64,000 nt of DNA from an uncultured Aquitalea sp. (GTDB lineage: Bacteria; Pseudomonadota; Gammaproteobacteria; Burkholderiales; Chromobacteriaceae): NCBI RefSeq assembly GCF_945957525.1, contig NZ_CAMFLA010000007.1, positions 1-64,000 of the forward strand, read 5' to 3'. Under the pieces are notes generated by a model. The model searched no databases. It saw only the letters and a list, made by a program, of their open reading frames with translations, and was not told where the DNA came from. The translations under genes were made by a program, and so were the position numbers. Positions 1 through 64,000 of this stretch are shown in pieces (within the stretch, counting starts at the first letter, position 1; every line of letters starts with the position of its first letter).

Positions 1-61
1 TGGTGACACTGGCTGCCGGCCGGCTCTATGGAGTGTGCGAACCGGGCTGCCTTCTATAGAG

Positions 62-74
62 AGGTTGGCCGAAG
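62..74 (-). repeat. uptake-sequence-like 13-mer, copy 1 (exact)
   Basis: The + strand reads AGGTTGGCCGAAG. This exact copy lies between genes, abutting the hairpin just downstream of hslU. It belongs to the dispersed 13-mer family described in the findings. Confidence 0.85.
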
Positions 75-96
75 GCGGCCTCTTGATCAGGCCGCC
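74..96 (-). terminator. hairpin downstream of hslVU
   Basis: GGCGGCCT and AGGCCGCC form an 8-bp perfect stem around a 7-base loop, starting 7 bp beyond the hslU stop. There is no T-run. Instead, the side away from hslU continues straight into the dispersed 13-mer, the arrangement known for uptake sequences in Neisseria terminators. It is the likely 3' end of the hslVU transcript. Confidence 0.6.
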
Positions 97-102
97 AGCG
101 CA

Positions 103-1440
103 TTACAGTACGTAGCGCGCGAGGTCTTCCCGCTCCGAGACTTGCTGCAGCTTGCTGTCGACATAGGCGGCATCCACCGTGAACTGGCCTGCGCGAGCAT
201 CGTAGGACAGTTCTTCCAGCAGCTTTTCCATCACTGTGTACAGACGGCGCGCGCCGATGTTCTCGGTTTTCTCATTGACCTGCCAGGCAATCTCCGCCAG
301 ACGACGGATGCCGCTATCTGCAAATTCCAGCTCTACGCCCTCGGTGGCCAATAGCGCCTGATACTGTCGGGTCAGGCAGGCATCGGTACCGGTGAGAATT
401 TCGGTGAAGTCGTCTACCGAAAGGGAGGACAGCTCGACGCGGATGGGCAGGCGGCCTTGCAGTTCCGGAATGAGATCGGACGGTTTGGACAGCTGAAAAG
501 CGCCGGAGGCGATGAAGAGGATGTGATCGGTCTTCACCATGCCGTACTTGGTGGTGACGGTGGTGCCCTCCACCAGCGGCAGCAAGTCACGCTGCACGCC
601 AGCGCGGGAGACGTCCGCACCCTGGCCTTCGCCGCGGCTGGTAACTTTGTCGATTTCATCAAGGAAGACGATGCCGTTTTGCTCGACGTTCTTCAGCGCT
701 TCGGATTTGAGTTCGTCTTCATTGACAAGCTTGGCTGCCTCTTCGTCCACCAGCAGCTTGAGGGCCTCGGCCACTTTCAGCTTGGCGGCTTTCTTCTTGC
801 CGGCGTTCATGCCCTGGAACATGTTTTGCAGCTGGCTGGAGAAATCTTCCATGCCCGGCGGGGCGAAGATTTCCATGCGCGAAGCCGCGGCCGCAACATC
901 GATTTCAATTTCCTTATCGTCGAGTTTGCCTTCGCGCAGCATCTTGCGGAATTTCTGCCGGGTGGCGCCGTCCTCGGCTTTTTCCGTGGCGTCGGGTTCG
1001 CCGAAGAAGCCGGGGGTGGTGCGCGCCGGCGGCAAGAGCACGTCGAGGATGCGGTCTTCCGCCGCATCTTCGGCCCGTACGCGATTGCGTTTGATGGCTG
1101 CGTCGCGGGTTTCTTTGATGGCCACTTCCACCAGATCGCGAATGATGGTGTCGACATCGCGCCCCACATAGCCCACCTCGGTGAACTTGGTGGCCTCCAC
1201 CTTGATGAAGGGCGCGCCGGACAGGCGGGCCAGGCGACGGGCGATTTCGGTCTTGCCGACGCCGGTAGGGCCGATCATCAGGATGTTCTTGGGGGTGATC
1301 TCACTGCGCAGCGGCTCGGCCACCTGCTGGCGACGCCAGCGGTTGCGCAACGCGATGGCGACGGCGCGCTTGGCGGCGTCCTGACCAACGATGTGTTTGT
1401 TGAGCTCGTGGACGATTTCCTGCGGGGTCATTTGCGTCAT
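103..1440 (-). CDS. hslU: ATP-dependent protease ATPase subunit HslU
   Basis: AAA+ unfoldase of the HslUV (ClpYQ) protease, which unfolds cytoplasmic substrates and feeds them to the HslV peptidase. The 445-residue length is typical. The Walker A motif GPTGVGKT is at residues 57-64, Walker B (FLDEID) is near residue 258, and a large intermediate domain lies between them. The chosen ATG has GGAGA about 6 bases upstream. It follows hslV by about 50 bp, so the two form an operon. The C-terminus ends in the conserved hydrophobic tail (ARYVL) that docks into HslV. Nothing is missing. Confidence 0.97.
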
Positions 1441-1452
1441 GACATTCTCCGA

Positions 1453-1468
1453 CCCGGCGCGCGCCGGG
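1453..1468 (-). other. hairpin between hslV and hslU
   Basis: CCCGGC-GCGC-GCCGGG forms a 6-bp perfect stem in the roughly 50-bp intercistronic gap. It may stabilise or separate the two messages. There is no T-run, so I do not call it a terminator. Confidence 0.4.
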
Positions 1469-1491
1469 CCATGGGGTTCGGATATGCCGGT

Positions 1492-2049
1492 TCAGCCGGC
1501 CTGCTGGGCCTCGTCGCCCAGGATTTCAATCACGTGGTTATGGTTGGTGTAGATGCAGATGTCTCCGGCAATCTCCAGCGATTTCTTTACCACCGCTTCC
1601 GGATCGAGTTCCGTGTTTTCAAACAGCGCGCGCGCCGCCGACTGGGCGTATGCGCCGCCGGAGCCGATGGCGGCAATGCCTTGTTCGGGCTCCAGCACGT
1701 CGCCGTTGCCGGTGATGATCAGCGTGTGGTCCTTGTCGGCCACGATCAGCATGGCTTCCAGCCGGCGCAGCATGCGGTCGGTGCGCCAATCCTTGGCCAG
1801 CTCCACGGCGGACACCAGCAAGTTGCCCTGATGTTTTTGCAGCTTGGCTTCAAAGCGCTCGATCAGGGTGAAGGCATCGGCGGTGCCGCCGGCGAAGCCC
1901 GCCAGCACTTTGCCGTTGTGCAGTTTGCGCACTTTTCTGGCCGAGGCCTTGATCACGATATTGCCCAGGGTGACCTGCCCGTCGCCGCCCAGCGCCACGC
2001 GCCCGCCGCGCCGGACGGAGACGATAGTGGTTCCGTCGAACTGCTGCAT
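1492..2049 (-). CDS. hslV: ATP-dependent protease peptidase subunit HslV
   Basis: Threonine peptidase that forms the proteolytic double ring of HslUV. The 185-residue product begins [12 protein letters not shown]. In this family the N-terminus is trimmed so that the first Thr of the TTIVSV stretch (residue 7 here) becomes the catalytic nucleophile. The conserved GGDGQVTLG segment and the [14 protein letters not shown] region are present. It is first in the operon with hslU. The start ATG is supported by TGGAAAA upstream. In many proteobacteria this operon is heat-shock controlled, and only a weak sigma-32-like candidate is visible here. Confidence 0.97.
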
Positions 2050-2102
2050 AGTGTTTTCCAGTCTATGAGGGACTTGCCCGCGCCTGCGGGCGGAATGTTT
2101 TC

Positions 2103-2131
2103 AATATGCTGGCAGTTGAACGGATTGCAAG
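2103..2131 (-). promoter_or_regulatory. possible heat-shock-type promoter for hslVU
   Basis: On the minus strand CTTGCAA is followed 12 bases later by CCAGCATATT, a loose match to the sigma-32 pattern CTTGAAA / CCCCATnT. The -35-like element overlaps a 7-bp hairpin (GGATTGC/GCAATCC). The match is weak and rests partly on knowing that hslVU is a heat-shock operon. Confidence 0.3.
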
Positions 2132-2223
2132 CGCAATCCCCACGTGGACGACAGGGTTGGCCGTAGGCGGAACGCGCGCGGCGCCAGCGTGTTGACGCGG
2201 CCACATCTCTTAACAATCCTGTT

Positions 2224-2242
2224 GATAATGAGAATGATTCGT
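2224..2242 (+). promoter_or_regulatory. Fur box upstream of tonB
   Basis: GATAATGAGAATGATTCGT matches the 19-bp Fur consensus at about 14 of 19 positions, including the whole left half. It ends 14 bp before the tonB start, a suitable place for iron-dependent repression of tonB-exbB-exbD. Confidence 0.8.
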
Positions 2243-2256
2243 ACTAGCATTGCAAC

Positions 2257-2916
2257 ATGTCTACTCGAACCTACCCTGCCGTGGCGATGCTGGGCACCGG
2301 CGGCGTGCATGTCGTGATGCTGCTGTTGCTGGGCGGCCTGCTGGCCCGGCAGACACCGATTACACCGCCGGAGTTGCCCGCATTGCAGCTGGTGAGCGCG
2401 GCGCAGGAAGCGCCGCCCAAACCCGTAGCGCAAGCACAGCCGCCCAAGCCGGCCGCACGCACACCGGAAACCAGACGGCAGTCGCGCCAACCCCAGCCCG
2501 TTCGCCCCGCTTCGGTCGTCAAACCGGCGCCCGCCCAGGCAGCCGCCCAGCCTTCGGCCAACAGCGTGACGGCTGCACCGCCGGCGCCCCCCGCAACCGA
2601 AGCCGCGCCCGCGCCAGCCGCGCCGGTGCAGGAACCGCTCTACAAGGGCGCCTATCTGGACAACCCCAAACCGGTGTACCCGCCCTTGTCGGTGGAGCTG
2701 TCGGAAACCGGCATTGTGCGGCTCACCGTCCATGTCAGCGCGGAAGGCTTGCCCACTGCGGTGAGCGTGGCGCACAGCAGCGGCTTTCCGCGGCTTGACC
2801 GCGCCGCCGTCACTGCGGTGCAGCGCTGGAAGTTCGTGCCAGCCAAGCGCGGCAAAGAGCCGATTGCCTACACCTTTATCGTTCCCGTGGAATTTTCCCT
2901 GAAAACCAAGCCTTGA
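2257..2916 (+). CDS. tonB: energy transducer TonB
   Basis: Links the inner-membrane proton-motive force to outer-membrane receptors. It has 219 residues: one N-terminal membrane helix (about 10-30), a long Pro/Ala/Lys-rich periplasmic linker (about 45-140), and a C-terminal TonB domain containing YPPLSVELSETGIVRLTVHV and RAAVTAVQRWKFVPA. It is first gene of tonB-exbB-exbD, directly behind a Fur box. The stop codon lies 2 bp before the exbB ATG. The ribosome-binding site is weak. The adjacent siderophore receptor is the likely, though not necessarily only, client. Confidence 0.93.
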   Translation: MSTRTYPAVAMLGTGGVHVVMLLLLGGLLARQTPITPPELPALQLVSAAQEAPPKPVAQAQPPKPAARTPETRRQSRQPQPVRPASVVKPAPAQAAAQPSANSVTAAPPAPPATEAAPAPAAPVQEPLYKGAYLDNPKPVYPPLSVELSETGIVRLTVHVSAEGLPTAVSVAHSSGFPRLDRAAVTAVQRWKFVPAKRGKEPIAYTFIVPVEFSLKTKP

Positions 2917-2918
2917 CC

Positions 2919-3602
2919 ATGAATCTGCTTACCGTATTCCAACAGGGCGACGCCGTCCTGATGACCACTTTCTCCCTGCTGATCCTGATGTCGGTACTGA
3001 CCTGGTATCTGATCATTTTGCGCGGGCTGCAATTGCTGCGCACCCGTAACGCCAACCGACAGGCTGAGGCGCTGCTGTGGGATGCGCCGGACTGGAAAAC
3101 CGCCGAGGCGGCGCTGGCTGAATCGCGCGCGCCGGTAGCCAATCTCACCCGCCAGGGCCTGGCCGCCATGCGTCATCACCACGAACACGCCGACAAATCG
3201 CTGGGCAAAGCCTGCTTGCTGGACGAGTTTCTCACCCGCGCCATCCGCAAGGGCCTGGCGCAGGAGACCGCGCGCCAGGAGTCCGGCATGACCTTGCTGG
3301 CTTCTGTCGGCTCCACCGCGCCCTTCATCGGCCTTTTCGGCACGGTATGGGGCATTTATCACGCACTGGTGAATATCGGCAGCGCCGGTCAGGTAAGCAT
3401 CGCCACCGTGGCCGGCCCCATCGGCGAAGCGCTGATCGCCACCGCCGCCGGCCTGGCCGCCGCCATCCCGGCCGTGCTGGCCTACAACGCCTTCATCCGC
3501 GCCCAGCGCTTGCATGCGCAGCATCTGGATCACTTCGCGCACGACTTGCACGCCCAATTGTTGACCCAGGCAGGAGAGCTCCATGGCGTTCGGCAGCTTT
3601 GA
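2919..3602 (+). CDS. exbB: TonB-system proton channel subunit ExbB
   Basis: MotA/TolQ/ExbB-family inner-membrane protein that forms the proton channel with ExbD. 227 residues from the ATG chosen here; a TTG six bases earlier overlaps the tonB stop and is less likely. There is an N-terminal helix around 15-40, a cytoplasmic loop, and the conserved pair of helices with STAPFIGLFGTVWGI and ATAAGLAAAIPAVLAYN. The last 20 bp overlap exbD, indicating translational coupling. Confidence 0.94.
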   Translation: MNLLTVFQQGDAVLMTTFSLLILMSVLTWYLIILRGLQLLRTRNANRQAEALLWDAPDWKTAEAALAESRAPVANLTRQGLAAMRHHHEHADKSLGKACLLDEFLTRAIRKGLAQETARQESGMTLLASVGSTAPFIGLFGTVWGIYHALVNIGSAGQVSIATVAGPIGEALIATAAGLAAAIPAVLAYNAFIRAQRLHAQHLDHFAHDLHAQLLTQAGELHGVRQL

Positions 3603-3993
3603 TCGCGACGGCGGCGCGCCGATGGCGGAGATCAACACCACGCCGCTGGTGGATGTGATGCTGGTGCTGCTGGTGGTGTTCATCATCACAGCGCCGCTGC
3701 TGACCAACAGTGTGACGCTGGATCTGCCGCAAGCGGCCGCCAGCCAGCACGAGGACAAGCCGGAGCAGATCCGCCTGGCCATCGACGCCGCCGGCCAGGT
3801 GTTCTGGAACGACCAGCCCGCCCCGCGCGAACAACTGGCCGCCCGCTTTGCCGAGGCCGCGCGCCGCAATCCGCAAGTGGAACTGCATCTGCGCGCCGAC
3901 AAATCCGTACGCTACGAACTGGTGGCCACCACGCTGGCCAGCGCACAGCAAGGCGGCATACAGAAAATAGGCTTCGTCACCGAAGCACCCTGA
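3583..3993 (+). CDS. exbD: TonB-system subunit ExbD
   Basis: ExbD/TolR-family partner of ExbB. 136 residues with a short cytoplasmic N-terminus, a single membrane helix (about 20-42) that starts with the signature INTTPLVDVMLVLLVVF, whose Asp is the proton-carrying residue in this family, and a periplasmic domain. The start codon lies inside exbB and is preceded by AGGAGAGC. Last gene of the tonB operon. Confidence 0.94.
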   Translation: MAFGSFDRDGGAPMAEINTTPLVDVMLVLLVVFIITAPLLTNSVTLDLPQAAASQHEDKPEQIRLAIDAAGQVFWNDQPAPREQLAARFAEAARRNPQVELHLRADKSVRYELVATTLASAQQGGIQKIGFVTEAP

Positions 3994-4025
3994 TCCCCCT
4001 CGCCGGTCCGGCCCGTCAGGGGGAT
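3993..4025 (+). terminator. hairpin after exbD
   Basis: ATCCCCCT and AGGGGGAT form an 8-bp stem directly over the exbD stop, with a 17-base GC-rich loop. There is no T-run, so it may be a processing or Rho-linked structure. Confidence 0.35.
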
Positions 4026-4085
4026 GACGCGGCCGACCGGCAATCCCACCCCTGATCCGCACGTCCCGCCCACCGGGACGCGAGG

Positions 4086-4103
4086 ACGGCTGCGCGCCGT
4101 TTT
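4086..4103 (+). terminator. possible intrinsic terminator of tonB-exbBD
   Basis: ACGGC-TGCGC-GCCGT followed by TTT. It sits inside a wider inverted repeat, CTGATCCG (4052-4059) with CGGATCAG (4105-4112). The stem is short. If it works, fiu has its own promoter. Confidence 0.4.
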
Positions 4104-4156
4104 CCGGATCAGACCGTCATCCGTGTTGACACTGCACACAGCTATTAGAGGACACC

Positions 4157-6343
4157 ATGAAACACAGCCTGAAGCAGTCGCCCCATCTGGGCCGACAGAA
4201 ACTGCCCGCGAGAATGGCGGCCGGCATGCTGGCCGCCGCCCTGAGCCCGGCGCTGGCGCAAGCGGCTGATGCGCCGCAACAGCTGGAAAAAGTAACCGTT
4301 GAGGGCGAAGCGCCCACCCGCGGCACCTACAAGACCGAGACCAGCAATATCGGCAAAACCAAGCAGGCGCTGCGCGACATTCCGCAATCCATCACCGTGG
4401 TGAACGAGCAACTGCTGGTGGACCAGAACGCCGCCACCATGAAGGATGCGCTGCGCAATGTGCCCGGCATCACCTTTGCCGCCGGCGAAGGCGGCCGCAC
4501 CGGCGACCAAGTGGTGATTCGCGGCTTCTCCGCCGCCACCGACACCTATCGCGACGGCATGCGCGACATCGGCCAGTACAACCGCGACGCGTTCAATGAT
4601 GAAAAGGTGGAAGTGCTCAAGGGCGCCAGCTCGATGCTGTTTGGCCGGGGCTCTACCGGCGGCGTGGTGAACCAGGTCAGCAAATCCCCCTTCCTTGGCG
4701 ACAAGGGCGAGGTGGATTTTTCCATCGGCACCAACAGTTATGCGCGCGGCACGCTGGACGTCAACCGCATGGTGGGCGACAACGCCGCCGTGCGTCTGGC
4801 GGTGATGGACACCAAGGACGGCAGCGATCGCGGTCCGGCTGAAAACAAGCGCTGGGGTGTTGCCCCATCGGTGGCCTTCGGCCTGGGCCAGCCCACTACG
4901 CTGGTGCTGTCCTACTTCCATCAGGAAGAAAACAACGTGCCGGACTATGGCGTGCCGTACAACCCCAATACCCAGAAGCCGCTGGATGTGGACCGCAGCC
5001 GCTTCTACGGCCTGAGCTCGGACTTTGAAAAGACAACGGCCGACATTGCCACCGCCAAGCTGACCCACACCTTCGACAGCGGCGCCGAGCTGAGCAACCA
5101 GCTGCGCTTCAACCGCTTCTGGCGCGATGTGAGCCCTACCGCGCCGCGCCTGTCCGGCGTCAGTGCGGGCGTGCCGGTGACCGACAGCACCCGTATGAAC
5201 CGCAGCAAGCCGCTGCGCGACGGCGTGGATCAGTCTTGGAACAATCAGACCGACCTCACCACCCGCTTCGCCACCGGCGACATCCGCCACACCCTGCTCA
5301 CCGGCATGGAGTTCTCCCACGAAAGTTCGGACACCAGCCGTTACGCCCTGCTCAACACCGTTACCGGCACCACGGTGGGCAACCCCAACCCGGACGATGC
5401 CGTCAACCTGGCGCGCTATCGCACCAGCAACACCACCTTCACCGCCAATAGCGCCGCCTTGTACGCCATGGATACGCTGGAGCTGAACCGCCAATGGAAA
5501 GCCGTGCTGGGCGCCCGCTTCGACCGCTTCCAGGGTGATTATCAGGTTCGCGCCTTCAACAAGGACGGCTCGCTGGTCACCAACAGTTCGCGCAGCTACA
5601 ACGCCAGCCGCACCGACAATGTCTGGAGTTGGCGCAGCGGCCTGATCTGGCAACCGGACCTCAACCAATCCTACTACGCCAGCTACGGCACCTCCTTCAA
5701 CCCGTCCGGCGAAACCTACTCGCTGGACCCGGCCACCTCCAAAGTGGACCCGGAAAAGAACCGCAACATGGAAGTGGGCGCCAAGTGGGACCTGATGGAT
5801 GGCGACGTCAGCCTGCGCGCCGCGCTGTTCCGCATCGAGAAAACCAACGAGCGCAATACCGATCCGCTGGAACCCAGCCTGGTGGTGCTGTCCGGCAAGC
5901 GTCACACCGACGGCATCGAAGTGGAAGGCAGCGGCAGACTGACCGAGCGCTGGGAAGTGTTTGCCGGCGTCACCTTCATGAAGTCGAAAATCGACAAGGC
6001 TGCGCCCGCCGCACTGGGCCAGACCGGCACCGAGGGCAAGATGCCGCGTTACACCCCGCGCGCCACGGCCAATCTGTGGACTACCTACAAGATCACCGAT
6101 GCCGTCACTGGCGGTTTCGGCCTGACCTATGTGGGTTCGCGCTACGCCAACGAGGCCAACACCAACTACCTGCCGTCTTATCTGCTGGGCAACGCCATGC
6201 TGTCCTATGAAGACCGCAAATACCGCGTGCAACTCAATCTCAACAACCTGGCCAACGTGAAGTATTACGACGGTGCTTATGGCGGCCACGCCACCCTGGG
6301 CACCCCTCGTGAAGCCCAACTGACCGTGGGCCTGAAGTTCTGA
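4157..6343 (+). CDS. fiu: TonB-dependent catecholate siderophore receptor, Fiu type
   Basis: Outer-membrane beta-barrel receptor, 728 residues. A signal peptide occupies about residues 1-36 (cleavage after ALAQA), followed by a Ton-box-like segment, the plug domain (about 60-170, with RDIPQSITVVNEQLL and VIRGFSAATDTYRDGMRD) and a 22-strand-type barrel ending in the terminal aromatic signature GLKF. The start ATG has AGAGGAC upstream. The closest families are Fiu and other catecholate receptors. Placement between tonB and piuC supports ferric-catecholate uptake, but the exact ligand cannot be read from sequence. No separate Fur box is visible. Confidence 0.88.
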   Translation: MKHSLKQSPHLGRQKLPARMAAGMLAAALSPALAQAADAPQQLEKVTVEGEAPTRGTYKTETSNIGKTKQALRDIPQSITVVNEQLLVDQNAATMKDALRNVPGITFAAGEGGRTGDQVVIRGFSAATDTYRDGMRDIGQYNRDAFNDEKVEVLKGASSMLFGRGSTGGVVNQVSKSPFLGDKGEVDFSIGTNSYARGTLDVNRMVGDNAAVRLAVMDTKDGSDRGPAENKRWGVAPSVAFGLGQPTTLVLSYFHQEENNVPDYGVPYNPNTQKPLDVDRSRFYGLSSDFEKTTADIATAKLTHTFDSGAELSNQLRFNRFWRDVSPTAPRLSGVSAGVPVTDSTRMNRSKPLRDGVDQSWNNQTDLTTRFATGDIRHTLLTGMEFSHESSDTSRYALLNTVTGTTVGNPNPDDAVNLARYRTSNTTFTANSAALYAMDTLELNRQWKAVLGARFDRFQGDYQVRAFNKDGSLVTNSSRSYNASRTDNVWSWRSGLIWQPDLNQSYYASYGTSFNPSGETYSLDPATSKVDPEKNRNMEVGAKWDLMDGDVSLRAALFRIEKTNERNTDPLEPSLVVLSGKRHTDGIEVEGSGRLTERWEVFAGVTFMKSKIDKAAPAALGQTGTEGKMPRYTPRATANLWTTYKITDAVTGGFGLTYVGSRYANEANTNYLPSYLLGNAMLSYEDRKYRVQLNLNNLANVKYYDGAYGGHATLGTPREAQLTVGLKF

Positions 6344-6384
6344 ACCCACGCGCCGGCTGCTAACAACACCCTTGGGCGTGAAAG

Positions 6385-6413
6385 TGCGGGACCCGGCAAA
6401 ACCGGGCCCCGCA
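6385..6413 (+). terminator. hairpin 1 after fiu
   Basis: TGCGGGACCCGG and CCGGGCCCCGCA pair over 12 bp with one A-C mismatch around CAAAA. No T-run follows immediately, although a run of eight T lies about 25 bp further on. Confidence 0.45.
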
Positions 6414-6476
6414 ACCCGCTTGTTGATTCAGCAGCCATCTTTTTTTACTTCTGCGCCGCCCTTGCCCGGCAAGGGC

Positions 6477-6511
6477 CTCTCGCTTCCTGATCTGAAAGCG
6501 AGAGAGGTTTT
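6477..6511 (+). terminator. intrinsic terminator after fiu
   Basis: CTCTCGCTT and AAGCGAGAG form a 9-bp stem followed by AGGTTTTG. This is the clearest transcription stop between fiu and piuC and suggests piuC is at least partly transcribed separately. Confidence 0.65.
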
Positions 6512-6524
6512 GTCATTAATCCGG

Positions 6525-6546
6525 GCCGCCGCCCCGTGGCGGCGGC
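6525..6546 (+). terminator. GC hairpin joined to the dispersed 13-mer
   Basis: GCCGCCGCC-CCGT-GGCGGCGGC forms a 9-bp perfect stem whose last base is the first base of CTTCGGCCAACCT. The hairpin-plus-13-mer layout mirrors the one after hslU. It lies 40 bp before piuC, so it might also shape the 5' leader of that gene. Confidence 0.5.
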
Positions 6547-6558
6547 TTCGGCCAACCT
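6546..6558 (+). repeat. uptake-sequence-like 13-mer, copy 2 (exact)
   Basis: Intergenic copy reading CTTCGGCCAACCT on the + strand, attached to a perfect GC hairpin upstream of piuC. Confidence 0.85.
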
Positions 6559-6585
6559 TGTCCGACATTAGAGAAAGCCTGTCAC

Positions 6586-7266
6586 ATGCTGCTGCACATC
6601 CCCGGCGTACTGAGCGCCGAAGAGCTGGCCCATGGCCGCCAACTGTTGCTTAACGCCGATTGGGCCGATGGTCGCATCACGGCCGGCACCCAGTCGGCGC
6701 AAGTGAAGCGCAATCTGCAACTGCCCCAGCATCTGGACGCCGCCCGCGAACTGCAGGCCATGGTGGAGGCCGCCCTCAAGCGCAACAGCTTGTTCTTTTC
6801 TGCCGCCCTGCCCAAAAAAGTGTTCCCTCCCCTGTTCAACTGCTATCAGGGCGGCATGGATTTCGGCAACCACGTGGACAATGCCGTGCGCAGCGACCCC
6901 TTTAGCGGCGACTGGGTGCGTACCGACGTGTCTTGCACTCTATTCTTTACCCATCCCGAAGAGTACGACGGCGGCGAGCTGATCGTGGAAGACACCTACG
7001 GCCTGCACAGCGTCAAGCTGCCGGCCGGCGACATGGTGCTGTATCCCTCCACCAGCCTGCATCGGGTTGAACCCGTGACGCGCGGCGCGCGCATCGCGTC
7101 TTTCTTCTGGACCCAAAGCATGATCCGGGACGACGCAAAGCGTGGTTTGCTGTTCGACATGGACATGGCCATCAGCCGTTTGCGCGGCGCACAAGGCGAC
7201 ACGGAAGAACTGGTGACGCTGACCGCCACCTATCACAACCTGCTGAGAATGTGGGCGGAGCTGTAA
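6586..7266 (+). CDS. piuC: PKHD-type Fe(II)/2-oxoglutarate dioxygenase PiuC (YbiX)
   Basis: Cytoplasmic prolyl-4-hydroxylase-like 2-oxoglutarate oxygenase of 226 residues, usual for the family. The double-stranded beta-helix shows the iron triad H96-x-D98 (in FGNHVDNA) and H159, with R169 positioned to bind 2-oxoglutarate. The family is widely encoded next to Fiu/PiuA-type siderophore receptors, as here; its substrate is not established. The ATG has a GAGA-type site about 14 bases upstream. Several hairpins separate it from fiu. Confidence 0.92.
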
Positions 7267-7397
7267 AGCATTTGTGTCAGCACTGCTCTTGACTCATCGC
7301 AAGGGTCGCAGAATTTGCTTGGGTAGAGGCTGGAAGTGTCATGCTGTGCGGGTAATAATCTCTTATAGTCAGTCGGATACCCGCCAGAGAGAGAATA

Positions 7398-7946
7398 ATG
7401 ACAAACCCACCCGCCACCGGCAGCCGGGAGGTGATGCTTGAGCCTGACGAGCTGATCATCACCAAGACCGACCCCACCGGCCACATTACCTACGCCAATC
7501 GCATCTTCATGCGCATCGCAGGCTACTCGGAAGACCAACTACTGGGTCAACCGCACAACCTTATCCGCCATCCCGACATGCCGCGCGGCGTTTATCGCCT
7601 GATGTGGAAAACACTGCAAGCCGGCCAGGAATTTTTCGGCGTGGTGAAGAATTACACTTCCGATGGCAACTACTACTGGGTGCTGGCCAATGTAACGCCA
7701 GACTACGACAGTCAGCGCCGGCTGCAAGGCTATTTCTCCGTCCGCCGCCAGCCGACCAGACGCGCCATCGATACCGTAACGCCCATCTATGCCCGCATGC
7801 GCGACATCGAAGCCGCTGCCGGTAAGGCCGCCGCGCCGGATGCCTCGCTCGCCTGGTTGCAGGAAGAACTGGCCAAACAGGGCCACACTTACGACAGCTT
7901 CGCGCTCACTTTGCTGGATGAAACAGCGCAAGAAAGGAGTGCCTGA
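7398..7946 (+). CDS. Aer-like PAS protein (CetB-like energy-taxis sensor)
   Basis: Soluble 182-residue protein whose N-terminal 120 residues form a PAS domain of the Aer type, with [20 protein letters not shown] followed by [17 protein letters not shown], the stretch that lines the FAD pocket in Aer. There is no membrane segment or signalling domain of its own. The stop codon overlaps the start of the following transducer (TGATG), so the two are translationally coupled. By analogy with Campylobacter CetB/CetA, I infer that this protein senses redox or energy state and the neighbour transmits the signal. FAD binding is inferred, not shown. Confidence 0.82.
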
Positions 7947-9382
7947 TGGCCGTTACCCGCGTCAAAACCCCCTTCTTGCGCACCCGGCTGGCTGTCTGGC
8001 TGGTTACCTTCAATGCGCTCATTCTCATTGCCATGATGGCCGCCATTTTCCTGCCCACGGGCTGGAAATTCGCTGTCGACGCCATCGTACTGCTCGCCTC
8101 CCTTGGCTTGTCTTTATATATATGGGTGGGCAGCGGCTTCATCTTCCGCCTGCTCAATACCCTGCATCAGCAGCTGATGCAGGCCGGCGACGGCGAACTG
8201 CACCACCGCGCATCGCGCACCCGGGACATGGGTGAAGTGGGCCTTGTGGCCTGGGAGCTGAACGACTTTCTTGACCAGGTGGAAACCTACTTCAAGGAAA
8301 TCAACACCTGCTTCCGCCGCGTCAGCGAGGGCGACTTTTCCCGCCGGCCGGTATCCCAGGCCCTGCCGGGCGAGTTTGCCGAATCGCTCGCCAACGTGGA
8401 CACCGCCATCCAGGCCATGGCCGACAACGATGGTTACATCCGGCGCAACCGCCTATCTTCGCAGCTGGCTTCGCTCAACAACCCGCATCTGCGGCAGAAT
8501 CTGGCCGGCTCTCAGGCCGACCTCTCCACCATCAGTGCCGCCATGGACAATGTGGCGGACATTACCCGCGACAGCGCTCAGGGCGCGCGCGCCAGCCTGG
8601 ACAGTGCCGTGCAATTGACCGGCCACATGGACACCATCGCCACCAGCGTGGTGAGCATGAACGATGCCAGCACCGCACTTGCAGAGGAATGGACCGGCAT
8701 TGAAACCGCGCTGGCCGATATTTCCGCCATTGCCGACCAGACCAACCTGCTGGCGCTCAACGCCGCTATCGAAGCGGCCCGCGCCGGCGAGATGGGCCGT
8801 GGTTTCGCGGTAGTTGCCGACGAAGTGCGCAAGTTGGCCGAGCGCAGCAAAACCACCGCGCACAAGGTGCAATCGGTACTGGGCAGCCTGTCTTCCCGCA
8901 TTGACGACATGAAAACCCGTGCCGGCGAAGCAGGCGGCGTGGCCGAACAAGTCAAGAGCTCGGTGGAAGACTTCCGCAATATGTTCGCTCGTCAGGCCGA
9001 GCAGGCTGATCGCGTATTGGCGCAAGTGGGCCATGTGCGCGATAAATCGCAGGCCTCGCTGCAAAAGGTAGGCCATGTGATGCACAAGCAGATGGTGTAT
9101 CACGCTCTGGAAGACGGCAGCGTCCTGCCGGCCTCACAAGACCTTTCCAGCTGGCTGGCCGGCGATGGTCGCGACAGTTTTGGCGACATGGCGGCTTTCG
9201 GCAAACTCCCCGCCTTGCAGCAAGACACCGAACAATTCATGGCCCAAGCCATGGCAAAAGCTGCCTCCAGCGGCGTACTGGACGAGAGTGGCATCGTGGA
9301 CGCCATGCGTTCGCTGGAAGACAGCAGCGGTCGCCTGCTGCAGCTGCTCGACAGCGTGGTAGAAGAAAAGCACCGCCGCTAA
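7946..9382 (+). CDS. methyl-accepting chemotaxis transducer without a periplasmic domain (CetA-like), degenerate CZB tail
   Basis: 478 residues. Two closely spaced membrane helices (about 15-35 and 43-63) leave almost no periplasmic loop. HAMP-like linkers span about 65-165, and the signalling hairpin has its tip at 263-290 ([19 protein letters not shown]). The C-terminal segment 374-440 aligns with the CZB zinc-binding domain ([17 protein letters not shown], then [13 protein letters not shown]). Only the first His (H377) remains; the Cys of the CxLGxW motif and the HxxxH pair are absent. It probably takes its input from the coupled PAS protein. It carries no CheR-docking pentapeptide at its C-terminus. 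Confidence 0.88.
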
Positions 9383-9408
9383 GCACCCGCGCTCACCTCA
9401 CAGAAACC

Positions 9409-9432
9409 CCGCGCCCCGGCGCGGTTTTTTTT
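9409..9432 (+). terminator. intrinsic terminator of the PAS-transducer operon
   Basis: CCGCGCC-CC-GGCGCGG followed by eight T, 26 bp after the transducer stop. A textbook Rho-independent terminator. Confidence 0.92.
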
Positions 9433-10593
9433 GCACCTCGGCGGCTCGCCGGCACCGGCATGCAAGACACGGTGCGCCCAACCGGCGGCACCGCCCCGCT
9501 GAATCCTTCCAGCATGACGGCCCACTCACCCCATGGTTGCCGACAGGGCCAACCAGCCATGCCGCCTATCATCGGGCTGGCCTGTGCCTGCAGCGCCCTT
9601 CCCGCGCTCGCCTGTCCGCCAGCACCGCGTCGGCCAAGCTGGCTTTGCGGTCTCCAGATCAGCTTCGCCTTTTAAGACCCGCCAGCCCCCTTTGTGGCGT
9701 TACGAATCTTTGTCGTACAAGGGGTTCTACCAGTGCGGCGCGCGCTGGTTCAGGGCCTCTTCGTGGTTTTGTCTGCGGCGGCAAACCTGCACGCACCAAT
9801 CTCGCCTGCACAGTATGATCCCGGCCCCATGCTGATCGGCTTGCCCGAGCAAAGAGCGTTCTCCTCGCAACTCCGCCGCCTTGCGCCAGTCGGCCCTTGC
9901 CGACAGGCAACGCCGAACGCCCCAAGGACTAGCAGCCGCATTGCATGCCTTATTGCGGGTGATCGGCTCGCCAGAACAACTGGCTGTAGTGCAGCAAACG
10001 CTCCCCCCCACCATCGCCGGAGGCTTACCTGCGGCGGACGACCCCTTGTCTCAGCAATGCCCGCATTGCGGCCGCTGTACAGACTGCTCCCCACCCTGCC
10101 GCCCTCGCACTTGTCGTAACTAGCTCTCACTTGTCTTTTTTGCTGATCGCCGCCGTCGCTCCCGCTGCAGCAAGCAAAGCCAAAGCCAGATTTTTACGTA
10201 AATAATTAATGTATATCGTTAATTAAATTACAAACATGTAAATTGCAAGCAGATTTTTGATAGCCTGCAGAAAACTGACTACTCTCAAATCAACCCTGGC
10301 AACTCCATGTCCAAGCCGCGAAACCGGCGAACCCGTCTCCCAAAAACCACACCGCAAAACTGCTCCCGCGCTGCCCCTCATACGCCTGGCGCACATGCTG
10401 CGGCAGGCCCGTTTCGCACCTCTGCAACCCTGTGCAGTCACTCATCGCCAGACAGATGCCAGGGGGAAATCCGATGCGCGGCATGAACCAGAACAAGCTG
10501 TCGGCATGCGCTCCAGCGGGCAGGTCGTCGCCCGAGGGGGCGCACAAGCCTCTGACGCAAAAGACAATTCGCCAGCCTGCGCAGAAGACGCAT
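9433..10593. other. 1.16-kb stretch without a convincing gene
   Basis: Several short overlapping frames exist here (up to about 140 codons), but none has a good ribosome-binding site, a recognisable domain or natural-looking composition. The best is an 80-codon frame at 9881-10123 (+) ending in a Cys-rich tail (CPHCGRCTDC). An AT-rich patch at about 10180-10262 contains TTAATTAA and two AGATTTTT words, and contrasts sharply with the GC-rich surroundings. It may be decayed DNA or a cryptic regulatory or RNA region. Confidence 0.5.
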
Positions 10594-10618
10594 AAAAAAA
10601 GGCCGCCCGGAGGCGGCC
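10594..10618 (-). terminator. intrinsic terminator of aldB
   Basis: On the minus strand GGCCGCC-TCCG-GGCGGCC is followed by seven T. It lies about 75 bp beyond the aldB stop. Confidence 0.92.
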
Positions 10619-10690
10619 AGAACTCGTGTCGATCAGGATGACACGATGGAGGGTTACATGAGAAAGGAGGCGGGCGATGCCCGCCCGGTG

Positions 10691-12196
10691 TCAGAAGAAG
10701 CCCAGCTTGTCTTCGGCGTAGCTCACCAGCAGGTTCTTGGTTTGCTGGTAGTGATCCAGCATCATCTTGTGCGTTTCGCGACCGATGCCGGACTGCTTGT
10801 AACCGCCAAACGCGGCATGCGCCGGGTAGGCGTGATAGCAGTTGGTCCATACGCGGCCAGCCTCGATGTGACGGCCCATCTGGAAGGCGGTGTTGATGTT
10901 GCGGGTCCATACGCCGGCACCCAGGCCAAACAGCGTATCGTTGGCGATGTGCAGCGCCTCTTCGGTGTCCTTGAAGGTGGTGACCGATACCACCGGGCCA
11001 AAGATTTCTTCCTGGAAGATGCGCATCTTGTTATGGCCGTGGAACACCGTCGGCTGGATGTAATAACCACCTTCCAGCTCGCCGCCCAGATGGGCGCGCG
11101 CGCCGCCGGCCAGCACTTGCGCGCCTTCTTCCCGGCCAATGCTCAGATAGCTCTGAATCTTGTCCATCTGCTCTTTGGAGGCCTGCGCGCCAATCATGGT
11201 ACTCGGGTCCAGCGGATTGCCCTGTTTGATGGCGGCCACGCGCGCCAGCGCTTTCTCCATAAAACGGTCGTAGATGGATTCGTGAATCAGCGCACGGCTG
11301 GGGCAAGTACACACTTCACCCTGATTGAGCGCAAACATCACGAAGCCCTCAATCGCCTTGTCAAAGAAGGCATCGTCCTTAGCGGCCACATCGTCGAAGA
11401 AGATGTTGGGCGATTTGCCGCCCAGCTCCAGCGTCACCGGAATCAGGTTCTGGCTGGCGTATTGCATGATCAGTCGGCCCGTGCCGGTTTCGCCGGTAAA
11501 GGCGATCTTGGCGATACGCTTTGAACTGGCCAACGGCTTGCCAGCCTCCACGCCAAAACCGTTCACCACGTTAAGCACGCCGGCCGGCAGCAGGTCGCCA
11601 ACCAGTTCCATCAACACCAGAATGGACAGCGGAGTCTGCTCGGCAGGCTTGAGCACCACGCAGTTGCCCGCAGCCAGCGCCGGCGCCAGTTTCCACGCAG
11701 CCATCAGAATGGGGAAGTTCCAGGGAATGATCTGGCCCACCACGCCCAGCGGCTCATGGAAGTGATAGGACACCGTATTGGCGTCGATCTCGCCCAGGCT
11801 GCCTTCTTGAGCGCGCACGCAGGCGGCAAAGTAACGGAAGTGGTCAATGGCCAGCGGGATATCGGCGGCGCGGGTTTCGCGGATCGGCTTGCCGTTGTCC
11901 CAGGTTTCCACGTTGGCCAGCAATTCAAGATTGGCCTCCATACGATCGGCGATGCGATTGAGGATGATGGCGCGCTCGGTCACCGGAGTGTGTCCCCAGC
12001 GGAAACGGGCGGCATGCGCGGCGTCCAGCGCCAGTTCGACGTCCTGCTCGTCGGAACGGGGAATTTCACACAGTACCTTGCCGGTGATCGGGGTGACGTT
12101 TTCAAAGTAACGGCCGTTGACCGGCGGCACCCATTGGCCGCCAATGAAGTTGGCGTAACGCTGTTTCAGATCGAAACCGGGGGTCAGTTGCGTCAT
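10691..12196 (-). CDS. aldB: NAD(P)-dependent aldehyde dehydrogenase AldB/ExaC type
   Basis: Cytoplasmic aldehyde dehydrogenase, 501 residues, oxidising acetaldehyde and other short aldehydes to acids. It shows the PWNFP cofactor-site segment, [19 protein letters not shown] with the catalytic Glu, and the catalytic Cys in [11 protein letters not shown]. The whole sequence closely follows E. coli AldB. The ATG was chosen because AAAGGAG precedes it by 8 bases; an upstream TTG would overlap that site. A sigma-54 promoter lies about 70 bp upstream and an AcoR-type activator is divergently encoded, which predicts induction by aldehyde, acetoin or alcohol metabolism. Confidence 0.94.
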
Positions 12197-12264
12197 GGTG
12201 AGTCTCCTTTGTAGCAATCATGGTTTTGTTGTCATGCCGACCCAGAGCGGGCTGATTGCAACAG

Positions 12265-12280
12265 TGCACAGAGCGTGCCA
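12265..12280 (-). promoter_or_regulatory. sigma-54 promoter for aldB
   Basis: The minus strand reads TGGCACGCTCTGTGCA, matching the -24/-12 consensus TGGCACG-N4-TTGCA at every consensus position but one, with correct spacing between the GG and GC dinucleotides. It points toward aldB, about 70 bp upstream of the start. Confidence 0.8.
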
Positions 12281-12442
12281 GCCGCTGCCGCCAATGCAGC
12301 GCAGCAATTGCCAATCCCTGTGTAATCAACACCTGAACGACATTCATTTTGCATTGCAGCATTTTTCTTGCAAAAACAATTGCTTGCAGCCGCACGCCAG
12401 CCCGCCATAATCAGGGGAAAAAACAAGCATGACTGTCCCGCG

Positions 12443-12460
12443 CTGACACAGCTGTGTCAG
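12443..12460. promoter_or_regulatory. 18-bp perfect palindrome, probable activator site
   Basis: CTGACACAGCTGTGTCAG is a perfect palindrome, flanked by a second inverted pair, TGTCCCG and CGGGACA. It lies 26 bp before the regulator start and about 165 bp upstream of the aldB sigma-54 promoter. That position suits both an upstream activating sequence for aldB and autoregulation. Confidence 0.65.
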
Positions 12461-12486
12461 GACAGACGGGACACCCGGGAGACACT

Positions 12487-14355
12487 ATGGAACAGCCTCA
12501 GGCGATCCCCCTCGCCGAAGCCCGCCGCCGCTTCTTCGACGGTCTGTCGCTGCCGTCGGGCAGCGTTTCCGAATCCATCCTGCAGTCCTGGCAGCGTTGT
12601 CGCGGCTTGGGCCTGCCCGCCAGCGGCATCCGCAGCGACCGGATGGACACCGGCGAGTTGTCGCAACGCAAGGAGGCCAATGCCGACTGGCTGCAGACCG
12701 CGCGTCCGCTGATCGACACCCTGTTCGAAAACGTGGTGGACGATGGCCACGTGGTCATCGTGGCCGACCGGCAAGGCGTCATCCTGGATGAAATGGGCCA
12801 CCCGGCGTTTCTGGACAAGGCCGAGCGGGTGGCGCTGACGCCGGGCATGGACTGGAGTGAAGACCTGCGCGGCACCAATGCCATCGGCACTGCCTTGCGC
12901 CAGGGCGGCTGTACGCTGGTACGCGGCGGCGAACACTATCTGGACCGCAACCGGCTGCTGTCCTGCGTGGCCAGCCCTATCCTCGACCCCTTCGGCCAGA
13001 CACTGGGCGCGCTGGACGTATCCGGCATGCCGCGCAAACTGGGCCAACAGCAGGCGCTCGCGGTACAGGCCGCCAGCCGCCTGATCGAGCAACGCCTGTT
13101 TGATCAACTGGCCCAGCATGTCCGCACCCTGTGGCTGCACGCCGACCCCGCCCAGCTCAATACCCCGCGCGCGGGGCGGCTGGCCTTTGATGAAGATGAA
13201 AAACTGCTGGGCGCCAACCGCCAAGCGCTGGCCTGGCTGAAAACCGGCTGGGACGCCGTGGGCCGGATGCGTTTTGCCGATCTCTTCGGCGAAACCCTGG
13301 AACACTGGCTGCACCGCTCAGGCAATCAGGTCGCGCTGCTGCAAGCCGGACAAAATCTGTACTCGGCCCGCTTGCAGACGCCGCCCGCGCCGGCGGTCGT
13401 CCGGGTGGCGGAGAAATCCGCGCGCGCTGTGGCCCGTCCCGCCCAAATGCCCAGCCCTTCGGCCAACCTTGACGACGCAAGCCTGCCGGGGCAATTGCTC
13501 GCCACTGCCATCAAACTGCTGGAGGCGGACATCCCCGTGCTATTGCTGGGTGAAACCGGCAGCGGCAAGGACCAGTTTGCCCGCCGCCTGCATCAGGGCA
13601 GCAGCCGGCAAGCCGCGCCGCTGGTGGCGGTAAACTGCGCCGCGCTGCCGGAAGGCCTGGTGGAAGCGGAACTGTTCGGCTACGAAGAAGGCGCCTTTAC
13701 CGGCGCGCGGCGGCAAGGCAGCCGCGGTCGTTTGCGCGAGGCGCACGGCGGCATCCTGTTTCTGGACGAAATCGGCGACATGCCCCTGACCGTGCAAGCG
13801 CGGCTGTTGCGCGTGCTGCAGGACAAGGTGGTTACTCCTCTGGGCGGCGGCGCTTCGCATGCGGTGGACTTCCGCCTGGTGTGCGCAACGCACCGAAATT
13901 TGCAGGCGATGGTGGCGGAGGGCAGCTTCCGCGCCGATCTCTATTACCGGCTCTGCCATTACCCGCTGAGCTTGCCCGCACTGCGGGAGCGCGGCGACGT
14001 GGCCGTCATCGCCCAGCGCCTGCTGGACGCCGGCGGCGGCGCGCGGCGCGGTATTCGCCTGTCGGCGGCACTGGCCACCGCGTTTCGCCGCTATGCCTGG
14101 CCGGGCAATGTGCGACAGCTGGCCAATCTGCTCACCACCCTGTTGGCGCTGGTAGACGACCACACGGAACTGACGCTGGACCACTTGCCGCCCAGCCTGC
14201 GGGACGACATGAGCTCACAGACAACGCCGGCAACACACGCCGCGCCCTCGCAACTGGAAACCATGCTCAAACGGTTCGGTGGCAACGCCAGCGCGGCGGC
14301 GCGGGCCATGGGCATCAGCCGCAGTACGTTTTATCGCCGTCTGAAGCAGGGATAA
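12487..14355 (+). CDS. sigma-54-dependent transcriptional activator, AcoR type
   Basis: 622 residues. An N-terminal GAF-type sensor region (about 50-200, with DLRGTNAIGTALR and CVASPILDPFGQTLGALDVSG) is followed by an AAA+ domain with Walker A (GETGSGKD) and an intact sigma-54 contact loop GAFTGAR. The C-terminus is a Fis-type helix-turn-helix (NASAAARAMGISRSTFYRRL). The ATG with GGGAG upstream is preferred over a GTG 33 bases earlier that falls inside the palindrome. It is divergent from aldB with a sigma-54 promoter between them, so it is the likely aldB activator. One exact copy of the dispersed 13-mer lies in the inter-domain region. Confidence 0.9.
   Translation: MEQPQAIPLAEARRRFFDGLSLPSGSVSESILQSWQRCRGLGLPASGIRSDRMDTGELSQRKEANADWLQTARPLIDTLFENVVDDGHVVIVADRQGVILDEMGHPAFLDKAERVALTPGMDWSEDLRGTNAIGTALRQGGCTLVRGGEHYLDRNRLLSCVASPILDPFGQTLGALDVSGMPRKLGQQQALAVQAASRLIEQRLFDQLAQHVRTLWLHADPAQLNTPRAGRLAFDEDEKLLGANRQALAWLKTGWDAVGRMRFADLFGETLEHWLHRSGNQVALLQAGQNLYSARLQTPPAPAVVRVAEKSARAVARPAQMPSPSANLDDASLPGQLLATAIKLLEADIPVLLLGETGSGKDQFARRLHQGSSRQAAPLVAVNCAALPEGLVEAELFGYEEGAFTGARRQGSRGRLREAHGGILFLDEIGDMPLTVQARLLRVLQDKVVTPLGGGASHAVDFRLVCATHRNLQAMVAEGSFRADLYYRLCHYPLSLPALRERGDVAVIAQRLLDAGGGARRGIRLSAALATAFRRYAWPGNVRQLANLLTTLLALVDDHTELTLDHLPPSLRDDMSSQTTPATHAAPSQLETMLKRFGGNASAAARAMGISRSTFYRRLKQG
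13457..13469 (+). repeat. uptake-sequence-like 13-mer, copy 3 (exact)
   Basis: CTTCGGCCAACCT inside the AcoR-type gene, in the poorly conserved linker before the AAA+ domain. Translated as Ser-Ala-Asn-Leu. Confidence 0.85.
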
Positions 14356-14573
14356 GCGCAACGGACAGCACGTCCGAGGCGGGCGGCGACGCAGACCGCA
14401 GAAGAATGAGAGCGACAAGGCTCAACGCTGGCGCAACACGCATTGCCGGCGGCGTCATGCCTGACTGGGCGGGAGACTCACGTTTATTTACGTTTTGACG
14501 CAACTGTCTAGGTAGTTGCACTGATGCCCGGGTCGTAATGGCCATGCCACACTCATCAGGCTAACAAGGACGA

Positions 14574-14972
14574 ATGCGGCAATGCCGCTTTGTCGCCCGC
14601 CTGTATGAACAAGACCCCGGATATCACATGCAACACCTGTTTGGCGCCCTGCTTGGCGGCGTCACCGCCGCACGATTCGCACAGAACCTGAACAGCCCGT
14701 CCGTTGGCCGCGGCAAAGTGCTGCTGGACGTCGGCTCGCCGGAGCAGTTCCAGCAGGATCACCTGCCCGGCGCGCGCCCCTTGCCCCTGGCCTTGCTGGT
14801 GGAGCAGGTGGAAATGCTTATCCCGGACAAGGCGCTGCCGCTGATGGTGTACTGTCGCACCGGCGCGGCGGCATCCGAAGCCACCGCCACGCTGCGGCGC
14901 ATGGGTTATCAACAGGTGGAGTGCCTGGGCGGCATGGCGGAAGCGGCCGGCCGTTTGCCTGTCATGCTGTAA
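14574..14972 (+). CDS. single-domain rhodanese-like protein
   Basis: 132-residue sulfurtransferase-family protein. The rhodanese domain runs from about 45 to 130 with LLDVGSPEQFQQDHLPGARPL and the active-site loop MVYCRTGAAAS, where Cys94 would carry the persulfide. The N-terminal 40 residues are Gly/Ala-rich without a clear membrane helix. AAGGA lies 5 bases before the chosen ATG; a second Met at residue 19 is possible. It stands alone between the AcoR-type gene and rsuA, and its substrate is unknown. Confidence 0.85.
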   Translation: MRQCRFVARLYEQDPGYHMQHLFGALLGGVTAARFAQNLNSPSVGRGKVLLDVGSPEQFQQDHLPGARPLPLALLVEQVEMLIPDKALPLMVYCRTGAAASEATATLRRMGYQQVECLGGMAEAAGRLPVML

Positions 14973-14999
14973 CCACTCCGGCGACATCCCGTCGCCGGC

Positions 15000-15740
15000 T
15001 CACTCCGGCTTTGCGCCGAAACCGAAAGCCTGCAGCTCCGTCTCGCTCAAGAAGCGCCACTGACCCTCGTCCAGCGCCTCCAGGCTCAAGGCCCCCATCG
15101 ACAGACGGTGCAGCTCCATCACGCGATTGCCGGCTGCCGCCAGCATGCGTTTTACCTGATGGTATTTGCCCTGGGTGATGGTCATGTGGATAGTGATTTC
15201 ATCCACCACCGCCACGCTGTCTGCCGCCACCTTTTCGTTGTCGTCCTTGAGAAACACCCCGGCCAGCAAATGTTTCACCAAGTCGTCGGTCACCGGATGC
15301 TTGAGCGTGACTTCATAGCATTTGGGCACATGCCGCTTGGGCGAGGTGAGCGCGTGCACAAACTGCCCGTCGGTGGTGAACAGCAGCAGGCCCGTGGTAT
15401 CCACATCCAGCCGGCCCACGGCCGAAACGCCCAGATTGCCGAATTGCCACGGCAACAGGCTATAGACGCTGGGGTTGTGCATGGGCTTGTGCGAAGTCTC
15501 GTAGCCATCCGGCTTGTTCAGCATCAGATAGACATGGCCGGTCAGCGGCGTCCAGGGCTCGCCGTCCACCACCAGCTCGCCGATGTCGGCAATCGCCACC
15601 GGCTGGCGGTAATCTTCCGCCGGCTCGCCGTCGATTTCCACCAGGCCATATTCCACCAGCTGCCGGCATTCCTTGCGGCTGCCAAAGCCCTGTTGCTGCA
15701 AAAATCTGTAGAGTTCCATGCCCGGCATGGTAGCACGCAT
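15000..15740 (-). CDS. rsuA: 16S rRNA pseudouridine synthase, RsuA family
   Basis: 246 residues (239 if translation begins at the third Met, MELYRFL). An N-terminal S4 RNA-binding domain (about 8-60) precedes a pseudouridine synthase domain with the catalytic-Asp motif GRLDVDTTGLL and the C-terminal GKYHQVKRMLAAAGN. The resemblance to E. coli RsuA, which modifies U516 of 16S rRNA, extends over the full length. It is convergent with the rhodanese gene. No operon partner is evident. Confidence 0.85.
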   Translation of the reverse strand: MRATMPGMELYRFLQQQGFGSRKECRQLVEYGLVEIDGEPAEDYRQPVAIADIGELVVDGEPWTPLTGHVYLMLNKPDGYETSHKPMHNPSVYSLLPWQFGNLGVSAVGRLDVDTTGLLLFTTDGQFVHALTSPKRHVPKCYEVTLKHPVTDDLVKHLLAGVFLKDDNEKVAADSVAVVDEITIHMTITQGKYHQVKRMLAAAGNRVMELHRLSMGALSLEALDEGQWRFLSETELQAFGFGAKPE

Positions 15741-15807
15741 GCCTGCAACCTTGCCCCGGCTTGGCTAGTCTGTAAGACATGACTCCACTTTCCGCACGCC
15801 CCGCCTC

Positions 15808-16785
15808 ATGAGCTATTCCCGTCGCGCCCTGCAAGGGCTGGCCGCGCTGCATCGCGAGCGCGCTCGGCTGGCGCGCGCCACCGCCGCCAGCGGTCTGCTG
15901 TTCTTGCCGGCCGTGCTCATCGCCCTGGCCGGCCTGCCCGCAGACTGGATCTTTCCGCTGACCCTGAGCGCCGCTTACGGGCTGTTGATCCGGCTGCTGG
16001 CCTCGCGGCTGGAAACCGCCTCCCTGCTGGGCCTGCCCGCCATGCACATGCTGGGACAATTGTCCGCGCCGCATGTCTGGCTCGCGCTGCCGCTGCTGGT
16101 CTGGGCCTTGTGGACCATGGGGCGTCTGTCGCGCATCGGCCTGCACAAAGGCGCTCAATTCTGGGTATACAGCCTGTTGCTGGGCAATATGATGCCGCCG
16201 CTGGCTCTGCCTTACTGGCAACATGCCGGACTGATGATGGCCGGAGTGCTGTACGGCATTCTGATTGGCAGGCACGCGCTGGCAGGCTGGCAACGCGTGT
16301 TGCCCGGCGCAGCCAAAGATGACAGCCTGCGCTATGCGCGCCACTTGCTTGCCGGCGTCTGTCTGGCCTGGCTGGCGGCCGTCCAACTGAAATTGCCGCA
16401 CACTTGGTGGCTGCCCATCATTGTGGCCGGCCTGCTTGATCCCTCGCCCAGCCGCATGCGCTGGCTGGTGCGCGAGCGTGTCATCGGCACCTTGATCGGC
16501 GCCGCACTGGCTCTCTTGCTGGCATGGTGCCAACTACCGCCCGCCTGGCACCTGCTGACCCTGTGCCTGGGCATGAGCTATGCCCTGATAAAGATGCAAC
16601 GCAGCTTTCGCGGCTTCATCAGCGGGCTGACTTTCGTAGTGCTGTCCGTGATGCCTGAAACGCTGATACGGGCCGGCTCGCTGGAAAGGTTGGCCGATAC
16701 GGTGCTGGTGGGCTTGCTGCTGATGGCGCTTGCCTGGCGGCTGGAGCGCCGCATGGAAGACGCGGCTCAGGACAAGGCGCGCTGA
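15808..16785 (+). CDS. FUSC-like inner-membrane protein
   Basis: 325 residues with about six to eight hydrophobic helices in two clusters. The second half carries the fusaric-acid-resistance-like signature LPHTWWLPIIVAGLLDPSP followed by a helix beginning GTLIGAALALLLAW. Family members are putative aromatic-acid or drug efflux components, but no specific substrate can be assigned and the usual cytoplasmic domain between the halves is short. Its last 19 bp overlap the 3' end of the converging diguanylate cyclase gene. Confidence 0.7.
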   Translation: MSYSRRALQGLAALHRERARLARATAASGLLFLPAVLIALAGLPADWIFPLTLSAAYGLLIRLLASRLETASLLGLPAMHMLGQLSAPHVWLALPLLVWALWTMGRLSRIGLHKGAQFWVYSLLLGNMMPPLALPYWQHAGLMMAGVLYGILIGRHALAGWQRVLPGAAKDDSLRYARHLLAGVCLAWLAAVQLKLPHTWWLPIIVAGLLDPSPSRMRWLVRERVIGTLIGAALALLLAWCQLPPAWHLLTLCLGMSYALIKMQRSFRGFISGLTFVVLSVMPETLIRAGSLERLADTVLVGLLLMALAWRLERRMEDAAQDKAR

Positions 16786-18788
16786 TGCCTGAGCGCGACG
16801 CACACGCGATCGCGCCCTGACTGTTTGGCGGCGTAAAGCGCTTGGTCGGCGGCGTGCACCAGGCTTTCCGTATCCTCGCCGTGCAGCGGAGCAACGGCAA
16901 GGCCGATGGACAGGGTTACCGTCAGTGTCTGCTCCATGGTAACGATGGGCAGCTCCCTTACCGCATCGCACAGTTGCTGCGCCTTGGCGGCGGCGGCCTC
17001 CAGTTCGATGCCCGGCATCAGGATGCAAAATTCCTCCCCGCCATAACGGCACACCAGGTCGCCGCTGCGGAAGTGATCCCGCAAATAGGCCCCCAGCGCG
17101 CCCAGCACGGCATCGCCGCACTGGTGGCCGTAATTGTCGTTGATGCGCTTGAAATGATCCGCATCCACCATCATCACCGCCACAGGGCGCTGCAAGGCCA
17201 GCGAATGCGCCAGCAAGCGCGGCAGGGTTTCGTCCAGATAGCGCCGGTTGAACAGGCCGGTAAGCTGATCGCGGCGCAATTGCTCGCGCAGGCCGGCCTG
17301 CAAGCCTTCGATTTCCGTCACATGCGACTGCAGCGCCTGATTGGCGGCACGCAGGCTGCTTTCCAGCCGCTTGCGCTCGCTGATGTCGTTGACGCCGCTG
17401 ATGACGAGCAACTCGCCGTCGCTATGGATGACAGAGCAGGAAATCAACGCCCAGAAACCGTCGCCGTCACGGGTGCGCAAGCGCACTTCATGGTCGCGCA
17501 CCACTCCTTCGCCGCGCAGCATGGCGGTCACTGCTTCGCGGTCGGCCGGATTCATGTAAAAGTCCTGCACGCGCCGCGCCTCCACCCCGCTCAGCTGATG
17601 CCGGAACAGGCTTTCCGCTTGTGCGTTGGCGTAGATCAGTTCGCCGCCGTCCAAACGGTTCATCACCATGGGAAACGGCGCCGCGTCGGCCATCAATTGC
17701 AGCCGCGCCTCGCTTTCCGCCAATTGGCGGGTCCGCTCCGCCACTTTGTTTTCCAGCTGATGGTTTGCGCGGCGCAGCCAGTCTTCGGCAAACCTGCGCT
17801 CAGCCACCAGCGCCCCAAACACCAGCAGGCTGACCGATTGCACCAGCAGCATCATGCTGGCGGCCGCCACGCCGCTATTGCCCACATCGATGTAATAGCC
17901 ATCGTTGCGCATGGCCACGCCGGCAAACGCCAGCAGCGCAATCAGGCTGGACAGCCAGTAAGCGTGCGACAAACGACTGCGCACCGCCATCCACAGCAAC
18001 GGAATGATAAACAGCGAGGGTAAGGCGGCCATGAAACCGTAACGGCTGTCGGTCAGCAGAAACTGCGCCACCGCCAATACCGTGACCATCACCGCCATCA
18101 AGGCGGTTTCCCAGCGCCCAGCCAATGGGCGCACCAGCGTCGAAGGCTCGGCCACAATCAAATACAAGCTGGCGGGCGTTGCCATCAGCACCCCGGTCAA
18201 CGCCGCCATGCCGCAGGCCATGAAATAGGGAAACCCTTCAAGAAAGCCGCTTTGCAACCGGTATGACCACCACAGTAGATGCCAGCCGGCCGTGGCCATG
18301 CTGAGGCCCAGCGCGCCAACACAGAGAAACAGCAAAACGCGCGACAGACGGAAAAAAGGCAGAACGCCGCCCCCGCGACGACGCATGAGGGCCGCTGCCG
18401 CCAGCGCGGCGACGGTGTCGCCAAAAGACAAGCCCAGCGCATCGGTCAGGGGCAGTGACAATCCGTGCGCATAAGCAAGCGCCGCTCCAAGCAGCAAACC
18501 CGGCCACACACGCCAGCCCCAGCGCATGGCCACTGCCAGGCCCAGGCCGACATGCAGCCAGACCGGCATCACCAACTGGCCCAGACCCGCCAGTTGCGGC
18601 ATGGCGGCAGAAACGATCAGCGCCAGCCAGACGCCCAGGCCGATAATCAGCACCCGGACTCGTCCGTGCAACCATGGCCGCCAGGCAAAAGGAAATGTCG
18701 ACACCCGCAGAGCCCCCCGGTCTCGGTGAAAAGCAGCCGTCAACACCCTGTTGGCAAACCCTGTCGTGCGCTGGCGCGGGCCGTACAT
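16767..18788 (-). CDS. membrane diguanylate cyclase (MASE1-like, PAS, GGDEF)
   Basis: 673 residues. About eight N-terminal membrane helices (about 30-325) resemble a MASE1 sensor, followed by a short coiled coil (NHQLENKVAERTRQL), a PAS/PAC domain (about 355-480) and a GGDEF domain (about 510-673). The active site is GGEEF, and RSGD five residues before it matches the RxxD inhibitory site, so it should make c-di-GMP with product feedback. The first ATG is used; the frame remains open to a TTG 24 bases upstream. It is one of three GGDEF proteins in the window. Confidence 0.88.
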   Translation of the reverse strand: MYGPRQRTTGFANRVLTAAFHRDRGALRVSTFPFAWRPWLHGRVRVLIIGLGVWLALIVSAAMPQLAGLGQLVMPVWLHVGLGLAVAMRWGWRVWPGLLLGAALAYAHGLSLPLTDALGLSFGDTVAALAAAALMRRRGGGVLPFFRLSRVLLFLCVGALGLSMATAGWHLLWWSYRLQSGFLEGFPYFMACGMAALTGVLMATPASLYLIVAEPSTLVRPLAGRWETALMAVMVTVLAVAQFLLTDSRYGFMAALPSLFIIPLLWMAVRSRLSHAYWLSSLIALLAFAGVAMRNDGYYIDVGNSGVAAASMMLLVQSVSLLVFGALVAERRFAEDWLRRANHQLENKVAERTRQLAESEARLQLMADAAPFPMVMNRLDGGELIYANAQAESLFRHQLSGVEARRVQDFYMNPADREAVTAMLRGEGVVRDHEVRLRTRDGDGFWALISCSVIHSDGELLVISGVNDISERKRLESSLRAANQALQSHVTEIEGLQAGLREQLRRDQLTGLFNRRYLDETLPRLLAHSLALQRPVAVMMVDADHFKRINDNYGHQCGDAVLGALGAYLRDHFRSGDLVCRYGGEEFCILMPGIELEAAAAKAQQLCDAVRELPIVTMEQTLTVTLSIGLAVAPLHGEDTESLVHAADQALYAAKQSGRDRVCVALRHQRALS

Positions 18789-19064
18789 CAGTACGATTGG
18801 CGCGAGGAGCAAGGCCTAAAAGGTATGATTGGCAGCGCTGACGTACCAGTCCCGCCCTCACCCGGCACTGTCTGTCATGGGCGAAAAGAATATATATACA
18901 ATTGGAATAGCGCCATGCCCGCGCTGTATCAGCAGCGCGAAACCATGTTGTGTGTTGCATGGCGAATACAGGGAGGGGGCGGGCAGGATATCGCCGCCAC
19001 GGCAAGCTTCGACAAGCTGCCGGACACGGCGCGGCGACAGAGGGATCAGTGAAAACCGCGCAGG

Positions 19065-20378
19065 CTAAGTCTGACTATACAAAGGGTTGCTCAATCGCCA
19101 GTAAGGCTGCTCGGCATGCAAGCGCGACAGCAGCGCATCCAGCTCGGCCTGCATCAGTCCGCGCAAGTGCTCGGCCAAGCCGGCCGGCTCTGCCGCATGG
19201 CCTTCGGCCAACCATTGACCGATGTCGACCGGAGCCGGTACCCGCAAGTAAAGATCGCGCGCGGCGGCGGGACGCGGAATGAAAGCATTGAGCGTGTCGC
19301 GCAAACGGCCTTTGCAATAGTCCTGCCGTACGCGTTTGACCGACTCTGCGATATGTTCCAGCGCGATCAAAGGCTTGTCGTAAGCCTCCGGCGGTATGCG
19401 GGTCAACCGCTCCCAAGCGGCCAGCAGCGGTTTGCCGGCCAGCGCCAGGCTCTCCTGACCGCTCTCGCGCAGGGCGCGGCTCCAGCGTCTGGGCAGGGGC
19501 AGGGCCGCATCCATTTGCGGACAGAGCGCGTCCAGCCGGGCGGCAATGCCCCGCATCAAGGACTCGCGGCGCGCGAAATAGCTGTGTTGCCGGCGCGACG
19601 GCACAGGCAGACCCAGCTTGTCGGCCTCGCGCTCCAATACGCCGCTTTGCAATTCGAACCATTGTTCCGGCAAAGCCGCATCCTGCGTTACCGACAGGTT
19701 CAAACGACGCGCGGTCCACAGCAGCTCCTTGCGCACGGCGCGCTCGGCATCGCGGCAGAAGCGCAACTTCCACAATACCGGCTGGATATACACCGGCTTG
19801 CCGCCGCCGCTTGCCTGTTCTTCCCGGTATGCCGCCATCGCCAGTTCGGCAATGCCGGTGAACAAGGGCGCAATCCAGTCCGCATGCCAGCCCACCGCGC
19901 CTTCGGGATGCAGCAGCACTGCATGTCCTTGCCGCGCCCAATCCACCGAATGCCGCTTGGCATGCTGGCCGCCTTCGCCCGGAATCTGCGCAATGAGGTT
20001 GTTGCGCAACCAGAACCGCTGCATGCGCGCTCCCATGCCATTGACCACGGTATGCGTGGCCCAACTGGCCATGCGCGGGGCAAAACGCGCGGACAGCTCC
20101 TTGTCTATCATCCAGTCGGTGAAAAATTCCGGATGGTTGGGGCCGATGAAGCAGACATGCTCGGGCCGGACGGTCTGGCGCAATCTGGCCTCGTCTTCGG
20201 CCGACACATGCCAGCGCCGGATGTCCGTCAGTCCGGAGAAGCCGGGCAAGCGTCCGAACCACGGCAAATCGCGCAGCAGGGGCAAGCCGTGCAGATTGAG
20301 CCAGCGGTTGACCGGCACCAGACGTCGCATCAGGGCGACGTCTGGTTGCGGCGCAACGAAGGTGGTAAGTCGGGACAT
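19065..20378 (-). CDS. PlsC-like acyltransferase domain protein
   Basis: 437 residues with a lysophospholipid-acyltransferase fold. The catalytic NHPEFFTDWMIDK (HX4D-type motif, near residue 80) and the later HPEGAVGWH (the FPEG-type motif) are present. There is no signal peptide or clear membrane helix. The Met used here has AGGA upstream; alternatives lie up to 45 bases earlier. The role is presumably lipid acylation or remodelling, with the acceptor unknown. It is flanked by unrelated genes on the same strand. Confidence 0.75.
   Translation of the reverse strand: MSRLTTFVAPQPDVALMRRLVPVNRWLNLHGLPLLRDLPWFGRLPGFSGLTDIRRWHVSAEDEARLRQTVRPEHVCFIGPNHPEFFTDWMIDKELSARFAPRMASWATHTVVNGMGARMQRFWLRNNLIAQIPGEGGQHAKRHSVDWARQGHAVLLHPEGAVGWHADWIAPLFTGIAELAMAAYREEQASGGGKPVYIQPVLWKLRFCRDAERAVRKELLWTARRLNLSVTQDAALPEQWFELQSGVLEREADKLGLPVPSRRQHSYFARRESLMRGIAARLDALCPQMDAALPLPRRWSRALRESGQESLALAGKPLLAAWERLTRIPPEAYDKPLIALEHIAESVKRVRQDYCKGRLRDTLNAFIPRPAAARDLYLRVPAPVDIGQWLAEGHAAEPAGLAEHLRGLMQAELDALLSRLHAEQPYWRLSNPLYSQT
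19202..19214 (+). repeat. uptake-sequence-like 13-mer, one mismatch
   Basis: CTTCGGCCAACCA, differing only in the last base. Other one-mismatch copies start at 24685, 28141, 38044, 45394, 51731, 54341 and 62841, all reading AGGTTGGCCGAAG-like on the + strand. Confidence 0.7.
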
Positions 20379-20449
20379 GCCGGGCATCCTGAAATATGCG
20401 AAATGTCCGTCATGTTGCGCCACTGCTTGCCAATGTCAAGCCGGCGGCG

Positions 20450-20995
20450 TCAGGGGCGGCCGTAATAACCCGTCAGCGTGGCGCGACCCAGTTCGTTGGC
20501 CTGCAGCATGAAGCCCACCAGCGCCGGCATGGCGTCGGGCCCCAGTTCCAGCTTGTCGGTCTTCAGCGCATGCACTGTGAAAATGTAGCGATGCGGCTTG
20601 TCGCCCTGCGGCGGACAAGCGCCGCCGAAACCGGGCTGACCGTAATCGGTACGACTTTGCACAGCCCCGGCCGGCAGACTGGCGCCGTGGCCTATCCCGC
20701 CCGGCAGGCCGCGCGCGCTGGCAGGCAGATTGAACACCACCCAGTGCCACCAACCGCTGCCGGTGGGCGCGTCCGGATCATAAACAGTAAGCGCGAGGCT
20801 CTTGGTGCCGGCAGGCGGAGCGCTCCAGTTGAGGGCGGGCGAGAGGTTGCCGCCCTGGCAACCGAAACTGTTGAATTCCTGTGCTTTTGACAAAGCCTGA
20901 CCCGGTTTGAAATCGGGGCTACTGAGTTCGAACGCCTGCGCCAATGGCGCAAGGCCAAGCGCGGCGACGGCAAGGGTAGACATGATATTGCGCAT
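20450..20995 (-). CDS. secreted YbhB/YbcL-family (PEBP) protein
   Basis: Phosphatidylethanolamine-binding-protein-like fold of 181 residues with an N-terminal signal peptide (about 1-21, ending LAQA), so probably periplasmic. It shows VYDPDAPTGSGWWHWVVFNLP, GYGQPGFGGACPP-like segments and HRYIFTVHAL, the ligand-pocket motifs of the family. GGGAG lies 7 bases before the ATG. The function of bacterial PEBPs is not settled. It may be co-transcribed with the downstream acyltransferase gene. Confidence 0.88.
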   Translation of the reverse strand: MRNIMSTLAVAALGLAPLAQAFELSSPDFKPGQALSKAQEFNSFGCQGGNLSPALNWSAPPAGTKSLALTVYDPDAPTGSGWWHWVVFNLPASARGLPGGIGHGASLPAGAVQSRTDYGQPGFGGACPPQGDKPHRYIFTVHALKTDKLELGPDAMPALVGFMLQANELGRATLTGYYGRP

Positions 20996-21103
20996 GAGGC
21001 GACTCCCTGAATGGCGGCATGCGGCGCATGCCCTACGCAAGCAGTTTGCGCCGGCGCGAAAACACCGGCTCGCCGCCAGCGCTCAATCTTTCGCCCGCAG
21101 CGC

Positions 21104-21943
21104 TCAAGATGGCGCAGAAACAGTGTCCGTCAGCCCCTGACTGGCGCGCAGCGCGCTGGGCAAAACGCCGAAACGGCGGCGGAAAGCTTCGGCGAAGCGC
21201 GAGGGGGATTGATAGCCGCAGGCAAGGGCGATGTCTGTCAGCCGCTCGCGTCCGGTCATCACTTGTCCCAGCGCCAGCCCCAAGCGGGTATCGGTGAGAA
21301 TCTGACTGAAACTCTTGCCCTCTTCGGCCAACCTTCTGCGCAAGGTAGCCTGGCTGAGCGCCAGTCTTGTCGCCGCGTCTTCCAGTGTCCAGCCGCGGCC
21401 TGGCTCAAACTGGAACATGGCCTGCAGCCGCAGGGCCACGCCCTCCGCCGGCAGAGTCAGCAAGGCGCCGGCCTGACCCTGGCGCAGCAAGGCCAGCATC
21501 AGGCCCTGCCAACTGTGCTCGGCGATGGCCAGATCCAGCCCCTCGAGCGGCGCCGTCAGCGCAGCCATCAAACGCTCCAGCGCGACGCGACTGTCATCCG
21601 AGGGCGTGAATACCGGGGCGGATTGCGCCGCCGCCGCGACCAGTTGGCCGAAGGCGCGGTGAAAACGGGTAAGCCATTGCCGGTCCTGGCTGAGCGTGAA
21701 CGCCAGATAGCGGCCGCTGACCGGGTCCGGCAGATTGACCACCTCCACCTCGCCGCCGGCCGGCAGCACCAGCCATTGACCGGCTTCAGCCTGATGCACG
21801 GCGTATTCGGTGCGGACCTCCTTGCGGCCTTCCAGCACCGCCACCAGCTGGGCCTGCCAGACAGGCACCCGCGCCATGCGCTGGCAGGAGCGGGCGTGAT
21901 AAGTGGCCATGGGGGAGTTCAGTACGGGGATCAAGGTGCGCAT
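21104..21943 (-). CDS. AraC-family transcriptional regulator
   Basis: 279 residues. The N-terminal 170 form a cupin-type sensor region (LPAGGEVEVVNLPDP). The C-terminal about 95 carry two helix-turn-helix motifs, the second with LTDIALACGYQSPSRFAEAFRRRFGVLPSALR. The first recognition helix region (SQATLRRRLAEEG) contains an exact copy of the dispersed 13-mer. Targets are unknown; the adjacent PEBP gene on the same strand is a possibility. Confidence 0.9.
   Translation of the reverse strand: MRTLIPVLNSPMATYHARSCQRMARVPVWQAQLVAVLEGRKEVRTEYAVHQAEAGQWLVLPAGGEVEVVNLPDPVSGRYLAFTLSQDRQWLTRFHRAFGQLVAAAAQSAPVFTPSDDSRVALERLMAALTAPLEGLDLAIAEHSWQGLMLALLRQGQAGALLTLPAEGVALRLQAMFQFEPGRGWTLEDAATRLALSQATLRRRLAEEGKSFSQILTDTRLGLALGQVMTGRERLTDIALACGYQSPSRFAEAFRRRFGVLPSALRASQGLTDTVSAPS
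21322..21334 (+). repeat. uptake-sequence-like 13-mer, copy 4 (exact)
   Basis: Inside the AraC-family gene; its coding strand reads AGG TTG GCC GAA (Arg-Leu-Ala-Glu) within the DNA-binding domain. Confidence 0.85.
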
Positions 21944-21984
21944 CCCTGCATTGCACCGCGCGGCAGGCGCTTTGGCAAGCGGCG

Positions 21985-22887
21985 TCAGATCATCACTTCA
22001 ATGCGATTGCGGCCATTCTGCTTGGCGGCGTACATGGCGCGATCGGCACGCAGCATCACGCTGTCCAGCACTTCATCGTTGCTGGAAGACAGGGTAACCC
22101 CCACGCTCATGGTGATGCACGCGTCCGCCGGCAGGTCGGACTGGCGAAGCGCGGCGGCAAGGGATTGCTGGATGCGCTGTACCACCGGCATGGCCTCTTC
22201 GCGCCGCGTTTCCGGCAACAACAGTCCGAACTCCTCGCCGCCCAGCCGCGCCACCACATCGCTTTCCCGCACAGAGGCCATCAATACCTGGCCGATCAAT
22301 CTCAGCACGATATCGCCGGTCTGGTGGCCATGCCTGTCGTTGACGCGCTTGAAATGATCCAGATCCATCATCACCACGCTCAAGGGCTTGCCGTGGCGAA
22401 TGGCCAATTGCAGGTATTTGGCGCCCACCTCGAAGAACATGCGCCGGTTGAAGAGCCCGGTCAGCTCATCCGTCACCGCCATGCGGTACAGGAGATCCTG
22501 CTGTTGGTGCCACTGGGTGATGTCGCGCTCGATAGCGACAAAATGGGTGATGGTGCCGCTCTCCCCATAAATGGGTCGGATGCTCATATCCACCCAGTAG
22601 CGCTCGCCGGCTTTGTTGTAGTTGAGCAGCTGAGCCCGGACGGCTTCACCGCGGGACAAGGCCTCGCGTATCTTGTCCAGCTGTTCGCGGTCGGTCAGCT
22701 CACCTTGCAGCATGCGGGGTGATTTGCCCAGTATTTCCGCCTCGCTGTAACCCGACAATTCAATAAAAGCCTTGTTGCAATACACCACCACCGGGCCCGG
22801 CTCATCCAAAGAGCCGGCCTCGGTCACTACGATGGCATCGTGCGCATTCTCCACGATTTGGCGGAATTCTCTCTGTTTTAACGCCAT
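21985..22887 (-). CDS. soluble PAS-GGDEF diguanylate cyclase
   Basis: 300 residues, no membrane segment. The N-terminal PAS domain (about 5-125) resembles LOV domains along its length (CNKAFIELSGYSEAEILG, later GERYWVDMSIRPI and HFVAIERDIT). However, the photoactive GxNCRFLQ motif reads GKSPRMLQG, so the flavin-binding Cys is absent. The GGDEF domain has GGEEF with RESD (RxxD inhibitory site) five residues before it, so it is predicted active and product-inhibited. It is divergent from the TetR gene. Confidence 0.9.
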   Translation of the reverse strand: MALKQREFRQIVENAHDAIVVTEAGSLDEPGPVVVYCNKAFIELSGYSEAEILGKSPRMLQGELTDREQLDKIREALSRGEAVRAQLLNYNKAGERYWVDMSIRPIYGESGTITHFVAIERDITQWHQQQDLLYRMAVTDELTGLFNRRMFFEVGAKYLQLAIRHGKPLSVVMMDLDHFKRVNDRHGHQTGDIVLRLIGQVLMASVRESDVVARLGGEEFGLLLPETRREEAMPVVQRIQQSLAAALRQSDLPADACITMSVGVTLSSSNDEVLDSVMLRADRAMYAAKQNGRNRIEVMI

Positions 22888-23001
22888 ACCCCTGCCCGTT
22901 CGTCTTTCCCCTCCTTAGTGATACAAAAACCCTGTTGACGGCGCAAGATCAGAAAGCGCCTAGTCAATTTTTTATCTCACTGATTCCTTTGGTGTTTATT
23001 T

Positions 23002-23019
23002 AAATGATGCCTATCATTT
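23002..23019. promoter_or_regulatory. inverted repeat, probable TetR operator
   Basis: AAATGAT-GCCT-ATCATTT, seven-base arms, 32 bp upstream of the TetR start in the shared intergenic region with the PAS-GGDEF gene. The location and symmetry fit autoregulation. No biochemical support. Confidence 0.55.
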
Positions 23020-23051
23020 GATAACTGTCTGACAAACATCATGAGCACCTC

Positions 23052-23678
23052 ATGCGCTATCAACCGGAACACAAAGCAGCCATCCGCCAACGCATGCTGG
23101 ACATGGCCGGATTGCGCTTCCGCGCCGAAGGCCTGGACAGCGTCGGCATCGCCAATCTGATGGCCGATCTGGGCCTGACTCACGGCGGGTTTTATTGCCA
23201 CTTTCGCGACAAAGAAAGCCTGATTGCCGAAGCCTGCCGCCAAGCCATGCAAGAGCAGGCGGAGCAGTGGCGGCAATTGGCGGCGACAGCGGAGCCCGGC
23301 TACCGCTGCCAGGCCATTGCCGAAGCCTATCTGAGCGAATCCCACCGCGACTTCCCCGACACCGGCTGTGTGGCGGCGGCGCTGGCGGGCGAGCTGAGCC
23401 GCCATTCGCCGCAAGCGCGGCACGCCTTCACCGACGGGCTGGGCCGCTGGCTTGATCTGTTGGAAAGCTGCGCCGAGGCGGATGCCGGGAATGGCGCATC
23501 GCAGCCGCCGCCGGCGGCGCAATTGGCGCTGATGGTGGGCGCGATGGTGTTGTCGCGCGCGGTCAATGACGACGCGCTCTCGCACCGCCTGCTGCGGGAG
23601 GCCATGGCATGGCTGGAAGAAGAGAAACCGGCTGGAGCGCGCCTTAGCGAGCCAAGCAGGCCGTCCGCGTCTGGGTAA
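23052..23678 (+). CDS. TetR/AcrR-family transcriptional regulator
   Basis: 208 residues. The N-terminal helix-turn-helix (about 8-55) has VGIANLMADLGLTHGGFYCHFRDKESLIAEA, a typical TetR DNA-binding segment. The C-terminal ligand domain (ESHRDFPDTGCVAAALAGEL) resembles regulators of reactive-electrophile or solvent stress. No obvious enzyme gene is adjacent on the same strand. Its last 35 bp overlap the converging binding-protein gene. Confidence 0.88.
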   Translation: MRYQPEHKAAIRQRMLDMAGLRFRAEGLDSVGIANLMADLGLTHGGFYCHFRDKESLIAEACRQAMQEQAEQWRQLAATAEPGYRCQAIAEAYLSESHRDFPDTGCVAAALAGELSRHSPQARHAFTDGLGRWLDLLESCAEADAGNGASQPPPAAQLALMVGAMVLSRAVNDDALSHRLLREAMAWLEEEKPAGARLSEPSRPSASG

Positions 23679-24444
23679 GCAGACGGTCAAACTCGCCGTC
23701 GTCCTGCAGCTCGCGCAGCCCCTGGTTGAAACGGGCCACCAGTTCCGGCGCGCGCGGATGGCGGCGCCAGATCACCACATGCAAGGGCGCCGACCAGAAC
23801 GGCAGGCCGCTGACGGCAAACTGGCTTGCTTCGTGTGATGTGAAGTTCTGCTGGATCAGGTAATTGCCCACCTCTTCATCGATGGGAAACAGGTCGATGC
23901 GCTTGGCCAACACTTTGCGCAGATTGCTGATGTCGTCGCCCACTGACTCGGCCTTGAGTTTGCCGCTTTGCGTCAGCTGATCGAATTCGGCGCCGTAGTA
24001 ATTGCCCAGCGTGACGCCGATGCGGAAGGATGACAGCTCCTCCAGCGCGCGCCAACGGATCGTCGGCCCGGCATGCTGGAAAAACACCATACGCGCCGAC
24101 AGCACCGGGCGGGTGTAGAGCAGGTCTTTCTTGCGATCTTCATTCGGCGCCCAGCCCAGGCTGCCATCAACAGCGCCGCTGCGGGCCAGACTGAGGGTGC
24201 GATTATTGGGGTAGAAACGGTAGTGCACCCGGACGCCGCCGCGGGCGAAGGCCTCCTGCACCAGTCGGCTCAGGATGCCCTGATAAGGCAAGGCCTCGCC
24301 CATGTAAGGAGGCCATTCCTGGTTGCTCAGCACGATGTCGAGCGGCGCTTTCGCGCCCTGCGCCGGGCCAACCCGGCACAAAACGCAGCACAGCAGCAGC
24401 CCGGCGCGCAAAGCGCCGGCCCGCGACAGGATCGCACATCGCAT
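23644..24444 (-). CDS. periplasmic substrate-binding protein, family 3 type
   Basis: 266 residues with a signal peptide (about 1-29, ending in PAQGA). The mature part has the bilobed type II fold common to polar-amino-acid binding proteins (LSNQEWPPYMGEALPYQGILSRL; GVTLGNYYGAEF; VGDDISNLRKVLAKRIDLFPIDEEVG). No permease or ATPase gene is nearby, so it may be an orphan sensor or receptor. AGAGG precedes the chosen ATG; the frame extends further upstream without support. It overlaps the TetR gene tail to tail. Confidence 0.8.
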   Translation of the reverse strand: MRCAILSRAGALRAGLLLCCVLCRVGPAQGAKAPLDIVLSNQEWPPYMGEALPYQGILSRLVQEAFARGGVRVHYRFYPNNRTLSLARSGAVDGSLGWAPNEDRKKDLLYTRPVLSARMVFFQHAGPTIRWRALEELSSFRIGVTLGNYYGAEFDQLTQSGKLKAESVGDDISNLRKVLAKRIDLFPIDEEVGNYLIQQNFTSHEASQFAVSGLPFWSAPLHVVIWRRHPRAPELVARFNQGLRELQDDGEFDRLLTQTRTACLAR

Positions 24445-24577
24445 GTCGCCACACCTCTTTAGGTTGCATTGAAGAACGACACTCCGTCCCACAGGCACCC
24501 GCATCGGATTGTCGCTCGTTCGCCATGCCTGAATGGATGGTCAGTCGGCAATCTCAACCTTCAGCATACGAAGCGAA

Positions 24578-24599
24578 GCGCCCTCATTCAATGAGGCGC
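24578..24599 (-). terminator. hairpin downstream of rhlE
   Basis: GCGCC(C)TCAT and ATGAGGCGC pair around TCA with one bulge, 13 bp beyond the rhlE stop. No T-run. Confidence 0.45.
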
Positions 24600-24611
24600 G
24601 GCGAATATGGC

Positions 24612-26084
24612 TCAGCGCTTGGGCGGCGAGAACAGGGCCGCGCTTTGCTGGCGCGGCTGCTGCCGGCCGCGATTGCCCTGACCGGGGTTGGCCGAAGGCT
24701 GGCGCGCCGGCTGCCCTTGCGACTGACCCTGGCGCGGCTGTCCGGACTGGGGCTTGCGCGCTTCGCCCTGACGTGCTTGCTGGCCCTGGCCTTGCGGCTG
24801 GCGATGACCATGGCCGGTGGGCTTGGCTTGCTGTTCGTGGCGCGGCTTGCCCGGCTGACCCTGACGACGACCTTGCCCCTGGCCTTGCCCGCGACCGCGG
24901 CCGCTGTTGCCGCCCATGGGGATGGGTTCCGGCTTCACGGACAGATCGGCCTCGAAGCCCGGCACGGTGAAACGTTCGATGCTCTGGCGGGTGAGCTTTT
25001 CGATGTCGCGCAGGAAGCTGAATTCATCCACGCACACCAGCGAAATGGCTTCGCCGGTGCAACCTGCGCGGCCGGTACGGCCGATGCGGTGCACATAGTC
25101 TTCCGGCACATTGGGCAACTCGAAATTCACGACGTGCGGCAACTGGTCGATATCCAGACCGCGCGCGGCGATATCGGTGGCCACCAGCACTTGCAGCGTG
25201 TTGTCCTTGAAGTCGGCCAAAGCGCGGGTACGCGCGTTCTGGCTCTTGTTGCCGTGGATCGCCGCAGCGGGAATACCGGATTTTTCCAGCTTTTCAGCCA
25301 GACGGTTGGCGCCATGCTTGGTGCGGGTAAACACCAGCACCTGGAACCAGTTGTGTTCGCGCACCAGATGGATCAACAGATCGGTCTTGCGATCACGATC
25401 CACCAGATGCACTTTCTGCTGTACCAGTTCATTGGTGGTATTGCGACGCGCCACTTCCACCAGCTTGGGCTGGTCCAGCAGTTTGTCGGCCAGCGCCTTG
25501 ATCTCGTCGGAGAAAGTGGCGGAGAACAGCAGGTTCTGCCGCTTGGCCGGCAGCAAGGCCAGCACTTTGCGGATGTCGTGGATGAAGCCCATGTCCAGCA
25601 TGCGGTCGGCCTCGTCCAGCACCAGGATTTCCACGCCGGACAAATCCAGCGTGCGCTGCGAAACGTGGTCAAGCAGGCGGCCCGGGGTGGCCACCAGAAT
25701 ATCCACCGGTTTGCGCAGCGCGGAAATCTGCGGGTTGATGCCGACACCGCCAAACATCACCATCGAACGCAAGTTCAGATACTTGCCGTACTCGCGCACC
25801 GACTCTTCCACTTGGGCGGCCAGTTCGCGAGTAGGGGTCAGCACCAGTGCGCGCGGGCGGCCGGCCTGACGGGACGGCTGCGTCATCAGCAGTTGCAGCA
25901 GCGGCAGCGTGAAGCCGGCGGTCTTGCCGGTGCCGGTTTGCGCGGCGGCCAGCAAGTCGCCGCCCTGCAACACTTGCGGAATAGCCTGTGCCTGGATAGG
26001 GGTGGGCGTGGTGTAGCCGGTGTCGGCCACGGCACGCAGCAAAGGATCGGCCAAACCGAGGTCGGCGAAGGTGATTTCGGACAT
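24612..26084 (-). CDS. rhlE: DEAD-box RNA helicase RhlE
   Basis: 490-residue ATP-dependent RNA helicase of ribosome assembly and RNA turnover. The canonical motifs are in order: [11 protein letters not shown] (Q motif), AQTGTGKT (motif I), [20 protein letters not shown] (motif II), SAT (motif III), [12 protein letters not shown] and [10 protein letters not shown] (motif VI). The last about 100 residues are a low-complexity Gln/Gly/Arg/Pro tail likely to contact RNA. The ATG is set by AGGAG 7 bases upstream. A one-mismatch copy of the dispersed 13-mer lies in the tail. Confidence 0.95.
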
Positions 26085-26302
26085 ACTGCAACTCCTGCGA
26101 CGGCCCATCGCAGCATGCGACACCAATCTAGGCAGACGGAAAAGGGGTGGAAAGAGGTAGAATGTTACGCTTGGATGCGACAACTCTGCGCCGATTGGCG
26201 GACGCGAAAGGCCGCAAGTTTACCGTCAAACCGGTTTGCAGGGAAATCATCCTACCCACTTCACCGCTTTATCTGGGCCATCCGTGGCATTGTGAACCGC
26301 TT

Positions 26303-27007
26303 ATGTCCGTCTCCGTTTTTCGTCGGCTGTTGCCGACGCTGTTGCTGCTGACGCCGCTCTGGGCCATGGCTCAGAACAACGCCCATGCTCTGGGCGGGCC
26401 GCAGCGCGAGGGCAAGACCGGGCATCAGTGGGATCCGCAGCCCCAGCCTGAGCCCAGCCTGCCCGCCGTGCCCGCCACAGAATTCGATTGCGCCAATCCC
26501 GCCAATCCGATGGAGAGCATGATTTGCCAGGACGAAGGGCTCACCCGGCTGGACAACCGCTTGAAGAAAGTCTACGCCCAGGCCCAGGACAAGGCGCACC
26601 AGAGCAAGGGCGCGACAGCCTCCGCCAAACTGTTGCAAGAACAACGCAAGTGGGCGCGCAATCTGAAAGACTGCATGAAGAGCGACAACCCGCACATGTG
26701 TCTGGGCGATACCTATATCCAGCGCATCACCGAGTTGCAGGCCGCCTGGGAGTTGGCCCCGTCGTTGACCCCGCTGCGCTACCTGTGCGGCGGCAATACC
26801 GAAATCCTCGCCACCTTCTACCGCACCAAGCCCGCCACGGCCCGCTTGGTGCGCGGCAAGAATGAAGCCATCCTGCATCAGCAGGAACTGGTGGCCGGCG
26901 GCGCCCGCTACGCCGGCCAGAACGTGGAATTCACGCTCAAGGGCAAGGAAGCCGCGCTCAACTGGAAGGGCGACAACCTGCTGTGCATCAGCCAGCCCGA
27001 ACACTGA
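26303..27007 (+). CDS. secreted LprI-like / MliC-like lysozyme-inhibitor fusion
   Basis: 234 residues with a signal peptide (about 1-24, LWAMAQ). Two Cys-containing domains follow. The first, about 65-140, has FDCANPANPMESMICQDEGLTRLD and CMKSDNPHMCLGDTY, typical of LprI/DUF1311. The second, about 155-234, has LRYLCGG, then GARYAGQNVEFTLKGKEA and a final LLC, typical of MliC. Both families include inhibitors of host lysozymes, so a periplasmic or surface protective role is inferred. The ATG lacks a clear ribosome-binding site; a longer frame upstream has no signal sequence at its start. Confidence 0.75.
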   Translation: MSVSVFRRLLPTLLLLTPLWAMAQNNAHALGGPQREGKTGHQWDPQPQPEPSLPAVPATEFDCANPANPMESMICQDEGLTRLDNRLKKVYAQAQDKAHQSKGATASAKLLQEQRKWARNLKDCMKSDNPHMCLGDTYIQRITELQAAWELAPSLTPLRYLCGGNTEILATFYRTKPATARLVRGKNEAILHQQELVAGGARYAGQNVEFTLKGKEAALNWKGDNLLCISQPEH

Positions 27008-27011
27008 CCCC

Positions 27012-27029
27012 GGGCCGGCGCGCCGGCCC
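27012..27029. terminator. GC palindrome between the inhibitor gene and yaeQ
   Basis: GGGCCGGCG/CGCCGGCCC, a perfect 18-bp palindrome 4 bp after the stop. No T-run; it could be a weak terminator or an mRNA-stabilising structure. Confidence 0.4.
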
Positions 27030-27055
27030 TCCCCTTACTGACCGGACTTTTCCCC

Positions 27056-27598
27056 ATGGCTCTCACCGCCACTGTTTACAAGGCTGCGCTGTCGATTTCC
27101 GACATGGATCGCGGCTACTACGCTACGCACAACCTGACCCTGGCCCAGCATCCTTCCGAAACCATCGAGCGTATGATGCTGCGTCTGGCCGTGTTCGCCC
27201 TCAACGCCAGCGACATGCTGGCCTTCACTCGCGGCCTGAGCGCCGACGATGAGCCGGAGCTGTGGGAGAAAAACTACCGCGACGAAATCGAGCTGTGGCT
27301 GGATTTGGGCGAGCCGGATGAAAAGCGCCTGAAAAAGGCCTGCAGCCGCTCCGAGGCCGTGCGGCTGTACAGCTACGGCGGCCGCGCCAGCGAAGTCTGG
27401 TGGACCGGCATGGAAAGCAAGCTGTCGCGCTTGGACAAACTCAGCGTGTACCGCGTCAGTCCCGACACGCTGGCCGAACTGGTTGGCCTGTGCCAGCGCA
27501 GCATGCAACTGACCGCCACCATTCAGGATGGTCAGATGTGGCTCGCCGACGACAGCCACAACGTGCTGGTGGAAGTGGAAACCCTCAAGGGCCACTGA
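27056..27598 (+). CDS. yaeQ: YaeQ family protein
   Basis: 180-residue cytoplasmic protein matching YaeQ over its whole length (YKAALSISDMDRGYY, then HPSETIERMMLRLAVFALNA). Structurally the family has a PD-(D/E)XK nuclease-like fold. Its cellular role is unresolved; older reports tied it to RfaH-linked gene expression. It follows the lysozyme-inhibitor-like gene by 48 bp and may be co-transcribed. A strong hairpin ends the transcript. Confidence 0.92.
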   Translation: MALTATVYKAALSISDMDRGYYATHNLTLAQHPSETIERMMLRLAVFALNASDMLAFTRGLSADDEPELWEKNYRDEIELWLDLGEPDEKRLKKACSRSEAVRLYSYGGRASEVWWTGMESKLSRLDKLSVYRVSPDTLAELVGLCQRSMQLTATIQDGQMWLADDSHNVLVEVETLKGH

Positions 27599-27645
27599 CC
27601 CCTCTGCCCCAACCGGCGGCGCAGCCCGTCGTCAGGCAAACTCCG

Positions 27646-27672
27646 CAAGGCCGCCAGCGCAGGGCGGCCTTG
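27646..27672. terminator. bidirectional hairpin between yaeQ and the PaiB-like gene
   Basis: CAAGGCCGCC and GGCGGCCTTG, a 10-bp perfect stem with a 7-base loop between two converging genes. T content after the stem is modest. Confidence 0.65.
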
Positions 27673-27695
27673 TTGCTGCATGGCCAGGTATCCGG

Positions 27696-28325
27696 CTAAC
27701 CGCCTCTTCGGCCAGGCTTCAGCGCCTCGCGCATGGCGGCCGCCAAGCGCAGCGACTCGGGCGATCCCTCCTGCGTCAGCGCCGTCATCACGCCGACGAC
27801 GTCTTCCGGCAGCCGGTTCTGACTCAGCTTGTTCTTCACCTCCACCCGTTGTGGCCGGAAACGGAAACCGACAATGCCGCGTCGCATGGCGGCCAGCGCC
27901 TTTTCCGGCACCGCAGTCATGCGCCAACCCTCCTTGCCTTCAAACCGGCTCACCAATTGCGCCAGCAACGCGTCCAGCGCCTCATCCGCCACCTGTTCCG
28001 CGCGACCGGTCAGATGCGCCACGCGGTAGTTCCAGGTGGGCACCAAGGGCAGGCCGGAGACATACCAGGCCGGCGATACATAGCCATGCGCCCCTTGCAG
28101 CACCAAGGTGCTGTCACTCACCAGCATCGCTTGGGCATGAGGGTTGGCCGAAGCCAGATGCCCCAGCAGGCAAGCCGCGTTGTCCGGGTCGGGCTGCACC
28201 ACCACATGGCTGATCCACGGTTCGCCCTCACCCGGCGTCACCAGCATGGCCAATGGGTTGTCGCCGAGGATGGCGGCGACGTCTTGCTCGTCGCCCGCAA
28301 AAGCGGGGGGAATGTACAGGGGCAT
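27696..28325 (-). CDS. FMN-binding (PaiB-like) protein
   Basis: 209 residues of the split-barrel FMN-binding family often annotated as negative transcriptional regulators (PaiB). It starts MPLYIPPAF, with the conserved LLGHLASANPH, VSPAWY and VPTWNY segments and the C-terminal KLSQNR motif. Most bacterial members are better regarded as flavin-binding proteins of unknown role. It is last of a tight three-gene set with an ABM-domain and an AhpD-like protein (gaps of 3 and 12 bp). Confidence 0.85.
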   Translation of the reverse strand: MPLYIPPAFAGDEQDVAAILGDNPLAMLVTPGEGEPWISHVVVQPDPDNAACLLGHLASANPHAQAMLVSDSTLVLQGAHGYVSPAWYVSGLPLVPTWNYRVAHLTGRAEQVADEALDALLAQLVSRFEGKEGWRMTAVPEKALAAMRRGIVGFRFRPQRVEVKNKLSQNRLPEDVVGVMTALTQEGSPESLRLAAAMREALKPGRRGG

Positions 28326-28328
28326 GGT

Positions 28329-28634
28329 TCAGCTTTCGGTGGATGCGGCACGGTAATCACGCCGTACATCGGCAACCAGTACGCGATAATCGCGATACCA
28401 GCGCTCCCGACCCAGGCGCTGAGCCATTTGATGATCCGCATCCGCCTTCCAGCGGCGGATATGTTCTTGGCTCGGCCACCAGGACAAGGCCACCTCCTTG
28501 CCCTCCTCGCACACGGACATGAACTCCAGGCAGCCGAATTCCTGCAGGGCCCGCTCTCTTAGGCTCGCGGCAAGCGCGGCGTATTCGCCGTCCTGTACCG
28601 CTGCAGTGGCAATGAAAATCACAAGGTGCATCAT
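28329..28634 (-). CDS. ABM-domain (antibiotic biosynthesis monooxygenase-like) protein
   Basis: 101-residue dimeric ferredoxin-like fold protein (HLVIFIATAA, then CLEFMSVCEEGKEVALSWWPSQEHIRRWKAD). The family includes small monooxygenases and heme- or quinone-handling proteins; this length and the final Tyr-rich segment fit the stress-related branch rather than antibiotic synthesis. It sits between AhpD-like and PaiB-like genes in an apparent operon, which hints at a redox or detoxification task. Confidence 0.78.
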   Translation of the reverse strand: MMHLVIFIATAAVQDGEYAALAASLRERALQEFGCLEFMSVCEEGKEVALSWWPSQEHIRRWKADADHQMAQRLGRERWYRDYRVLVADVRRDYRAASTES

Positions 28635-28646
28635 GGGGCTCCCGCG

Positions 28647-29078
28647 TTATTGCCGCATGGCGATGGCCAAGCGGTTGAGCGCGTTCATATTGGCCGCCGC
28701 CATGGTGAGGTCGGCCACTTCCTGCGGCGTGAAGTGTTCCAGCAGCGGTAAATAAGCATCGTCGCCGGCCTGCGTGTCCGCGATGAGCGTCACCGACTCC
28801 GCCCAGGCCAGCGCAGCCCGCTCCCGCCCGGAAAAATGCGGGCTCAAACGCCAGCCGGCCAGCGTGTCCAGTCGCGCCGCCGTTTCACCCAGCGCGCGCA
28901 ACGCCCGGGCGTGCATGTCCAGACAAAAGGCGCAGCCATTGATTTGCGACACCCGCAAATACACCAACTCCACCAGCGGACGACCCAGCGGGCTTTCCTG
29001 CAGGCCGGACTTGATGGCGCGCAGGTGGCTCAAGGCGTCGGCGGACAGCTCGACATAAGGTTGGCGCAAACTCGACAT
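28647..29078 (-). CDS. AhpD/carboxymuconolactone decarboxylase-family protein
   Basis: 143 residues. The catalytic CxxC is in QINGCAFCLDMHARALR, as in alkylhydroperoxidase AhpD, with the downstream His of the same segment. It is predicted to be a peroxidase-like protein using the Cys pair; the electron donor is unknown. The chosen ATG has GGGAG at a good distance; the longer upstream frame is unsupported. First gene of the AhpD-ABM-PaiB cluster. Confidence 0.87.
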   Translation of the reverse strand: MSSLRQPYVELSADALSHLRAIKSGLQESPLGRPLVELVYLRVSQINGCAFCLDMHARALRALGETAARLDTLAGWRLSPHFSGRERAALAWAESVTLIADTQAGDDAYLPLLEHFTPQEVADLTMAAANMNALNRLAIAMRQ

Positions 29079-29175
29079 GGCGGGCTCCCGATTAAAGATG
29101 ACCCGATCATTCTTGCGCAACAGCGGCTCCTGCAACAGGTCCACTTTCAGTCGACAATGAGGAACCAACTGCCCA

Positions 29176-29805
29176 TCAGGCCATCAGCGTCCGCCACAGC
29201 ATGGCCACCCCCATGACAGTGAGCAAGGCGCCACAGAGACGATCCACCCAGCGCCGGCCAACCGCGCCGAGCCGACGCAAAAGGCGGCCACCGGCAAAAG
29301 CCAGCACGCACCACCAGCTGGCCGAACCCGCAAAGATGCCGGCCACCATGATCAAGGACGCCAGCGGGCTTGGTTTTCCATTGCCAGCCAGGCTGGCAAA
29401 TACCGCCAGGAAAGACAGAATGGTCATGGGATTGGTCAAGGTCAGGCCCAGGGCTGACAGCCAGGCCTCGCCCAACCGTCTGGCGTCCGGCGCGCTCGCC
29501 GCGGCCTGCGACGCAGCCGGCACACGCCGCCAGATGCCCACGCCGGTCCACAATAAAAACAGGCTGCCGCCCACCGCCAAAGGCGTGGACAGCCGCGTCA
29601 GCCAGGCAATCAGCACGCTCAGCCCCGCCGCGCCGACGGCGGCGTACAGCGCGTCTGCCGTGGCCGCCCCAAGGCCGGTGGCAAAGCCCACCCAGGGCCC
29701 ACGGTGCAGGGTGCGCTCAATGCACAGCAAGCCGATGGGGCCAACCGGCGCGGCAATGGCCAGCCCTATCAGCCAGGCCTGTGCGAATAAGATCAAGATG
29801 TTCAT
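29176..29805 (-). CDS. LysE-family amino acid exporter
   Basis: 209-residue inner-membrane protein with six hydrophobic helices. It carries the family signature AAPVGPIGLLCIERTLHRGPWVGFATGLGAATAD near the N-terminus and LTLTNPMTILSFLAVF in the middle. It is divergent from an Lrp-type regulator with a strong inverted repeat between them, the usual layout for an exporter and its amino-acid-responsive regulator. The substrate is unknown. Confidence 0.9.
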   Translation of the reverse strand: MNILILFAQAWLIGLAIAAPVGPIGLLCIERTLHRGPWVGFATGLGAATADALYAAVGAAGLSVLIAWLTRLSTPLAVGGSLFLLWTGVGIWRRVPAASQAAASAPDARRLGEAWLSALGLTLTNPMTILSFLAVFASLAGNGKPSPLASLIMVAGIFAGSASWWCVLAFAGGRLLRRLGAVGRRWVDRLCGALLTVMGVAMLWRTLMA

Positions 29806-30007
29806 GCGCTCTCGCCCTTGGTGTTGTCCCGCTTCGTCGGCCTTGTCGCCAGCAGGATTCAGATCCGCTGACAAAACCCCACCCTGCCTTGCGCCTTCTT
29901 GTCGTACTCCGTGTACTGCCTGCGGCGGCGCGCCTTGGCTCCGGCCCTGCCCGAGGTGTTGTCAGCGGCTCTCAGTATGACGGGGCATGGCTAGACGCCA
30001 TATTTGT

Positions 30008-30041
30008 AATTTCAGGAAAAAAGCGGAACCTTCCTGAAATT
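30008..30041. promoter_or_regulatory. 11-bp inverted repeat in the LysE/Lrp intergenic region
   Basis: AATTTCAGGAA and TTCCTGAAATT, perfect arms separated by 12 bp, ending 41 bp before the Lrp start. The arm centres are about 23 bp (two helical turns) apart, as expected for a dimeric or multimeric Lrp-type regulator. Confidence 0.7.
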
Positions 30042-30082
30042 TTCAGCACAAAATGCAAATAACCCTTAAACAAGGAAGACCC

Positions 30083-30526
30083 ATGGAAATCGACGGCAAG
30101 TCCTGGAAGATTCTGGAATGCCTGCAGGACGACGCCCGCCTGTCGCTGACCGAGCTGGCGCGCGCAGTGGAGCTGTCGGTACCGTCGGTGTCGGAACGTC
30201 TGAAACGGCTGGAAGAAGCCGGCGTCATCCAGGGCTACCATGCGCGCCTGTCGCCGCAGAAAGCCGGCTATACCCTGTCGGCCATGGTGGGCATCACCGT
30301 GGCGCAACCTTACAAGAGCAAACTGTTGTCGCTGCTGGAATCCATGCCCGAAGTGGTGGAATGCCACCATGTCACCGGCGCGGATTCCTATTTGTTCCGG
30401 GTGCAGGCTCGCGATGTCGCCCATCTGGAAGCACTGGTGTCGCGCGTGAATCATCTTGGGGAAACCAGGACCTCCATCATCCTGTCCACCCCCATCAGCC
30501 AACGCCCGCTGCGCGCGCCACGCTAA
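30083..30526 (+). CDS. Lrp/AsnC-family transcriptional regulator
   Basis: 147 residues. An N-terminal winged helix (DARLSLTELARAVELSVPSVSERLKRLEEAGVIQGYHARLSP) precedes a RAM ligand-binding domain (PEVVECHHVTGADSYLFRVQARD). The start with AAGGAAG upstream is preferred over an ATG 30 bases earlier. It is divergent from the LysE-type exporter, so it is the probable local activator, sensing the exported amino acid. Confidence 0.92.
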   Translation: MEIDGKSWKILECLQDDARLSLTELARAVELSVPSVSERLKRLEEAGVIQGYHARLSPQKAGYTLSAMVGITVAQPYKSKLLSLLESMPEVVECHHVTGADSYLFRVQARDVAHLEALVSRVNHLGETRTSIILSTPISQRPLRAPR

Positions 30527-30572
30527 ATGCCCACGTCATTAAAATTGTCTTACACTGAAGCCTGTCGCCGCC

Positions 30573-31133
30573 ATGAATACCGCCATGAACCAACTGCAAC
30601 TGCGCGAAGCCACTTTTGACGATGCCAACCTGATTGCCCAGCTGCACACCCGCAGCTGGCAAGTGGCCTACCGCGACATCCTCCCGGCCCACTATCTCAA
30701 CAATGTCGCGCCCGTCGAACGCGAAACACTGTGGAAACGCCGGTTTCACTACGACAACCACTTGTGGGTGACGCTGGCGCTGTGGGAGGGCGAACCGGTG
30801 GGATTCGTCTGCGTGCTGCCCGATGGCGAGCCGGAGCGCGGCATCCTGCTGGACAACCTGCACGTAATGCAAGGCCAGCAAGGCCGCGGCATCGGCAAAC
30901 GCCTGCTGCTGGCCGCCGCCGCTTACGTTCACCAGCACTTCCCTGGCAAGGCCATGCATTTGTGGGTGTATGAGGACAATCACGAAGCCCGCCGCTTTTA
31001 CAGCCGCATGGGCGGACAGATGGTGGACCGGGAAAAAGTGGTGACGGCAGCTGACAGCAAGGCGGTGGCGCTGTGCTACCGCTGGAGCCCGGAAGCCGTG
31101 GCGGAACGGGCGCAGGACATGGCCGCCGCCTGA
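30573..31133 (+). CDS. GNAT-family N-acetyltransferase
   Basis: 186 residues with the GNAT fold: LREATFDDANLIAQLHTRSWQVAYRDI at the start, the acetyl-CoA-binding motif A in LHVMQGQQGRGIGKRLLLAA, and VYEDNHEARRFYSRMGGQMVDRE. The substrate is unknown. It lies 12 bp before the YgjP-like gene and is probably co-transcribed. Confidence 0.88.
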   Translation: MNTAMNQLQLREATFDDANLIAQLHTRSWQVAYRDILPAHYLNNVAPVERETLWKRRFHYDNHLWVTLALWEGEPVGFVCVLPDGEPERGILLDNLHVMQGQQGRGIGKRLLLAAAAYVHQHFPGKAMHLWVYEDNHEARRFYSRMGGQMVDREKVVTAADSKAVALCYRWSPEAVAERAQDMAAA

Positions 31134-31145
31134 TACACTGGCGGA

Positions 31146-31652
31146 ATGCCCACGCTAGCCTATCTCGCGCATTACCCCGCTCATCTGCAGGCCCAGGTGC
31201 AAGCCCGTCTCGATGACGGCAGCCTGGGCCGCATCTTGGCCGCCCGTTACCCGGAGCGGCACGATATCCAGACCGACCGCCAGCTGTACGATTACGTCTC
31301 CACGCTGCGTCAGCGCTATCTCAAAAACGCCCCCGCGCCGGACAAGGTGCTGTACGACAGCCGCCAGCACCCGGTGCAGGGTACGCTGGGCACCAATACC
31401 CGCGTGGCCCGCGTGCAGGGCGGCAAGTTGAAAACCAAGCATGAAATCCGCATCGCCAGCTTGTTTCGGGACGCGCCGGAGGCGTTTTTGCGCATGATTA
31501 CGGCGCACGAGCTGGCCCATCTGCGCGTGCGCGATCATGACAAGGCGTTTTACCAGCTGTGTTGTCACATGGAGCCGGACTACCACCAGCTGGAATTCGA
31601 CCTTCGGGTGTGGTTGACCTGGCGGGAGCTGGGCGCGCCCGCCGACGCCTGA
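31146..31652 (+). CDS. YgjP-like M48-type metallopeptidase
   Basis: 168 residues with the zinc-protease motif HELAHLRVRDHDKAFY (HExxH with a third His) in the YgjP/WLM-related family, and no membrane segment. The N-terminal 100 residues include LGTNTRVARVQGGKLKTKHEIRIASLF. It is called a hydrolase by motif only. Its TGA stop is directly followed by the reverse TCA stop of the converging esterase gene. Confidence 0.85.
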   Translation: MPTLAYLAHYPAHLQAQVQARLDDGSLGRILAARYPERHDIQTDRQLYDYVSTLRQRYLKNAPAPDKVLYDSRQHPVQGTLGTNTRVARVQGGKLKTKHEIRIASLFRDAPEAFLRMITAHELAHLRVRDHDKAFYQLCCHMEPDYHQLEFDLRVWLTWRELGAPADA

Positions 31653-32591
31653 TCAGGCCTTGAGGAAGTCGCCGATGCGGCGGTAAGTCTGCCGGCAGGC
31701 GTCCGGCACCATGCTTTCCATATTGAGAAAAGCGTGGATCATGTCCGGCAGATGCAGGTGCTCGCACGCCGCGCCGGCCTCGCGCAGCTTGCGCTCATAG
31801 GCGAAAGCCTCGTCCCGCAACGGATCGAAGCCGGCCGACACCAGCAAGGTGGCCGGCATGGCCGCGCTCACCGGCATGTTCAGCGGAGAAGCGGCGGCGC
31901 GATCCTCGCCGTGCTGGAAGTAATTGTCGAAATACCAGGCGATGCGGCTGGTATTGAGAAAATAGCCGCTGCCGTTGGCCTCCATCGACGGAAAGCTCAT
32001 GGTGTAGTCCACGCTGGGATAAATCAGCACTTGGCGGTGCAAGGCGATTTCCTCCTGCAGCAAGCCGCATACCGAGGCGGACAGCGCCGCGCCGGCGGAG
32101 TCGCCGCCAATGGACAAGCGGCGTTCAAAAGCCAGGCCGCGCCGTTCCAGCGCCGCGAACACGCCCCGCGCCGCCGCACACGCGTCCAGCACACCGGCCG
32201 GGTAGGGATTTTCCGGCGCCAGACGGTATTCCACCGACACCACCACATGACGGCAGGCTTCGGCCAACCTGCGGCAGATCGGGTCGTACACGCTGACGCT
32301 GCCGGCGGTGTGACCGCCGCCATGCAGATACAGCAACACGGGCAGCGCCGCCTCGGGCTGCGGATGATAGATGCGTACCGGCACGGCATAGTCGTCGCCG
32401 TCTATCAGTTCATCATTGACCCAGGCCACGGCAGGACCGGGCGGCACAAACTGCGCGGTCAGCCCGGCCAGGGCTTCGCGCGCGCCGATGGCGGTAGCCT
32501 TGTACCCTGCCGCTTGCAAGCGGGCCAAGAGACCGTTGAACTGTTCCAGCCAAGGCCCCAACTGCGGGCTGACGTCCTGCGCCGTGTTCAT
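31653..32591 (-). CDS. alpha/beta hydrolase, hormone-sensitive-lipase type
   Basis: 312-residue esterase. The oxyanion-hole motif HGGG (LYLHGGGHTAG), the nucleophile elbow GDSAG, and the Asp (SAGFDPLRDE) and His (MIHAF) of the triad are visible. The start has GGAGAG 7 bases upstream; the frame remains open a further 160 bp without support. The physiological ester is unknown. It contains an exact copy of the dispersed 13-mer after the YDPICRRLAEACR segment. Confidence 0.9.
   Translation of the reverse strand: MNTAQDVSPQLGPWLEQFNGLLARLQAAGYKATAIGAREALAGLTAQFVPPGPAVAWVNDELIDGDDYAVPVRIYHPQPEAALPVLLYLHGGGHTAGSVSVYDPICRRLAEACRHVVVSVEYRLAPENPYPAGVLDACAAARGVFAALERRGLAFERRLSIGGDSAGAALSASVCGLLQEEIALHRQVLIYPSVDYTMSFPSMEANGSGYFLNTSRIAWYFDNYFQHGEDRAAASPLNMPVSAAMPATLLVSAGFDPLRDEAFAYERKLREAGAACEHLHLPDMIHAFLNMESMVPDACRQTYRRIGDFLKA
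32258..32270 (+). repeat. uptake-sequence-like 13-mer, copy 5 (exact)
   Basis: Inside the esterase gene, whose coding strand reads Arg-Leu-Ala-Glu. Confidence 0.85.
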
Positions 32592-32839
32592 GAGCAAACT
32601 CTCCGCGATGACGGAACCACCGACGGGCGCGTATTCGCGCACACTGCCCTTCGTCCTGCATGCCAAAGCGATGGCGGAAGAAAACGGCGAATAAACGGCA
32701 CGAACAGCAACACATCCTGCGTTTTGAAACCGTTTCCGACACCGCAACGCCACAGCTCAGCGGACTTTGAACAGCGTCTCAGTCGTTCCTGGCAAAAAAT
32801 GATGCGGCACAATATACCATCATCATTTCATTTGACCAG

Positions 32840-34081
32840 TCAGCGCGGTTCCTCACTGACCAGCCGGTCACGCGCCGCCAGTTGCGGAAACCACTTCATC
32901 CACAACACCACCACCAACAAAGTGCCTACCCCGCCCGCCACTACGGCCGGCACGGTCCCCATCAGGCCCGCCGTCATGCCGGACTCGAACTCGCCCAACT
33001 GGTTGGATGCGCCGATAAACAGGGAATTGACCGCGTTTACCCGACCACGCATCTCGTCCGGCGTTTCCAGTTGCACCAGCGTGCCGCGGATCACCACACT
33101 GATCACGTCCGCAGACCCCAGCACCATCAGCGCCAGCAAGGACAAGGGGAAGGAAGTGGACAGACCAAAGACGATGGTGGCAAGACCAAACACCGCCACC
33201 GCGAAAAACATCACCCGGCCGGAACGACGATGCACCGGGTGCCGCAGCAACCAGGCCGACATCAGCAGGGCGCCCACTGCCGGGGCGGAGCGCAGCAGGC
33301 CCAGCCCCCAGGGCCCGGTTTTCAGGATGTCGTGCGCGTACACCGGCAACAGCGCCGTGGCGCCGCCCAGCAAGACGGCAAACAGATCCAGCGAGATGGC
33401 GCCGAAAATGTCTGGCCGGCTGCGGATGAAACGCACCCCGGCCAGCAAGGATTCCACGGACACCCGCGCCGGCTTGCCCTCGCGCCGGCTGGCCGGCAGC
33501 GACGACACCATCAACAGGCAGAGCGCGAAGCTGAACGCCGACAGGCCGTAGGTGAACGGCGCACCCAGCGCAAACAACAGGCCGCCCAGCGCCGGCGCGA
33601 CAATGGTGGCAGCCTCGTTGGCCGAAGCCGCCAGCGCGATGGCCTGCCCCAGCAAGCGCTGCGGCACGATGCTGGGCAACAGCGACTGCATGGCCGGCAT
33701 GTCGAAGGAACGACAGGTGCCGATGAGCAGCGACAACGCAAAGATCAGCTCGCGACTGATGGCGAACAGCCCGCCCAGATTGCCGGCCAGCAGGATGGCG
33801 GCGGCGGCGGCCTGCATTGCCAGACTGACGCCCACCACCCGGCGGCGGTCAAAACGGTCCGATACCGCCCCGGTCAGCAACACCAACAGCACGCGAGGGA
33901 AGAACTGCAGCAGTCCGACCAGGCCCAGGTCGTAGGCACTGCCGCTGAGCGCGTACACCTGCCAGCCGATGGCGACGGTAATGACTTGAAATCCGCTGGT
34001 GAGCAGGACGCGCGCCAGCCAGAAGCGCCAGAACGGCGCACAATGCCGCAATGAGGCGGCGGAGGATGAATCGGAAGACAT
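32840..34081 (-). CDS. MFS transporter, EntS-like
   Basis: 413 residues, twelve predicted membrane helices, with the A-like loop motif GAVSDRFDRRRVV after the second helix and ETPDEMRGRVNAV in the second half, typical of the MFS_3 group that contains enterobactin exporter EntS. Without a siderophore cluster nearby, the substrate remains open. It is followed after about 250 bp by the esterase gene; that gap shows no gene. Confidence 0.87.
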   Translation of the reverse strand: MSSDSSSAASLRHCAPFWRFWLARVLLTSGFQVITVAIGWQVYALSGSAYDLGLVGLLQFFPRVLLVLLTGAVSDRFDRRRVVGVSLAMQAAAAAILLAGNLGGLFAISRELIFALSLLIGTCRSFDMPAMQSLLPSIVPQRLLGQAIALAASANEAATIVAPALGGLLFALGAPFTYGLSAFSFALCLLMVSSLPASRREGKPARVSVESLLAGVRFIRSRPDIFGAISLDLFAVLLGGATALLPVYAHDILKTGPWGLGLLRSAPAVGALLMSAWLLRHPVHRRSGRVMFFAVAVFGLATIVFGLSTSFPLSLLALMVLGSADVISVVIRGTLVQLETPDEMRGRVNAVNSLFIGASNQLGEFESGMTAGLMGTVPAVVAGGVGTLLVVVLWMKWFPQLAARDRLVSEEPR

Positions 34082-34157
34082 GCGGAAAATCGTTTTGATG
34101 AGAATTGATTCCGCAGACTACCGTCCCGCCTCCGCCTTGACCAGCAGCTTTACCTTT

Positions 34158-35108
34158 TCAGGCGAACACCTGCCGCCACCAGCGCGGCGTCCCCTCAGCC
34201 AACAGAAGGCCCGCCTCCGCCGTCAGATCAGCGATGAGGTCGTGATCCACCAGCGGCCGCGCGGCTTCGGCGGCATCCTGCCGCCCGGTGGGCGTCACCG
34301 CCAGCCCACCAGGCTGGCGGTGTAGGCGGAATTCCCCGCTGCACGACGGGCAGTAGAGCAAATCGCCGTCGCGCTTGCGGCGGGACACCGCCATGGTGGG
34401 GCCGCAGGACGGGCAGCGCTGCACCGGAATGCCCGGCTCGCTGTGGCCGACGATATGGCTCAGCCGGCCGGCCCGGCCCAAGGCGATAAAGCGCTCGCCC
34501 AGCGCCGCATCGAACTGGCTGCCCAGATGCTCGCCGATGATGTCCAGCGCCCGCGCCTCGGGCATGCCGGCGCGGTAGGGCCGGCTGCTGGTCATGGCGT
34601 CGTAGGCGTCGGCCAGACCGACAATGCGCGCGGTCTGCGGGATGTCCTCGCCGCGCAAGCCGGCCGGATAACCGCGCCCATCTGGGGTTTCGTGGTGCAT
34701 CAGCACCGCTTCCATGGCCAGCGCCGCCAGCGGATGCTCGGCCAGCAAGTCCGCCCCTACCCGCGGGTGGGTCTTGATGATGGCGTATTCCTCATCGCTC
34801 AACCGGTCGCGCTTGTTGAGGATGGCGTCTGGCACGCCTACCTTGCCCAGATCATGCAGAAAGCCGCCCAGCATGATTTTGCGCACCTCGGCAACCGGCA
34901 GACCGAGGTCTTCGGCCAACAGGCCGGCAAACCGCGACACCCGCCACAAATGACCGCCGGTGTAAGCATCGCGCGCCTCCACCATCATGGCCATGGCATA
35001 CAGACTTTTCAGTAAATCGATTTGCGCTTGCACGCTGCCCTCGCTGACATAAGGTTGGCCGAAGAGCGTCGTCGCGCTCTCGATCCGACATGGAGTGATG
35101 TTTTCCAA
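34158..35108 (-). CDS. HD-GYP phosphodiesterase with C-terminal zinc ribbon
   Basis: 316 residues from a TTG; no ATG occurs in a plausible place and a second TTG lies 33 bases upstream, so the start is uncertain. The HD-GYP domain (about 35-210) has EARDAYTGGHLWRVSRFAG, HDLGK, HHETPDGRGYP and DAYDAMTSSRPYR, so the metal and GYP motifs are intact and c-di-GMP hydrolysis is predicted. The C-terminal 85 residues hold two CPSC knuckles about 25 residues apart, a zinc-ribbon-like module. There is no receiver domain. One exact 13-mer copy sits near the N-terminus (LFGQP). Confidence 0.85.
   Translation of the reverse strand: MENITPCRIESATTLFGQPYVSEGSVQAQIDLLKSLYAMAMMVEARDAYTGGHLWRVSRFAGLLAEDLGLPVAEVRKIMLGGFLHDLGKVGVPDAILNKRDRLSDEEYAIIKTHPRVGADLLAEHPLAALAMEAVLMHHETPDGRGYPAGLRGEDIPQTARIVGLADAYDAMTSSRPYRAGMPEARALDIIGEHLGSQFDAALGERFIALGRAGRLSHIVGHSEPGIPVQRCPSCGPTMAVSRRKRDGDLLYCPSCSGEFRLHRQPGGLAVTPTGRQDAAEAARPLVDHDLIADLTAEAGLLLAEGTPRWWRQVFA
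35052..35064 (-). repeat. uptake-sequence-like 13-mer, copy 6 (exact)
   Basis: The + strand reads AGGTTGGCCGAAG, close to the start of the HD-GYP gene, in a variable N-terminal stretch. Confidence 0.85.
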
Positions 35109-35209
35109 TTTAGTCGTCCGGCGCGCTCCGCGCTTACGCAACGGCGGCGTTTTTGTGCCGCAGGCTGGAAAAGCTTACAATTCAGGGCATTGTTGAAAGA
35201 AAGACCTTC

Positions 35210-36226
35210 ATGTCCACTACCCTAGACGCCCTGCTCGAGGCGGCCGCGCAACGCCGCGCCGGCCTGTTTGAACGCCTCGCCGCCGAGGAAACCGATTCCT
35301 ACCGTCTGTTCCACGGCAGCGTGGAAGGCCTGCCCGGCCTCACCGTGGACCGCTACGGCCCGCTGATGCTGGTGCAAAGCTTCCATGCCGCCCTGTCCGC
35401 CGACGAGCTGGCCGTCGTCACCGCTTTCTGCCGTCGCCACCTGCCCGAAGCCAGCGTGGTGTACAACGACCGCAGCGAAAGCAACTCCCGCGTCGGCAAC
35501 GCCCTGTCGCTGGCCGAACAGGCCGAAGCGGAGCAGGATCACATCGCCCGCGAGCTGGGCATCCGCTACCACATCCGCGCCCGCCATCGCGGCCAGGACC
35601 CGTGGCTGTTCCTCGACCTGCGCGCCGGCCGCCGCCGCGTGAAGGAGCTGGCCGCCGGCAAGAGCGTGCTGAACCTGTTTGCCTACACCTGCGGCATCGG
35701 CCTTGCCGCCGCCAAGGGCGGCGCGCAGTTCGTGCAGAACATCGACTTTGCCGAGTCCAGCCTGTCGGTGGGCCGCGCCAACGCCAAGCTCAACGAGCTG
35801 GCCACCCGCCCGCGCTGCGTGCAGAGCGATGTGTTCGCCGCGCTGCGCCAGCTGTCCGGCATTGGCCAGCCCAAGATGGTGCGCGGCCGCAAAATGCCGC
35901 CCTTCCCCACGCTGGAAGCGCGCCAGTTCGACCTGGTATTCCTTGATCCGCCGCGTTACGCCAAGAGCCCCTTCGGCGTGGTGGATCTCATCAACGACTA
36001 CCAGGCGCTGTTCAAGCCCGCTTTGCTCACCACCGCGCCGGGCGGCACGCTGATCTGCTGCAACAATGTGGCGCAGGTGGACGCCGAGGCCTGGCTGGAG
36101 TCGCTGCAACGCTGTGCGGAAAAAGCCGGCCGCCCGATTCGCGCCGTGCGCTGGATCACCCCGGACGAGGACTTCCCCACCCCCGACGGCAAGCATCCGC
36201 TGAAAATCGTCGAACTGGACGTCTGA
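35210..36226 (+). CDS. class I SAM-dependent rRNA methyltransferase, RlmI-like
   Basis: 338 residues. The C-terminal Rossmann domain has motif I NLFAYTCGIGLAAAKGGA, NIDFAESSLSVGRANAKLN, and LVFLDPPRYAKSPFG, the DPP motif characteristic of RlmI/RlmKL-like RNA cytosine or guanine methyltransferases. The N-terminal part carries LPGLTVDRYGPLMLVQ. The PUA domain found at the start of RlmI is not obvious. The nucleotide target is unknown. The chosen ATG follows a weak GAAAGA site. Confidence 0.82.
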   Translation: MSTTLDALLEAAAQRRAGLFERLAAEETDSYRLFHGSVEGLPGLTVDRYGPLMLVQSFHAALSADELAVVTAFCRRHLPEASVVYNDRSESNSRVGNALSLAEQAEAEQDHIARELGIRYHIRARHRGQDPWLFLDLRAGRRRVKELAAGKSVLNLFAYTCGIGLAAAKGGAQFVQNIDFAESSLSVGRANAKLNELATRPRCVQSDVFAALRQLSGIGQPKMVRGRKMPPFPTLEARQFDLVFLDPPRYAKSPFGVVDLINDYQALFKPALLTTAPGGTLICCNNVAQVDAEAWLESLQRCAEKAGRPIRAVRWITPDEDFPTPDGKHPLKIVELDV

Positions 36227-36407
36227 CCCAGTCCAGCGCCTGTCCCGCCCCTCGCGGATCATCAACAGGCGCAGACCCGGCCGCCCCGGGATGCCTGACC
36301 TCCAGATAGCGCGCATTGGCGCGGCATCATGGCAACAGGCTCCCGGGGCGCTTTTGTCTTTCACGATCTGGTCTATCATCCAGACACCGCCTTGCAGGAA
36401 GCCCGAC

Positions 36408-36602
36408 ATGAGCGAAACCCCATCAGCCCCCGCCCTCAAGCCTTGCCCCAAATGCGGCTCGCCCGCCCTGCTGATCAAGGCCGGCTCCCGCCGCTTGTGG
36501 GTGCAGTGCAGCCGCTACCCGGACAATGGCAATTGCAGCGCCATCGGCGCACAGGCCGACAATAAAAAAGAAGCCATCCACAACTGGAACAATAAACGCT
36601 GA
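36408..36602 (+). CDS. small Lar-like zinc-ribbon protein
   Basis: 64 residues. The CPKCGSPALLI knuckle, a second Cys pair (VQCSRYPDNGNCSA) and the terminal EAIHNWNNKR recall Lar/restriction-alleviation-type zinc ribbons, common in phages but also chromosomal. AGGA lies 8 bases before the ATG. No phage genes are near. Function unknown. Confidence 0.7.
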   Translation: MSETPSAPALKPCPKCGSPALLIKAGSRRLWVQCSRYPDNGNCSAIGAQADNKKEAIHNWNNKR

Positions 36603-36745
36603 AGAGCACGCCCGCGAACGACTGTCCGGGCACGAGCATACGACGAGCGCGCATGAGCATTTTGAATACCGGCTTTCATAGCGCTTCACCCTGGCGCAAC
36701 AGCCCGAATCCCTGCGCTGCCCACGCTGGCAAGGCCGGAGCCCGC

Positions 36746-36758
36746 CTTCGGCCAACCT
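36746..36758 (+). repeat. uptake-sequence-like 13-mer, copy 7 (exact)
   Basis: Intergenic copy, CTTCGGCCAACCT, in the 270-bp gap before the ABC exporter. Only a weak GGCCG/CGGCC pair lies beside it. Confidence 0.85.
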
Positions 36759-36872
36759 TCTCGCCGGCATTCCTACGTGACATTCCGCAATTGCTAAGCC
36801 CACCGGTTTCGGGCTATCGTCATCACCCCATACAACCTCGACGGGTCACAAGCCCGGCAAAGGACGATCTTT

Positions 36873-38732
36873 ATGTTTTCCTGGTTTGAAAAACGGGTGG
36901 AGGTCTACCCGGACTCCCCGCCCGAGCAGCCCCCCAAGGGCTTCTTCCCCTTCATCTGGTCCGCCACGCGCGGCATGCGCCCCTTCATCCTGGGCATGAC
37001 CCTGCTGACCGCCTGCATCGGCGCGTTCGAAGCCATGCTGTTTTCCATGCTGGGCTCCATCGTGGACTGGCTGAGCCGCACCGCGCCGGACAAGCTGTGG
37101 ACGCAGGAACGCGAACACCTGCTGTTGCTGGGCGGCATCCTGCTGGCCAGCCCCTTGTTGATCGCGCTGCAGGCGCTGTTCAAGTACCAGAGCCTGTTCG
37201 GCAACTTCCCCATGCGGCTGCGCTGGAATTTCCACCGCCATCTGCTGGGCCAGAGCATGAGCTTCTATCAGGACGAATTCGCCGGCCGCGTGGCCGCCAA
37301 GGTGATGCAAAGCTCGCTGGCGGTGCGCGACACGGTGATGATCATGACCGACATCCTGGTGTTCGTCGTGATCTACTTCGTCACCATGGCCGCCGTGGTG
37401 GGCAGCTTCGACCGCTGGCTGCTGTTGCCCTTCCTCGGCTGGGTGTTGCTGTACATGCTGACGCTGAAGTTCTTCGTACCGCGCCTGGGCAAGGCGTCCA
37501 GCCGTCAGGCCGACGCGCGTTCGCTGATGACCGGCCGCATCACCGACGCCTACACCAATATCGCCACGGTGAAGCTGTTTTCCCATGGCCAGCGCGAAGC
37601 CCGCTTCGCCCGCGGCGCGATGGAAGAGTTCATGCGCACCGTGCACGGGCAGATGCGTCTGGTCAGCGGTTTTGAAATCGCCAACCACATCCTGAGCATG
37701 CTGCTGATCGCCAGCACCGCCGGCGCCACGCTGTGGCTGTGGACGCGCGGCGAGGTGGGCGTGGGCGCGGTGGCAGCCGCCACGGCGATGGCGTTGCGCC
37801 TCAACGGCGTGTCGCACTGGATCATGTGGGAAATGTCCAGCCTGTTTGAAAACATCGGCACAGTACAGGACGGTATCACTACCCTGTCGCGGCCGGTGGC
37901 CGTGACCGATGCGCCGGATGCCGGCGCGCTGCGGGTAACGCGCGGCGAAGTGCGCTTCGACAAGGTGCGCTTCACCTATGGCGGCGAGCGCACGGTCATC
38001 GACGACCTCAGCCTGACAATCCGCCCTGGCGAGAAAATCGGTCTGGTTGGCCGAAGCGGCGCGGGCAAGTCCACCATCGTCAATCTGCTGCTGCGTTTTT
38101 ATGATCTGGACGGCGGCCGTATTCTGGTGGATGGACAGGACATTGCCGGCGTCACGCAGGACAGCCTGCGCGCCCAGATAGGCATGGTGACGCAGGATAC
38201 CTCCCTGCTGCATCGCTCGGTGCGGGACAACCTGCTGTACGGCCGGCCCGATGCGAGCGACGAAGACATGATCCACGCCGCGCGTCGCGCCGAGGCTTAC
38301 GACTTCATCCAGTCGCTGACCGACCCCAAGGGCCGCAAGGGTTTTGACGCCCATGTGGGCGAGCGCGGCGTGAAGCTGTCCGGCGGCCAGCGCCAGCGCG
38401 TGGCCATTGCCCGGGTCATGCTGAAAGACGCGCCCATTCTGTTGCTGGATGAAGCCACCAGCGCGCTGGACTCTGAAGCGGAGGCCGCCATCCAGAGCAG
38501 CCTATACCGGTTGATGGAAGGCAAGACCGTGGTAGCCATCGCCCACCGTCTGTCCACCATTGCCGCCATGGACCGGCTGATCGTGCTGGACCAGGGCCGC
38601 ATCGTGGAGGAAGGCGATCACGCCAGCCTGCTGGCCAAGGGGGGGCTGTATGCCCGGCTGTGGGCGCACCAGAGCGGAGGCTTCCTGGGAGAGGACGCCG
38701 GCGATGAGGCGGAACCCGCGCTGGCGGGGTAA
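36873..38732 (+). CDS. ABC-type exporter, fused membrane and ATPase domains
   Basis: 619-residue half-transporter of the MsbA/multidrug type. Six membrane helices span about 40-330. The ATPase domain (about 350-600) has Walker A GRSGAGKST, signature LSGGQRQRVA, Walker B ILLLDEATSALD and the H-loop IAHRLST. The substrate cannot be assigned. AGGAC precedes the ATG. It appears monocistronic, bounded by a strong terminator. A one-mismatch 13-mer copy overlaps the Walker A codons. Confidence 0.92.
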   Translation: MFSWFEKRVEVYPDSPPEQPPKGFFPFIWSATRGMRPFILGMTLLTACIGAFEAMLFSMLGSIVDWLSRTAPDKLWTQEREHLLLLGGILLASPLLIALQALFKYQSLFGNFPMRLRWNFHRHLLGQSMSFYQDEFAGRVAAKVMQSSLAVRDTVMIMTDILVFVVIYFVTMAAVVGSFDRWLLLPFLGWVLLYMLTLKFFVPRLGKASSRQADARSLMTGRITDAYTNIATVKLFSHGQREARFARGAMEEFMRTVHGQMRLVSGFEIANHILSMLLIASTAGATLWLWTRGEVGVGAVAAATAMALRLNGVSHWIMWEMSSLFENIGTVQDGITTLSRPVAVTDAPDAGALRVTRGEVRFDKVRFTYGGERTVIDDLSLTIRPGEKIGLVGRSGAGKSTIVNLLLRFYDLDGGRILVDGQDIAGVTQDSLRAQIGMVTQDTSLLHRSVRDNLLYGRPDASDEDMIHAARRAEAYDFIQSLTDPKGRKGFDAHVGERGVKLSGGQRQRVAIARVMLKDAPILLLDEATSALDSEAEAAIQSSLYRLMEGKTVVAIAHRLSTIAAMDRLIVLDQGRIVEEGDHASLLAKGGLYARLWAHQSGGFLGEDAGDEAEPALAG

Positions 38733-38770
38733 CGCCGTCAAGCGTCGCGCAAGGTATCGCCACAATGAAA

Positions 38771-38795
38771 AACCCGCCGGAAGGCGGGTTTTTTT
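38771..38795. terminator. bidirectional intrinsic terminator
   Basis: AACCCGCC-GGAA-GGCGGGTT followed by T residues on the + strand and preceded by A residues, so it serves both the ABC gene and the converging YdcH gene. Confidence 0.92.
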
Positions 38796-38808
38796 GCTTG
38801 CCGTCCGC

Positions 38809-39024
38809 TCAGGCGGCGGCTTTTTTCAGAATGGTGTACAGCTCGTCTTTCAGCTTCAGTTTTTCTTTCTTCAGCACTTCCACTTCTTGCTGGGTAGCCA
38901 GTTCGATCGAAGACTCGATGTTCTTGATCTTCTGGTCCAACTCGTTGTGCTTGTTGAAAATGCGGCTGAAGTGGTCGTCTTCGGTTTTCAGCTTGCTGAT
39001 CAGGTCGCGGAATTCGGGAAACAT
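38809..39024 (-). CDS. YdcH-family (DUF465) small coiled-coil protein
   Basis: 71 residues, almost entirely helical and charged (LISKLKTEDDHFSRIFNKHNELDQKIKNIE), matching the YdcH family. AAGGAG lies 7 bases before the ATG. The function of the family is unknown. It is monocistronic. The 259-bp gap upstream, toward the diguanylate cyclase gene, is AT-richer but shows no gene. Confidence 0.9.
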   Translation of the reverse strand: MFPEFRDLISKLKTEDDHFSRIFNKHNELDQKIKNIESSIELATQQEVEVLKKEKLKLKDELYTILKKAAA

Positions 39025-39283
39025 CGGGTTCTCCTTGGTGGGTGGGGCCGGCTCATGCCATCCGGCTACGATTTCATCGTAGCGCCGCCATCAACCAGGG
39101 TTGTTGATCTGGCTCAGATACGAGCCGCACGTAGCGGTTGCAAGAATCGGCGCTTTGATCTTAAATCATCATATTCTTTCAGAATAAACCGTAACTTTCT
39201 TATGGCAAGCTTTCACAATGACTTGCCCGCTCTACTCTCTGTCGCATCACGCAACACCCTCAAGCCGGACAAGGAGATGAGCA

Positions 39284-40348
39284 ATGACTTTGTTTGACGC
39301 CGGCGACGCCGACTTCCAGCAGCAATCCTTGCTGGAATTGCGCCCCATCTCGGTCTGGACGCAGTTGTTTGGCGTAGCTTGCTGGCTGGCTTCGCTGGTG
39401 ATCAGCCCCACCGGCTTCCACTTTCCGCTGGCATGGGCCGCCGCCCTGACGGGCTGGATGCTGCTGGGAACGCTGTTGTCGCAATGCGCACGTCAGCTCT
39501 GGCAGATGACGCTGGGCATCCTGCTCAACATCACCGCGCTGGCCACGGCTTTCCGTCTGTGCAGCCTGGCGACCACCGATCTTGTCGCACTGCTCTTGCC
39601 CATTGCCGTCTGCATCACGCTCACCATGGCGCCGGTGTTCAACAACACCCTGCCGTTTCTCTGCGGGTCGGCAATGGTATGGGGCATCCTGGATCACGAC
39701 GTTCTCACCCGCACCCGCATCCACGGCGGGCCCAACTGGATTCTGCTCTTGATTGCCGCCGCCATGTTGTCGGGGCTGATCCTGCAATTGCTGTTCCGCC
39801 GCTTGCGGCTCAACGGCTACCGCCTGCGCGCCGAGCTGCAAGAGCTGGCGTATCAGGACCCACTGACCGGCATCGACAACCGGCGCAGCCTGCTGGAAAA
39901 ACTGCAGGCGCAGTATCTGCGCGCCCCAGGCCACTTCCTGATGCTGGATGTAGACGATTTCAAGCAAATCAATGATCAATTCGGCCACGAAAGCGGTGAT
40001 CTGGCGCTGCAGGAAGTGGCCGCCGTTCTCAACGGCCATCCCGCCGCCGCGCTATGCGGACGGCTGGGCGGCGAGGAGTTCGGCCTGTTTATCGCCGAAA
40101 GCGATCCGCTGCGGGTGGCGGCAGCCGCCAAGGACATCATCCGCCAGGTAAACGCCTGCAAAGTGGGCAGCCAGTCGCTGGGCATCAGCATCGGCGCAGC
40201 CTGGCTGGACAGCCGCACCGGCCTAGCCGCCTCGCTCAAACGGGCCGACGCCGCGCTGTACGAAGCCAAGCGCTCCGGCAAGAACCGCATGGTGCTGGCC
40301 CTGCGCCACTCGCCGCAAGAGGTTCGCGCCCACCGCCGCGCCAACTGA
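39284..40348 (+). CDS. membrane diguanylate cyclase
   Basis: 354 residues. Five or six N-terminal membrane helices (about 25-180) lead into a GGDEF domain (about 185-345) with DPLTGIDNRRSL, LDVDDFKQINDQFGHESGD and the active-site GGEEF. Unlike the other two cyclases in the window, no RxxD inhibitory site precedes it (HPAAALCGRL instead), so product feedback is probably lost. AAGGAG lies 8 bases before the ATG. Confidence 0.9.
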   Translation: MTLFDAGDADFQQQSLLELRPISVWTQLFGVACWLASLVISPTGFHFPLAWAAALTGWMLLGTLLSQCARQLWQMTLGILLNITALATAFRLCSLATTDLVALLLPIAVCITLTMAPVFNNTLPFLCGSAMVWGILDHDVLTRTRIHGGPNWILLLIAAAMLSGLILQLLFRRLRLNGYRLRAELQELAYQDPLTGIDNRRSLLEKLQAQYLRAPGHFLMLDVDDFKQINDQFGHESGDLALQEVAAVLNGHPAAALCGRLGGEEFGLFIAESDPLRVAAAAKDIIRQVNACKVGSQSLGISIGAAWLDSRTGLAASLKRADAALYEAKRSGKNRMVLALRHSPQEVRAHRRAN

Positions 40349-40360
40349 GGCCGGCATGAA

Positions 40361-40387
40361 AAAAGGGCCGCGCAATGCGGCCCTTTT
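40361..40387. terminator. bidirectional intrinsic terminator
   Basis: AAAAGGGCCGC-GCAAT-GCGGCCCTTTT between the converging cyclase and metH genes; an 11-bp perfect stem with A/T ends on both sides. Confidence 0.92.
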
Positions 40388-40406
40388 CGGTCTTCGGCAA
40401 CCTGGA

Positions 40407-44120
<3,714 letters not shown>

Positions 44121-44239
44121 GATAGGCGAGCTGGTTTCGTCTAAAACGGAGAATGGCATATGCCATGCGCAGTCGGCCATATTACCATTGGGCGTGGCAC
44201 CGCCAGACACATAACGTAAGAAGAAGAGAGAACAAGCTT

Positions 44240-45004
44240 ATGGTTCGCCCCTATAAAGCCGTCGTCATCCTGCTGTCGGGGATGGGCATGACGATAGGCG
44301 CAAGCGCCGCAGGCGCGTTGCGGATAGGCGTTTCCGATTCGGATGCGCCGCCCATCGTCATCCTCTCGCCGGACAATCAGTTGCTGCAGCCCAGCCTGAC
44401 CAAAAACCTGCTGGACCCGCTGGCCGCGGAACTGGGCATGAAGCCGGCGTACACCGTCATTGCCCGCAAGCGCATCGAAAACGCGCTGGAAACCGGCAAG
44501 GTGGACATCATCTGCAACGCCAATCCGGAGTGGTACGCCAACGCGTCCCGCTTGGGCTGGACGCGGGAGTTCTATCCGCAGATCGAGCGTGTCATCTCCC
44601 TCAAGGACGTGGCGGACATCCGTCAAGTGGACGATATGGCAGGCCGTCGCATCGGCACCATCCGCGGTTACAGCTATCCGGGGCTGGAGCATTTGTGGGC
44701 CGCCGGCCGCACCGCCCGGGTGGATGAGTCGCGACTTGATTTTCTGGTCAAGTCGCTGCAAAAACATCTGACCGATGTCGCCATCTCCTCAGAGCTGGAA
44801 GTGGCCTGGTGGGCCAAGTCCAACCCGCAGGAAGCCAAGCTACTGAAACAGCACCCGGTTACCATCAGCTACATGCCCACCATGTGCGCGGTCTCCCCGC
44901 ACTCCACGGTAAGCGTGGAGCGACTGAATCAGGGCATAGAGGCGCTGAAGCGCTCCGGCAAGATCAATGCGGTATTGAAGAGCTATGCCTGGCAGGCGGA
45001 GTAA
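44240..45004 (+). CDS. periplasmic substrate-binding protein, family 3 type
   Basis: 254 residues with a signal peptide (about 1-26, ending ASAAGA) and a bilobed binding-protein fold (RKRIENALETGKVDIICNANPEWY; AGRRIGTIRGYSYPGLEHL; LTDVAISSELEVAWWAK). No transporter genes adjoin it, so it is an orphan like the one at 24 kb, to which it is only distantly similar. The ATG has GAAGAGAGA upstream. It is divergent from metH. Confidence 0.78.
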   Translation: MVRPYKAVVILLSGMGMTIGASAAGALRIGVSDSDAPPIVILSPDNQLLQPSLTKNLLDPLAAELGMKPAYTVIARKRIENALETGKVDIICNANPEWYANASRLGWTREFYPQIERVISLKDVADIRQVDDMAGRRIGTIRGYSYPGLEHLWAAGRTARVDESRLDFLVKSLQKHLTDVAISSELEVAWWAKSNPQEAKLLKQHPVTISYMPTMCAVSPHSTVSVERLNQGIEALKRSGKINAVLKSYAWQAE

Positions 45005-45140
45005 GCGCGGCTGACCAACCCCGGATGCTGCGTTGCGCCGCCGGAACGTACCTCGCGTACGGCCTGCCTCGGCGCGCCTTGCTTCAGCCGCGAAACTGAT
45101 TCTGCTTAGCCGCGCAGGGACCCGCCGACTGGCAACCGCC

Positions 45141-45185
45141 GGTTTCACGTGGAACCACCAGTACGCAAAGCCAACAGTTTCACGT
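45141..45185. promoter_or_regulatory. two ParB-site-like words
   Basis: GGTTTCACGTGGAACC (45141-45156) differs at one core position from the bacterial parS core GTTTCACGTGAAAC. A second GTTTCACGT follows at 45177-45185. They lie in the 225-bp gap before yqiA. Most parS sites cluster near the origin, and nothing else here marks an origin. Confidence 0.35.
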
Positions 45186-45191
45186 CAAGAC

Positions 45192-45224
45192 AAAAAAGGG
45201 CAAACTGCGGTTTTGCCCTTTTTT
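45192..45224. terminator. strong hairpin abutting the yqiA start
   Basis: A 13-bp stem, AAAAAAGGGCAAA with TTTGCCCTTTTTT, has all features of an intrinsic terminator. It ends only 5 bases before the yqiA ATG, which leaves no room for a ribosome-binding site. It could end the upstream gene or control yqiA. Confidence 0.85.
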
Positions 45225-45229
45225 CCATC

Positions 45230-45796
45230 ATGCACATTGTCTATCTGCACGGCTTCAATTCCGGCCCCAAGTCGCTGAAAGCGCATGAAACGGCGGACTA
45301 TCTGCGCCGCCATCATCCCGACTGCGAGTTCCATTGCCCTCAACTGTCGCCGCATCCGGCAGAAGCAGCGCATCAGGCGGAAACCCTGCTGCAAGGTTTG
45401 CCGAAGGACACACTGTTGATCGGCAGCTCGCTGGGCGGGTTTTACGCAACTCATCTGGCGGAGAAACTGGGTCTGCGCGCCGCGCTGATCAACCCGGCGG
45501 TCACGCCGCATGCCGATCTGTCGCGTTTTCTTGGCCCGCAAGTCAACCCCTATACCGGCGAAGCCTACACACTGAGCGAAGCGGACATGGCCGCACTGAT
45601 GGCCTTGCGCGTCAGCCACCCGTCAGCACGGCGCTACTGGCTGTACCTGGGCACCCGCGACGAGGTGCTGGACTGGAAAGCCGCCGCCCGCCACTACCGC
45701 AACAACCACCAGACGGTATTCAACGGCGACGATCACCGCCTTGCCCGCTGGCCGGAATGCCTGCCCGGCCTCATGGCGTGGGCGACGGCAGCCTGA
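45230..45796 (+). CDS. yqiA: YqiA-type esterase
   Basis: 188-residue alpha/beta hydrolase of the YqiA/YcfP family. It begins MHIVYLHGFNSGPKSLKAHE, with the nucleophile elbow GSSLGG (Ser in LIGSSLGGFYA), GTRDEVLDW for the Asp region and GDDHR for the His. The start is fixed by the conserved YLHGFNS beginning. Directly upstream is a terminator-like hairpin rather than a Shine-Dalgarno sequence. The last 26 bp overlap the end of hnoK. Confidence 0.88.
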   Translation: MHIVYLHGFNSGPKSLKAHETADYLRRHHPDCEFHCPQLSPHPAEAAHQAETLLQGLPKDTLLIGSSLGGFYATHLAEKLGLRAALINPAVTPHADLSRFLGPQVNPYTGEAYTLSEADMAALMALRVSHPSARRYWLYLGTRDEVLDWKAAARHYRNNHQTVFNGDDHRLARWPECLPGLMAWATAA

Positions 45797-47168
45797 TGCC
45801 CTGACGGCCGCGCTCCAGCGCGGCCGACAAACGCTCCAGGTTCACCGGCTTGGACAGGAAATCGTCCATGCCGGCGGCTTCGCACCGCTCGCGATCCTCG
45901 GTAAAGGCGTTGGCGGTCAAGGCCACGATGTGCGGCTGCCGCGGCAAATCCAGCAAGCGAATGGCACGGGTGGCATCCAGGCCGTCCATTTCCGGCATCT
46001 GCATGTCCATCAGTATCAGTTCGATATCGCCTTGCCGGGCGCGCTCCAACGCTTCCCGCCCGTTGCCGGCCAGCTTCACCTCGCGATGGCCCAGTTTTTC
46101 CAGCAATTTGAGAATCAGCTTCTGGTTCACGGAGTTGTCCTCCGCCACCAATATCGACAAGGGCTCCGTGCTGACAGCCGTTGCCGGCGACGGCCCCGGC
46201 GAGGGTGCCGCTTCAGCGCTCACGCTGGCAGCCTCTTGCGCCCTTTGCGCCTCCCAGGACAGGACAAAGGTGCTGCCCTCGCCCAGACGACTCTCAACGG
46301 CAATGCCGCCGCCCATGGCTTCGGCCAACCTTTTGCAGATGGCCAGCCCCAAACCGGTGCCGCCATACCGCCGAGTAGTGGAAGAATCCGCCTGTTCAAA
46401 AGCGCTGAAGATCTTGCCCTGCTGCTCTTCGGTCAAACCGATACCGGTATCCGTGATGGACACCCTCAGCAGCATGCGATCCATCAGCACCTGATCTTCT
46501 TCCGCACCGACTTCCACCGTAACGCCGCCTTGCGGCGTGAACTTGATGGCGTTGGACAGCAGATTGCTGGTGATCTGCCGTACGCGGGTGGCATCGCCCA
46601 TCACCCAGGCGCTGCCTGAAGGGCGGCGCCACACCAGCTTCAACCCCACCTCGCCTGCCTTGGGCACGAACAGGTTCACCACGCTGTCCACCAGGGCGTA
46701 CAGATTGAACGGCTCGTTTTCCAGCGTCATTTTGCCGGCATCGATCTTGGAGAGGTCCAGAATGTCGTTGATCAGCGCCAGCAACGACGTGCCGCACTCT
46801 TTCAGGGTGGCTACCTGATCATGCTGTTCCTTGGTGAGATCGGTATGAGACAACAGCTCCGCCATCCCCAGCACTCCGTTGAGCGGAGTGCGGATTTCAT
46901 GGCTCATCACGGCCAGGAATTCGGATTTGGATTTGGCGGCGGTTTCCGCGCGCAGCAGGGCTTCCGACAGCTGCGACATCCGCCACTCGACAATCTTCTC
47001 CAACTGGGCCGCCACGGTGGATAGCTCGAAATTGGCCGCATGCAGCTCGCGGCTGCGCTGCTCCAGCAAGCCCTCCGCCTCTCGCCGCGCCTTCTTTTCG
47101 CGCTCGTAGCGGCGTTTGAAGCGATCCAGCTGCTCGGCAAGCCCGGCTTCCTCGTCCTGCCCGCTCAT
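45771..47168 (-). CDS. hnoK: hybrid histidine kinase partner of H-NOX
   Basis: 465 residues. An N-terminal coiled coil (about 10-80) without any sensor or membrane domain is followed by the dimerisation domain with H90 in MSHEIRTPLNG, a HATPase domain (NLLSNAIKF, DTGIGL, GGTGLGL) and a receiver domain with D388 (LILMDMQMPEMDG). The start overlaps the hnoX stop (ATGA), the arrangement of an H-NOX-controlled kinase. It is a hybrid type with no Hpt or output regulator adjacent, so the phosphorelay partner must lie elsewhere. One exact 13-mer copy lies at the end of the ATPase domain (RLAEA). Confidence 0.9.
   Translation of the reverse strand: MSGQDEEAGLAEQLDRFKRRYEREKKARREAEGLLEQRSRELHAANFELSTVAAQLEKIVEWRMSQLSEALLRAETAAKSKSEFLAVMSHEIRTPLNGVLGMAELLSHTDLTKEQHDQVATLKECGTSLLALINDILDLSKIDAGKMTLENEPFNLYALVDSVVNLFVPKAGEVGLKLVWRRPSGSAWVMGDATRVRQITSNLLSNAIKFTPQGGVTVEVGAEEDQVLMDRMLLRVSITDTGIGLTEEQQGKIFSAFEQADSSTTRRYGGTGLGLAICKRLAEAMGGGIAVESRLGEGSTFVLSWEAQRAQEAASVSAEAAPSPGPSPATAVSTEPLSILVAEDNSVNQKLILKLLEKLGHREVKLAGNGREALERARQGDIELILMDMQMPEMDGLDATRAIRLLDLPRQPHIVALTANAFTEDRERCEAAGMDDFLSKPVNLERLSAALERGRQGIRLPSPTP
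46319..46331 (+). repeat. uptake-sequence-like 13-mer, copy 9 (exact)
   Basis: In hnoK; its coding strand reads Arg-Leu-Ala-Glu. Confidence 0.85.
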
Positions 47169-47704
47169 GTCAGCTCCACGGTGAAACGCATGCTGCTGCC
47201 ATCTGCCTTGAGCGCCTCTTCGCGAATGACGCCGCACTCGTGGTAGTGATCCAGCGCCCCCTGGATCAGGCCCTTGGCCAGCTCGCCCAGGCAGCGCGGC
47301 GAGTCATAGCGCAGCACCAACGTCGTATCATCCATGGATTCCACCGCGAAACGCGGCAGCTCCGCCTCCGGGTACAGTTTCAGCACTTCCACATGGATGG
47401 AGTTTTCGATACAGCACAACAAACTGAACGTGTTGTCCTTGCCCACAAGGCTATCCGGATACACCTGCGCAAAACGGCCAAACAGGTAGTAGCCGAATGC
47501 ATGGATCAGCGCGCCGGCCGGCTGCCCGGAGGCGCGCGACAAGGCCCCCACCAAGGCCGCCATCTCCTGGAACGGATAGGTGCCTACCGAGGTATAAGCG
47601 CCGCCGGAGGCCAGATCGGCGTCATCAATGATGTCATCCACCATGTTGGCCGAAAAACGGCTTTCCACCATGTCGAGGAATTCGGTAAAGACCACGCCTT
47701 TCAT
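47165..47704 (-). CDS. hnoX: H-NOX heme nitric-oxide sensor
   Basis: 179-residue soluble heme protein starting MKGVVFTEFLDMVE. The proximal heme ligand is H104 (SIHVEVLKLYP) and the propionate-binding YxSxR motif is Y133-D-S-P-R137. Both align with characterised gammaproteobacterial H-NOX proteins, so heme and NO binding are expected. No distal-pocket Tyr typical of O2 binders can be judged from sequence alone. GGGAGG precedes the ATG. It is coupled to the downstream hybrid kinase by a 4-bp overlap. Confidence 0.93.
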   Translation of the reverse strand: MKGVVFTEFLDMVESRFSANMVDDIIDDADLASGGAYTSVGTYPFQEMAALVGALSRASGQPAGALIHAFGYYLFGRFAQVYPDSLVGKDNTFSLLCCIENSIHVEVLKLYPEAELPRFAVESMDDTTLVLRYDSPRCLGELAKGLIQGALDHYHECGVIREEALKADGSSMRFTVELT

Positions 47705-47838
47705 GCCACCTCCCGCAGTGCGAACCTGCTTGCGCCTACCGTTGCGCCCCGGATGGGAGCGATCCGATCTGTTTGATTTCACTCTAGAAATATTCATCAC
47801 AAACGCCAAGGTCGACATTGCTTCGTCATAAACAGATA

Positions 47839-47855
47839 CTGAACAGTCTGTTCAG
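47839..47855. promoter_or_regulatory. inverted repeat between hnoX and the quinone oxidoreductase
   Basis: CTGAACA-GTC-TGTTCAG, perfect 7-bp arms, in the 222-bp divergent promoter region. A binding site for an unidentified dimeric regulator. The spacing does not fit LexA (CTG-N10-CAG). Confidence 0.55.
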
Positions 47856-47926
47856 CATTGCCGCTTGAAGTCGCTCGCGCTCGCATACAGACTGACAACT
47901 CACAGGGAAAATGGAGGCCAGCCAGG

Positions 47927-48901
47927 ATGGACAAACAAATCCGATTTCACGCCACGGGCGGACCGGACGTGCTGCAACTCGAAGACCTCGCCGTCGGCGA
48001 ACCCGGTCCTGGGCAGGCGCGCGTCAGACACAGCGCCATCGGCGTCAACTTCATCGACATCTACCATCGCACCGGCCTCTATCCATTGAGCCTGCCGTCC
48101 GGGCTGGGCAGCGAAGCTGCGGGCGTGGTGGAGGCGGTAGGCGAAGGCGTGACGCATGTCGCCGTGGGCGATCGCGTGGCCTATGCCGGCGGCCCGCTGG
48201 GCGCATACAGCAGCGCGCGCGTCATGCCGGCCCAGCCCCTGGTGAAACTGCCGGACGCCATCAGCGACGACACCGCCGCCTGCATCATGCTGCAAGGCAT
48301 GACTGTCGAATACCTCACCCGCCGCACCTACCCGGTCAAACCCGGCCAGACGGTCTTGTGGCACGCGGCTGCCGGCGGCGTGGGCCAGATCGCCGCGCAA
48401 TGGCTGAGTTCGCTTGGCGTGGAGGTCATCGGCACGGTGGGTTCGGATGAAAAGGTGGAGGTCGCCCGGCGACTGGGCTGCGCCCACGTCATCAATTACA
48501 GCCGCGAGGATGTGCCGGCCCGCGTACGCGAACTGACCGGAGGCAAAGGCGTGCCGGTGGTGTACGACTCGGTGGGCAAAAACACTTTCCAGATGTCGCT
48601 GGACAGCCTCGCGCCGCGCGGCATGTTTGTCAGCTTCGGCAACGCGTCCGGGGCGGTGCCGGCTTTTGAAGCGTTGCAACTGACGCAGCGCGGCTCGCTG
48701 TTCTTCACCCGCCCCAAACTGGCTGACTACATCGGCACCCGCGCCGAGCTGGAAGCCTCCGCCGCCGCCCTGTTCGAACGCATCGCCGCCGGCGCGGTGA
48801 AGGTAAGCCCCTCCGCCAGCTATGCGCTGGCCGAAGCAGCGAGCGCGCATGCCGATCTGGAGGCTCGCCGCACAATCGGGTCAATCATCCTGCGACCTTG
48901 A
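47927..48901 (+). CDS. qor: NADPH:quinone oxidoreductase (zinc-less MDR family)
   Basis: 324 residues, closely following E. coli Qor: RFHATGGPDVLQLEDL, GVNFIDIYHRTGLYPL, LGSEAAGVVEAVGEGV, the NADPH-binding AAAGGVGQIAAQWLSSLG, and GTVGSDEKVEVARRLG. No structural zinc lobe is present, as expected for the group. It reduces quinones one electron at a time using NADPH. GGAGG lies upstream of the ATG. It is divergent from hnoX, perhaps sharing stress-linked regulation. Confidence 0.93.
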   Translation: MDKQIRFHATGGPDVLQLEDLAVGEPGPGQARVRHSAIGVNFIDIYHRTGLYPLSLPSGLGSEAAGVVEAVGEGVTHVAVGDRVAYAGGPLGAYSSARVMPAQPLVKLPDAISDDTAACIMLQGMTVEYLTRRTYPVKPGQTVLWHAAAGGVGQIAAQWLSSLGVEVIGTVGSDEKVEVARRLGCAHVINYSREDVPARVRELTGGKGVPVVYDSVGKNTFQMSLDSLAPRGMFVSFGNASGAVPAFEALQLTQRGSLFFTRPKLADYIGTRAELEASAAALFERIAAGAVKVSPSASYALAEAASAHADLEARRTIGSIILRP

Positions 48902-48938
48902 ACCGCCGGGAAATACACGCAGAGCGCACGGCAACAAA

Positions 48939-48973
48939 AAGGCCCGGGCATTACGCTCGGGCCTTGTGTTTTT
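48939..48973 (+). terminator. intrinsic terminator of qor
   Basis: AAGGCCCG and CGGGCCTT with an 11-base loop followed by GTGTTTTT. Confidence 0.8.
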
Positions 48974-48985
48974 CGCTGCGGCGGC

Positions 48986-49357
48986 TCAGTTTTCCGGCGC
49001 GAACGGGTCCACGCCTTTCTGTCGCTTGTCGCGCCAAAAGTGGCGCTGGCCTTTTTCAGGCTTGGGACCCAGCCGGCCGGGCTTGCCGTCTACCGGCGCG
49101 CCTTGCCACTCCTGTGATCCGCCATGCCCCTGGTCGCCATTGGGGGCGGCCTCTTTCAACCGCAGGTTGCGCATGCGCCGCGCGGATTCTTGCGAGGCGG
49201 CATCGCCCTGCATCCGCGGTGCGTGACGCTCCTGCTTCCATTCCTGTCCGCCGCCCGGCGGCTCCCCGTTGTCCGGCACGCGCGGCCCCGCAGCGGCGGG
49301 CAAGCTCAGCCCGGCCAGTACGGCAAGCATGACGATTTCCAGACAACGGTACTTCAT
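48986..49357 (-). CDS. small secreted hypothetical protein
   Basis: 123 residues with an N-terminal signal sequence (about 1-23, ending PAAAG) and a polar mature part rich in Gly, Pro, Lys and Arg (PPGGGQEWKQERHAPRMQGD) without Cys or recognisable domains. GGAGAAGAG precedes the ATG; a GTG 9 bases earlier is possible. It lies 66 bp after another small secreted protein on the same strand, both next to the OmpR/EnvZ pair. Not recognised. Confidence 0.65.
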   Translation of the reverse strand: MKYRCLEIVMLAVLAGLSLPAAAGPRVPDNGEPPGGGQEWKQERHAPRMQGDAASQESARRMRNLRLKEAAPNGDQGHGGSQEWQGAPVDGKPGRLGPKPEKGQRHFWRDKRQKGVDPFAPEN

Positions 49358-49423
49358 GGCGATCACTCTTCTCCGAAAAACACGGAACGACAGGCAACGC
49401 GGCCCGTCAGTCTGACTGACATA

Positions 49424-49636
49424 TTACTTTTCGCTGATCGGACGACGCATGGACTCCGGCGCCGCGGCGGCCGGTGCACTTTGCGCCACATCCGGGCTGG
49501 TGCTGACCGCCGCTTGCGCCGCCATCTGGCGGGCCTCGCGGATATCGGCGCCATTACCGCCGCGCTCAGCGTGCGCAGCAGCGGACAACACAGGCAAGAC
49601 GCCGGCGAATGCCAGCATAATCAAGGTCTTGTTCAT
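49424..49636 (-). CDS. small secreted hypothetical protein
   Basis: 70 residues with a signal peptide (about 1-23, ending AAAHA). The mature part is about 45 residues, Ala-rich and probably unstructured (EARQMAAQAAVSTSPDVAQS). GGAGAGAGT lies just before the ATG. It is divergent from ompR across a 207-bp intergenic region that contains an AT-rich stretch, so it may be a target of that system. Not recognised. Confidence 0.65.
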   Translation of the reverse strand: MNKTLIMLAFAGVLPVLSAAAHAERGGNGADIREARQMAAQAAVSTSPDVAQSAPAAAAPESMRRPISEK

Positions 49637-49843
49637 GACTCTCTCCATCTGGGGTTGATTTTCTGTGAGTCTAAAAACAAGGCATTGCTGATCCGTGTTG
49701 CCAATGTTACCAAATGTTAATGACTGTAAACCCTGGCGAAGTGTTAACAGAAATTCACGACGCCCTCTTCGCCCAGCCCGCCCCGACAGGGTAAGCTGCC
49801 GTCATTCAAGATGACGCAACCCAGCCTGGGAGCCGCTATTCCT

Positions 49844-50569
49844 ATGGAAAACAACAAGATTCTGGTGGTGGACGACGACGCCAAACTGCGCGACCTGCTC
49901 ACCCGCTACCTCACAACGCAAGGCTACACGGTGGAAACCCTGCCGGACGCCCGCGATCTGGACCGAAAACTGGCGCGCAACCGTCCCGACCTGATGGTGC
50001 TGGACGTCATGATGCCGGGCGACGATGGGCTGGCCGTGGTGCGCCGTTTGCGCGCTCAGGGCGAGATGATACCCGTGATCATGCTGACTGCGCGCGGCGA
50101 AGATGTGGACCGCATCCTCGGCCTGGAAATGGGCGCGGACGACTATCTGCCCAAACCCTTCAATCCGCGCGAGCTTACCGCCCGCATCCAGTCCGTATTG
50201 CGGCGCCATCACGCCACACCGGCAGTGGCGGCCAAGCATGAAGCGGACGATATGGTGGAATTTGGCGACTTTGTGCTCAGCCTCGGCCGTCGTGAACTGC
50301 AGCGCAGCGGCCAGACCCTGCCGCTGACCACCGCCGAATTCGCCGTGCTGTCGGTCCTGGCCACGCACCCGCGCCGCCCGCTCACCCGCGAGCAGCTCAT
50401 GGAAATGGCGCTGGGCAAGGGTAATGGCGAATCGCTGGACCGCAGCATCGATGTGCACATCTCGCGTTTGCGCAAAACGCTGGAGAGCAGCGACAGCAGC
50501 CTGCGCTTCATCCAGACGGTGTGGGGCTATGGTTATGTCTTCGTGCCGGACGGCACGGTGCGGGAGTAA
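49844..50569 (+). CDS. ompR: OmpR-family response regulator
   Basis: 241 residues. The receiver domain has the acidic pocket VVDDD, the phosphorylatable D54 (LMVLDVMMPG), the switch Thr in MLTARGED, and Lys in LPKPFNPREL. A C-terminal winged helix (about 140-235) ends RFIQTVWGYGYVFVPDG. The close match to OmpR and the adjoining EnvZ-type kinase support an envelope or osmotic-stress role. The start used is the Met beginning MENNKILVVDDD; one 11 codons earlier exists. Confidence 0.92.
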   Translation: MENNKILVVDDDAKLRDLLTRYLTTQGYTVETLPDARDLDRKLARNRPDLMVLDVMMPGDDGLAVVRRLRAQGEMIPVIMLTARGEDVDRILGLEMGADDYLPKPFNPRELTARIQSVLRRHHATPAVAAKHEADDMVEFGDFVLSLGRRELQRSGQTLPLTTAEFAVLSVLATHPRRPLTREQLMEMALGKGNGESLDRSIDVHISRLRKTLESSDSSLRFIQTVWGYGYVFVPDGTVRE

Positions 50570-50575
50570 GCGGCC

Positions 50576-51883
50576 TTGTTACACAGAGTGACCGGCTCCC
50601 TGCTGTTCCGGCTGGCGATCCTGGTGGTGATCGTGGTGCTGACCACCCAGATGGCCACCATCTGGATGGCGGCCGGCGAGCGGCGCAAGCTGGTGGACAA
50701 GCAAATCTACGCGCAAGTGGTGGACACGCTGGCCTTCATGGAAGGCTCGATGGACGGCATGGACACCCCCGAGCGGCTGGAATTCCTCAACAGTTACAAC
50801 CGGCCGGGCCTCACCCGCCTGCTGTTGCCCGAAGCCGCAGAGAAAGTCACCTTCGACGATGATCTGCCCCGCCCGGCGGTGGCCCTGATCAGGCATCTGG
50901 GCATGGGACTGGATGAGAAGATCGAAGCGCACATGGTGCAGCAAGGCGAGCGCAACGAGCTGTGGCTGCGCGTGCACGTGCTGGGCAAACCATACTGGTT
51001 GGCCATTCCCTTTGGCCGTTATTCCGACCGCCCCATTCTCTCCATCATCCAGGCGGCCATTCTCGCCTCGCTGTTCGCCACCCTGCTGGCCTCGCTGGTG
51101 GCCTGGCGCATCACACGGCCCATCAGCCAGGTGGTAACGGCCTCTCGCCAGTTGGCCAAGGGCAACATGCCGTCCCGCATCGAGGAGTGCGGCCCGCGCG
51201 AGTTGCAGGCGCTGGCGCGCGGCTTCAACCAGATGGCGCAGGCGCTGGACACAGCGGCGCGCGAGCGGCGCTTGATGCTGGCCGGCCTGTCGCATGACCT
51301 GCGCACGCCGCTAACGCGCATGAAGCTGATGGTGGAGATGCAGGAGCCGGGGCCGGACACGCAAGACATGCTGTCCGACATCGATGAGCTGTCGCGCATC
51401 GTGCAGCAGTTCATCGACTTTGCCCGCGCCGAAGAAACCGTCAAGCGCGAGCCGGTGGCGCTGGCCGAGCTGGCCGACAGCGTGGTGGCGCGCTTCCGCC
51501 GCGATGGTCTGGACATCTCGCTCAAGCGCGAGGCGGAGCCCGAACTGATGGGCGACGCGCTGGCGCTGGAGCGCCTGCTCTCCAACCTGCTGGAAAACGC
51601 CCGCCGCTATGGCGCGCCGCCGGTGCGGGTAGAGGTGGCGCAACAGGCCGGCTTCGCCAACCTCAGTGTCGTCGACCACGGCAACGGCATTCCCGCCTCG
51701 CTGCGCGAAACGGCGCTGGCACCGTTTGAAAGGTTGGCCGAACACCGCGGCACCGACGGCGGCAGCGGCCTTGGCCTTGCCATTGTTTCCCGCGTGGTGA
51801 AGCAGCATCACGGCCAGTTGTCGTTCGAGAACGAGGCGGGCGGCGGTTTCCGCATCCGCATACGCCTGCCGCTGCAAGCCTGA
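50576..51883 (+). CDS. envZ: EnvZ-type sensor histidine kinase
   Basis: 435 residues from a TTG start with GGGAG 8 bases upstream. Two membrane helices (about 10-32 and 155-177) enclose a periplasmic domain of about 120 residues. A HAMP linker (RITRPISQVVTASRQLAKG), the dimerisation domain with H240 (LSHDLRTPLTRMKLM), and the ATPase motifs LLENARRYG, DHGNGIP and GSGLGLAI follow. It lies 6 bp after ompR, so the two are co-translated. A one-mismatch 13-mer copy (AERLAEHRG in frame) is near the end. Confidence 0.92.
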   Translation: MLHRVTGSLLFRLAILVVIVVLTTQMATIWMAAGERRKLVDKQIYAQVVDTLAFMEGSMDGMDTPERLEFLNSYNRPGLTRLLLPEAAEKVTFDDDLPRPAVALIRHLGMGLDEKIEAHMVQQGERNELWLRVHVLGKPYWLAIPFGRYSDRPILSIIQAAILASLFATLLASLVAWRITRPISQVVTASRQLAKGNMPSRIEECGPRELQALARGFNQMAQALDTAARERRLMLAGLSHDLRTPLTRMKLMVEMQEPGPDTQDMLSDIDELSRIVQQFIDFARAEETVKREPVALAELADSVVARFRRDGLDISLKREAEPELMGDALALERLLSNLLENARRYGAPPVRVEVAQQAGFANLSVVDHGNGIPASLRETALAPFERLAEHRGTDGGSGLGLAIVSRVVKQHHGQLSFENEAGGGFRIRIRLPLQA

Positions 51884-51893
51884 GGCAGGCGGC

Positions 51894-52754
51894 TCAGCCG
51901 CCACGCTTCCAGCCCAGCAACACCACTCCGCCCAGAATCAGCCCGGCACCGGCCAGCATGGTCGGCGTCAGCGGCTCCGCCAGCCACATCGCCCCCCACA
52001 TCACGCCGAACACCGGCACCAGATACGTCACCGCGCTGGCGCGCGTGGCCCCCAGCCGGTCGATCAACCGATAGAAAATCAGATAGGCCACGGCAGTGCT
52101 GCCCAAGGCCAGCAACACCACCGACCACCAGACGGCGGCCGGTGCGGGGGCCTTCGGCCAACTCAGCAAGGCCAAGGGCAACACCAGCACCGCGCCGCTG
52201 AAAAGGCTGCCGGTGGCGGTGACCAGCGAGGGCAAACCCGGCAGCCAACGACGCGCCATATGGCCGGACCAGCCATAGCAGGCGGTAGCGCCGAGCATGG
52301 CCAGCACCGGCCACCACGACGCAGCGCTAAAGGCCGCGCCCCGTCCCAGCATCAGCACCGCCACGCCGGCCAACCCCAGGCCCAGCCCGGCCACGCGCTG
52401 GACGCTCAGCCGCTCGCCCGCCAGCGGCACCGCCCACAACGCCGTCATCAGCGGCGTGGTGGCGTTGAGCACCGAGGCCACGCCGGCCGACAGGCTCAAC
52501 GTGGCCCAGGCAATCAAGCAGAACGGCAACGCGGATAAAAACACCCCGACAATCGCAATGCGCAACCAGTTGTCGAACCACAACTTCATGCCGCCGCGCA
52601 GGGCCAGCACCGGCACCAGCACCAGCGACGCCAGCCCCAGCCGCAAGGCGATCAGCGGAAACGGACCCAGGGCCGGCGCGGCCACGCGCATGAACAAAAA
52701 CGACCCGCCCCACAAGGCGGCCAGCGCCACCAGCAATATCCTGTCCTGATTCAT
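51894..52754 (-). CDS. EamA/DMT-family transporter
   Basis: 286 residues with ten membrane helices in two EamA repeats (LVALAALWGGSFLFMRVAAPALGPFPLIALR and the second around AVWWSVVLLALGSTAVAYLIFYRLI). It is a putative metabolite exporter of unknown substrate. GGAGGGG lies just before the ATG. It is convergent with envZ. Confidence 0.87.
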   Translation of the reverse strand: MNQDRILLVALAALWGGSFLFMRVAAPALGPFPLIALRLGLASLVLVPVLALRGGMKLWFDNWLRIAIVGVFLSALPFCLIAWATLSLSAGVASVLNATTPLMTALWAVPLAGERLSVQRVAGLGLGLAGVAVLMLGRGAAFSAASWWPVLAMLGATACYGWSGHMARRWLPGLPSLVTATGSLFSGAVLVLPLALLSWPKAPAPAAVWWSVVLLALGSTAVAYLIFYRLIDRLGATRASAVTYLVPVFGVMWGAMWLAEPLTPTMLAGAGLILGGVVLLGWKRGG

Positions 52755-53066
52755 GCTCCCCTCCTGTTTCTTGTCTTTAGCGTCACGCACAAAACCCAGC
52801 GCCAAGGAGCGCCGGCACAAGCGGTACACGAAGTACGGCAGGAGGCGCAGCACGGCATCAGCGATGTTGTTGGCGGGTCTTGTGCCAGCCCACAGCCTAC
52901 CCTGTCCGCCTTGTGCCGGCACGTTGTCGCTTGCGGTCAAAACCCGATGCGCCGGAACGCCCCCTCCCCCTTTTGCCGCATTGACCTAGGCTATCCGGCG
53001 GATGGGCAAAACCGGGCGCCGCCCGCACACTGGCGACACCCACCCCCCTTGACGATGGATGCAATC

Positions 53067-53474
53067 ATGGAAATCCGCGACTTCGATTCGCTGTTGGCTG
53101 CCGCGCGCGCGCAGGCGCAACCCCAGCGCGTGCTGATGGTGTTTGCTCACGCCGCCTTGCACGACGACCACAGCCCCGCCGAGGCGGATCGCTACGCCCG
53201 GGGCGAAGGCGGCATCCTGCTGCCGATGATGTGCCTGGACCGCCCGGCGGCGGAAATGACCGACTTCGCCGCGCTGGCGGCGGAGGCTGCCGGCATGGCG
53301 CAACCCTGGCAGGTCATGTTCGTGGCCTGCCTTGGCGGCGACAAGGGCGTCGTACCCAGCGCGGCAGAAGCGGAAGCGCCGCTCAAGCGCATGATCCAGA
53401 CCATACAGACCGGCGGCGATGTGGCCCGCTATCTGGCGTTTGATCGCGAAGGCCGTCCACTGCTGTTCGGTTGA
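53067..53474 (+). CDS. conserved hypothetical protein
   Basis: 135 residues, acidic and soluble (FDSLLAAARAQAQPQRVLMVFAHAALHDD at the start; ending GDVARYLAFDREGRPLLFG). The family occurs widely in betaproteobacteria, where it sometimes carries the unsupported label ribonucleotide reductase subunit alpha; nothing in this sequence shows that activity. The start could be this Met or one four codons upstream. It stands alone, ended by a strong terminator. Confidence 0.75.
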   Translation: MEIRDFDSLLAAARAQAQPQRVLMVFAHAALHDDHSPAEADRYARGEGGILLPMMCLDRPAAEMTDFAALAAEAAGMAQPWQVMFVACLGGDKGVVPSAAEAEAPLKRMIQTIQTGGDVARYLAFDREGRPLLFG

Positions 53475-53597
53475 TCATACCGCCGGGACTATTCACCACG
53501 CCTTCCCCTTGTCCGGGCAGGAAGCGGGGCACCCTTGTAGGGCCAGCACGGGGGAACAAGGAATAGACGGGACGGCGGCGGCGGCAATAAGCCAGTT

Positions 53598-53624
53598 GAA
53601 AGGCCCGGCTGTGCCGGGCCTTTC
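53598..53624. terminator. bidirectional hairpin terminator
   Basis: GAAAGGCCCGGC-TGT-GCCGGGCCTTTC, a 12-bp perfect stem between the hypothetical gene and the converging deacetylase gene. Confidence 0.8.
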
Positions 53625-53706
53625 ACCATACTTGCCGAATGACCTTGTCAGCCGCCGGAGCAGCCGCCTTATTGCATGAGGGCTATCGGCATGGCGCCAG
53701 CACGCT

Positions 53707-54744
53707 TCAGGCCCCTGCCTCTTCAAAGCCGGTGAGGACATTGACAGCGTTGATGCCGATGTCCTCCACCGCATATCCCCCTTCCATCACGAACAGGGTG
53801 GGCTTGCCCAGCCGGCCTATCATTTCGCCCATCTTGAGGTAGTCGGCGTTTTTCAGACGGAAGCGCGAGATGGGGTCCTGCTCAAACGTATCCACCCCCA
53901 GCGACACCACCACCGCGTCCGGCGCATAGGCGGCAATCTTGCCGCAGGCGTCGGCCAGCGCGGTTTCATAAACCGCCCAGTCGGTGCCGTGCGCCAGCGG
54001 GTAATTGTGGTTGTAGCCCAGCCCGGCCCCTGCGCCCGGCTCGTCGGCATAGCCGAGAAAATAGGGGTATTCCACCGCCGGATCGCCATGCAGCGAGACA
54101 AACATCACATCGGCGCGATCATAAAAAATACTCTGCGTACCGTTGCCATGGTGGTAATCCACATCAAGCACGGCCACGCGTTGCGCGCCTTTGTCGCGCA
54201 GCGCCTGCGCCGCGATGGCGGCATTGTTGAGGTAGCAATACCCGCCCATGTAGGCGGCGGCGGCATGGTGACCCGGCGGCCGGCACAAGGCAAAGGTGCT
54301 GCGCCCGGACACCAGCATCTCGTCCAGCGCGGTCAACGCTACGTTGGCCGAAGAGCGGACGGCGCGCCAGGTGCCGGCCGTGATGGGCACGCCGGCGTCG
54401 AAGGCGTAGTAGCCCATGAGGCCATCGATGTCTTGCGGTTTGCGGTCAATGCGCAAATCGCGCACCGGCCATACCAGCGGCAAGGCGTCGTGTTGACGCC
54501 CGGTAGCCTGCCAGCGGCTCCAGGCGGTTTCCAGAAATTCTACATAGCCGGCGTCATGAACGCGCAGGATCGGCTCCAGCCCGTACTCGCGCGGGCCGGC
54601 CACATCGCCCAGCCCTACCTTGCGCACCCGTTCCAGCACCATGTCGGCGCGGCTCGGCATCTCGAAGCAGGGTTTGAGCGTGCCGTCTATCAGCTCGGCG
54701 TTGCCGTGGTGCAGGCGGTGGTCGTCACTGTAAATCGTCAGCAT
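53707..54744 (-). CDS. acetylpolyamine amidohydrolase-like deacetylase (histone deacetylase family)
   Basis: 345 residues. The zinc-hydrolase motifs PPGHHAAAAYMGGYCYLNNAAI and VLDVDYHHGNGTQ, plus a downstream Asp/GGY region (VMEGGYAVEDIG), are intact. The resemblance to bacterial acetylpolyamine amidohydrolases, which release acetate from N-acetylpolyamines, fits its place as last gene of a putrescine-uptake operon. The start is the Met at MLTIYSDDH; GGAGAGACTC lies just upstream. A one-mismatch 13-mer copy is present. Confidence 0.9.
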   Translation of the reverse strand: MLTIYSDDHRLHHGNAELIDGTLKPCFEMPSRADMVLERVRKVGLGDVAGPREYGLEPILRVHDAGYVEFLETAWSRWQATGRQHDALPLVWPVRDLRIDRKPQDIDGLMGYYAFDAGVPITAGTWRAVRSSANVALTALDEMLVSGRSTFALCRPPGHHAAAAYMGGYCYLNNAAIAAQALRDKGAQRVAVLDVDYHHGNGTQSIFYDRADVMFVSLHGDPAVEYPYFLGYADEPGAGAGLGYNHNYPLAHGTDWAVYETALADACGKIAAYAPDAVVVSLGVDTFEQDPISRFRLKNADYLKMGEMIGRLGKPTLFVMEGGYAVEDIGINAVNVLTGFEEAGA

Positions 54745-54825
54745 GAGTCTCTCCGCAGCCGGGCCCAAGCGGGCGCGGCTGTTGTGGGGTGGGTCAGGGA
54801 AAGGCCGGCGTTCAGCCGGCGGGAC

Positions 54826-55869
54826 TTACTTTTTCAACTTGGTCCAGACGCGGTCGCGCAACTGGTTGGCCTTGGCCGAACAGTTTTTGTTGGGCACGAA
54901 CAGGGCGCGCATGGCCGGCGTGGGGTTGATGGCCGGGTCGGCTTTGAGATCGGCGACGAAGAAGGCGCTGGAGCCCTTGATGGCGTTGTTGTAACCGGTG
55001 AAGTTCGACGCCTCGGCAATGTTCTTCGGGTCCATCATCCAGTTGATGAAACGCAGGGCGTTGTCGCGGTTCTTGGCGCCCTTGGGCACTACCAGATTGT
55101 CGTTCCAAAAAGGGATGCCCTCTTTGGGATAGACGAAGACGGCGGACTTGAGCTTCTGCCGGGTGCGATAGGCGGCGCCGTTCCACTGCTGGTGCATGAT
55201 GACTTCCTGGGCCTGCATGCGCTCGATGGTGCCGTCGGAGTTGTACATGGCCAGCATGGGTTTTTGCTGCTCCAGCAGATCCTGAATCTTCTTGGCGTCT
55301 TTCGGGTCTTCGGTGCACTGGTCCACCTTCAGGTAGATGGCGGCGGCCTTGTACAGTTCGGCCACGTCGTTGAGCGCCACCACCTTGCCCTTCAGCTGCG
55401 CCGGCGGCATGAAAAAGCTCTTCCAGCTGTTGTCCAGCTTGCCGCCCGGCACGCGACTGGCGTCATAGGTAAAGCCGGTGACGCCCCACATATACGGCGC
55501 TGAGTATTCACGCTTGGGGTCGAAATCCGGTTTGTTGAGCGGAGCCTGCACCAGCTTGAAGTTGGCCATCTTGCTGACGTCGATTTTCTCCAGCAGGCCT
55601 TCCTCCACCATGATCTTCACCATGTAGTCGGACGGCACCACCACGTCGTAGCCTTTGGCCCCCGCCTTGAGTTTGGCCAGCAGCGACTCGTTGGAATCGA
55701 ATACGTCCAGATTCACTTTGACGCCTGTTTCCTTCTCGAAGCGCTTGAGCAGGTCCTGCGGGATGTAGTCGGACCAGTTGTAAAGGTTGAGCTCCCCGCC
55801 CGCCATGGCGGCGCCGGAGGCGAACAGCCCGATGGACAGGGCCAGCAATGTCAGCTTGCAGTGTTTCAT
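54826..55869 (-). CDS. potF: putrescine/spermidine-binding protein PotF-like
   Basis: 347 residues with a signal peptide (about 1-23). The PotD/PotF fold is clear: LNLYNWSDYIPQDLLKRFEKETGV, DVVVPSDYMVKIM, and the ligand-site segment YMWGVTGFTYD. It is fourth gene of potG-potH-potI-potF. AAGGAG lies before the ATG. The polyamine preference (putrescine versus spermidine) cannot be set from sequence with certainty. Confidence 0.93.
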   Translation of the reverse strand: MKHCKLTLLALSIGLFASGAAMAGGELNLYNWSDYIPQDLLKRFEKETGVKVNLDVFDSNESLLAKLKAGAKGYDVVVPSDYMVKIMVEEGLLEKIDVSKMANFKLVQAPLNKPDFDPKREYSAPYMWGVTGFTYDASRVPGGKLDNSWKSFFMPPAQLKGKVVALNDVAELYKAAAIYLKVDQCTEDPKDAKKIQDLLEQQKPMLAMYNSDGTIERMQAQEVIMHQQWNGAAYRTRQKLKSAVFVYPKEGIPFWNDNLVVPKGAKNRDNALRFINWMMDPKNIAEASNFTGYNNAIKGSSAFFVADLKADPAINPTPAMRALFVPNKNCSAKANQLRDRVWTKLKK

Positions 55870-55896
55870 ACCGTTTCTCCTTGCTACGTTTTCACA

Positions 55897-56685
55897 TCAG
55901 GATTGGCGCTTGCCCAACCAGTAGGACAGCGCGACGAAGGCCATGGAAACCAGCAACAACAGCGCGGATACCGCATTCACCTCGGGCGTGATCCCCATGC
56001 GGATCAGGCCGAAGATATACACCGGCAGGGTGGTGGCACCCGCCCCCGCCACAAAGAAAGTGATGACGAAATCGTCCAGCGAAACGATGAAGGCCAGCAT
56101 GGCGCCGGACAGGATGCCGGGCAGGATCAGCGGCAAGGTCACCCGACGGAAGGTGGCAAACGGACCGGCGTACAAATCAGCCGCCGCTTCGGCCAACCTC
56201 GGGTCCAGCCCTTCCAGCCGGGCGCGGATGGGCAGATAGGCGAAGGGGATGCAAAACACCGTGTGGGCGATCAGCACCGTCACCAGGCCCAGCTCCATGC
56301 CCAGCGCGAGAAAGAACAGCAAGGACGCCACCGCGGTGACAATCTCCGGTACCAGGAGCGGCAGCCCCAGCATGGCGTTGATGGCCGCCATGCCGCGAAA
56401 GCGCCGCCCGCTCATGGCCAGCGCAGCCATGGTGGCGAACACCGTGGACAGCGCCGTGGCGCCGCAGGCGATGATCAGCGAGTTGCGGGTGGCGCGCAGG
56501 ATGTTTTCGTTGTCCATCACCTTGAGGTACCAGTCCAGCGAGAAGCCGGTCCACAGGGTGGCGATGCGGTTGGCGTTGAAGGACAGCGCCACCAGCACCA
56601 CGATGGGCAGATAGAGGTAGACGAAGGCGAACAGCGCCGTACTGCTCACGCCGCGAAAACGCCAGAGTTTTTGCGAAGCCTGCAT
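55897..56685 (-). CDS. potI: polyamine ABC transporter permease PotI
   Basis: 262 residues with six membrane helices and the ATPase-contact EAA loop (LPLLVPEIVTAVAS preceding, and EAAADLYAGPFATFRRVTLPLILPG). It starts two bases after the potH stop codon, indicating coupling. The exact 13-mer copy falls at RLAEA just before the EAA-type motif. Confidence 0.92.
   Translation of the reverse strand: MQASQKLWRFRGVSSTALFAFVYLYLPIVVLVALSFNANRIATLWTGFSLDWYLKVMDNENILRATRNSLIIACGATALSTVFATMAALAMSGRRFRGMAAINAMLGLPLLVPEIVTAVASLLFFLALGMELGLVTVLIAHTVFCIPFAYLPIRARLEGLDPRLAEAAADLYAGPFATFRRVTLPLILPGILSGAMLAFIVSLDDFVITFFVAGAGATTLPVYIFGLIRMGITPEVNAVSALLLLVSMAFVALSYWLGKRQS
56187..56199 (+). repeat. uptake-sequence-like 13-mer, copy 10 (exact)
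   Basis: In potI, read in frame as Arg-Leu-Ala-Glu. Confidence 0.85.
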
Positions 56686-56686
56686 G

Positions 56687-57574
56687 TCACTCTCCCGGCG
56701 GGCGCTTGAAACGCGCGGTGTAAATCCACAGGCTGACCATCACCAGCGCCAGCAGCATGAAAGACAGGGCCGCGCCGAATGGCCAGTTGCGGGCGGTGCC
56801 AAACTGGTTTTGCACCAGGTTGCCGATCATCAGGCTTTTGCCGCCGCCCAACAGCTCGGGGATGTAGTAGGAGCCGATGGCCGGAATGAACACCATCAGG
56901 CAACCGGCGGCGATGCCCGGCATGGCCAGCGGCAGGATGACCCGGCGCAAGGCCTGCCAGCGGTTGGCGCCCAGATCAAACGCCGCCTCCACCAGCCGCC
57001 AGTCCAGTTTTTCCAGGCTGGCGTAGATGGGCAGGATCATGAAAGGCAGAAAGGAATACACAAAACCGATGGCCACCGCCGTGGGCGTGTACAGCACGTC
57101 CAGTTCGCCCTGGCTCAGCCCCAGCACGGATAAGGCGCTGTCGATCAAGCCGCCGTTGCGCAACAGCAAGATCCAGGCGTAAGTGCGCACCAAGAGATTG
57201 GTCCAGAACGGAATGGACACCAGCAGGATCAGCCGCTGGCGGGTTTTCTCGTCTTTCAGCGCGATATAAAGCGCGGTGGGGAAACCGATCAGCAGCGTCA
57301 CCACCGTGGCGAAGCCAGCCAGCAAAAAGGAGCGGCCGAAAATGGCGAGATAGTCGCTGTTGAGGGTGAGGCTGTCGTCCAGATCGCGCTCGTACAGAAA
57401 CTGCACATAGGCATCCAGGCTCCATTCCTTCCAGCGCACGCCGCCGTAGGTGTCCGGCGCCAGCACCGACATCCAGGCCATCAGCACCATCGGCAACAGC
57501 ATGAACACCAGCAAGGTAAGCGTAGTGGGCGCCAGCAGCATGGACTGGCGCAAACGGGTGCGGATGTCAGACAT
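56687..57574 (-). CDS. potH: polyamine ABC transporter permease PotH
   Basis: 295 residues with six membrane helices and the EAA motif ([26 protein letters not shown]), plus the [12 protein letters not shown] segment typical of PotB/PotH. GGGAGG precedes the ATG, which lies inside the last 8 bp of potG. It pairs with PotI in the membrane. Confidence 0.93.
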
Positions 57575-58649
57575 GGGCCGCCTCCCGCAACAGATGGAAA
57601 GCACCCGGCTCGGCGGTCAGCCTTACCGTCTGCCCCACTTCGGCCAACCTGGCGGCGCCCAGGCTGTTGGTCTTGCGCACGCGACAGGGCTGACCGTCGG
57701 CCAACTGCACGGTGTATACGGTGTCCACCCCGCGATACACCACTTCGGACACCACGCCGGCGATGCCCTGCCCGTTGCCGGCAATCTGCAGACGCTCAGG
57801 CCGCACGGCCACCGCCGCCAGCCCTTCGCGATGACTGTCCAGCACGGCGGCGGGCAAGCTCCCCGCCTCGCCGAAGAGCAGCTGGTCGCCGGCGATGAGG
57901 CCGGAGAGGAATGAGGTTTCACCGATGAAGTCGGCCACAAAGCGATTGGCCGGCCGGTCGTAGATGTCTTCGGGCCGCCCCACCTGCTGCAGCTTGCCGC
58001 TCGCCATCACCGCGATACGGTCCGACATGGTGAGGGCTTCTTCCTGATCGTGGGTGACAAAGACAAAGGTGATGCCGGTTTCGCGCTGCAAACGCTTGAG
58101 CTCCACCTGCATTTCCTTGCGCAGCTTGAGATCCAGCGCGGACAGCGACTCATCCAGCAGCAGCACTTGCGGATGCGGGGCCAAGGCCCGCGCCAGCGCC
58201 ACCCGCTGCTGCTGGCCGCCGGACAGCTGGTGCGGACGGCGCCGGGCGAAACCGGTCAGCTTTACCAGCTCCAGCATGCTTTCCACCCGTGGGGCAATGT
58301 CGTTCCTGGCCACACCGCGCATTTCCAGACCGAAAGCGATGTTCTCCGCCACGGTCAGATGCGGAAACAGCGCGTAGCTCTGGAATACGGTGTTGACCGG
58401 CCGCTGGAAAGGCAGCTTGCCGGTCAGCGAATCGCCATACAGGCGGATATCCCCGTCGCTGACGTCTTCGAAACCGGCAATCATGCGCAGCAGCGTGGTC
58501 TTGCCGCAGCCGGACGGCCCCAGCAGGGTGAAGAATTCGTTTTCGCGGATGGAAAGCGACACATGATCCAGCGCGACGACGGCATGTTCGCCGTCGCCAA
58601 AGCGTTTGACGACCTGGTCGATCTCGATGGCGGCTCTGTTTTCAGGCAT
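57567..58649 (-). CDS. potG: polyamine ABC transporter ATPase PotG
   Basis: 360 residues. Walker A is [11 protein letters not shown]-loop [12 protein letters not shown], signature [15 protein letters not shown], Walker [13 protein letters not shown] and H-loop THDQEEA. The C-terminal TOBE domain (about 270-360) contains an exact 13-mer copy. AGGAGG precedes the chosen ATG, and the frame upstream has no further support. It is first structural gene of the operon, 82 bp after a short leader ORF. Confidence 0.93.
57638..57650 (+). repeat. uptake-sequence-like 13-mer, copy 11 (exact)
   Basis: In potG, read in frame as Arg-Leu-Ala-Glu in the TOBE domain. Confidence 0.85.
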
Positions 58650-58731
58650 GGCGGGGGCCTCCTGTGCCATAGGCAAAGGTTGGTGGGCAAGGCGGAAATT
58701 CAGCCGATGGACGGCTGGCGTGAAAACGGGG

Positions 58732-58812
58732 TCAGCGGCGGACGCGGCGCGGCTGCGGAACAGGACGGGGAACGGAATGCGGCGAAGGGCGAGCGATGGC
58801 GCTGGCTGGCAT
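58732..58812 (-). CDS. 26-codon Pro/Arg-rich leader ORF of the pot operon
   Basis: A short ORF with a near-ideal ribosome-binding site (AGGAG, 8 bases, ATG). It has about eight Pro and six Arg among 26 residues, concentrated at the end ([13 protein letters not shown]). It ends 82 bp before potG. Between the two lies a small hairpin (CAGCCG-TCCAT-CGGCTG). The strong initiation signal and Pro/Arg tail ahead of a polyamine transporter recall polyamine- or ornithine-sensing arrest peptides. Translation and regulation are inferred, not shown. Confidence 0.5.
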
Positions 58813-59069
58813 GACGGTGTCTCCTCTTTGTCGATGTCGGACGACGGCCCCCGCCTTCGCGCTTGTGGCGCAAGCATGGCGAGACAGGGTGCCGATAATG
58901 AGCGGTCCGTGTTTTTTCAGACATTCTGCCTGCAAGAGGGCGCAGGCATGGCAGAGGGAAAGCGGTCAAGAAAGGGACTTTTCCGGCCAATCATGCCGAA
59001 TGGCCAGCATGCTGGCGGCCGCCGGCCAGGCAGGCGGACACACGAACCGAATGCCGTTCGCGCCGACGG
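58813..59069. other. promoter region between the araC-type gene and the pot leader
   Basis: 257 bp without a gene. It holds the palindrome CCAGCATGCTGG (59004-59015) and an inverted pair GGCCA/TGGCC (58985-59005), candidates for regulator binding. No convincing sigma-70 promoter could be picked by eye. Confidence 0.4.
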
Positions 59070-60116
59070 TCAGCGGCGCAAATCAGATGGCCGGCGACCG
59101 GTCCAGCGGGCGAAGGCGTGGCGGAAACTGGCCGGTTCGGCAAACCCCAGGCGCTCGGCGATGCGGGTGATGGGCAGCGAGGTATGGTGCAACAGATGCA
59201 GCGCCTGCTGGTGGCGCGCCTGGTCCAGCAAGGCCTGAAAAGAAGTGCCCAGCGCAGCCAGCTTGCGGCGCAAGGTGCGTTCGGACATGTGCATGGCGGC
59301 CGTCAGTTCCGCCACGCTGGCGAAGCGGGCCGGGTCGGCCTGCATCAGGCCCTGTACGCGGGCGATCAGCGCCGAGCCTTCGCTGTTGAGCCATTGCGTT
59401 TGCTGGCGCTCGCATTGCTCCAGCGCCATGTGAAAGCTCACCGCGTCCGCCAGCGGTTGCGGCCGGTCCAGCCATTTGGCCGGAAACAGTACCGCGTCCT
59501 CGTCCGCGCCGAATTGCCCGGCCTGGCCGAACATGGAAGGGTAAAGTCCGGCGTGACCCGGCTCGGCAAAACGCATGCGCACGGCGGTGGGCGCCCAGCG
59601 CACGCCCATGCAGTCGCGGATGATGCTCCACATCGACGACAGGCACATTTCGGCGTTGAACCGGTAGAGATCGGCGTGATAGGCGTAGTCGCAGGCGCGC
59701 AGGCGCGCAGTCTTGCCCTCTTCCGTCACTTCCAGCCGGAAATAGCTGCCCAGCAATAAGGGAAAGCGGATGGCGGTGTCCAGCGCCACCCGCACGGTGG
59801 GACTGACCAGCATGGTGTAACCGAGAATGCCGTAACTGGACACATGCATGGCCTTGCCCAGCAGCAAACCCAGCGACTCGTCGCCCGTCAGTCGGCGAGC
59901 GTTGTCGAACACCGTCAGCTCTTGATGATGGCTGATCAGCCTGGCCGGCTCCTGCAGGCGCTCCGGCGGAATGCCGCTGCCTGCCAGCAGCGCCTCTACC
60001 GGTACGCCGCGCTCAGCCGACAAGGCTGCCGTAGCCACCACCCCGTGCATGGATACGGGGCGGCTGGCCGGCGAGGCCTGGGGCGCAAGGGAAGCGGCAA
60101 CGGGATCGGCGCGCAT
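59070..60116 (-). CDS. AraC-family regulator (OruR/ArgR-like arrangement)
   Basis: 348 residues: an N-terminal about 200-residue arabinose-binding-like domain of the type found in OruR-type regulators, then a C-terminal double helix-turn-helix (VAELTAAMHMSERTLRRKLAALGTSF and ITRIAERLGFAEPASFRHAFARWTG). It is encoded just upstream of and in the same direction as the pot operon, so it is a plausible activator of polyamine uptake. AGGA lies about 10 bases before the ATG. Confidence 0.88.
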   Translation of the reverse strand: MRADPVAASLAPQASPASRPVSMHGVVATAALSAERGVPVEALLAGSGIPPERLQEPARLISHHQELTVFDNARRLTGDESLGLLLGKAMHVSSYGILGYTMLVSPTVRVALDTAIRFPLLLGSYFRLEVTEEGKTARLRACDYAYHADLYRFNAEMCLSSMWSIIRDCMGVRWAPTAVRMRFAEPGHAGLYPSMFGQAGQFGADEDAVLFPAKWLDRPQPLADAVSFHMALEQCERQQTQWLNSEGSALIARVQGLMQADPARFASVAELTAAMHMSERTLRRKLAALGTSFQALLDQARHQQALHLLHHTSLPITRIAERLGFAEPASFRHAFARWTGRRPSDLRR

Positions 60117-60220
60117 GGCGGCATCATCCTGAAAAGCGATGGCTCACTGTAACGCCGCCGGCGGGAATCGCCCAGCGCGATGGCCGGATAAGTCCGGCCC
60201 GCGTGGCGGGAGCGCGACGC

Positions 60221-61126
60221 TCAGCGCCGCGCGATCAACAGGATGCCGGCGCCGATCAGCAGCATGCCGCCCTGCTCGCGCAGCGGCGGCCATTCGCCCA
60301 GTTGCGCGGCGGCCATCAGTACCGCCAGTACCGGAATCACCAGCGCATTGAAACTGAGCGTGCTGGCCGACAAGCGGCGCAACAGCCACAGCCAGGCCAG
60401 CCAGCCGGCGGCGCTGGACAGCAGGCCGGCATAGAGCATGCCCAGCACAAAGCCCGGCGACCAACGAATGCCGGCAAAATCCGCCCAGGGCAGCAACAAC
60501 AGCATGGGCAGAAAACCGATGACGGCCTGCCAGGCGGAAAAATTCAGGCTGTCCAGACTCATGCGCCGGGTAGCGCGTTTGGTCAGCACCGAGCCCAGCG
60601 CCCAGAAGAAACCGGCCAGCACCGCCAGCGACATCGGCAACAAACCGCTTACCCCCTGCCAGGGCGCGACAATCAGCATCAGCCCGGCAAAACCCGCCGC
60701 CAGCGCCCAGCGCGCCGGCCGGCTGAAGGGTTCGGCCAACAGCCCGCGCGACAACAGCGCCACCCAGAACGGCATGGTGAACACCAGTACCGAGGTGCGG
60801 CCGGCCGCGCCGGCCACCAGCGCCAGCGTGACCGACAAGCTGTAGAGCAAGGTGGTGGACAGGCCCACGGCGGCGGCTTGTCGCGGCGCTTGCGGCCTCA
60901 CGGCCCGCCCGCGCGCCAGCAGCACGCCCAGCAAGGCCGCGCTGCTCATGCCGGTGCGCAAGATCAGATGGGTGATGGGCGTTGCGGCCTGCAAGGTTAC
61001 TTTCATCACCACATAGTTGTAAGCCCACATCAGCACCAGCACGATAAACAGGCACCAGGGCAGCCAGGGCGCGTCGGCAAGGCGGCCTGCGGCGGGACGG
61101 GGCAAGGCGGCGGTGGATACGGTCAT
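60221..61126 (-). CDS. EamA/DMT-family transporter
   Basis: 301 residues with ten membrane helices (LFIVLVLMWAYNYVVMKVTLQAATPITHLILR; second repeat starting around VLAGFFWALGSVLTKRATR). AGGAGAG lies 6 bases before the ATG. It is divergent from an Lrp-type regulator with a symmetric site between them, so it is a probable amino-acid or related metabolite exporter under its control. Confidence 0.88.
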   Translation of the reverse strand: MTVSTAALPRPAAGRLADAPWLPWCLFIVLVLMWAYNYVVMKVTLQAATPITHLILRTGMSSAALLGVLLARGRAVRPQAPRQAAAVGLSTTLLYSLSVTLALVAGAAGRTSVLVFTMPFWVALLSRGLLAEPFSRPARWALAAGFAGLMLIVAPWQGVSGLLPMSLAVLAGFFWALGSVLTKRATRRMSLDSLNFSAWQAVIGFLPMLLLLPWADFAGIRWSPGFVLGMLYAGLLSSAAGWLAWLWLLRRLSASTLSFNALVIPVLAVLMAAAQLGEWPPLREQGGMLLIGAGILLIARR

Positions 61127-61198
61127 GACGCTCTCCTGAGAATGCCGCCAGTGTAAGCAGCCGACCGCCTTGCCTCGCTGCGATTTCCTGCGCCAGAA

Positions 61199-61213
61199 TG
61201 CATGCAACATGCA
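61199..61213. promoter_or_regulatory. inverted repeat in the EamA/Lrp intergenic region
   Basis: TGCATG-CAA-CATGCA, perfect 6-bp arms, 33 bp upstream of the Lrp-type start and 73 bp upstream of the transporter start. Confidence 0.55.
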
Positions 61214-61245
61214 ATTTTCAACACATTGACGCAGGAATCCTGAGC

Positions 61246-61719
61246 ATGCCGCCCGACCACCCGCTGGACGCCTACGACCGCAAACTGCTGGCGCTGATGC
61301 AAGAGGACGCCCGCCGCACCCATGACGCCTTGGCCGAAGCGGTCAATCTGTCGCCCACTGCGGTCACCCGCCGCCTGAAACGCCTGCGCGAGGCCGGCCA
61401 TATCCGCCGAGAAGTGGCGCTGGTGGACCCGGCACTGCTGGGCCGCAGCCTGCGGCTGGTGGTGAACGTGATTCTAGAACGGGAACAGACGGCGCTGGTG
61501 GATGCGTTCAAGGCCGCCATCCGCGCCGCGCCGGAGGTGGTGGAGTGTTACCACGTGACAGGGCGGCCTGATTTTGTGCTGGTGGTGCTGGTGCGCGACA
61601 TGGCGGACTACGAGCGCTTTGCCCGTCAGCACCTGATGGGCAACGACAATGTGCGGGAATTCGAATCGCTGGTGGTTATGGAAACCACCAAATACAGCAC
61701 CGCCGTGCCACAGGACTGA
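61246..61719 (+). CDS. Lrp/AsnC-family transcriptional regulator
   Basis: 157 residues: winged helix (DALAEAVNLSPTAVTRRLKRLREAGHI) and RAM domain (PEVVECYHVTGRPDFVLVVLVRDM). The chosen ATG has AGGA 9 bases upstream; one 48 bases earlier lies in the operator. It is the probable regulator of the divergent EamA transporter. The 280 bp after it, up to the CBS gene, show no gene. Confidence 0.9.
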   Translation: MPPDHPLDAYDRKLLALMQEDARRTHDALAEAVNLSPTAVTRRLKRLREAGHIRREVALVDPALLGRSLRLVVNVILEREQTALVDAFKAAIRAAPEVVECYHVTGRPDFVLVVLVRDMADYERFARQHLMGNDNVREFESLVVMETTKYSTAVPQD

Positions 61720-61999
61720 GCGCCGCCGGCAAAAGCCCGCGAGCCATTCCGCCAAGGCGCGCCGGCGCAGGCAGCGCACGGCCAGGTATCTCAACGCCGG
61801 TGCAGGTTTTTCAAGCGGGCCTGAAGCGGCCGGCCTGGGTGGACATCCACCAGGTCAGGCGGATCGCGCGGCGTTTTCCCCGCTTGCGTCCGCGCCCAAA
61901 CGAAAACAGCTGCGAAAGCGCCGCAACCCTCATGGATGCGCGTTCCGCAGCCGCTTCCCTTACCGCCAATGCCAGGCGCGACAGCCTGTAAGCCGGCTC

Positions 62000-62602
62000 T
62001 TAACCTTCATGCAGCAGCGCGTGCTGTATCTCCGACAAGGCCTGCGGCACGCGGATGAAATTCAGCGGCATGCCCAGCCGGCGCGCCATGTGCGAGGTGG
62101 AAAACAGGCCGCAAAGCTGATAGTGGCCGCTGCTGACATCCAGCTCGGCCACCAGCGCGTGCTGACGGCCCATTTTCTTCAACGTGGCCACCATATGGCC
62201 CACTGTCGCGTGCGACACATCTGCATAGGACAGCATTTCTAGCTCGGTGCGGGTGCTCATCACATCGCGCACCAGCACGTCATGATGACGCTTGCCATGT
62301 TCCTGCATGCGCTGCACCGGCCGTTCGCCCAGAATATCCGACGCGGTGATGATGCCCACCAGCCGGCTTTCGTCGTCCTGCACAAACAGCAGGCGGATAC
62401 CACGGCTCACCATCAGGTTGTGCGCCACGCGCAGTGGCTCGTCCTGATCAATGCTGACCGGATCCACCACGCGCAGGTCCGTCATCACCTCCAGCGCCGG
62501 GCTGCTCAGGTTGATGGGCCGCAAGGGCCGTTGGTCCAAATGAATGAGGTCGGTATGCTTGGGCATGGGCATGCTGGGAAGCGGCTGAAATGTGTTTTCC
62601 AT
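62000..62602 (-). CDS. CBS-domain protein
   Basis: 200 residues. Two CBS motifs (about 40-105, VMTDLRVVDPVSIDQDEPLRVAHNLMVSRGIRLLFV; and about 120-185, DVMSTRTELEMLSYADVSHATVGHMVATLKKMGRQHALV) form a likely adenine-nucleotide-sensing Bateman module, with no fused effector. GGAGAGAGA lies before the ATG. Target unknown. Confidence 0.87.
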   Translation of the reverse strand: MENTFQPLPSMPMPKHTDLIHLDQRPLRPINLSSPALEVMTDLRVVDPVSIDQDEPLRVAHNLMVSRGIRLLFVQDDESRLVGIITASDILGERPVQRMQEHGKRHHDVLVRDVMSTRTELEMLSYADVSHATVGHMVATLKKMGRQHALVAELDVSSGHYQLCGLFSTSHMARRLGMPLNFIRVPQALSEIQHALLHEG

Positions 62603-62858
62603 GTTCTCTCTCCGGCTTGGCTTGATGGCGTGCGATGATCCGGCCGATGCCCGCCGCAAGACGCGCTGGCGCGCCCTGCCGGGCTCGATCGGCACTCCCG
62701 GCCCCCTCCCGGCCGGGTTTGCGGCAAACCGGCGGCTGTGCAGCGGGCCGGTTTGAACGCGATGAGGGTCAAGCTACCCGGATGGGCATTGCTGACCTTC
62801 CGATTTTCATTCTAGGCAGGATTTTCAATCCGCAAGCACCAAGTTGGCCGAAGACGGT

Positions 62859-63206
62859 TCAGGCCGCGTGCCAACCCCGGCTGTCCGGCGGCGCTTCATC
62901 GCGCGCCTCAAGCCCGTAGTCGCGCAGGACGGCGGCCACGCGCAAACGATAGGCGGCGAACACGCCGGCACGACCAAGCTGCTGGGCCTGGCGGTGTGCC
63001 GAGTGCTGCCGCCAGACCGCCACCGCAGCTTCGTCGCGCCAGAATGACAGCGACAGCAACTTGCCCGGCTGGCTCAAACTCTGGAAGCGCTCCACCGAGA
63101 TGAAGCCATCCATGCGCTCCAGCGCCGGGCGCAGCATGGCGGCTTCGTCCAGGTAGGCGGCCTCCGCGCCGGCGGCCGGTTCCACTTCAAAAATCACGGC
63201 GATCAT
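62859..63206 (-). CDS. ABM-domain protein downstream of a P450
   Basis: 115-residue ferredoxin-like ABM fold (IAVIFEVEPAAGAEAAYLDEAAMLRPALERMDGFISVERF; SLSFWRDEAAVAVWRQHSAHRQAQQLG). It starts 11 bp after the P450 stop, so the pair is an operon and probably acts on the same substrate. The family usually performs cofactor-free oxygenation, but no substrate can be named. GAGGAGAGACAGC precedes the ATG. Confidence 0.82.
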   Translation of the reverse strand: MIAVIFEVEPAAGAEAAYLDEAAMLRPALERMDGFISVERFQSLSQPGKLLSLSFWRDEAAVAVWRQHSAHRQAQQLGRAGVFAAYRLRVAAVLRDYGLEARDEAPPDSRGWHAA

Positions 63207-63217
63207 GCTGTCTCTCC

Positions 63218-64000
63218 TCAGTAAAATTCCGGCACGCGGGCATTGGGCGAGCGTCGCCAGCGGTATTGGCGCAATGCCGCCGCAGGCAAACCCGCGCGGC
63301 GCAAGGCGCGCCAGCCGGCCAGTGCGATGATTTGCGCCCACGCGGCGCCCGGACACGCGTGCGGCCCGGCGCCGAAAGCCAGCCCGCCTTGTTCATCCTC
63401 CCCGTCCAGCGACAACACGAGCCCCTCCCCCGGCGCGTAGCGCTCGTCGCCCAGCCGGAACGCCGCCGCCGGAAAACGCCGCGTGTTGCGGATGGGAGGC
63501 GTGTTAGCCAATACCTGTTGCATGGCGGCGTACGGACACGCATCCGCCTTGTCCGCCATCTGCAACAACATCATGCCCAGCAAGCCGGCGCACCCTTCGC
63601 AAGCCTGAAACAGCAAACCCATCGCATTGGCTGTCAGCCAGTCCTCGTCGGCCGCCAAGTCTTGCCGCGCCATCGCCTCCGCCAGCCCGCGCATGAGGTC
63701 GCCCGGCGGCATTGCATGCAAGGCCGCGAGCAGCCGCACGGCAGCCGCTTTGCCGGCGTCGATTTCCGCATCGCTGCCGCCCGGCGCGATGCAACGCACA
63801 AAGGCAAGCGCATCCTCGCCCATAGCGCGCAGCTGATGGTCCGGCGCGCCAAACCCTTGCGCCAGCGTCATCCCCGGCAACAAGTAAAGACAGTCGGTCA
63901 GCGCTTGCGCCGTGAGGGGAACATCCGCCGTCAGGGTGGCGGCGGCGCGATCCGCCCAAGCTTGCAAAACGTCCGGGGCAATGCCGTCCAGCGCTTGTTG
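63218..64000 (-). CDS. cytochrome P450-like protein, 5' end beyond the window
   Basis: Partial: the frame is open to the last base of the window. The heme-ligand loop FGAGPHACPG is intact. The segment expected to be the K-helix ExxR reads QQVLANTPPI, so both Glu and Arg are missing. The I-helix acid-alcohol pair region reads ACEGCAG, lacking the Thr. It may be an unusual P450 or a heme protein with altered chemistry. It is in an operon with an ABM-domain protein. Confidence 0.8.
   Translation of the reverse strand, partial: QQALDGIAPDVLQAWADRAAATLTADVPLTAQALTDCLYLLPGMTLAQGFGAPDHQLRAMGEDALAFVRCIAPGGSDAEIDAGKAAAVRLLAALHAMPPGDLMRGLAEAMARQDLAADEDWLTANAMGLLFQACEGCAGLLGMMLLQMADKADACPYAAMQQVLANTPPIRNTRRFPAAAFRLGDERYAPGEGLVLSLDGEDEQGGLAFGAGPHACPGAAWAQIIALAGWRALRRAGLPAAALRQYRWRRSPNARVPEFY

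Follow-up and report, generated by a model that had tools for sequence, protein, structure and literature searches.

A dispersed word in an Aquitalea genome behaves like a DNA uptake sequence and points to a new dialect group in the Chromobacteriaceae

Within the searchable literature, DNA uptake sequences (DUS) with the minor pilin ComP are described only in the Neisseriaceae. The uptake signal sequence (USS) of the Pasteurellaceae follows the same self-tag principle for DNA uptake, with an unrelated word, in another bacterial order, and with another candidate receptor pilin, PpdA/ComN, proposed there. According to Frye et al. (2013; PMC3630211), the Neisseriaceae DUS is a word of 10-12 bases present in hundreds to thousands of copies on both strands, with inverted terminator-like pairs and dialects that follow clades; all eight described dialects keep CTG at +6 to +8, and all have A at +10. 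The same paper reports five genomes of the sister group as being without an obvious DUS, found none in Pseudogulbenkiania or Laribacter, and places the origin of the DUS after the split from C. violaceum, which it describes as having no obvious word or ComP. For N. subflava ComP, a structural report (PMC4906244) describes the beta1-beta2 loop as one of the main contacts with DNA and gives the alpha1-beta1 loop a small part in binding, and in Neisseria ComP the DD region is held by two disulfides, with four cysteines.

We analyzed a 64,000-nt stretch of DNA from an uncultured Aquitalea sp. (the window), in which a sequence-only reading had listed eleven exact copies of the 13-mer AGGTTGGCCGAAG, at least eight one-mismatch copies and a very large excess over expectation. 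The eleven exact copies are all present, start for start, and the one-mismatch copies number 9. Dinucleotide shuffles of the window (n = 100) gave a mean of 0.10 and a maximum of 2 matches at the same stringency, against 20 in the real sequence; a chance origin of the word was rejected. The 13-mer is thus real, but it was slightly mis-framed: flank and mismatch analysis of 459 kb of the same genome (20 stretches plus the window, on six contigs) showed that the rigid unit is the 10-base core GTT[G/T]GCCGAA, with 169 copies of the G form (GTTGGCCGAA) and 68 of the T form (GTTTGCCGAA), and that its flanks are soft (A-A-G before, G after). The window holds 31 core copies, including all 20 exact and one-mismatch 13-mers, and these are given below, with intergenic status taken from our own gene calling.

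62..74, + strand: exact 13-mer AGGTTGGCCGAAG, intergenic
2553..2562, - strand: 10-mer core GTTGGCCGAA
6546..6558, - strand: exact 13-mer, intergenic
8374..8383, + strand: core, T variant GTTTGCCGAA
9197..9206, - strand: core, T variant GTTTGCCGAA
13457..13469, - strand: exact 13-mer
17783..17795, - strand: one-mismatch 13-mer (core T variant)
19202..19214, - strand: one-mismatch 13-mer
21322..21334, - strand: exact 13-mer
21643..21652, + strand: 10-mer core GTTGGCCGAA
24685..24697, + strand: one-mismatch 13-mer
28141..28153, + strand: one-mismatch 13-mer
32258..32270, - strand: exact 13-mer
33617..33626, + strand: 10-mer core GTTGGCCGAA
34911..34920, - strand: 10-mer core GTTGGCCGAA
35052..35064, + strand: exact 13-mer
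36746..36758, - strand: exact 13-mer, intergenic
38044..38056, + strand: one-mismatch 13-mer
40793..40805, - strand: exact 13-mer, within metH-like gene
43276..43285, - strand: core, T variant GTTTGCCGAA
45394..45406, + strand: one-mismatch 13-mer (core T variant)
46319..46331, - strand: exact 13-mer, within hybrid histidine kinase gene
47645..47654, + strand: 10-mer core GTTGGCCGAA
51731..51743, + strand: one-mismatch 13-mer
52153..52162, - strand: 10-mer core GTTGGCCGAA
54341..54353, + strand: one-mismatch 13-mer
56187..56199, - strand: exact 13-mer
57638..57650, - strand: exact 13-mer
59136..59145, - strand: core, T variant GTTTGCCGAA
60731..60740, - strand: 10-mer core GTTGGCCGAA
62841..62853, + strand: one-mismatch 13-mer, intergenic

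The excess extends to the whole genome (4,045,770 bases, 35 contigs). We counted 339 exact copies of the 13-mer (155 and 184 by strand) versus 1 of the reversed word, 197 and 220 copies of the 12-mer AGGTTGGCCGAA versus 1, and 1,386 of GTTGGCCGAR versus 42, so that the excess over the reversed-word control is at least 33-fold for every word form counted. In the 459-kb sample, core copies lie on both strands (123+/114-) and in every sampled stretch of the six contigs; the largest gap is 7.7 kb, and a gap as small as this arises in 2% of random placements. Copies are in excess between genes (51 of 237, versus 13.0% expected; p = 0.0002), and close pairs are almost always inverted (41/42 in 10 genome samples). 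The layout of the word therefore behaves like that of a DUS. No Rfam family matched the window at the gathering threshold.

When compared to the Neisseriaceae words, the 12-mer shares 9 of 12 bases with both simDUS and mucDUS. The simDUS match had been noted from sequence correctly, and since we estimate that it would arise by chance about 1% of the time, it is modest evidence by itself. A DUS-like word was found in 23 of the 61 Chromobacteriaceae genomes examined, as three dialects: D1, ending in GCCGAA (the window's organism), D2, ending in GCCGAG, and D3, ending in GCCGCA. All three have CCG, and not the Neisseriaceae CTG, at +6 to +8, and D2 carries G at +10, where the described Neisseriaceae dialects have A. 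The A to C change at +9 that separates D3 from D1 is one of the two steps between king3DUS and kingDUS. The third dialect turned up in genus g5, which was sampled because its ComP-like protein had the beta1-beta2 loop pattern described below; its 13 genomes hold 1,871-2,895 word copies versus 4-14 reversed ones.

Samples from other families of the order showed no such word excess. Nor did any of the six Chromobacterium records and four Aquitalea records that we searched carry the word at this level, and thus the 'Chromobacterium lineage' suggested earlier is right for the family but does not hold for these records. The word-less congeners also encode ComEC and DprA, which are found in 59/61 and 61/61 family genomes, respectively. 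Eight DUS-negative genomes (G001, G004, G016, G032, G024, G033, G070 and G075) were scanned for enriched words in 40-100 kb each; the best 10-mer scored 37 (G070), versus 83 in the weakest DUS-positive sample, and samples this small could miss a sparse or different tag.

In the window's genome, the candidate receptor gene, comP-like, closes a row of genes for minor pilins, of which fimT, pilV, pilW and pilX were named from gene order and N-terminal sequence. Identities to the examined Aquitalea congeners are 49-51% for the fimT-like gene, 38-44% for the pilX-like and 43-48% for the comP-like, and 87-90% for the genes that flank the row. The top three PDB sequence matches of the ComP-like pilin are Neisseria ComP structures (2m3k, 5hz7, 2nba), and its predicted model (pLDDT 90.6) has the same three as top Foldseek matches (5hz7 at 1.8e-6), making these its closest solved relatives by both sequence and fold. 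Three other pilins of the genome with the same Pfam domain did not have ComP structures among their matches at E 0.1. Alignments with PDB sequences show a 'TST.WP.LP' segment common to the ComP-like pilin and to N. meningitidis and N. subflava ComP. The Pfam ComP_DUS profile also matches (41.0 bits, cut-off 27.3), but is not specific, since the three other pilins pass as well. On these grounds of sequence and modelled fold, a probable ComP orthologue accompanies the word. The lack of a competence pilin had been named beforehand as a possible refutation of the uptake-sequence reading, together with counts near expectation and restriction to one locus; counts, dispersal and this ComP-resembling pilin all went the other way, and support a putative role in uptake.

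A ComP-like pilin is encoded in 57 of the 61 family genomes. Among these 57 proteins, to which the loop analysis refers, the beta1-beta2 loop pattern N-x-D-x-x-[E/Y/K] is present in 22/23 from DUS-positive and 0/34 from DUS-negative genomes, and K/R at one alpha1-beta1 site follows the same 22/23 versus 0/34 division. Two cysteines are found after residue 60 in 56 of the 57, with four in one DUS-negative protein. Unlike Neisseria ComP, the ComP-like pilin, having two cysteines and not four, thus lacks both the second disulfide and the DD region.

We consider it highly probable that the word serves as a DNA uptake sequence and represents a new group of dialects, bound most likely by the ComP-type minor pilin. 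The system would be a variant of DUS/ComP with neither the CTG core nor the two-disulfide DD region. Its unit in the window's organism would be (A)AG-GTT[G/T]GCCGAA-G, while related genera have sister dialects that end in GAG or GCA. Outside the cell, DNA with the word would most likely be bound by the ComP-type pilin on a type IV pilus, whose retraction would pull the DNA in, with FimT from the same operon possibly adding unspecific binding; the DNA would then enter via ComEC and be recombined with the help of DprA. Such biased uptake and recombination could slowly build up the word across the genome, so that it is overrepresented between genes, among hairpin pairs and in a single coding frame that is tolerated (Leu-Ala-Glu).

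An uptake sequence could also be read by a FimT-, PilV-, PilW- or PilX-like pilin of the same operon, which we regard as unlikely. The minor pilins adjoin and diverge together from the examined Aquitalea congeners, and the FimT-like protein ends in GRHR, which fits the DNA-binding motif GRxR of FimT and is a point in its favor; yet the FimT paper that gives this motif (PMC8897410) reports binding without sequence selectivity. The ComP-like protein, the sole pilin of the operon compared with known structures, matched a sequence-specific receptor, and its DNA-contact loop tracks the word in the analysis of ComP-like proteins.

Chi and KOPS are short oligomers that occur genome-wide, and a signal of genome maintenance or transcription (Chi-like, for segregation, or a terminator half-hairpin) could account for inverted pairs that form hairpins, some of them followed by T runs. 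Such a signal is nevertheless very improbable here, as close pairs include 14 of the 237 own-genome copies, strand totals of GTTGGCCGAR are balanced (681/705, on unordered contigs from which replication direction is not readable), and the word changes from genus to genus, is not found at this level in congeners with ComEC and DprA, and tracks the ComP loop residues. Least credible of all, to the point of being nearly negligible, is the idea of a mobile or REP-like repeat scattered through the genome, or of an artefact of codon usage: although 101 of 186 coding copies in the 459 kb are read as Leu-Ala-Glu in a single frame, the word is overrepresented between genes, its reversed form is much less frequent and congeners do not show the excess. 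In addition, all 169 of 169 GTTGGCCGAA copies in the own-genome sample have distinct flanks, and information around the core falls to background within 3 bases, with no conserved flank beyond, indicating that the word is not a copied element.

Neither the word nor a DUS in the Chromobacteriaceae was reported in the papers searched, among which subscription papers were few and preprints absent; an earlier description is possible. We give roughly even chances to a joint reading in which DUS-guided uptake predates the Neisseriaceae. The ancestor of both families would have had a ComP that lacked the DD region and recognized a word centred on C-[T/C]-G; in the Neisseriaceae, the DD region would have been gained later and CTG would have become fixed, and the Chromobacteriaceae would have split into three dialects, with at least three losses and a receptor DNA loop that drifted after word loss. 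One of these losses would be represented by the other Aquitalea species, perhaps through replacement by a foreign minor-pilin cassette. The three dialects with their matching candidate receptors, and the relatives that have no DUS but retain a related pilin, offer natural comparison pairs for how DNA might be read by a pilin that has no DD region and for the gain and loss of self-recognition; if the tag works, it could guide the design of transforming DNA for these bacteria.

Two minor observations concern individual genomes. In a comparison of orthologous positions that looked for ancestral DUS, the same DUS was present at 3/4 sites in G018 and 1/5 in G001, and at 0/2 in G010, 0/2 in G014, 0/2 in G004, 0/6 in G032 and 0/1 in G021; these are too few sites for a verdict, some counted twice, with 0 to 6 own sites covered per target (none in G011). 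The comP-like match of G075 has an in-frame TGA; its classification as a pseudogene was set aside, as the open reading frame keeps both cysteines.

The sequence-only reading had proposed a dispersed 13-mer as a DNA uptake sequence (DUS), and the excess on which it relied holds: the window carries 11 exact and nine one-mismatch copies against a shuffle mean of 0.10, and the whole genome (4.05 Mb) 339 exact copies against 1 for the reversed word, a control read backwards. We examined a 459-kb sample of this genome (20 stretches plus the window, on six contigs of 35), where single mismatches within the core occurred in 0-3 copies each versus 61 exact 13-mers, with the exception of a G-to-T change (9 copies), while change was tolerated at 13-mer positions 1-2 and 13. 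Since core mismatches are rare and the ends tolerant, the rigid unit is GTT[G/T]GCCGAA, with a soft A-A-G before it and a soft G after it. The two forms of the core coexist in this genome (L111-L130 and the window): GTTGGCCGAA is present in 169 copies and GTTTGCCGAA in 68, against 1.7 and 1.8, respectively, predicted by an order-3 Markov model. This recalls Simonsiella, which holds two dialects (Frye et al., PMC3630211). The T form was not apparent in single-mismatch counts of four other samples from genomes with the abundant word (DUS+).

As had been claimed, copies lie in both orientations (of 237 core copies of either form in this sample, 123 on the + strand and 114 on the - strand) and both within and between genes; with a simple codon-based caller (425 genes, 87.0% coding), 186 are genic and 51 intergenic, against 13.0% expected (p=0.0002). 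The largest spacing between copies is 7,686 bases, a maximum this small being seen in 2% of random placements, and 101 of the 186 genic copies read Leu-Ala-Glu in the sense frame. Across samples of ten DUS+ genomes, neighbouring copies at most 40 bases apart were oriented +- (24), -+ (17), -- (1) or ++ (0), and some close pairs form a hairpin followed by a T run; inverted DUS pairs, linked with terminators, are reported for all DUS genomes of Frye et al. (PMC3630211).

Among 61 Chromobacteriaceae genomes, GTTGGCCGAR is abundant in ten, including G026, whose assembly is 84% complete.

GTTGGCCGAR copies in the ten high genomes
Window's own genome: 1,386
G011: 2,223
G021: 2,017
G018: 1,872
G012: 1,668
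G014: 1,258
G010: 1,152
G019: 942
G020: 744
G026: 238

A further word, GTTGGCCGCA, is abundant in 13 of 13 genomes of genus g5 (1,871-2,895 copies; reversed 4-14) and occurs 8-58 times per family genome outside it. Three dialects are thus carried by 23 of the 61 genomes.

Dialects of the dispersed word
D1, ending GAA: AGGTTGGCCGAA(G/C), 8 genomes
D2, ending GAG: AGGTTGGCCGAG(C), 2 genomes (G012, G021)
D3, ending GCA: AGGTTGGCCGCA, 13 genomes

Order-wide samples revealed no carrier outside the family: the highest count per genome was 26 for GGTTGGCCGAR (386 genomes) and 19 for GGTTGGCCGCA (291 genomes). The window's genus, g1, includes Aquitalea magnusonii and A. palustris, and its nine other genomes hold 26-64 copies of GTTGGCCGAR (reversed 15-47). 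The 19 genomes of g7, the Chromobacterium group, show a mild excess (31-93; reversed 13-42). G024 (P. purpuratum; 154 vs 34) and G033 (a Paludibacterium MAG; 130 vs 28) stand out more clearly from their controls. These excesses may reflect codon usage or a former tag now in decay. A search of 20 named records, counting GTTGGCCGAR but not the D3 word, gave 1,872 copies for Paludibacterium denitrificans dN18-1 and 2,223 for Neisseriaceae bacterium JH1-16 (equal to G011), against 154 for P. purpuratum (reversed 34), 41-64 for four Aquitalea (28-40), 48-90 for six Chromobacterium (23-42) and 3-78 for the other seven (11-43).

We aligned 57 proteins resembling ComP, the Neisseria DUS receptor pilin (23 DUS+, 34 from genomes without the abundant word, DUS-). 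The 13 columns that best separate the two groups, chosen post hoc and among related species, comprise residues 84, 86, 87, 88 and 90 of the protein from the window's genome, in the modelled beta1-beta2 loop, residues 58, 60 and 62, in the modelled alpha1-beta1 loop, but also residues 74, 96, 105, 107 and 118. ComP of N. subflava contacts DNA chiefly through its DD region and beta1-beta2 loop, with a minor share taken by a short portion of the alpha1-beta1 loop (PMC4906244). The pattern N-x-D-x-x-[E/Y/K] is found in 22 of 23 DUS+ and 0 of 34 DUS- proteins (G018 being the exception), as is K or R at the residue-58 site, where only the window's genome deviates among DUS+ proteins, having T. Counted by lineage, the contrast is approximately 6 of 7 DUS+ versus 0 of 4 DUS- lineages (p=0.015). 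When the loop pattern was noticed in g5, this genus stood at background for D1 and D2; three g5 genomes were therefore sampled, and D3 appeared. The expectation, documented only by the order of analyses, was that some tag would be present and did not extend to its sequence. In genus g9 (G017, G025, G030, G034) no ComP orthologue was detected, the best profile hit reaching at most 70 bits; ComEC and DprA are present.

The match to a Neisseriaceae dialect noted from the sequence was recovered, D1 agreeing with simDUS, and equally with mucDUS, at 9 of 12 bases. Random or permuted words do as well against one or other of the eight described dialects in approximately 1% of trials, offsets and both strands being allowed, so homology of these words is likely. 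Those eight share CTG at +6 to +8 (PMC3630211), whereas D1, D2 and D3 all hold CCG there; Neisseria ComP has a DD region and four cysteines (PMC4906244), whereas 56 of the 57 ComP-like proteins have two cysteines after residue 60. By these differences, the new-dialect system is a variant outside the CTG/DD class, which by analogy would work like DUS/ComP.

Word-specific binding and DNA uptake are proposed by analogy with Neisseria. ComEC is encoded in 59 and DprA in all 61 family genomes, and both also in DUS- genomes and controls such as E. coli, so that competence is permitted but not proven. The FimT-like protein of the window's genome carries a C-terminal GRHR; GRxR is a DNA-binding motif reported for FimT (PMC8897410).

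In a PolA tree of 29 genomes (up to 774 residues; G018 excluded, its gene being broken in the assembly), the window's genome is sister to other Aquitalea (support 89/79). D1 genomes fall on either side of the deepest split, and four DUS- label changes are needed; well-supported branches impose three of these. This distribution fits ancestral presence of the DUS with several losses, the midpoint root being a drawing choice; repeated gain is possible instead. At congener loci L056, L061 and L063, genes flanking the minor-pilin operon are 87-90% identical to those of the window's genome, versus 44-48% for the comP-like gene and 35-51% for the fimT-, pilW- and pilX-like genes. Two Aquitalea congeners also carry an additional polA 3' fragment (66-70% identity to PolA of the window's genome) at most 3 kb from comP.

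Second polA 3' fragments near the comP-like gene
C1:3847492-3847689, G004
C17:213152-213364, G006

Conserved flanks beside diverged pilins, together with these fragments, suggest exchange of the minor-pilin cassette, as if that of G004 and G006 had been brought in with a piece of foreign polA.

The 8-kb comP locus of the window's genome holds six core copies on the + strand (L034:833-3815) and none on the - strand; five lie between fimT and comP, at roughly threefold the density seen in the genome sample, and one inside comP itself. In G070, of the Chromobacterium group (L291-L294), another word around GAAATGCTCATGTACC is present at 7-9 copies in an 80-kb sample, in 6-8 contexts.
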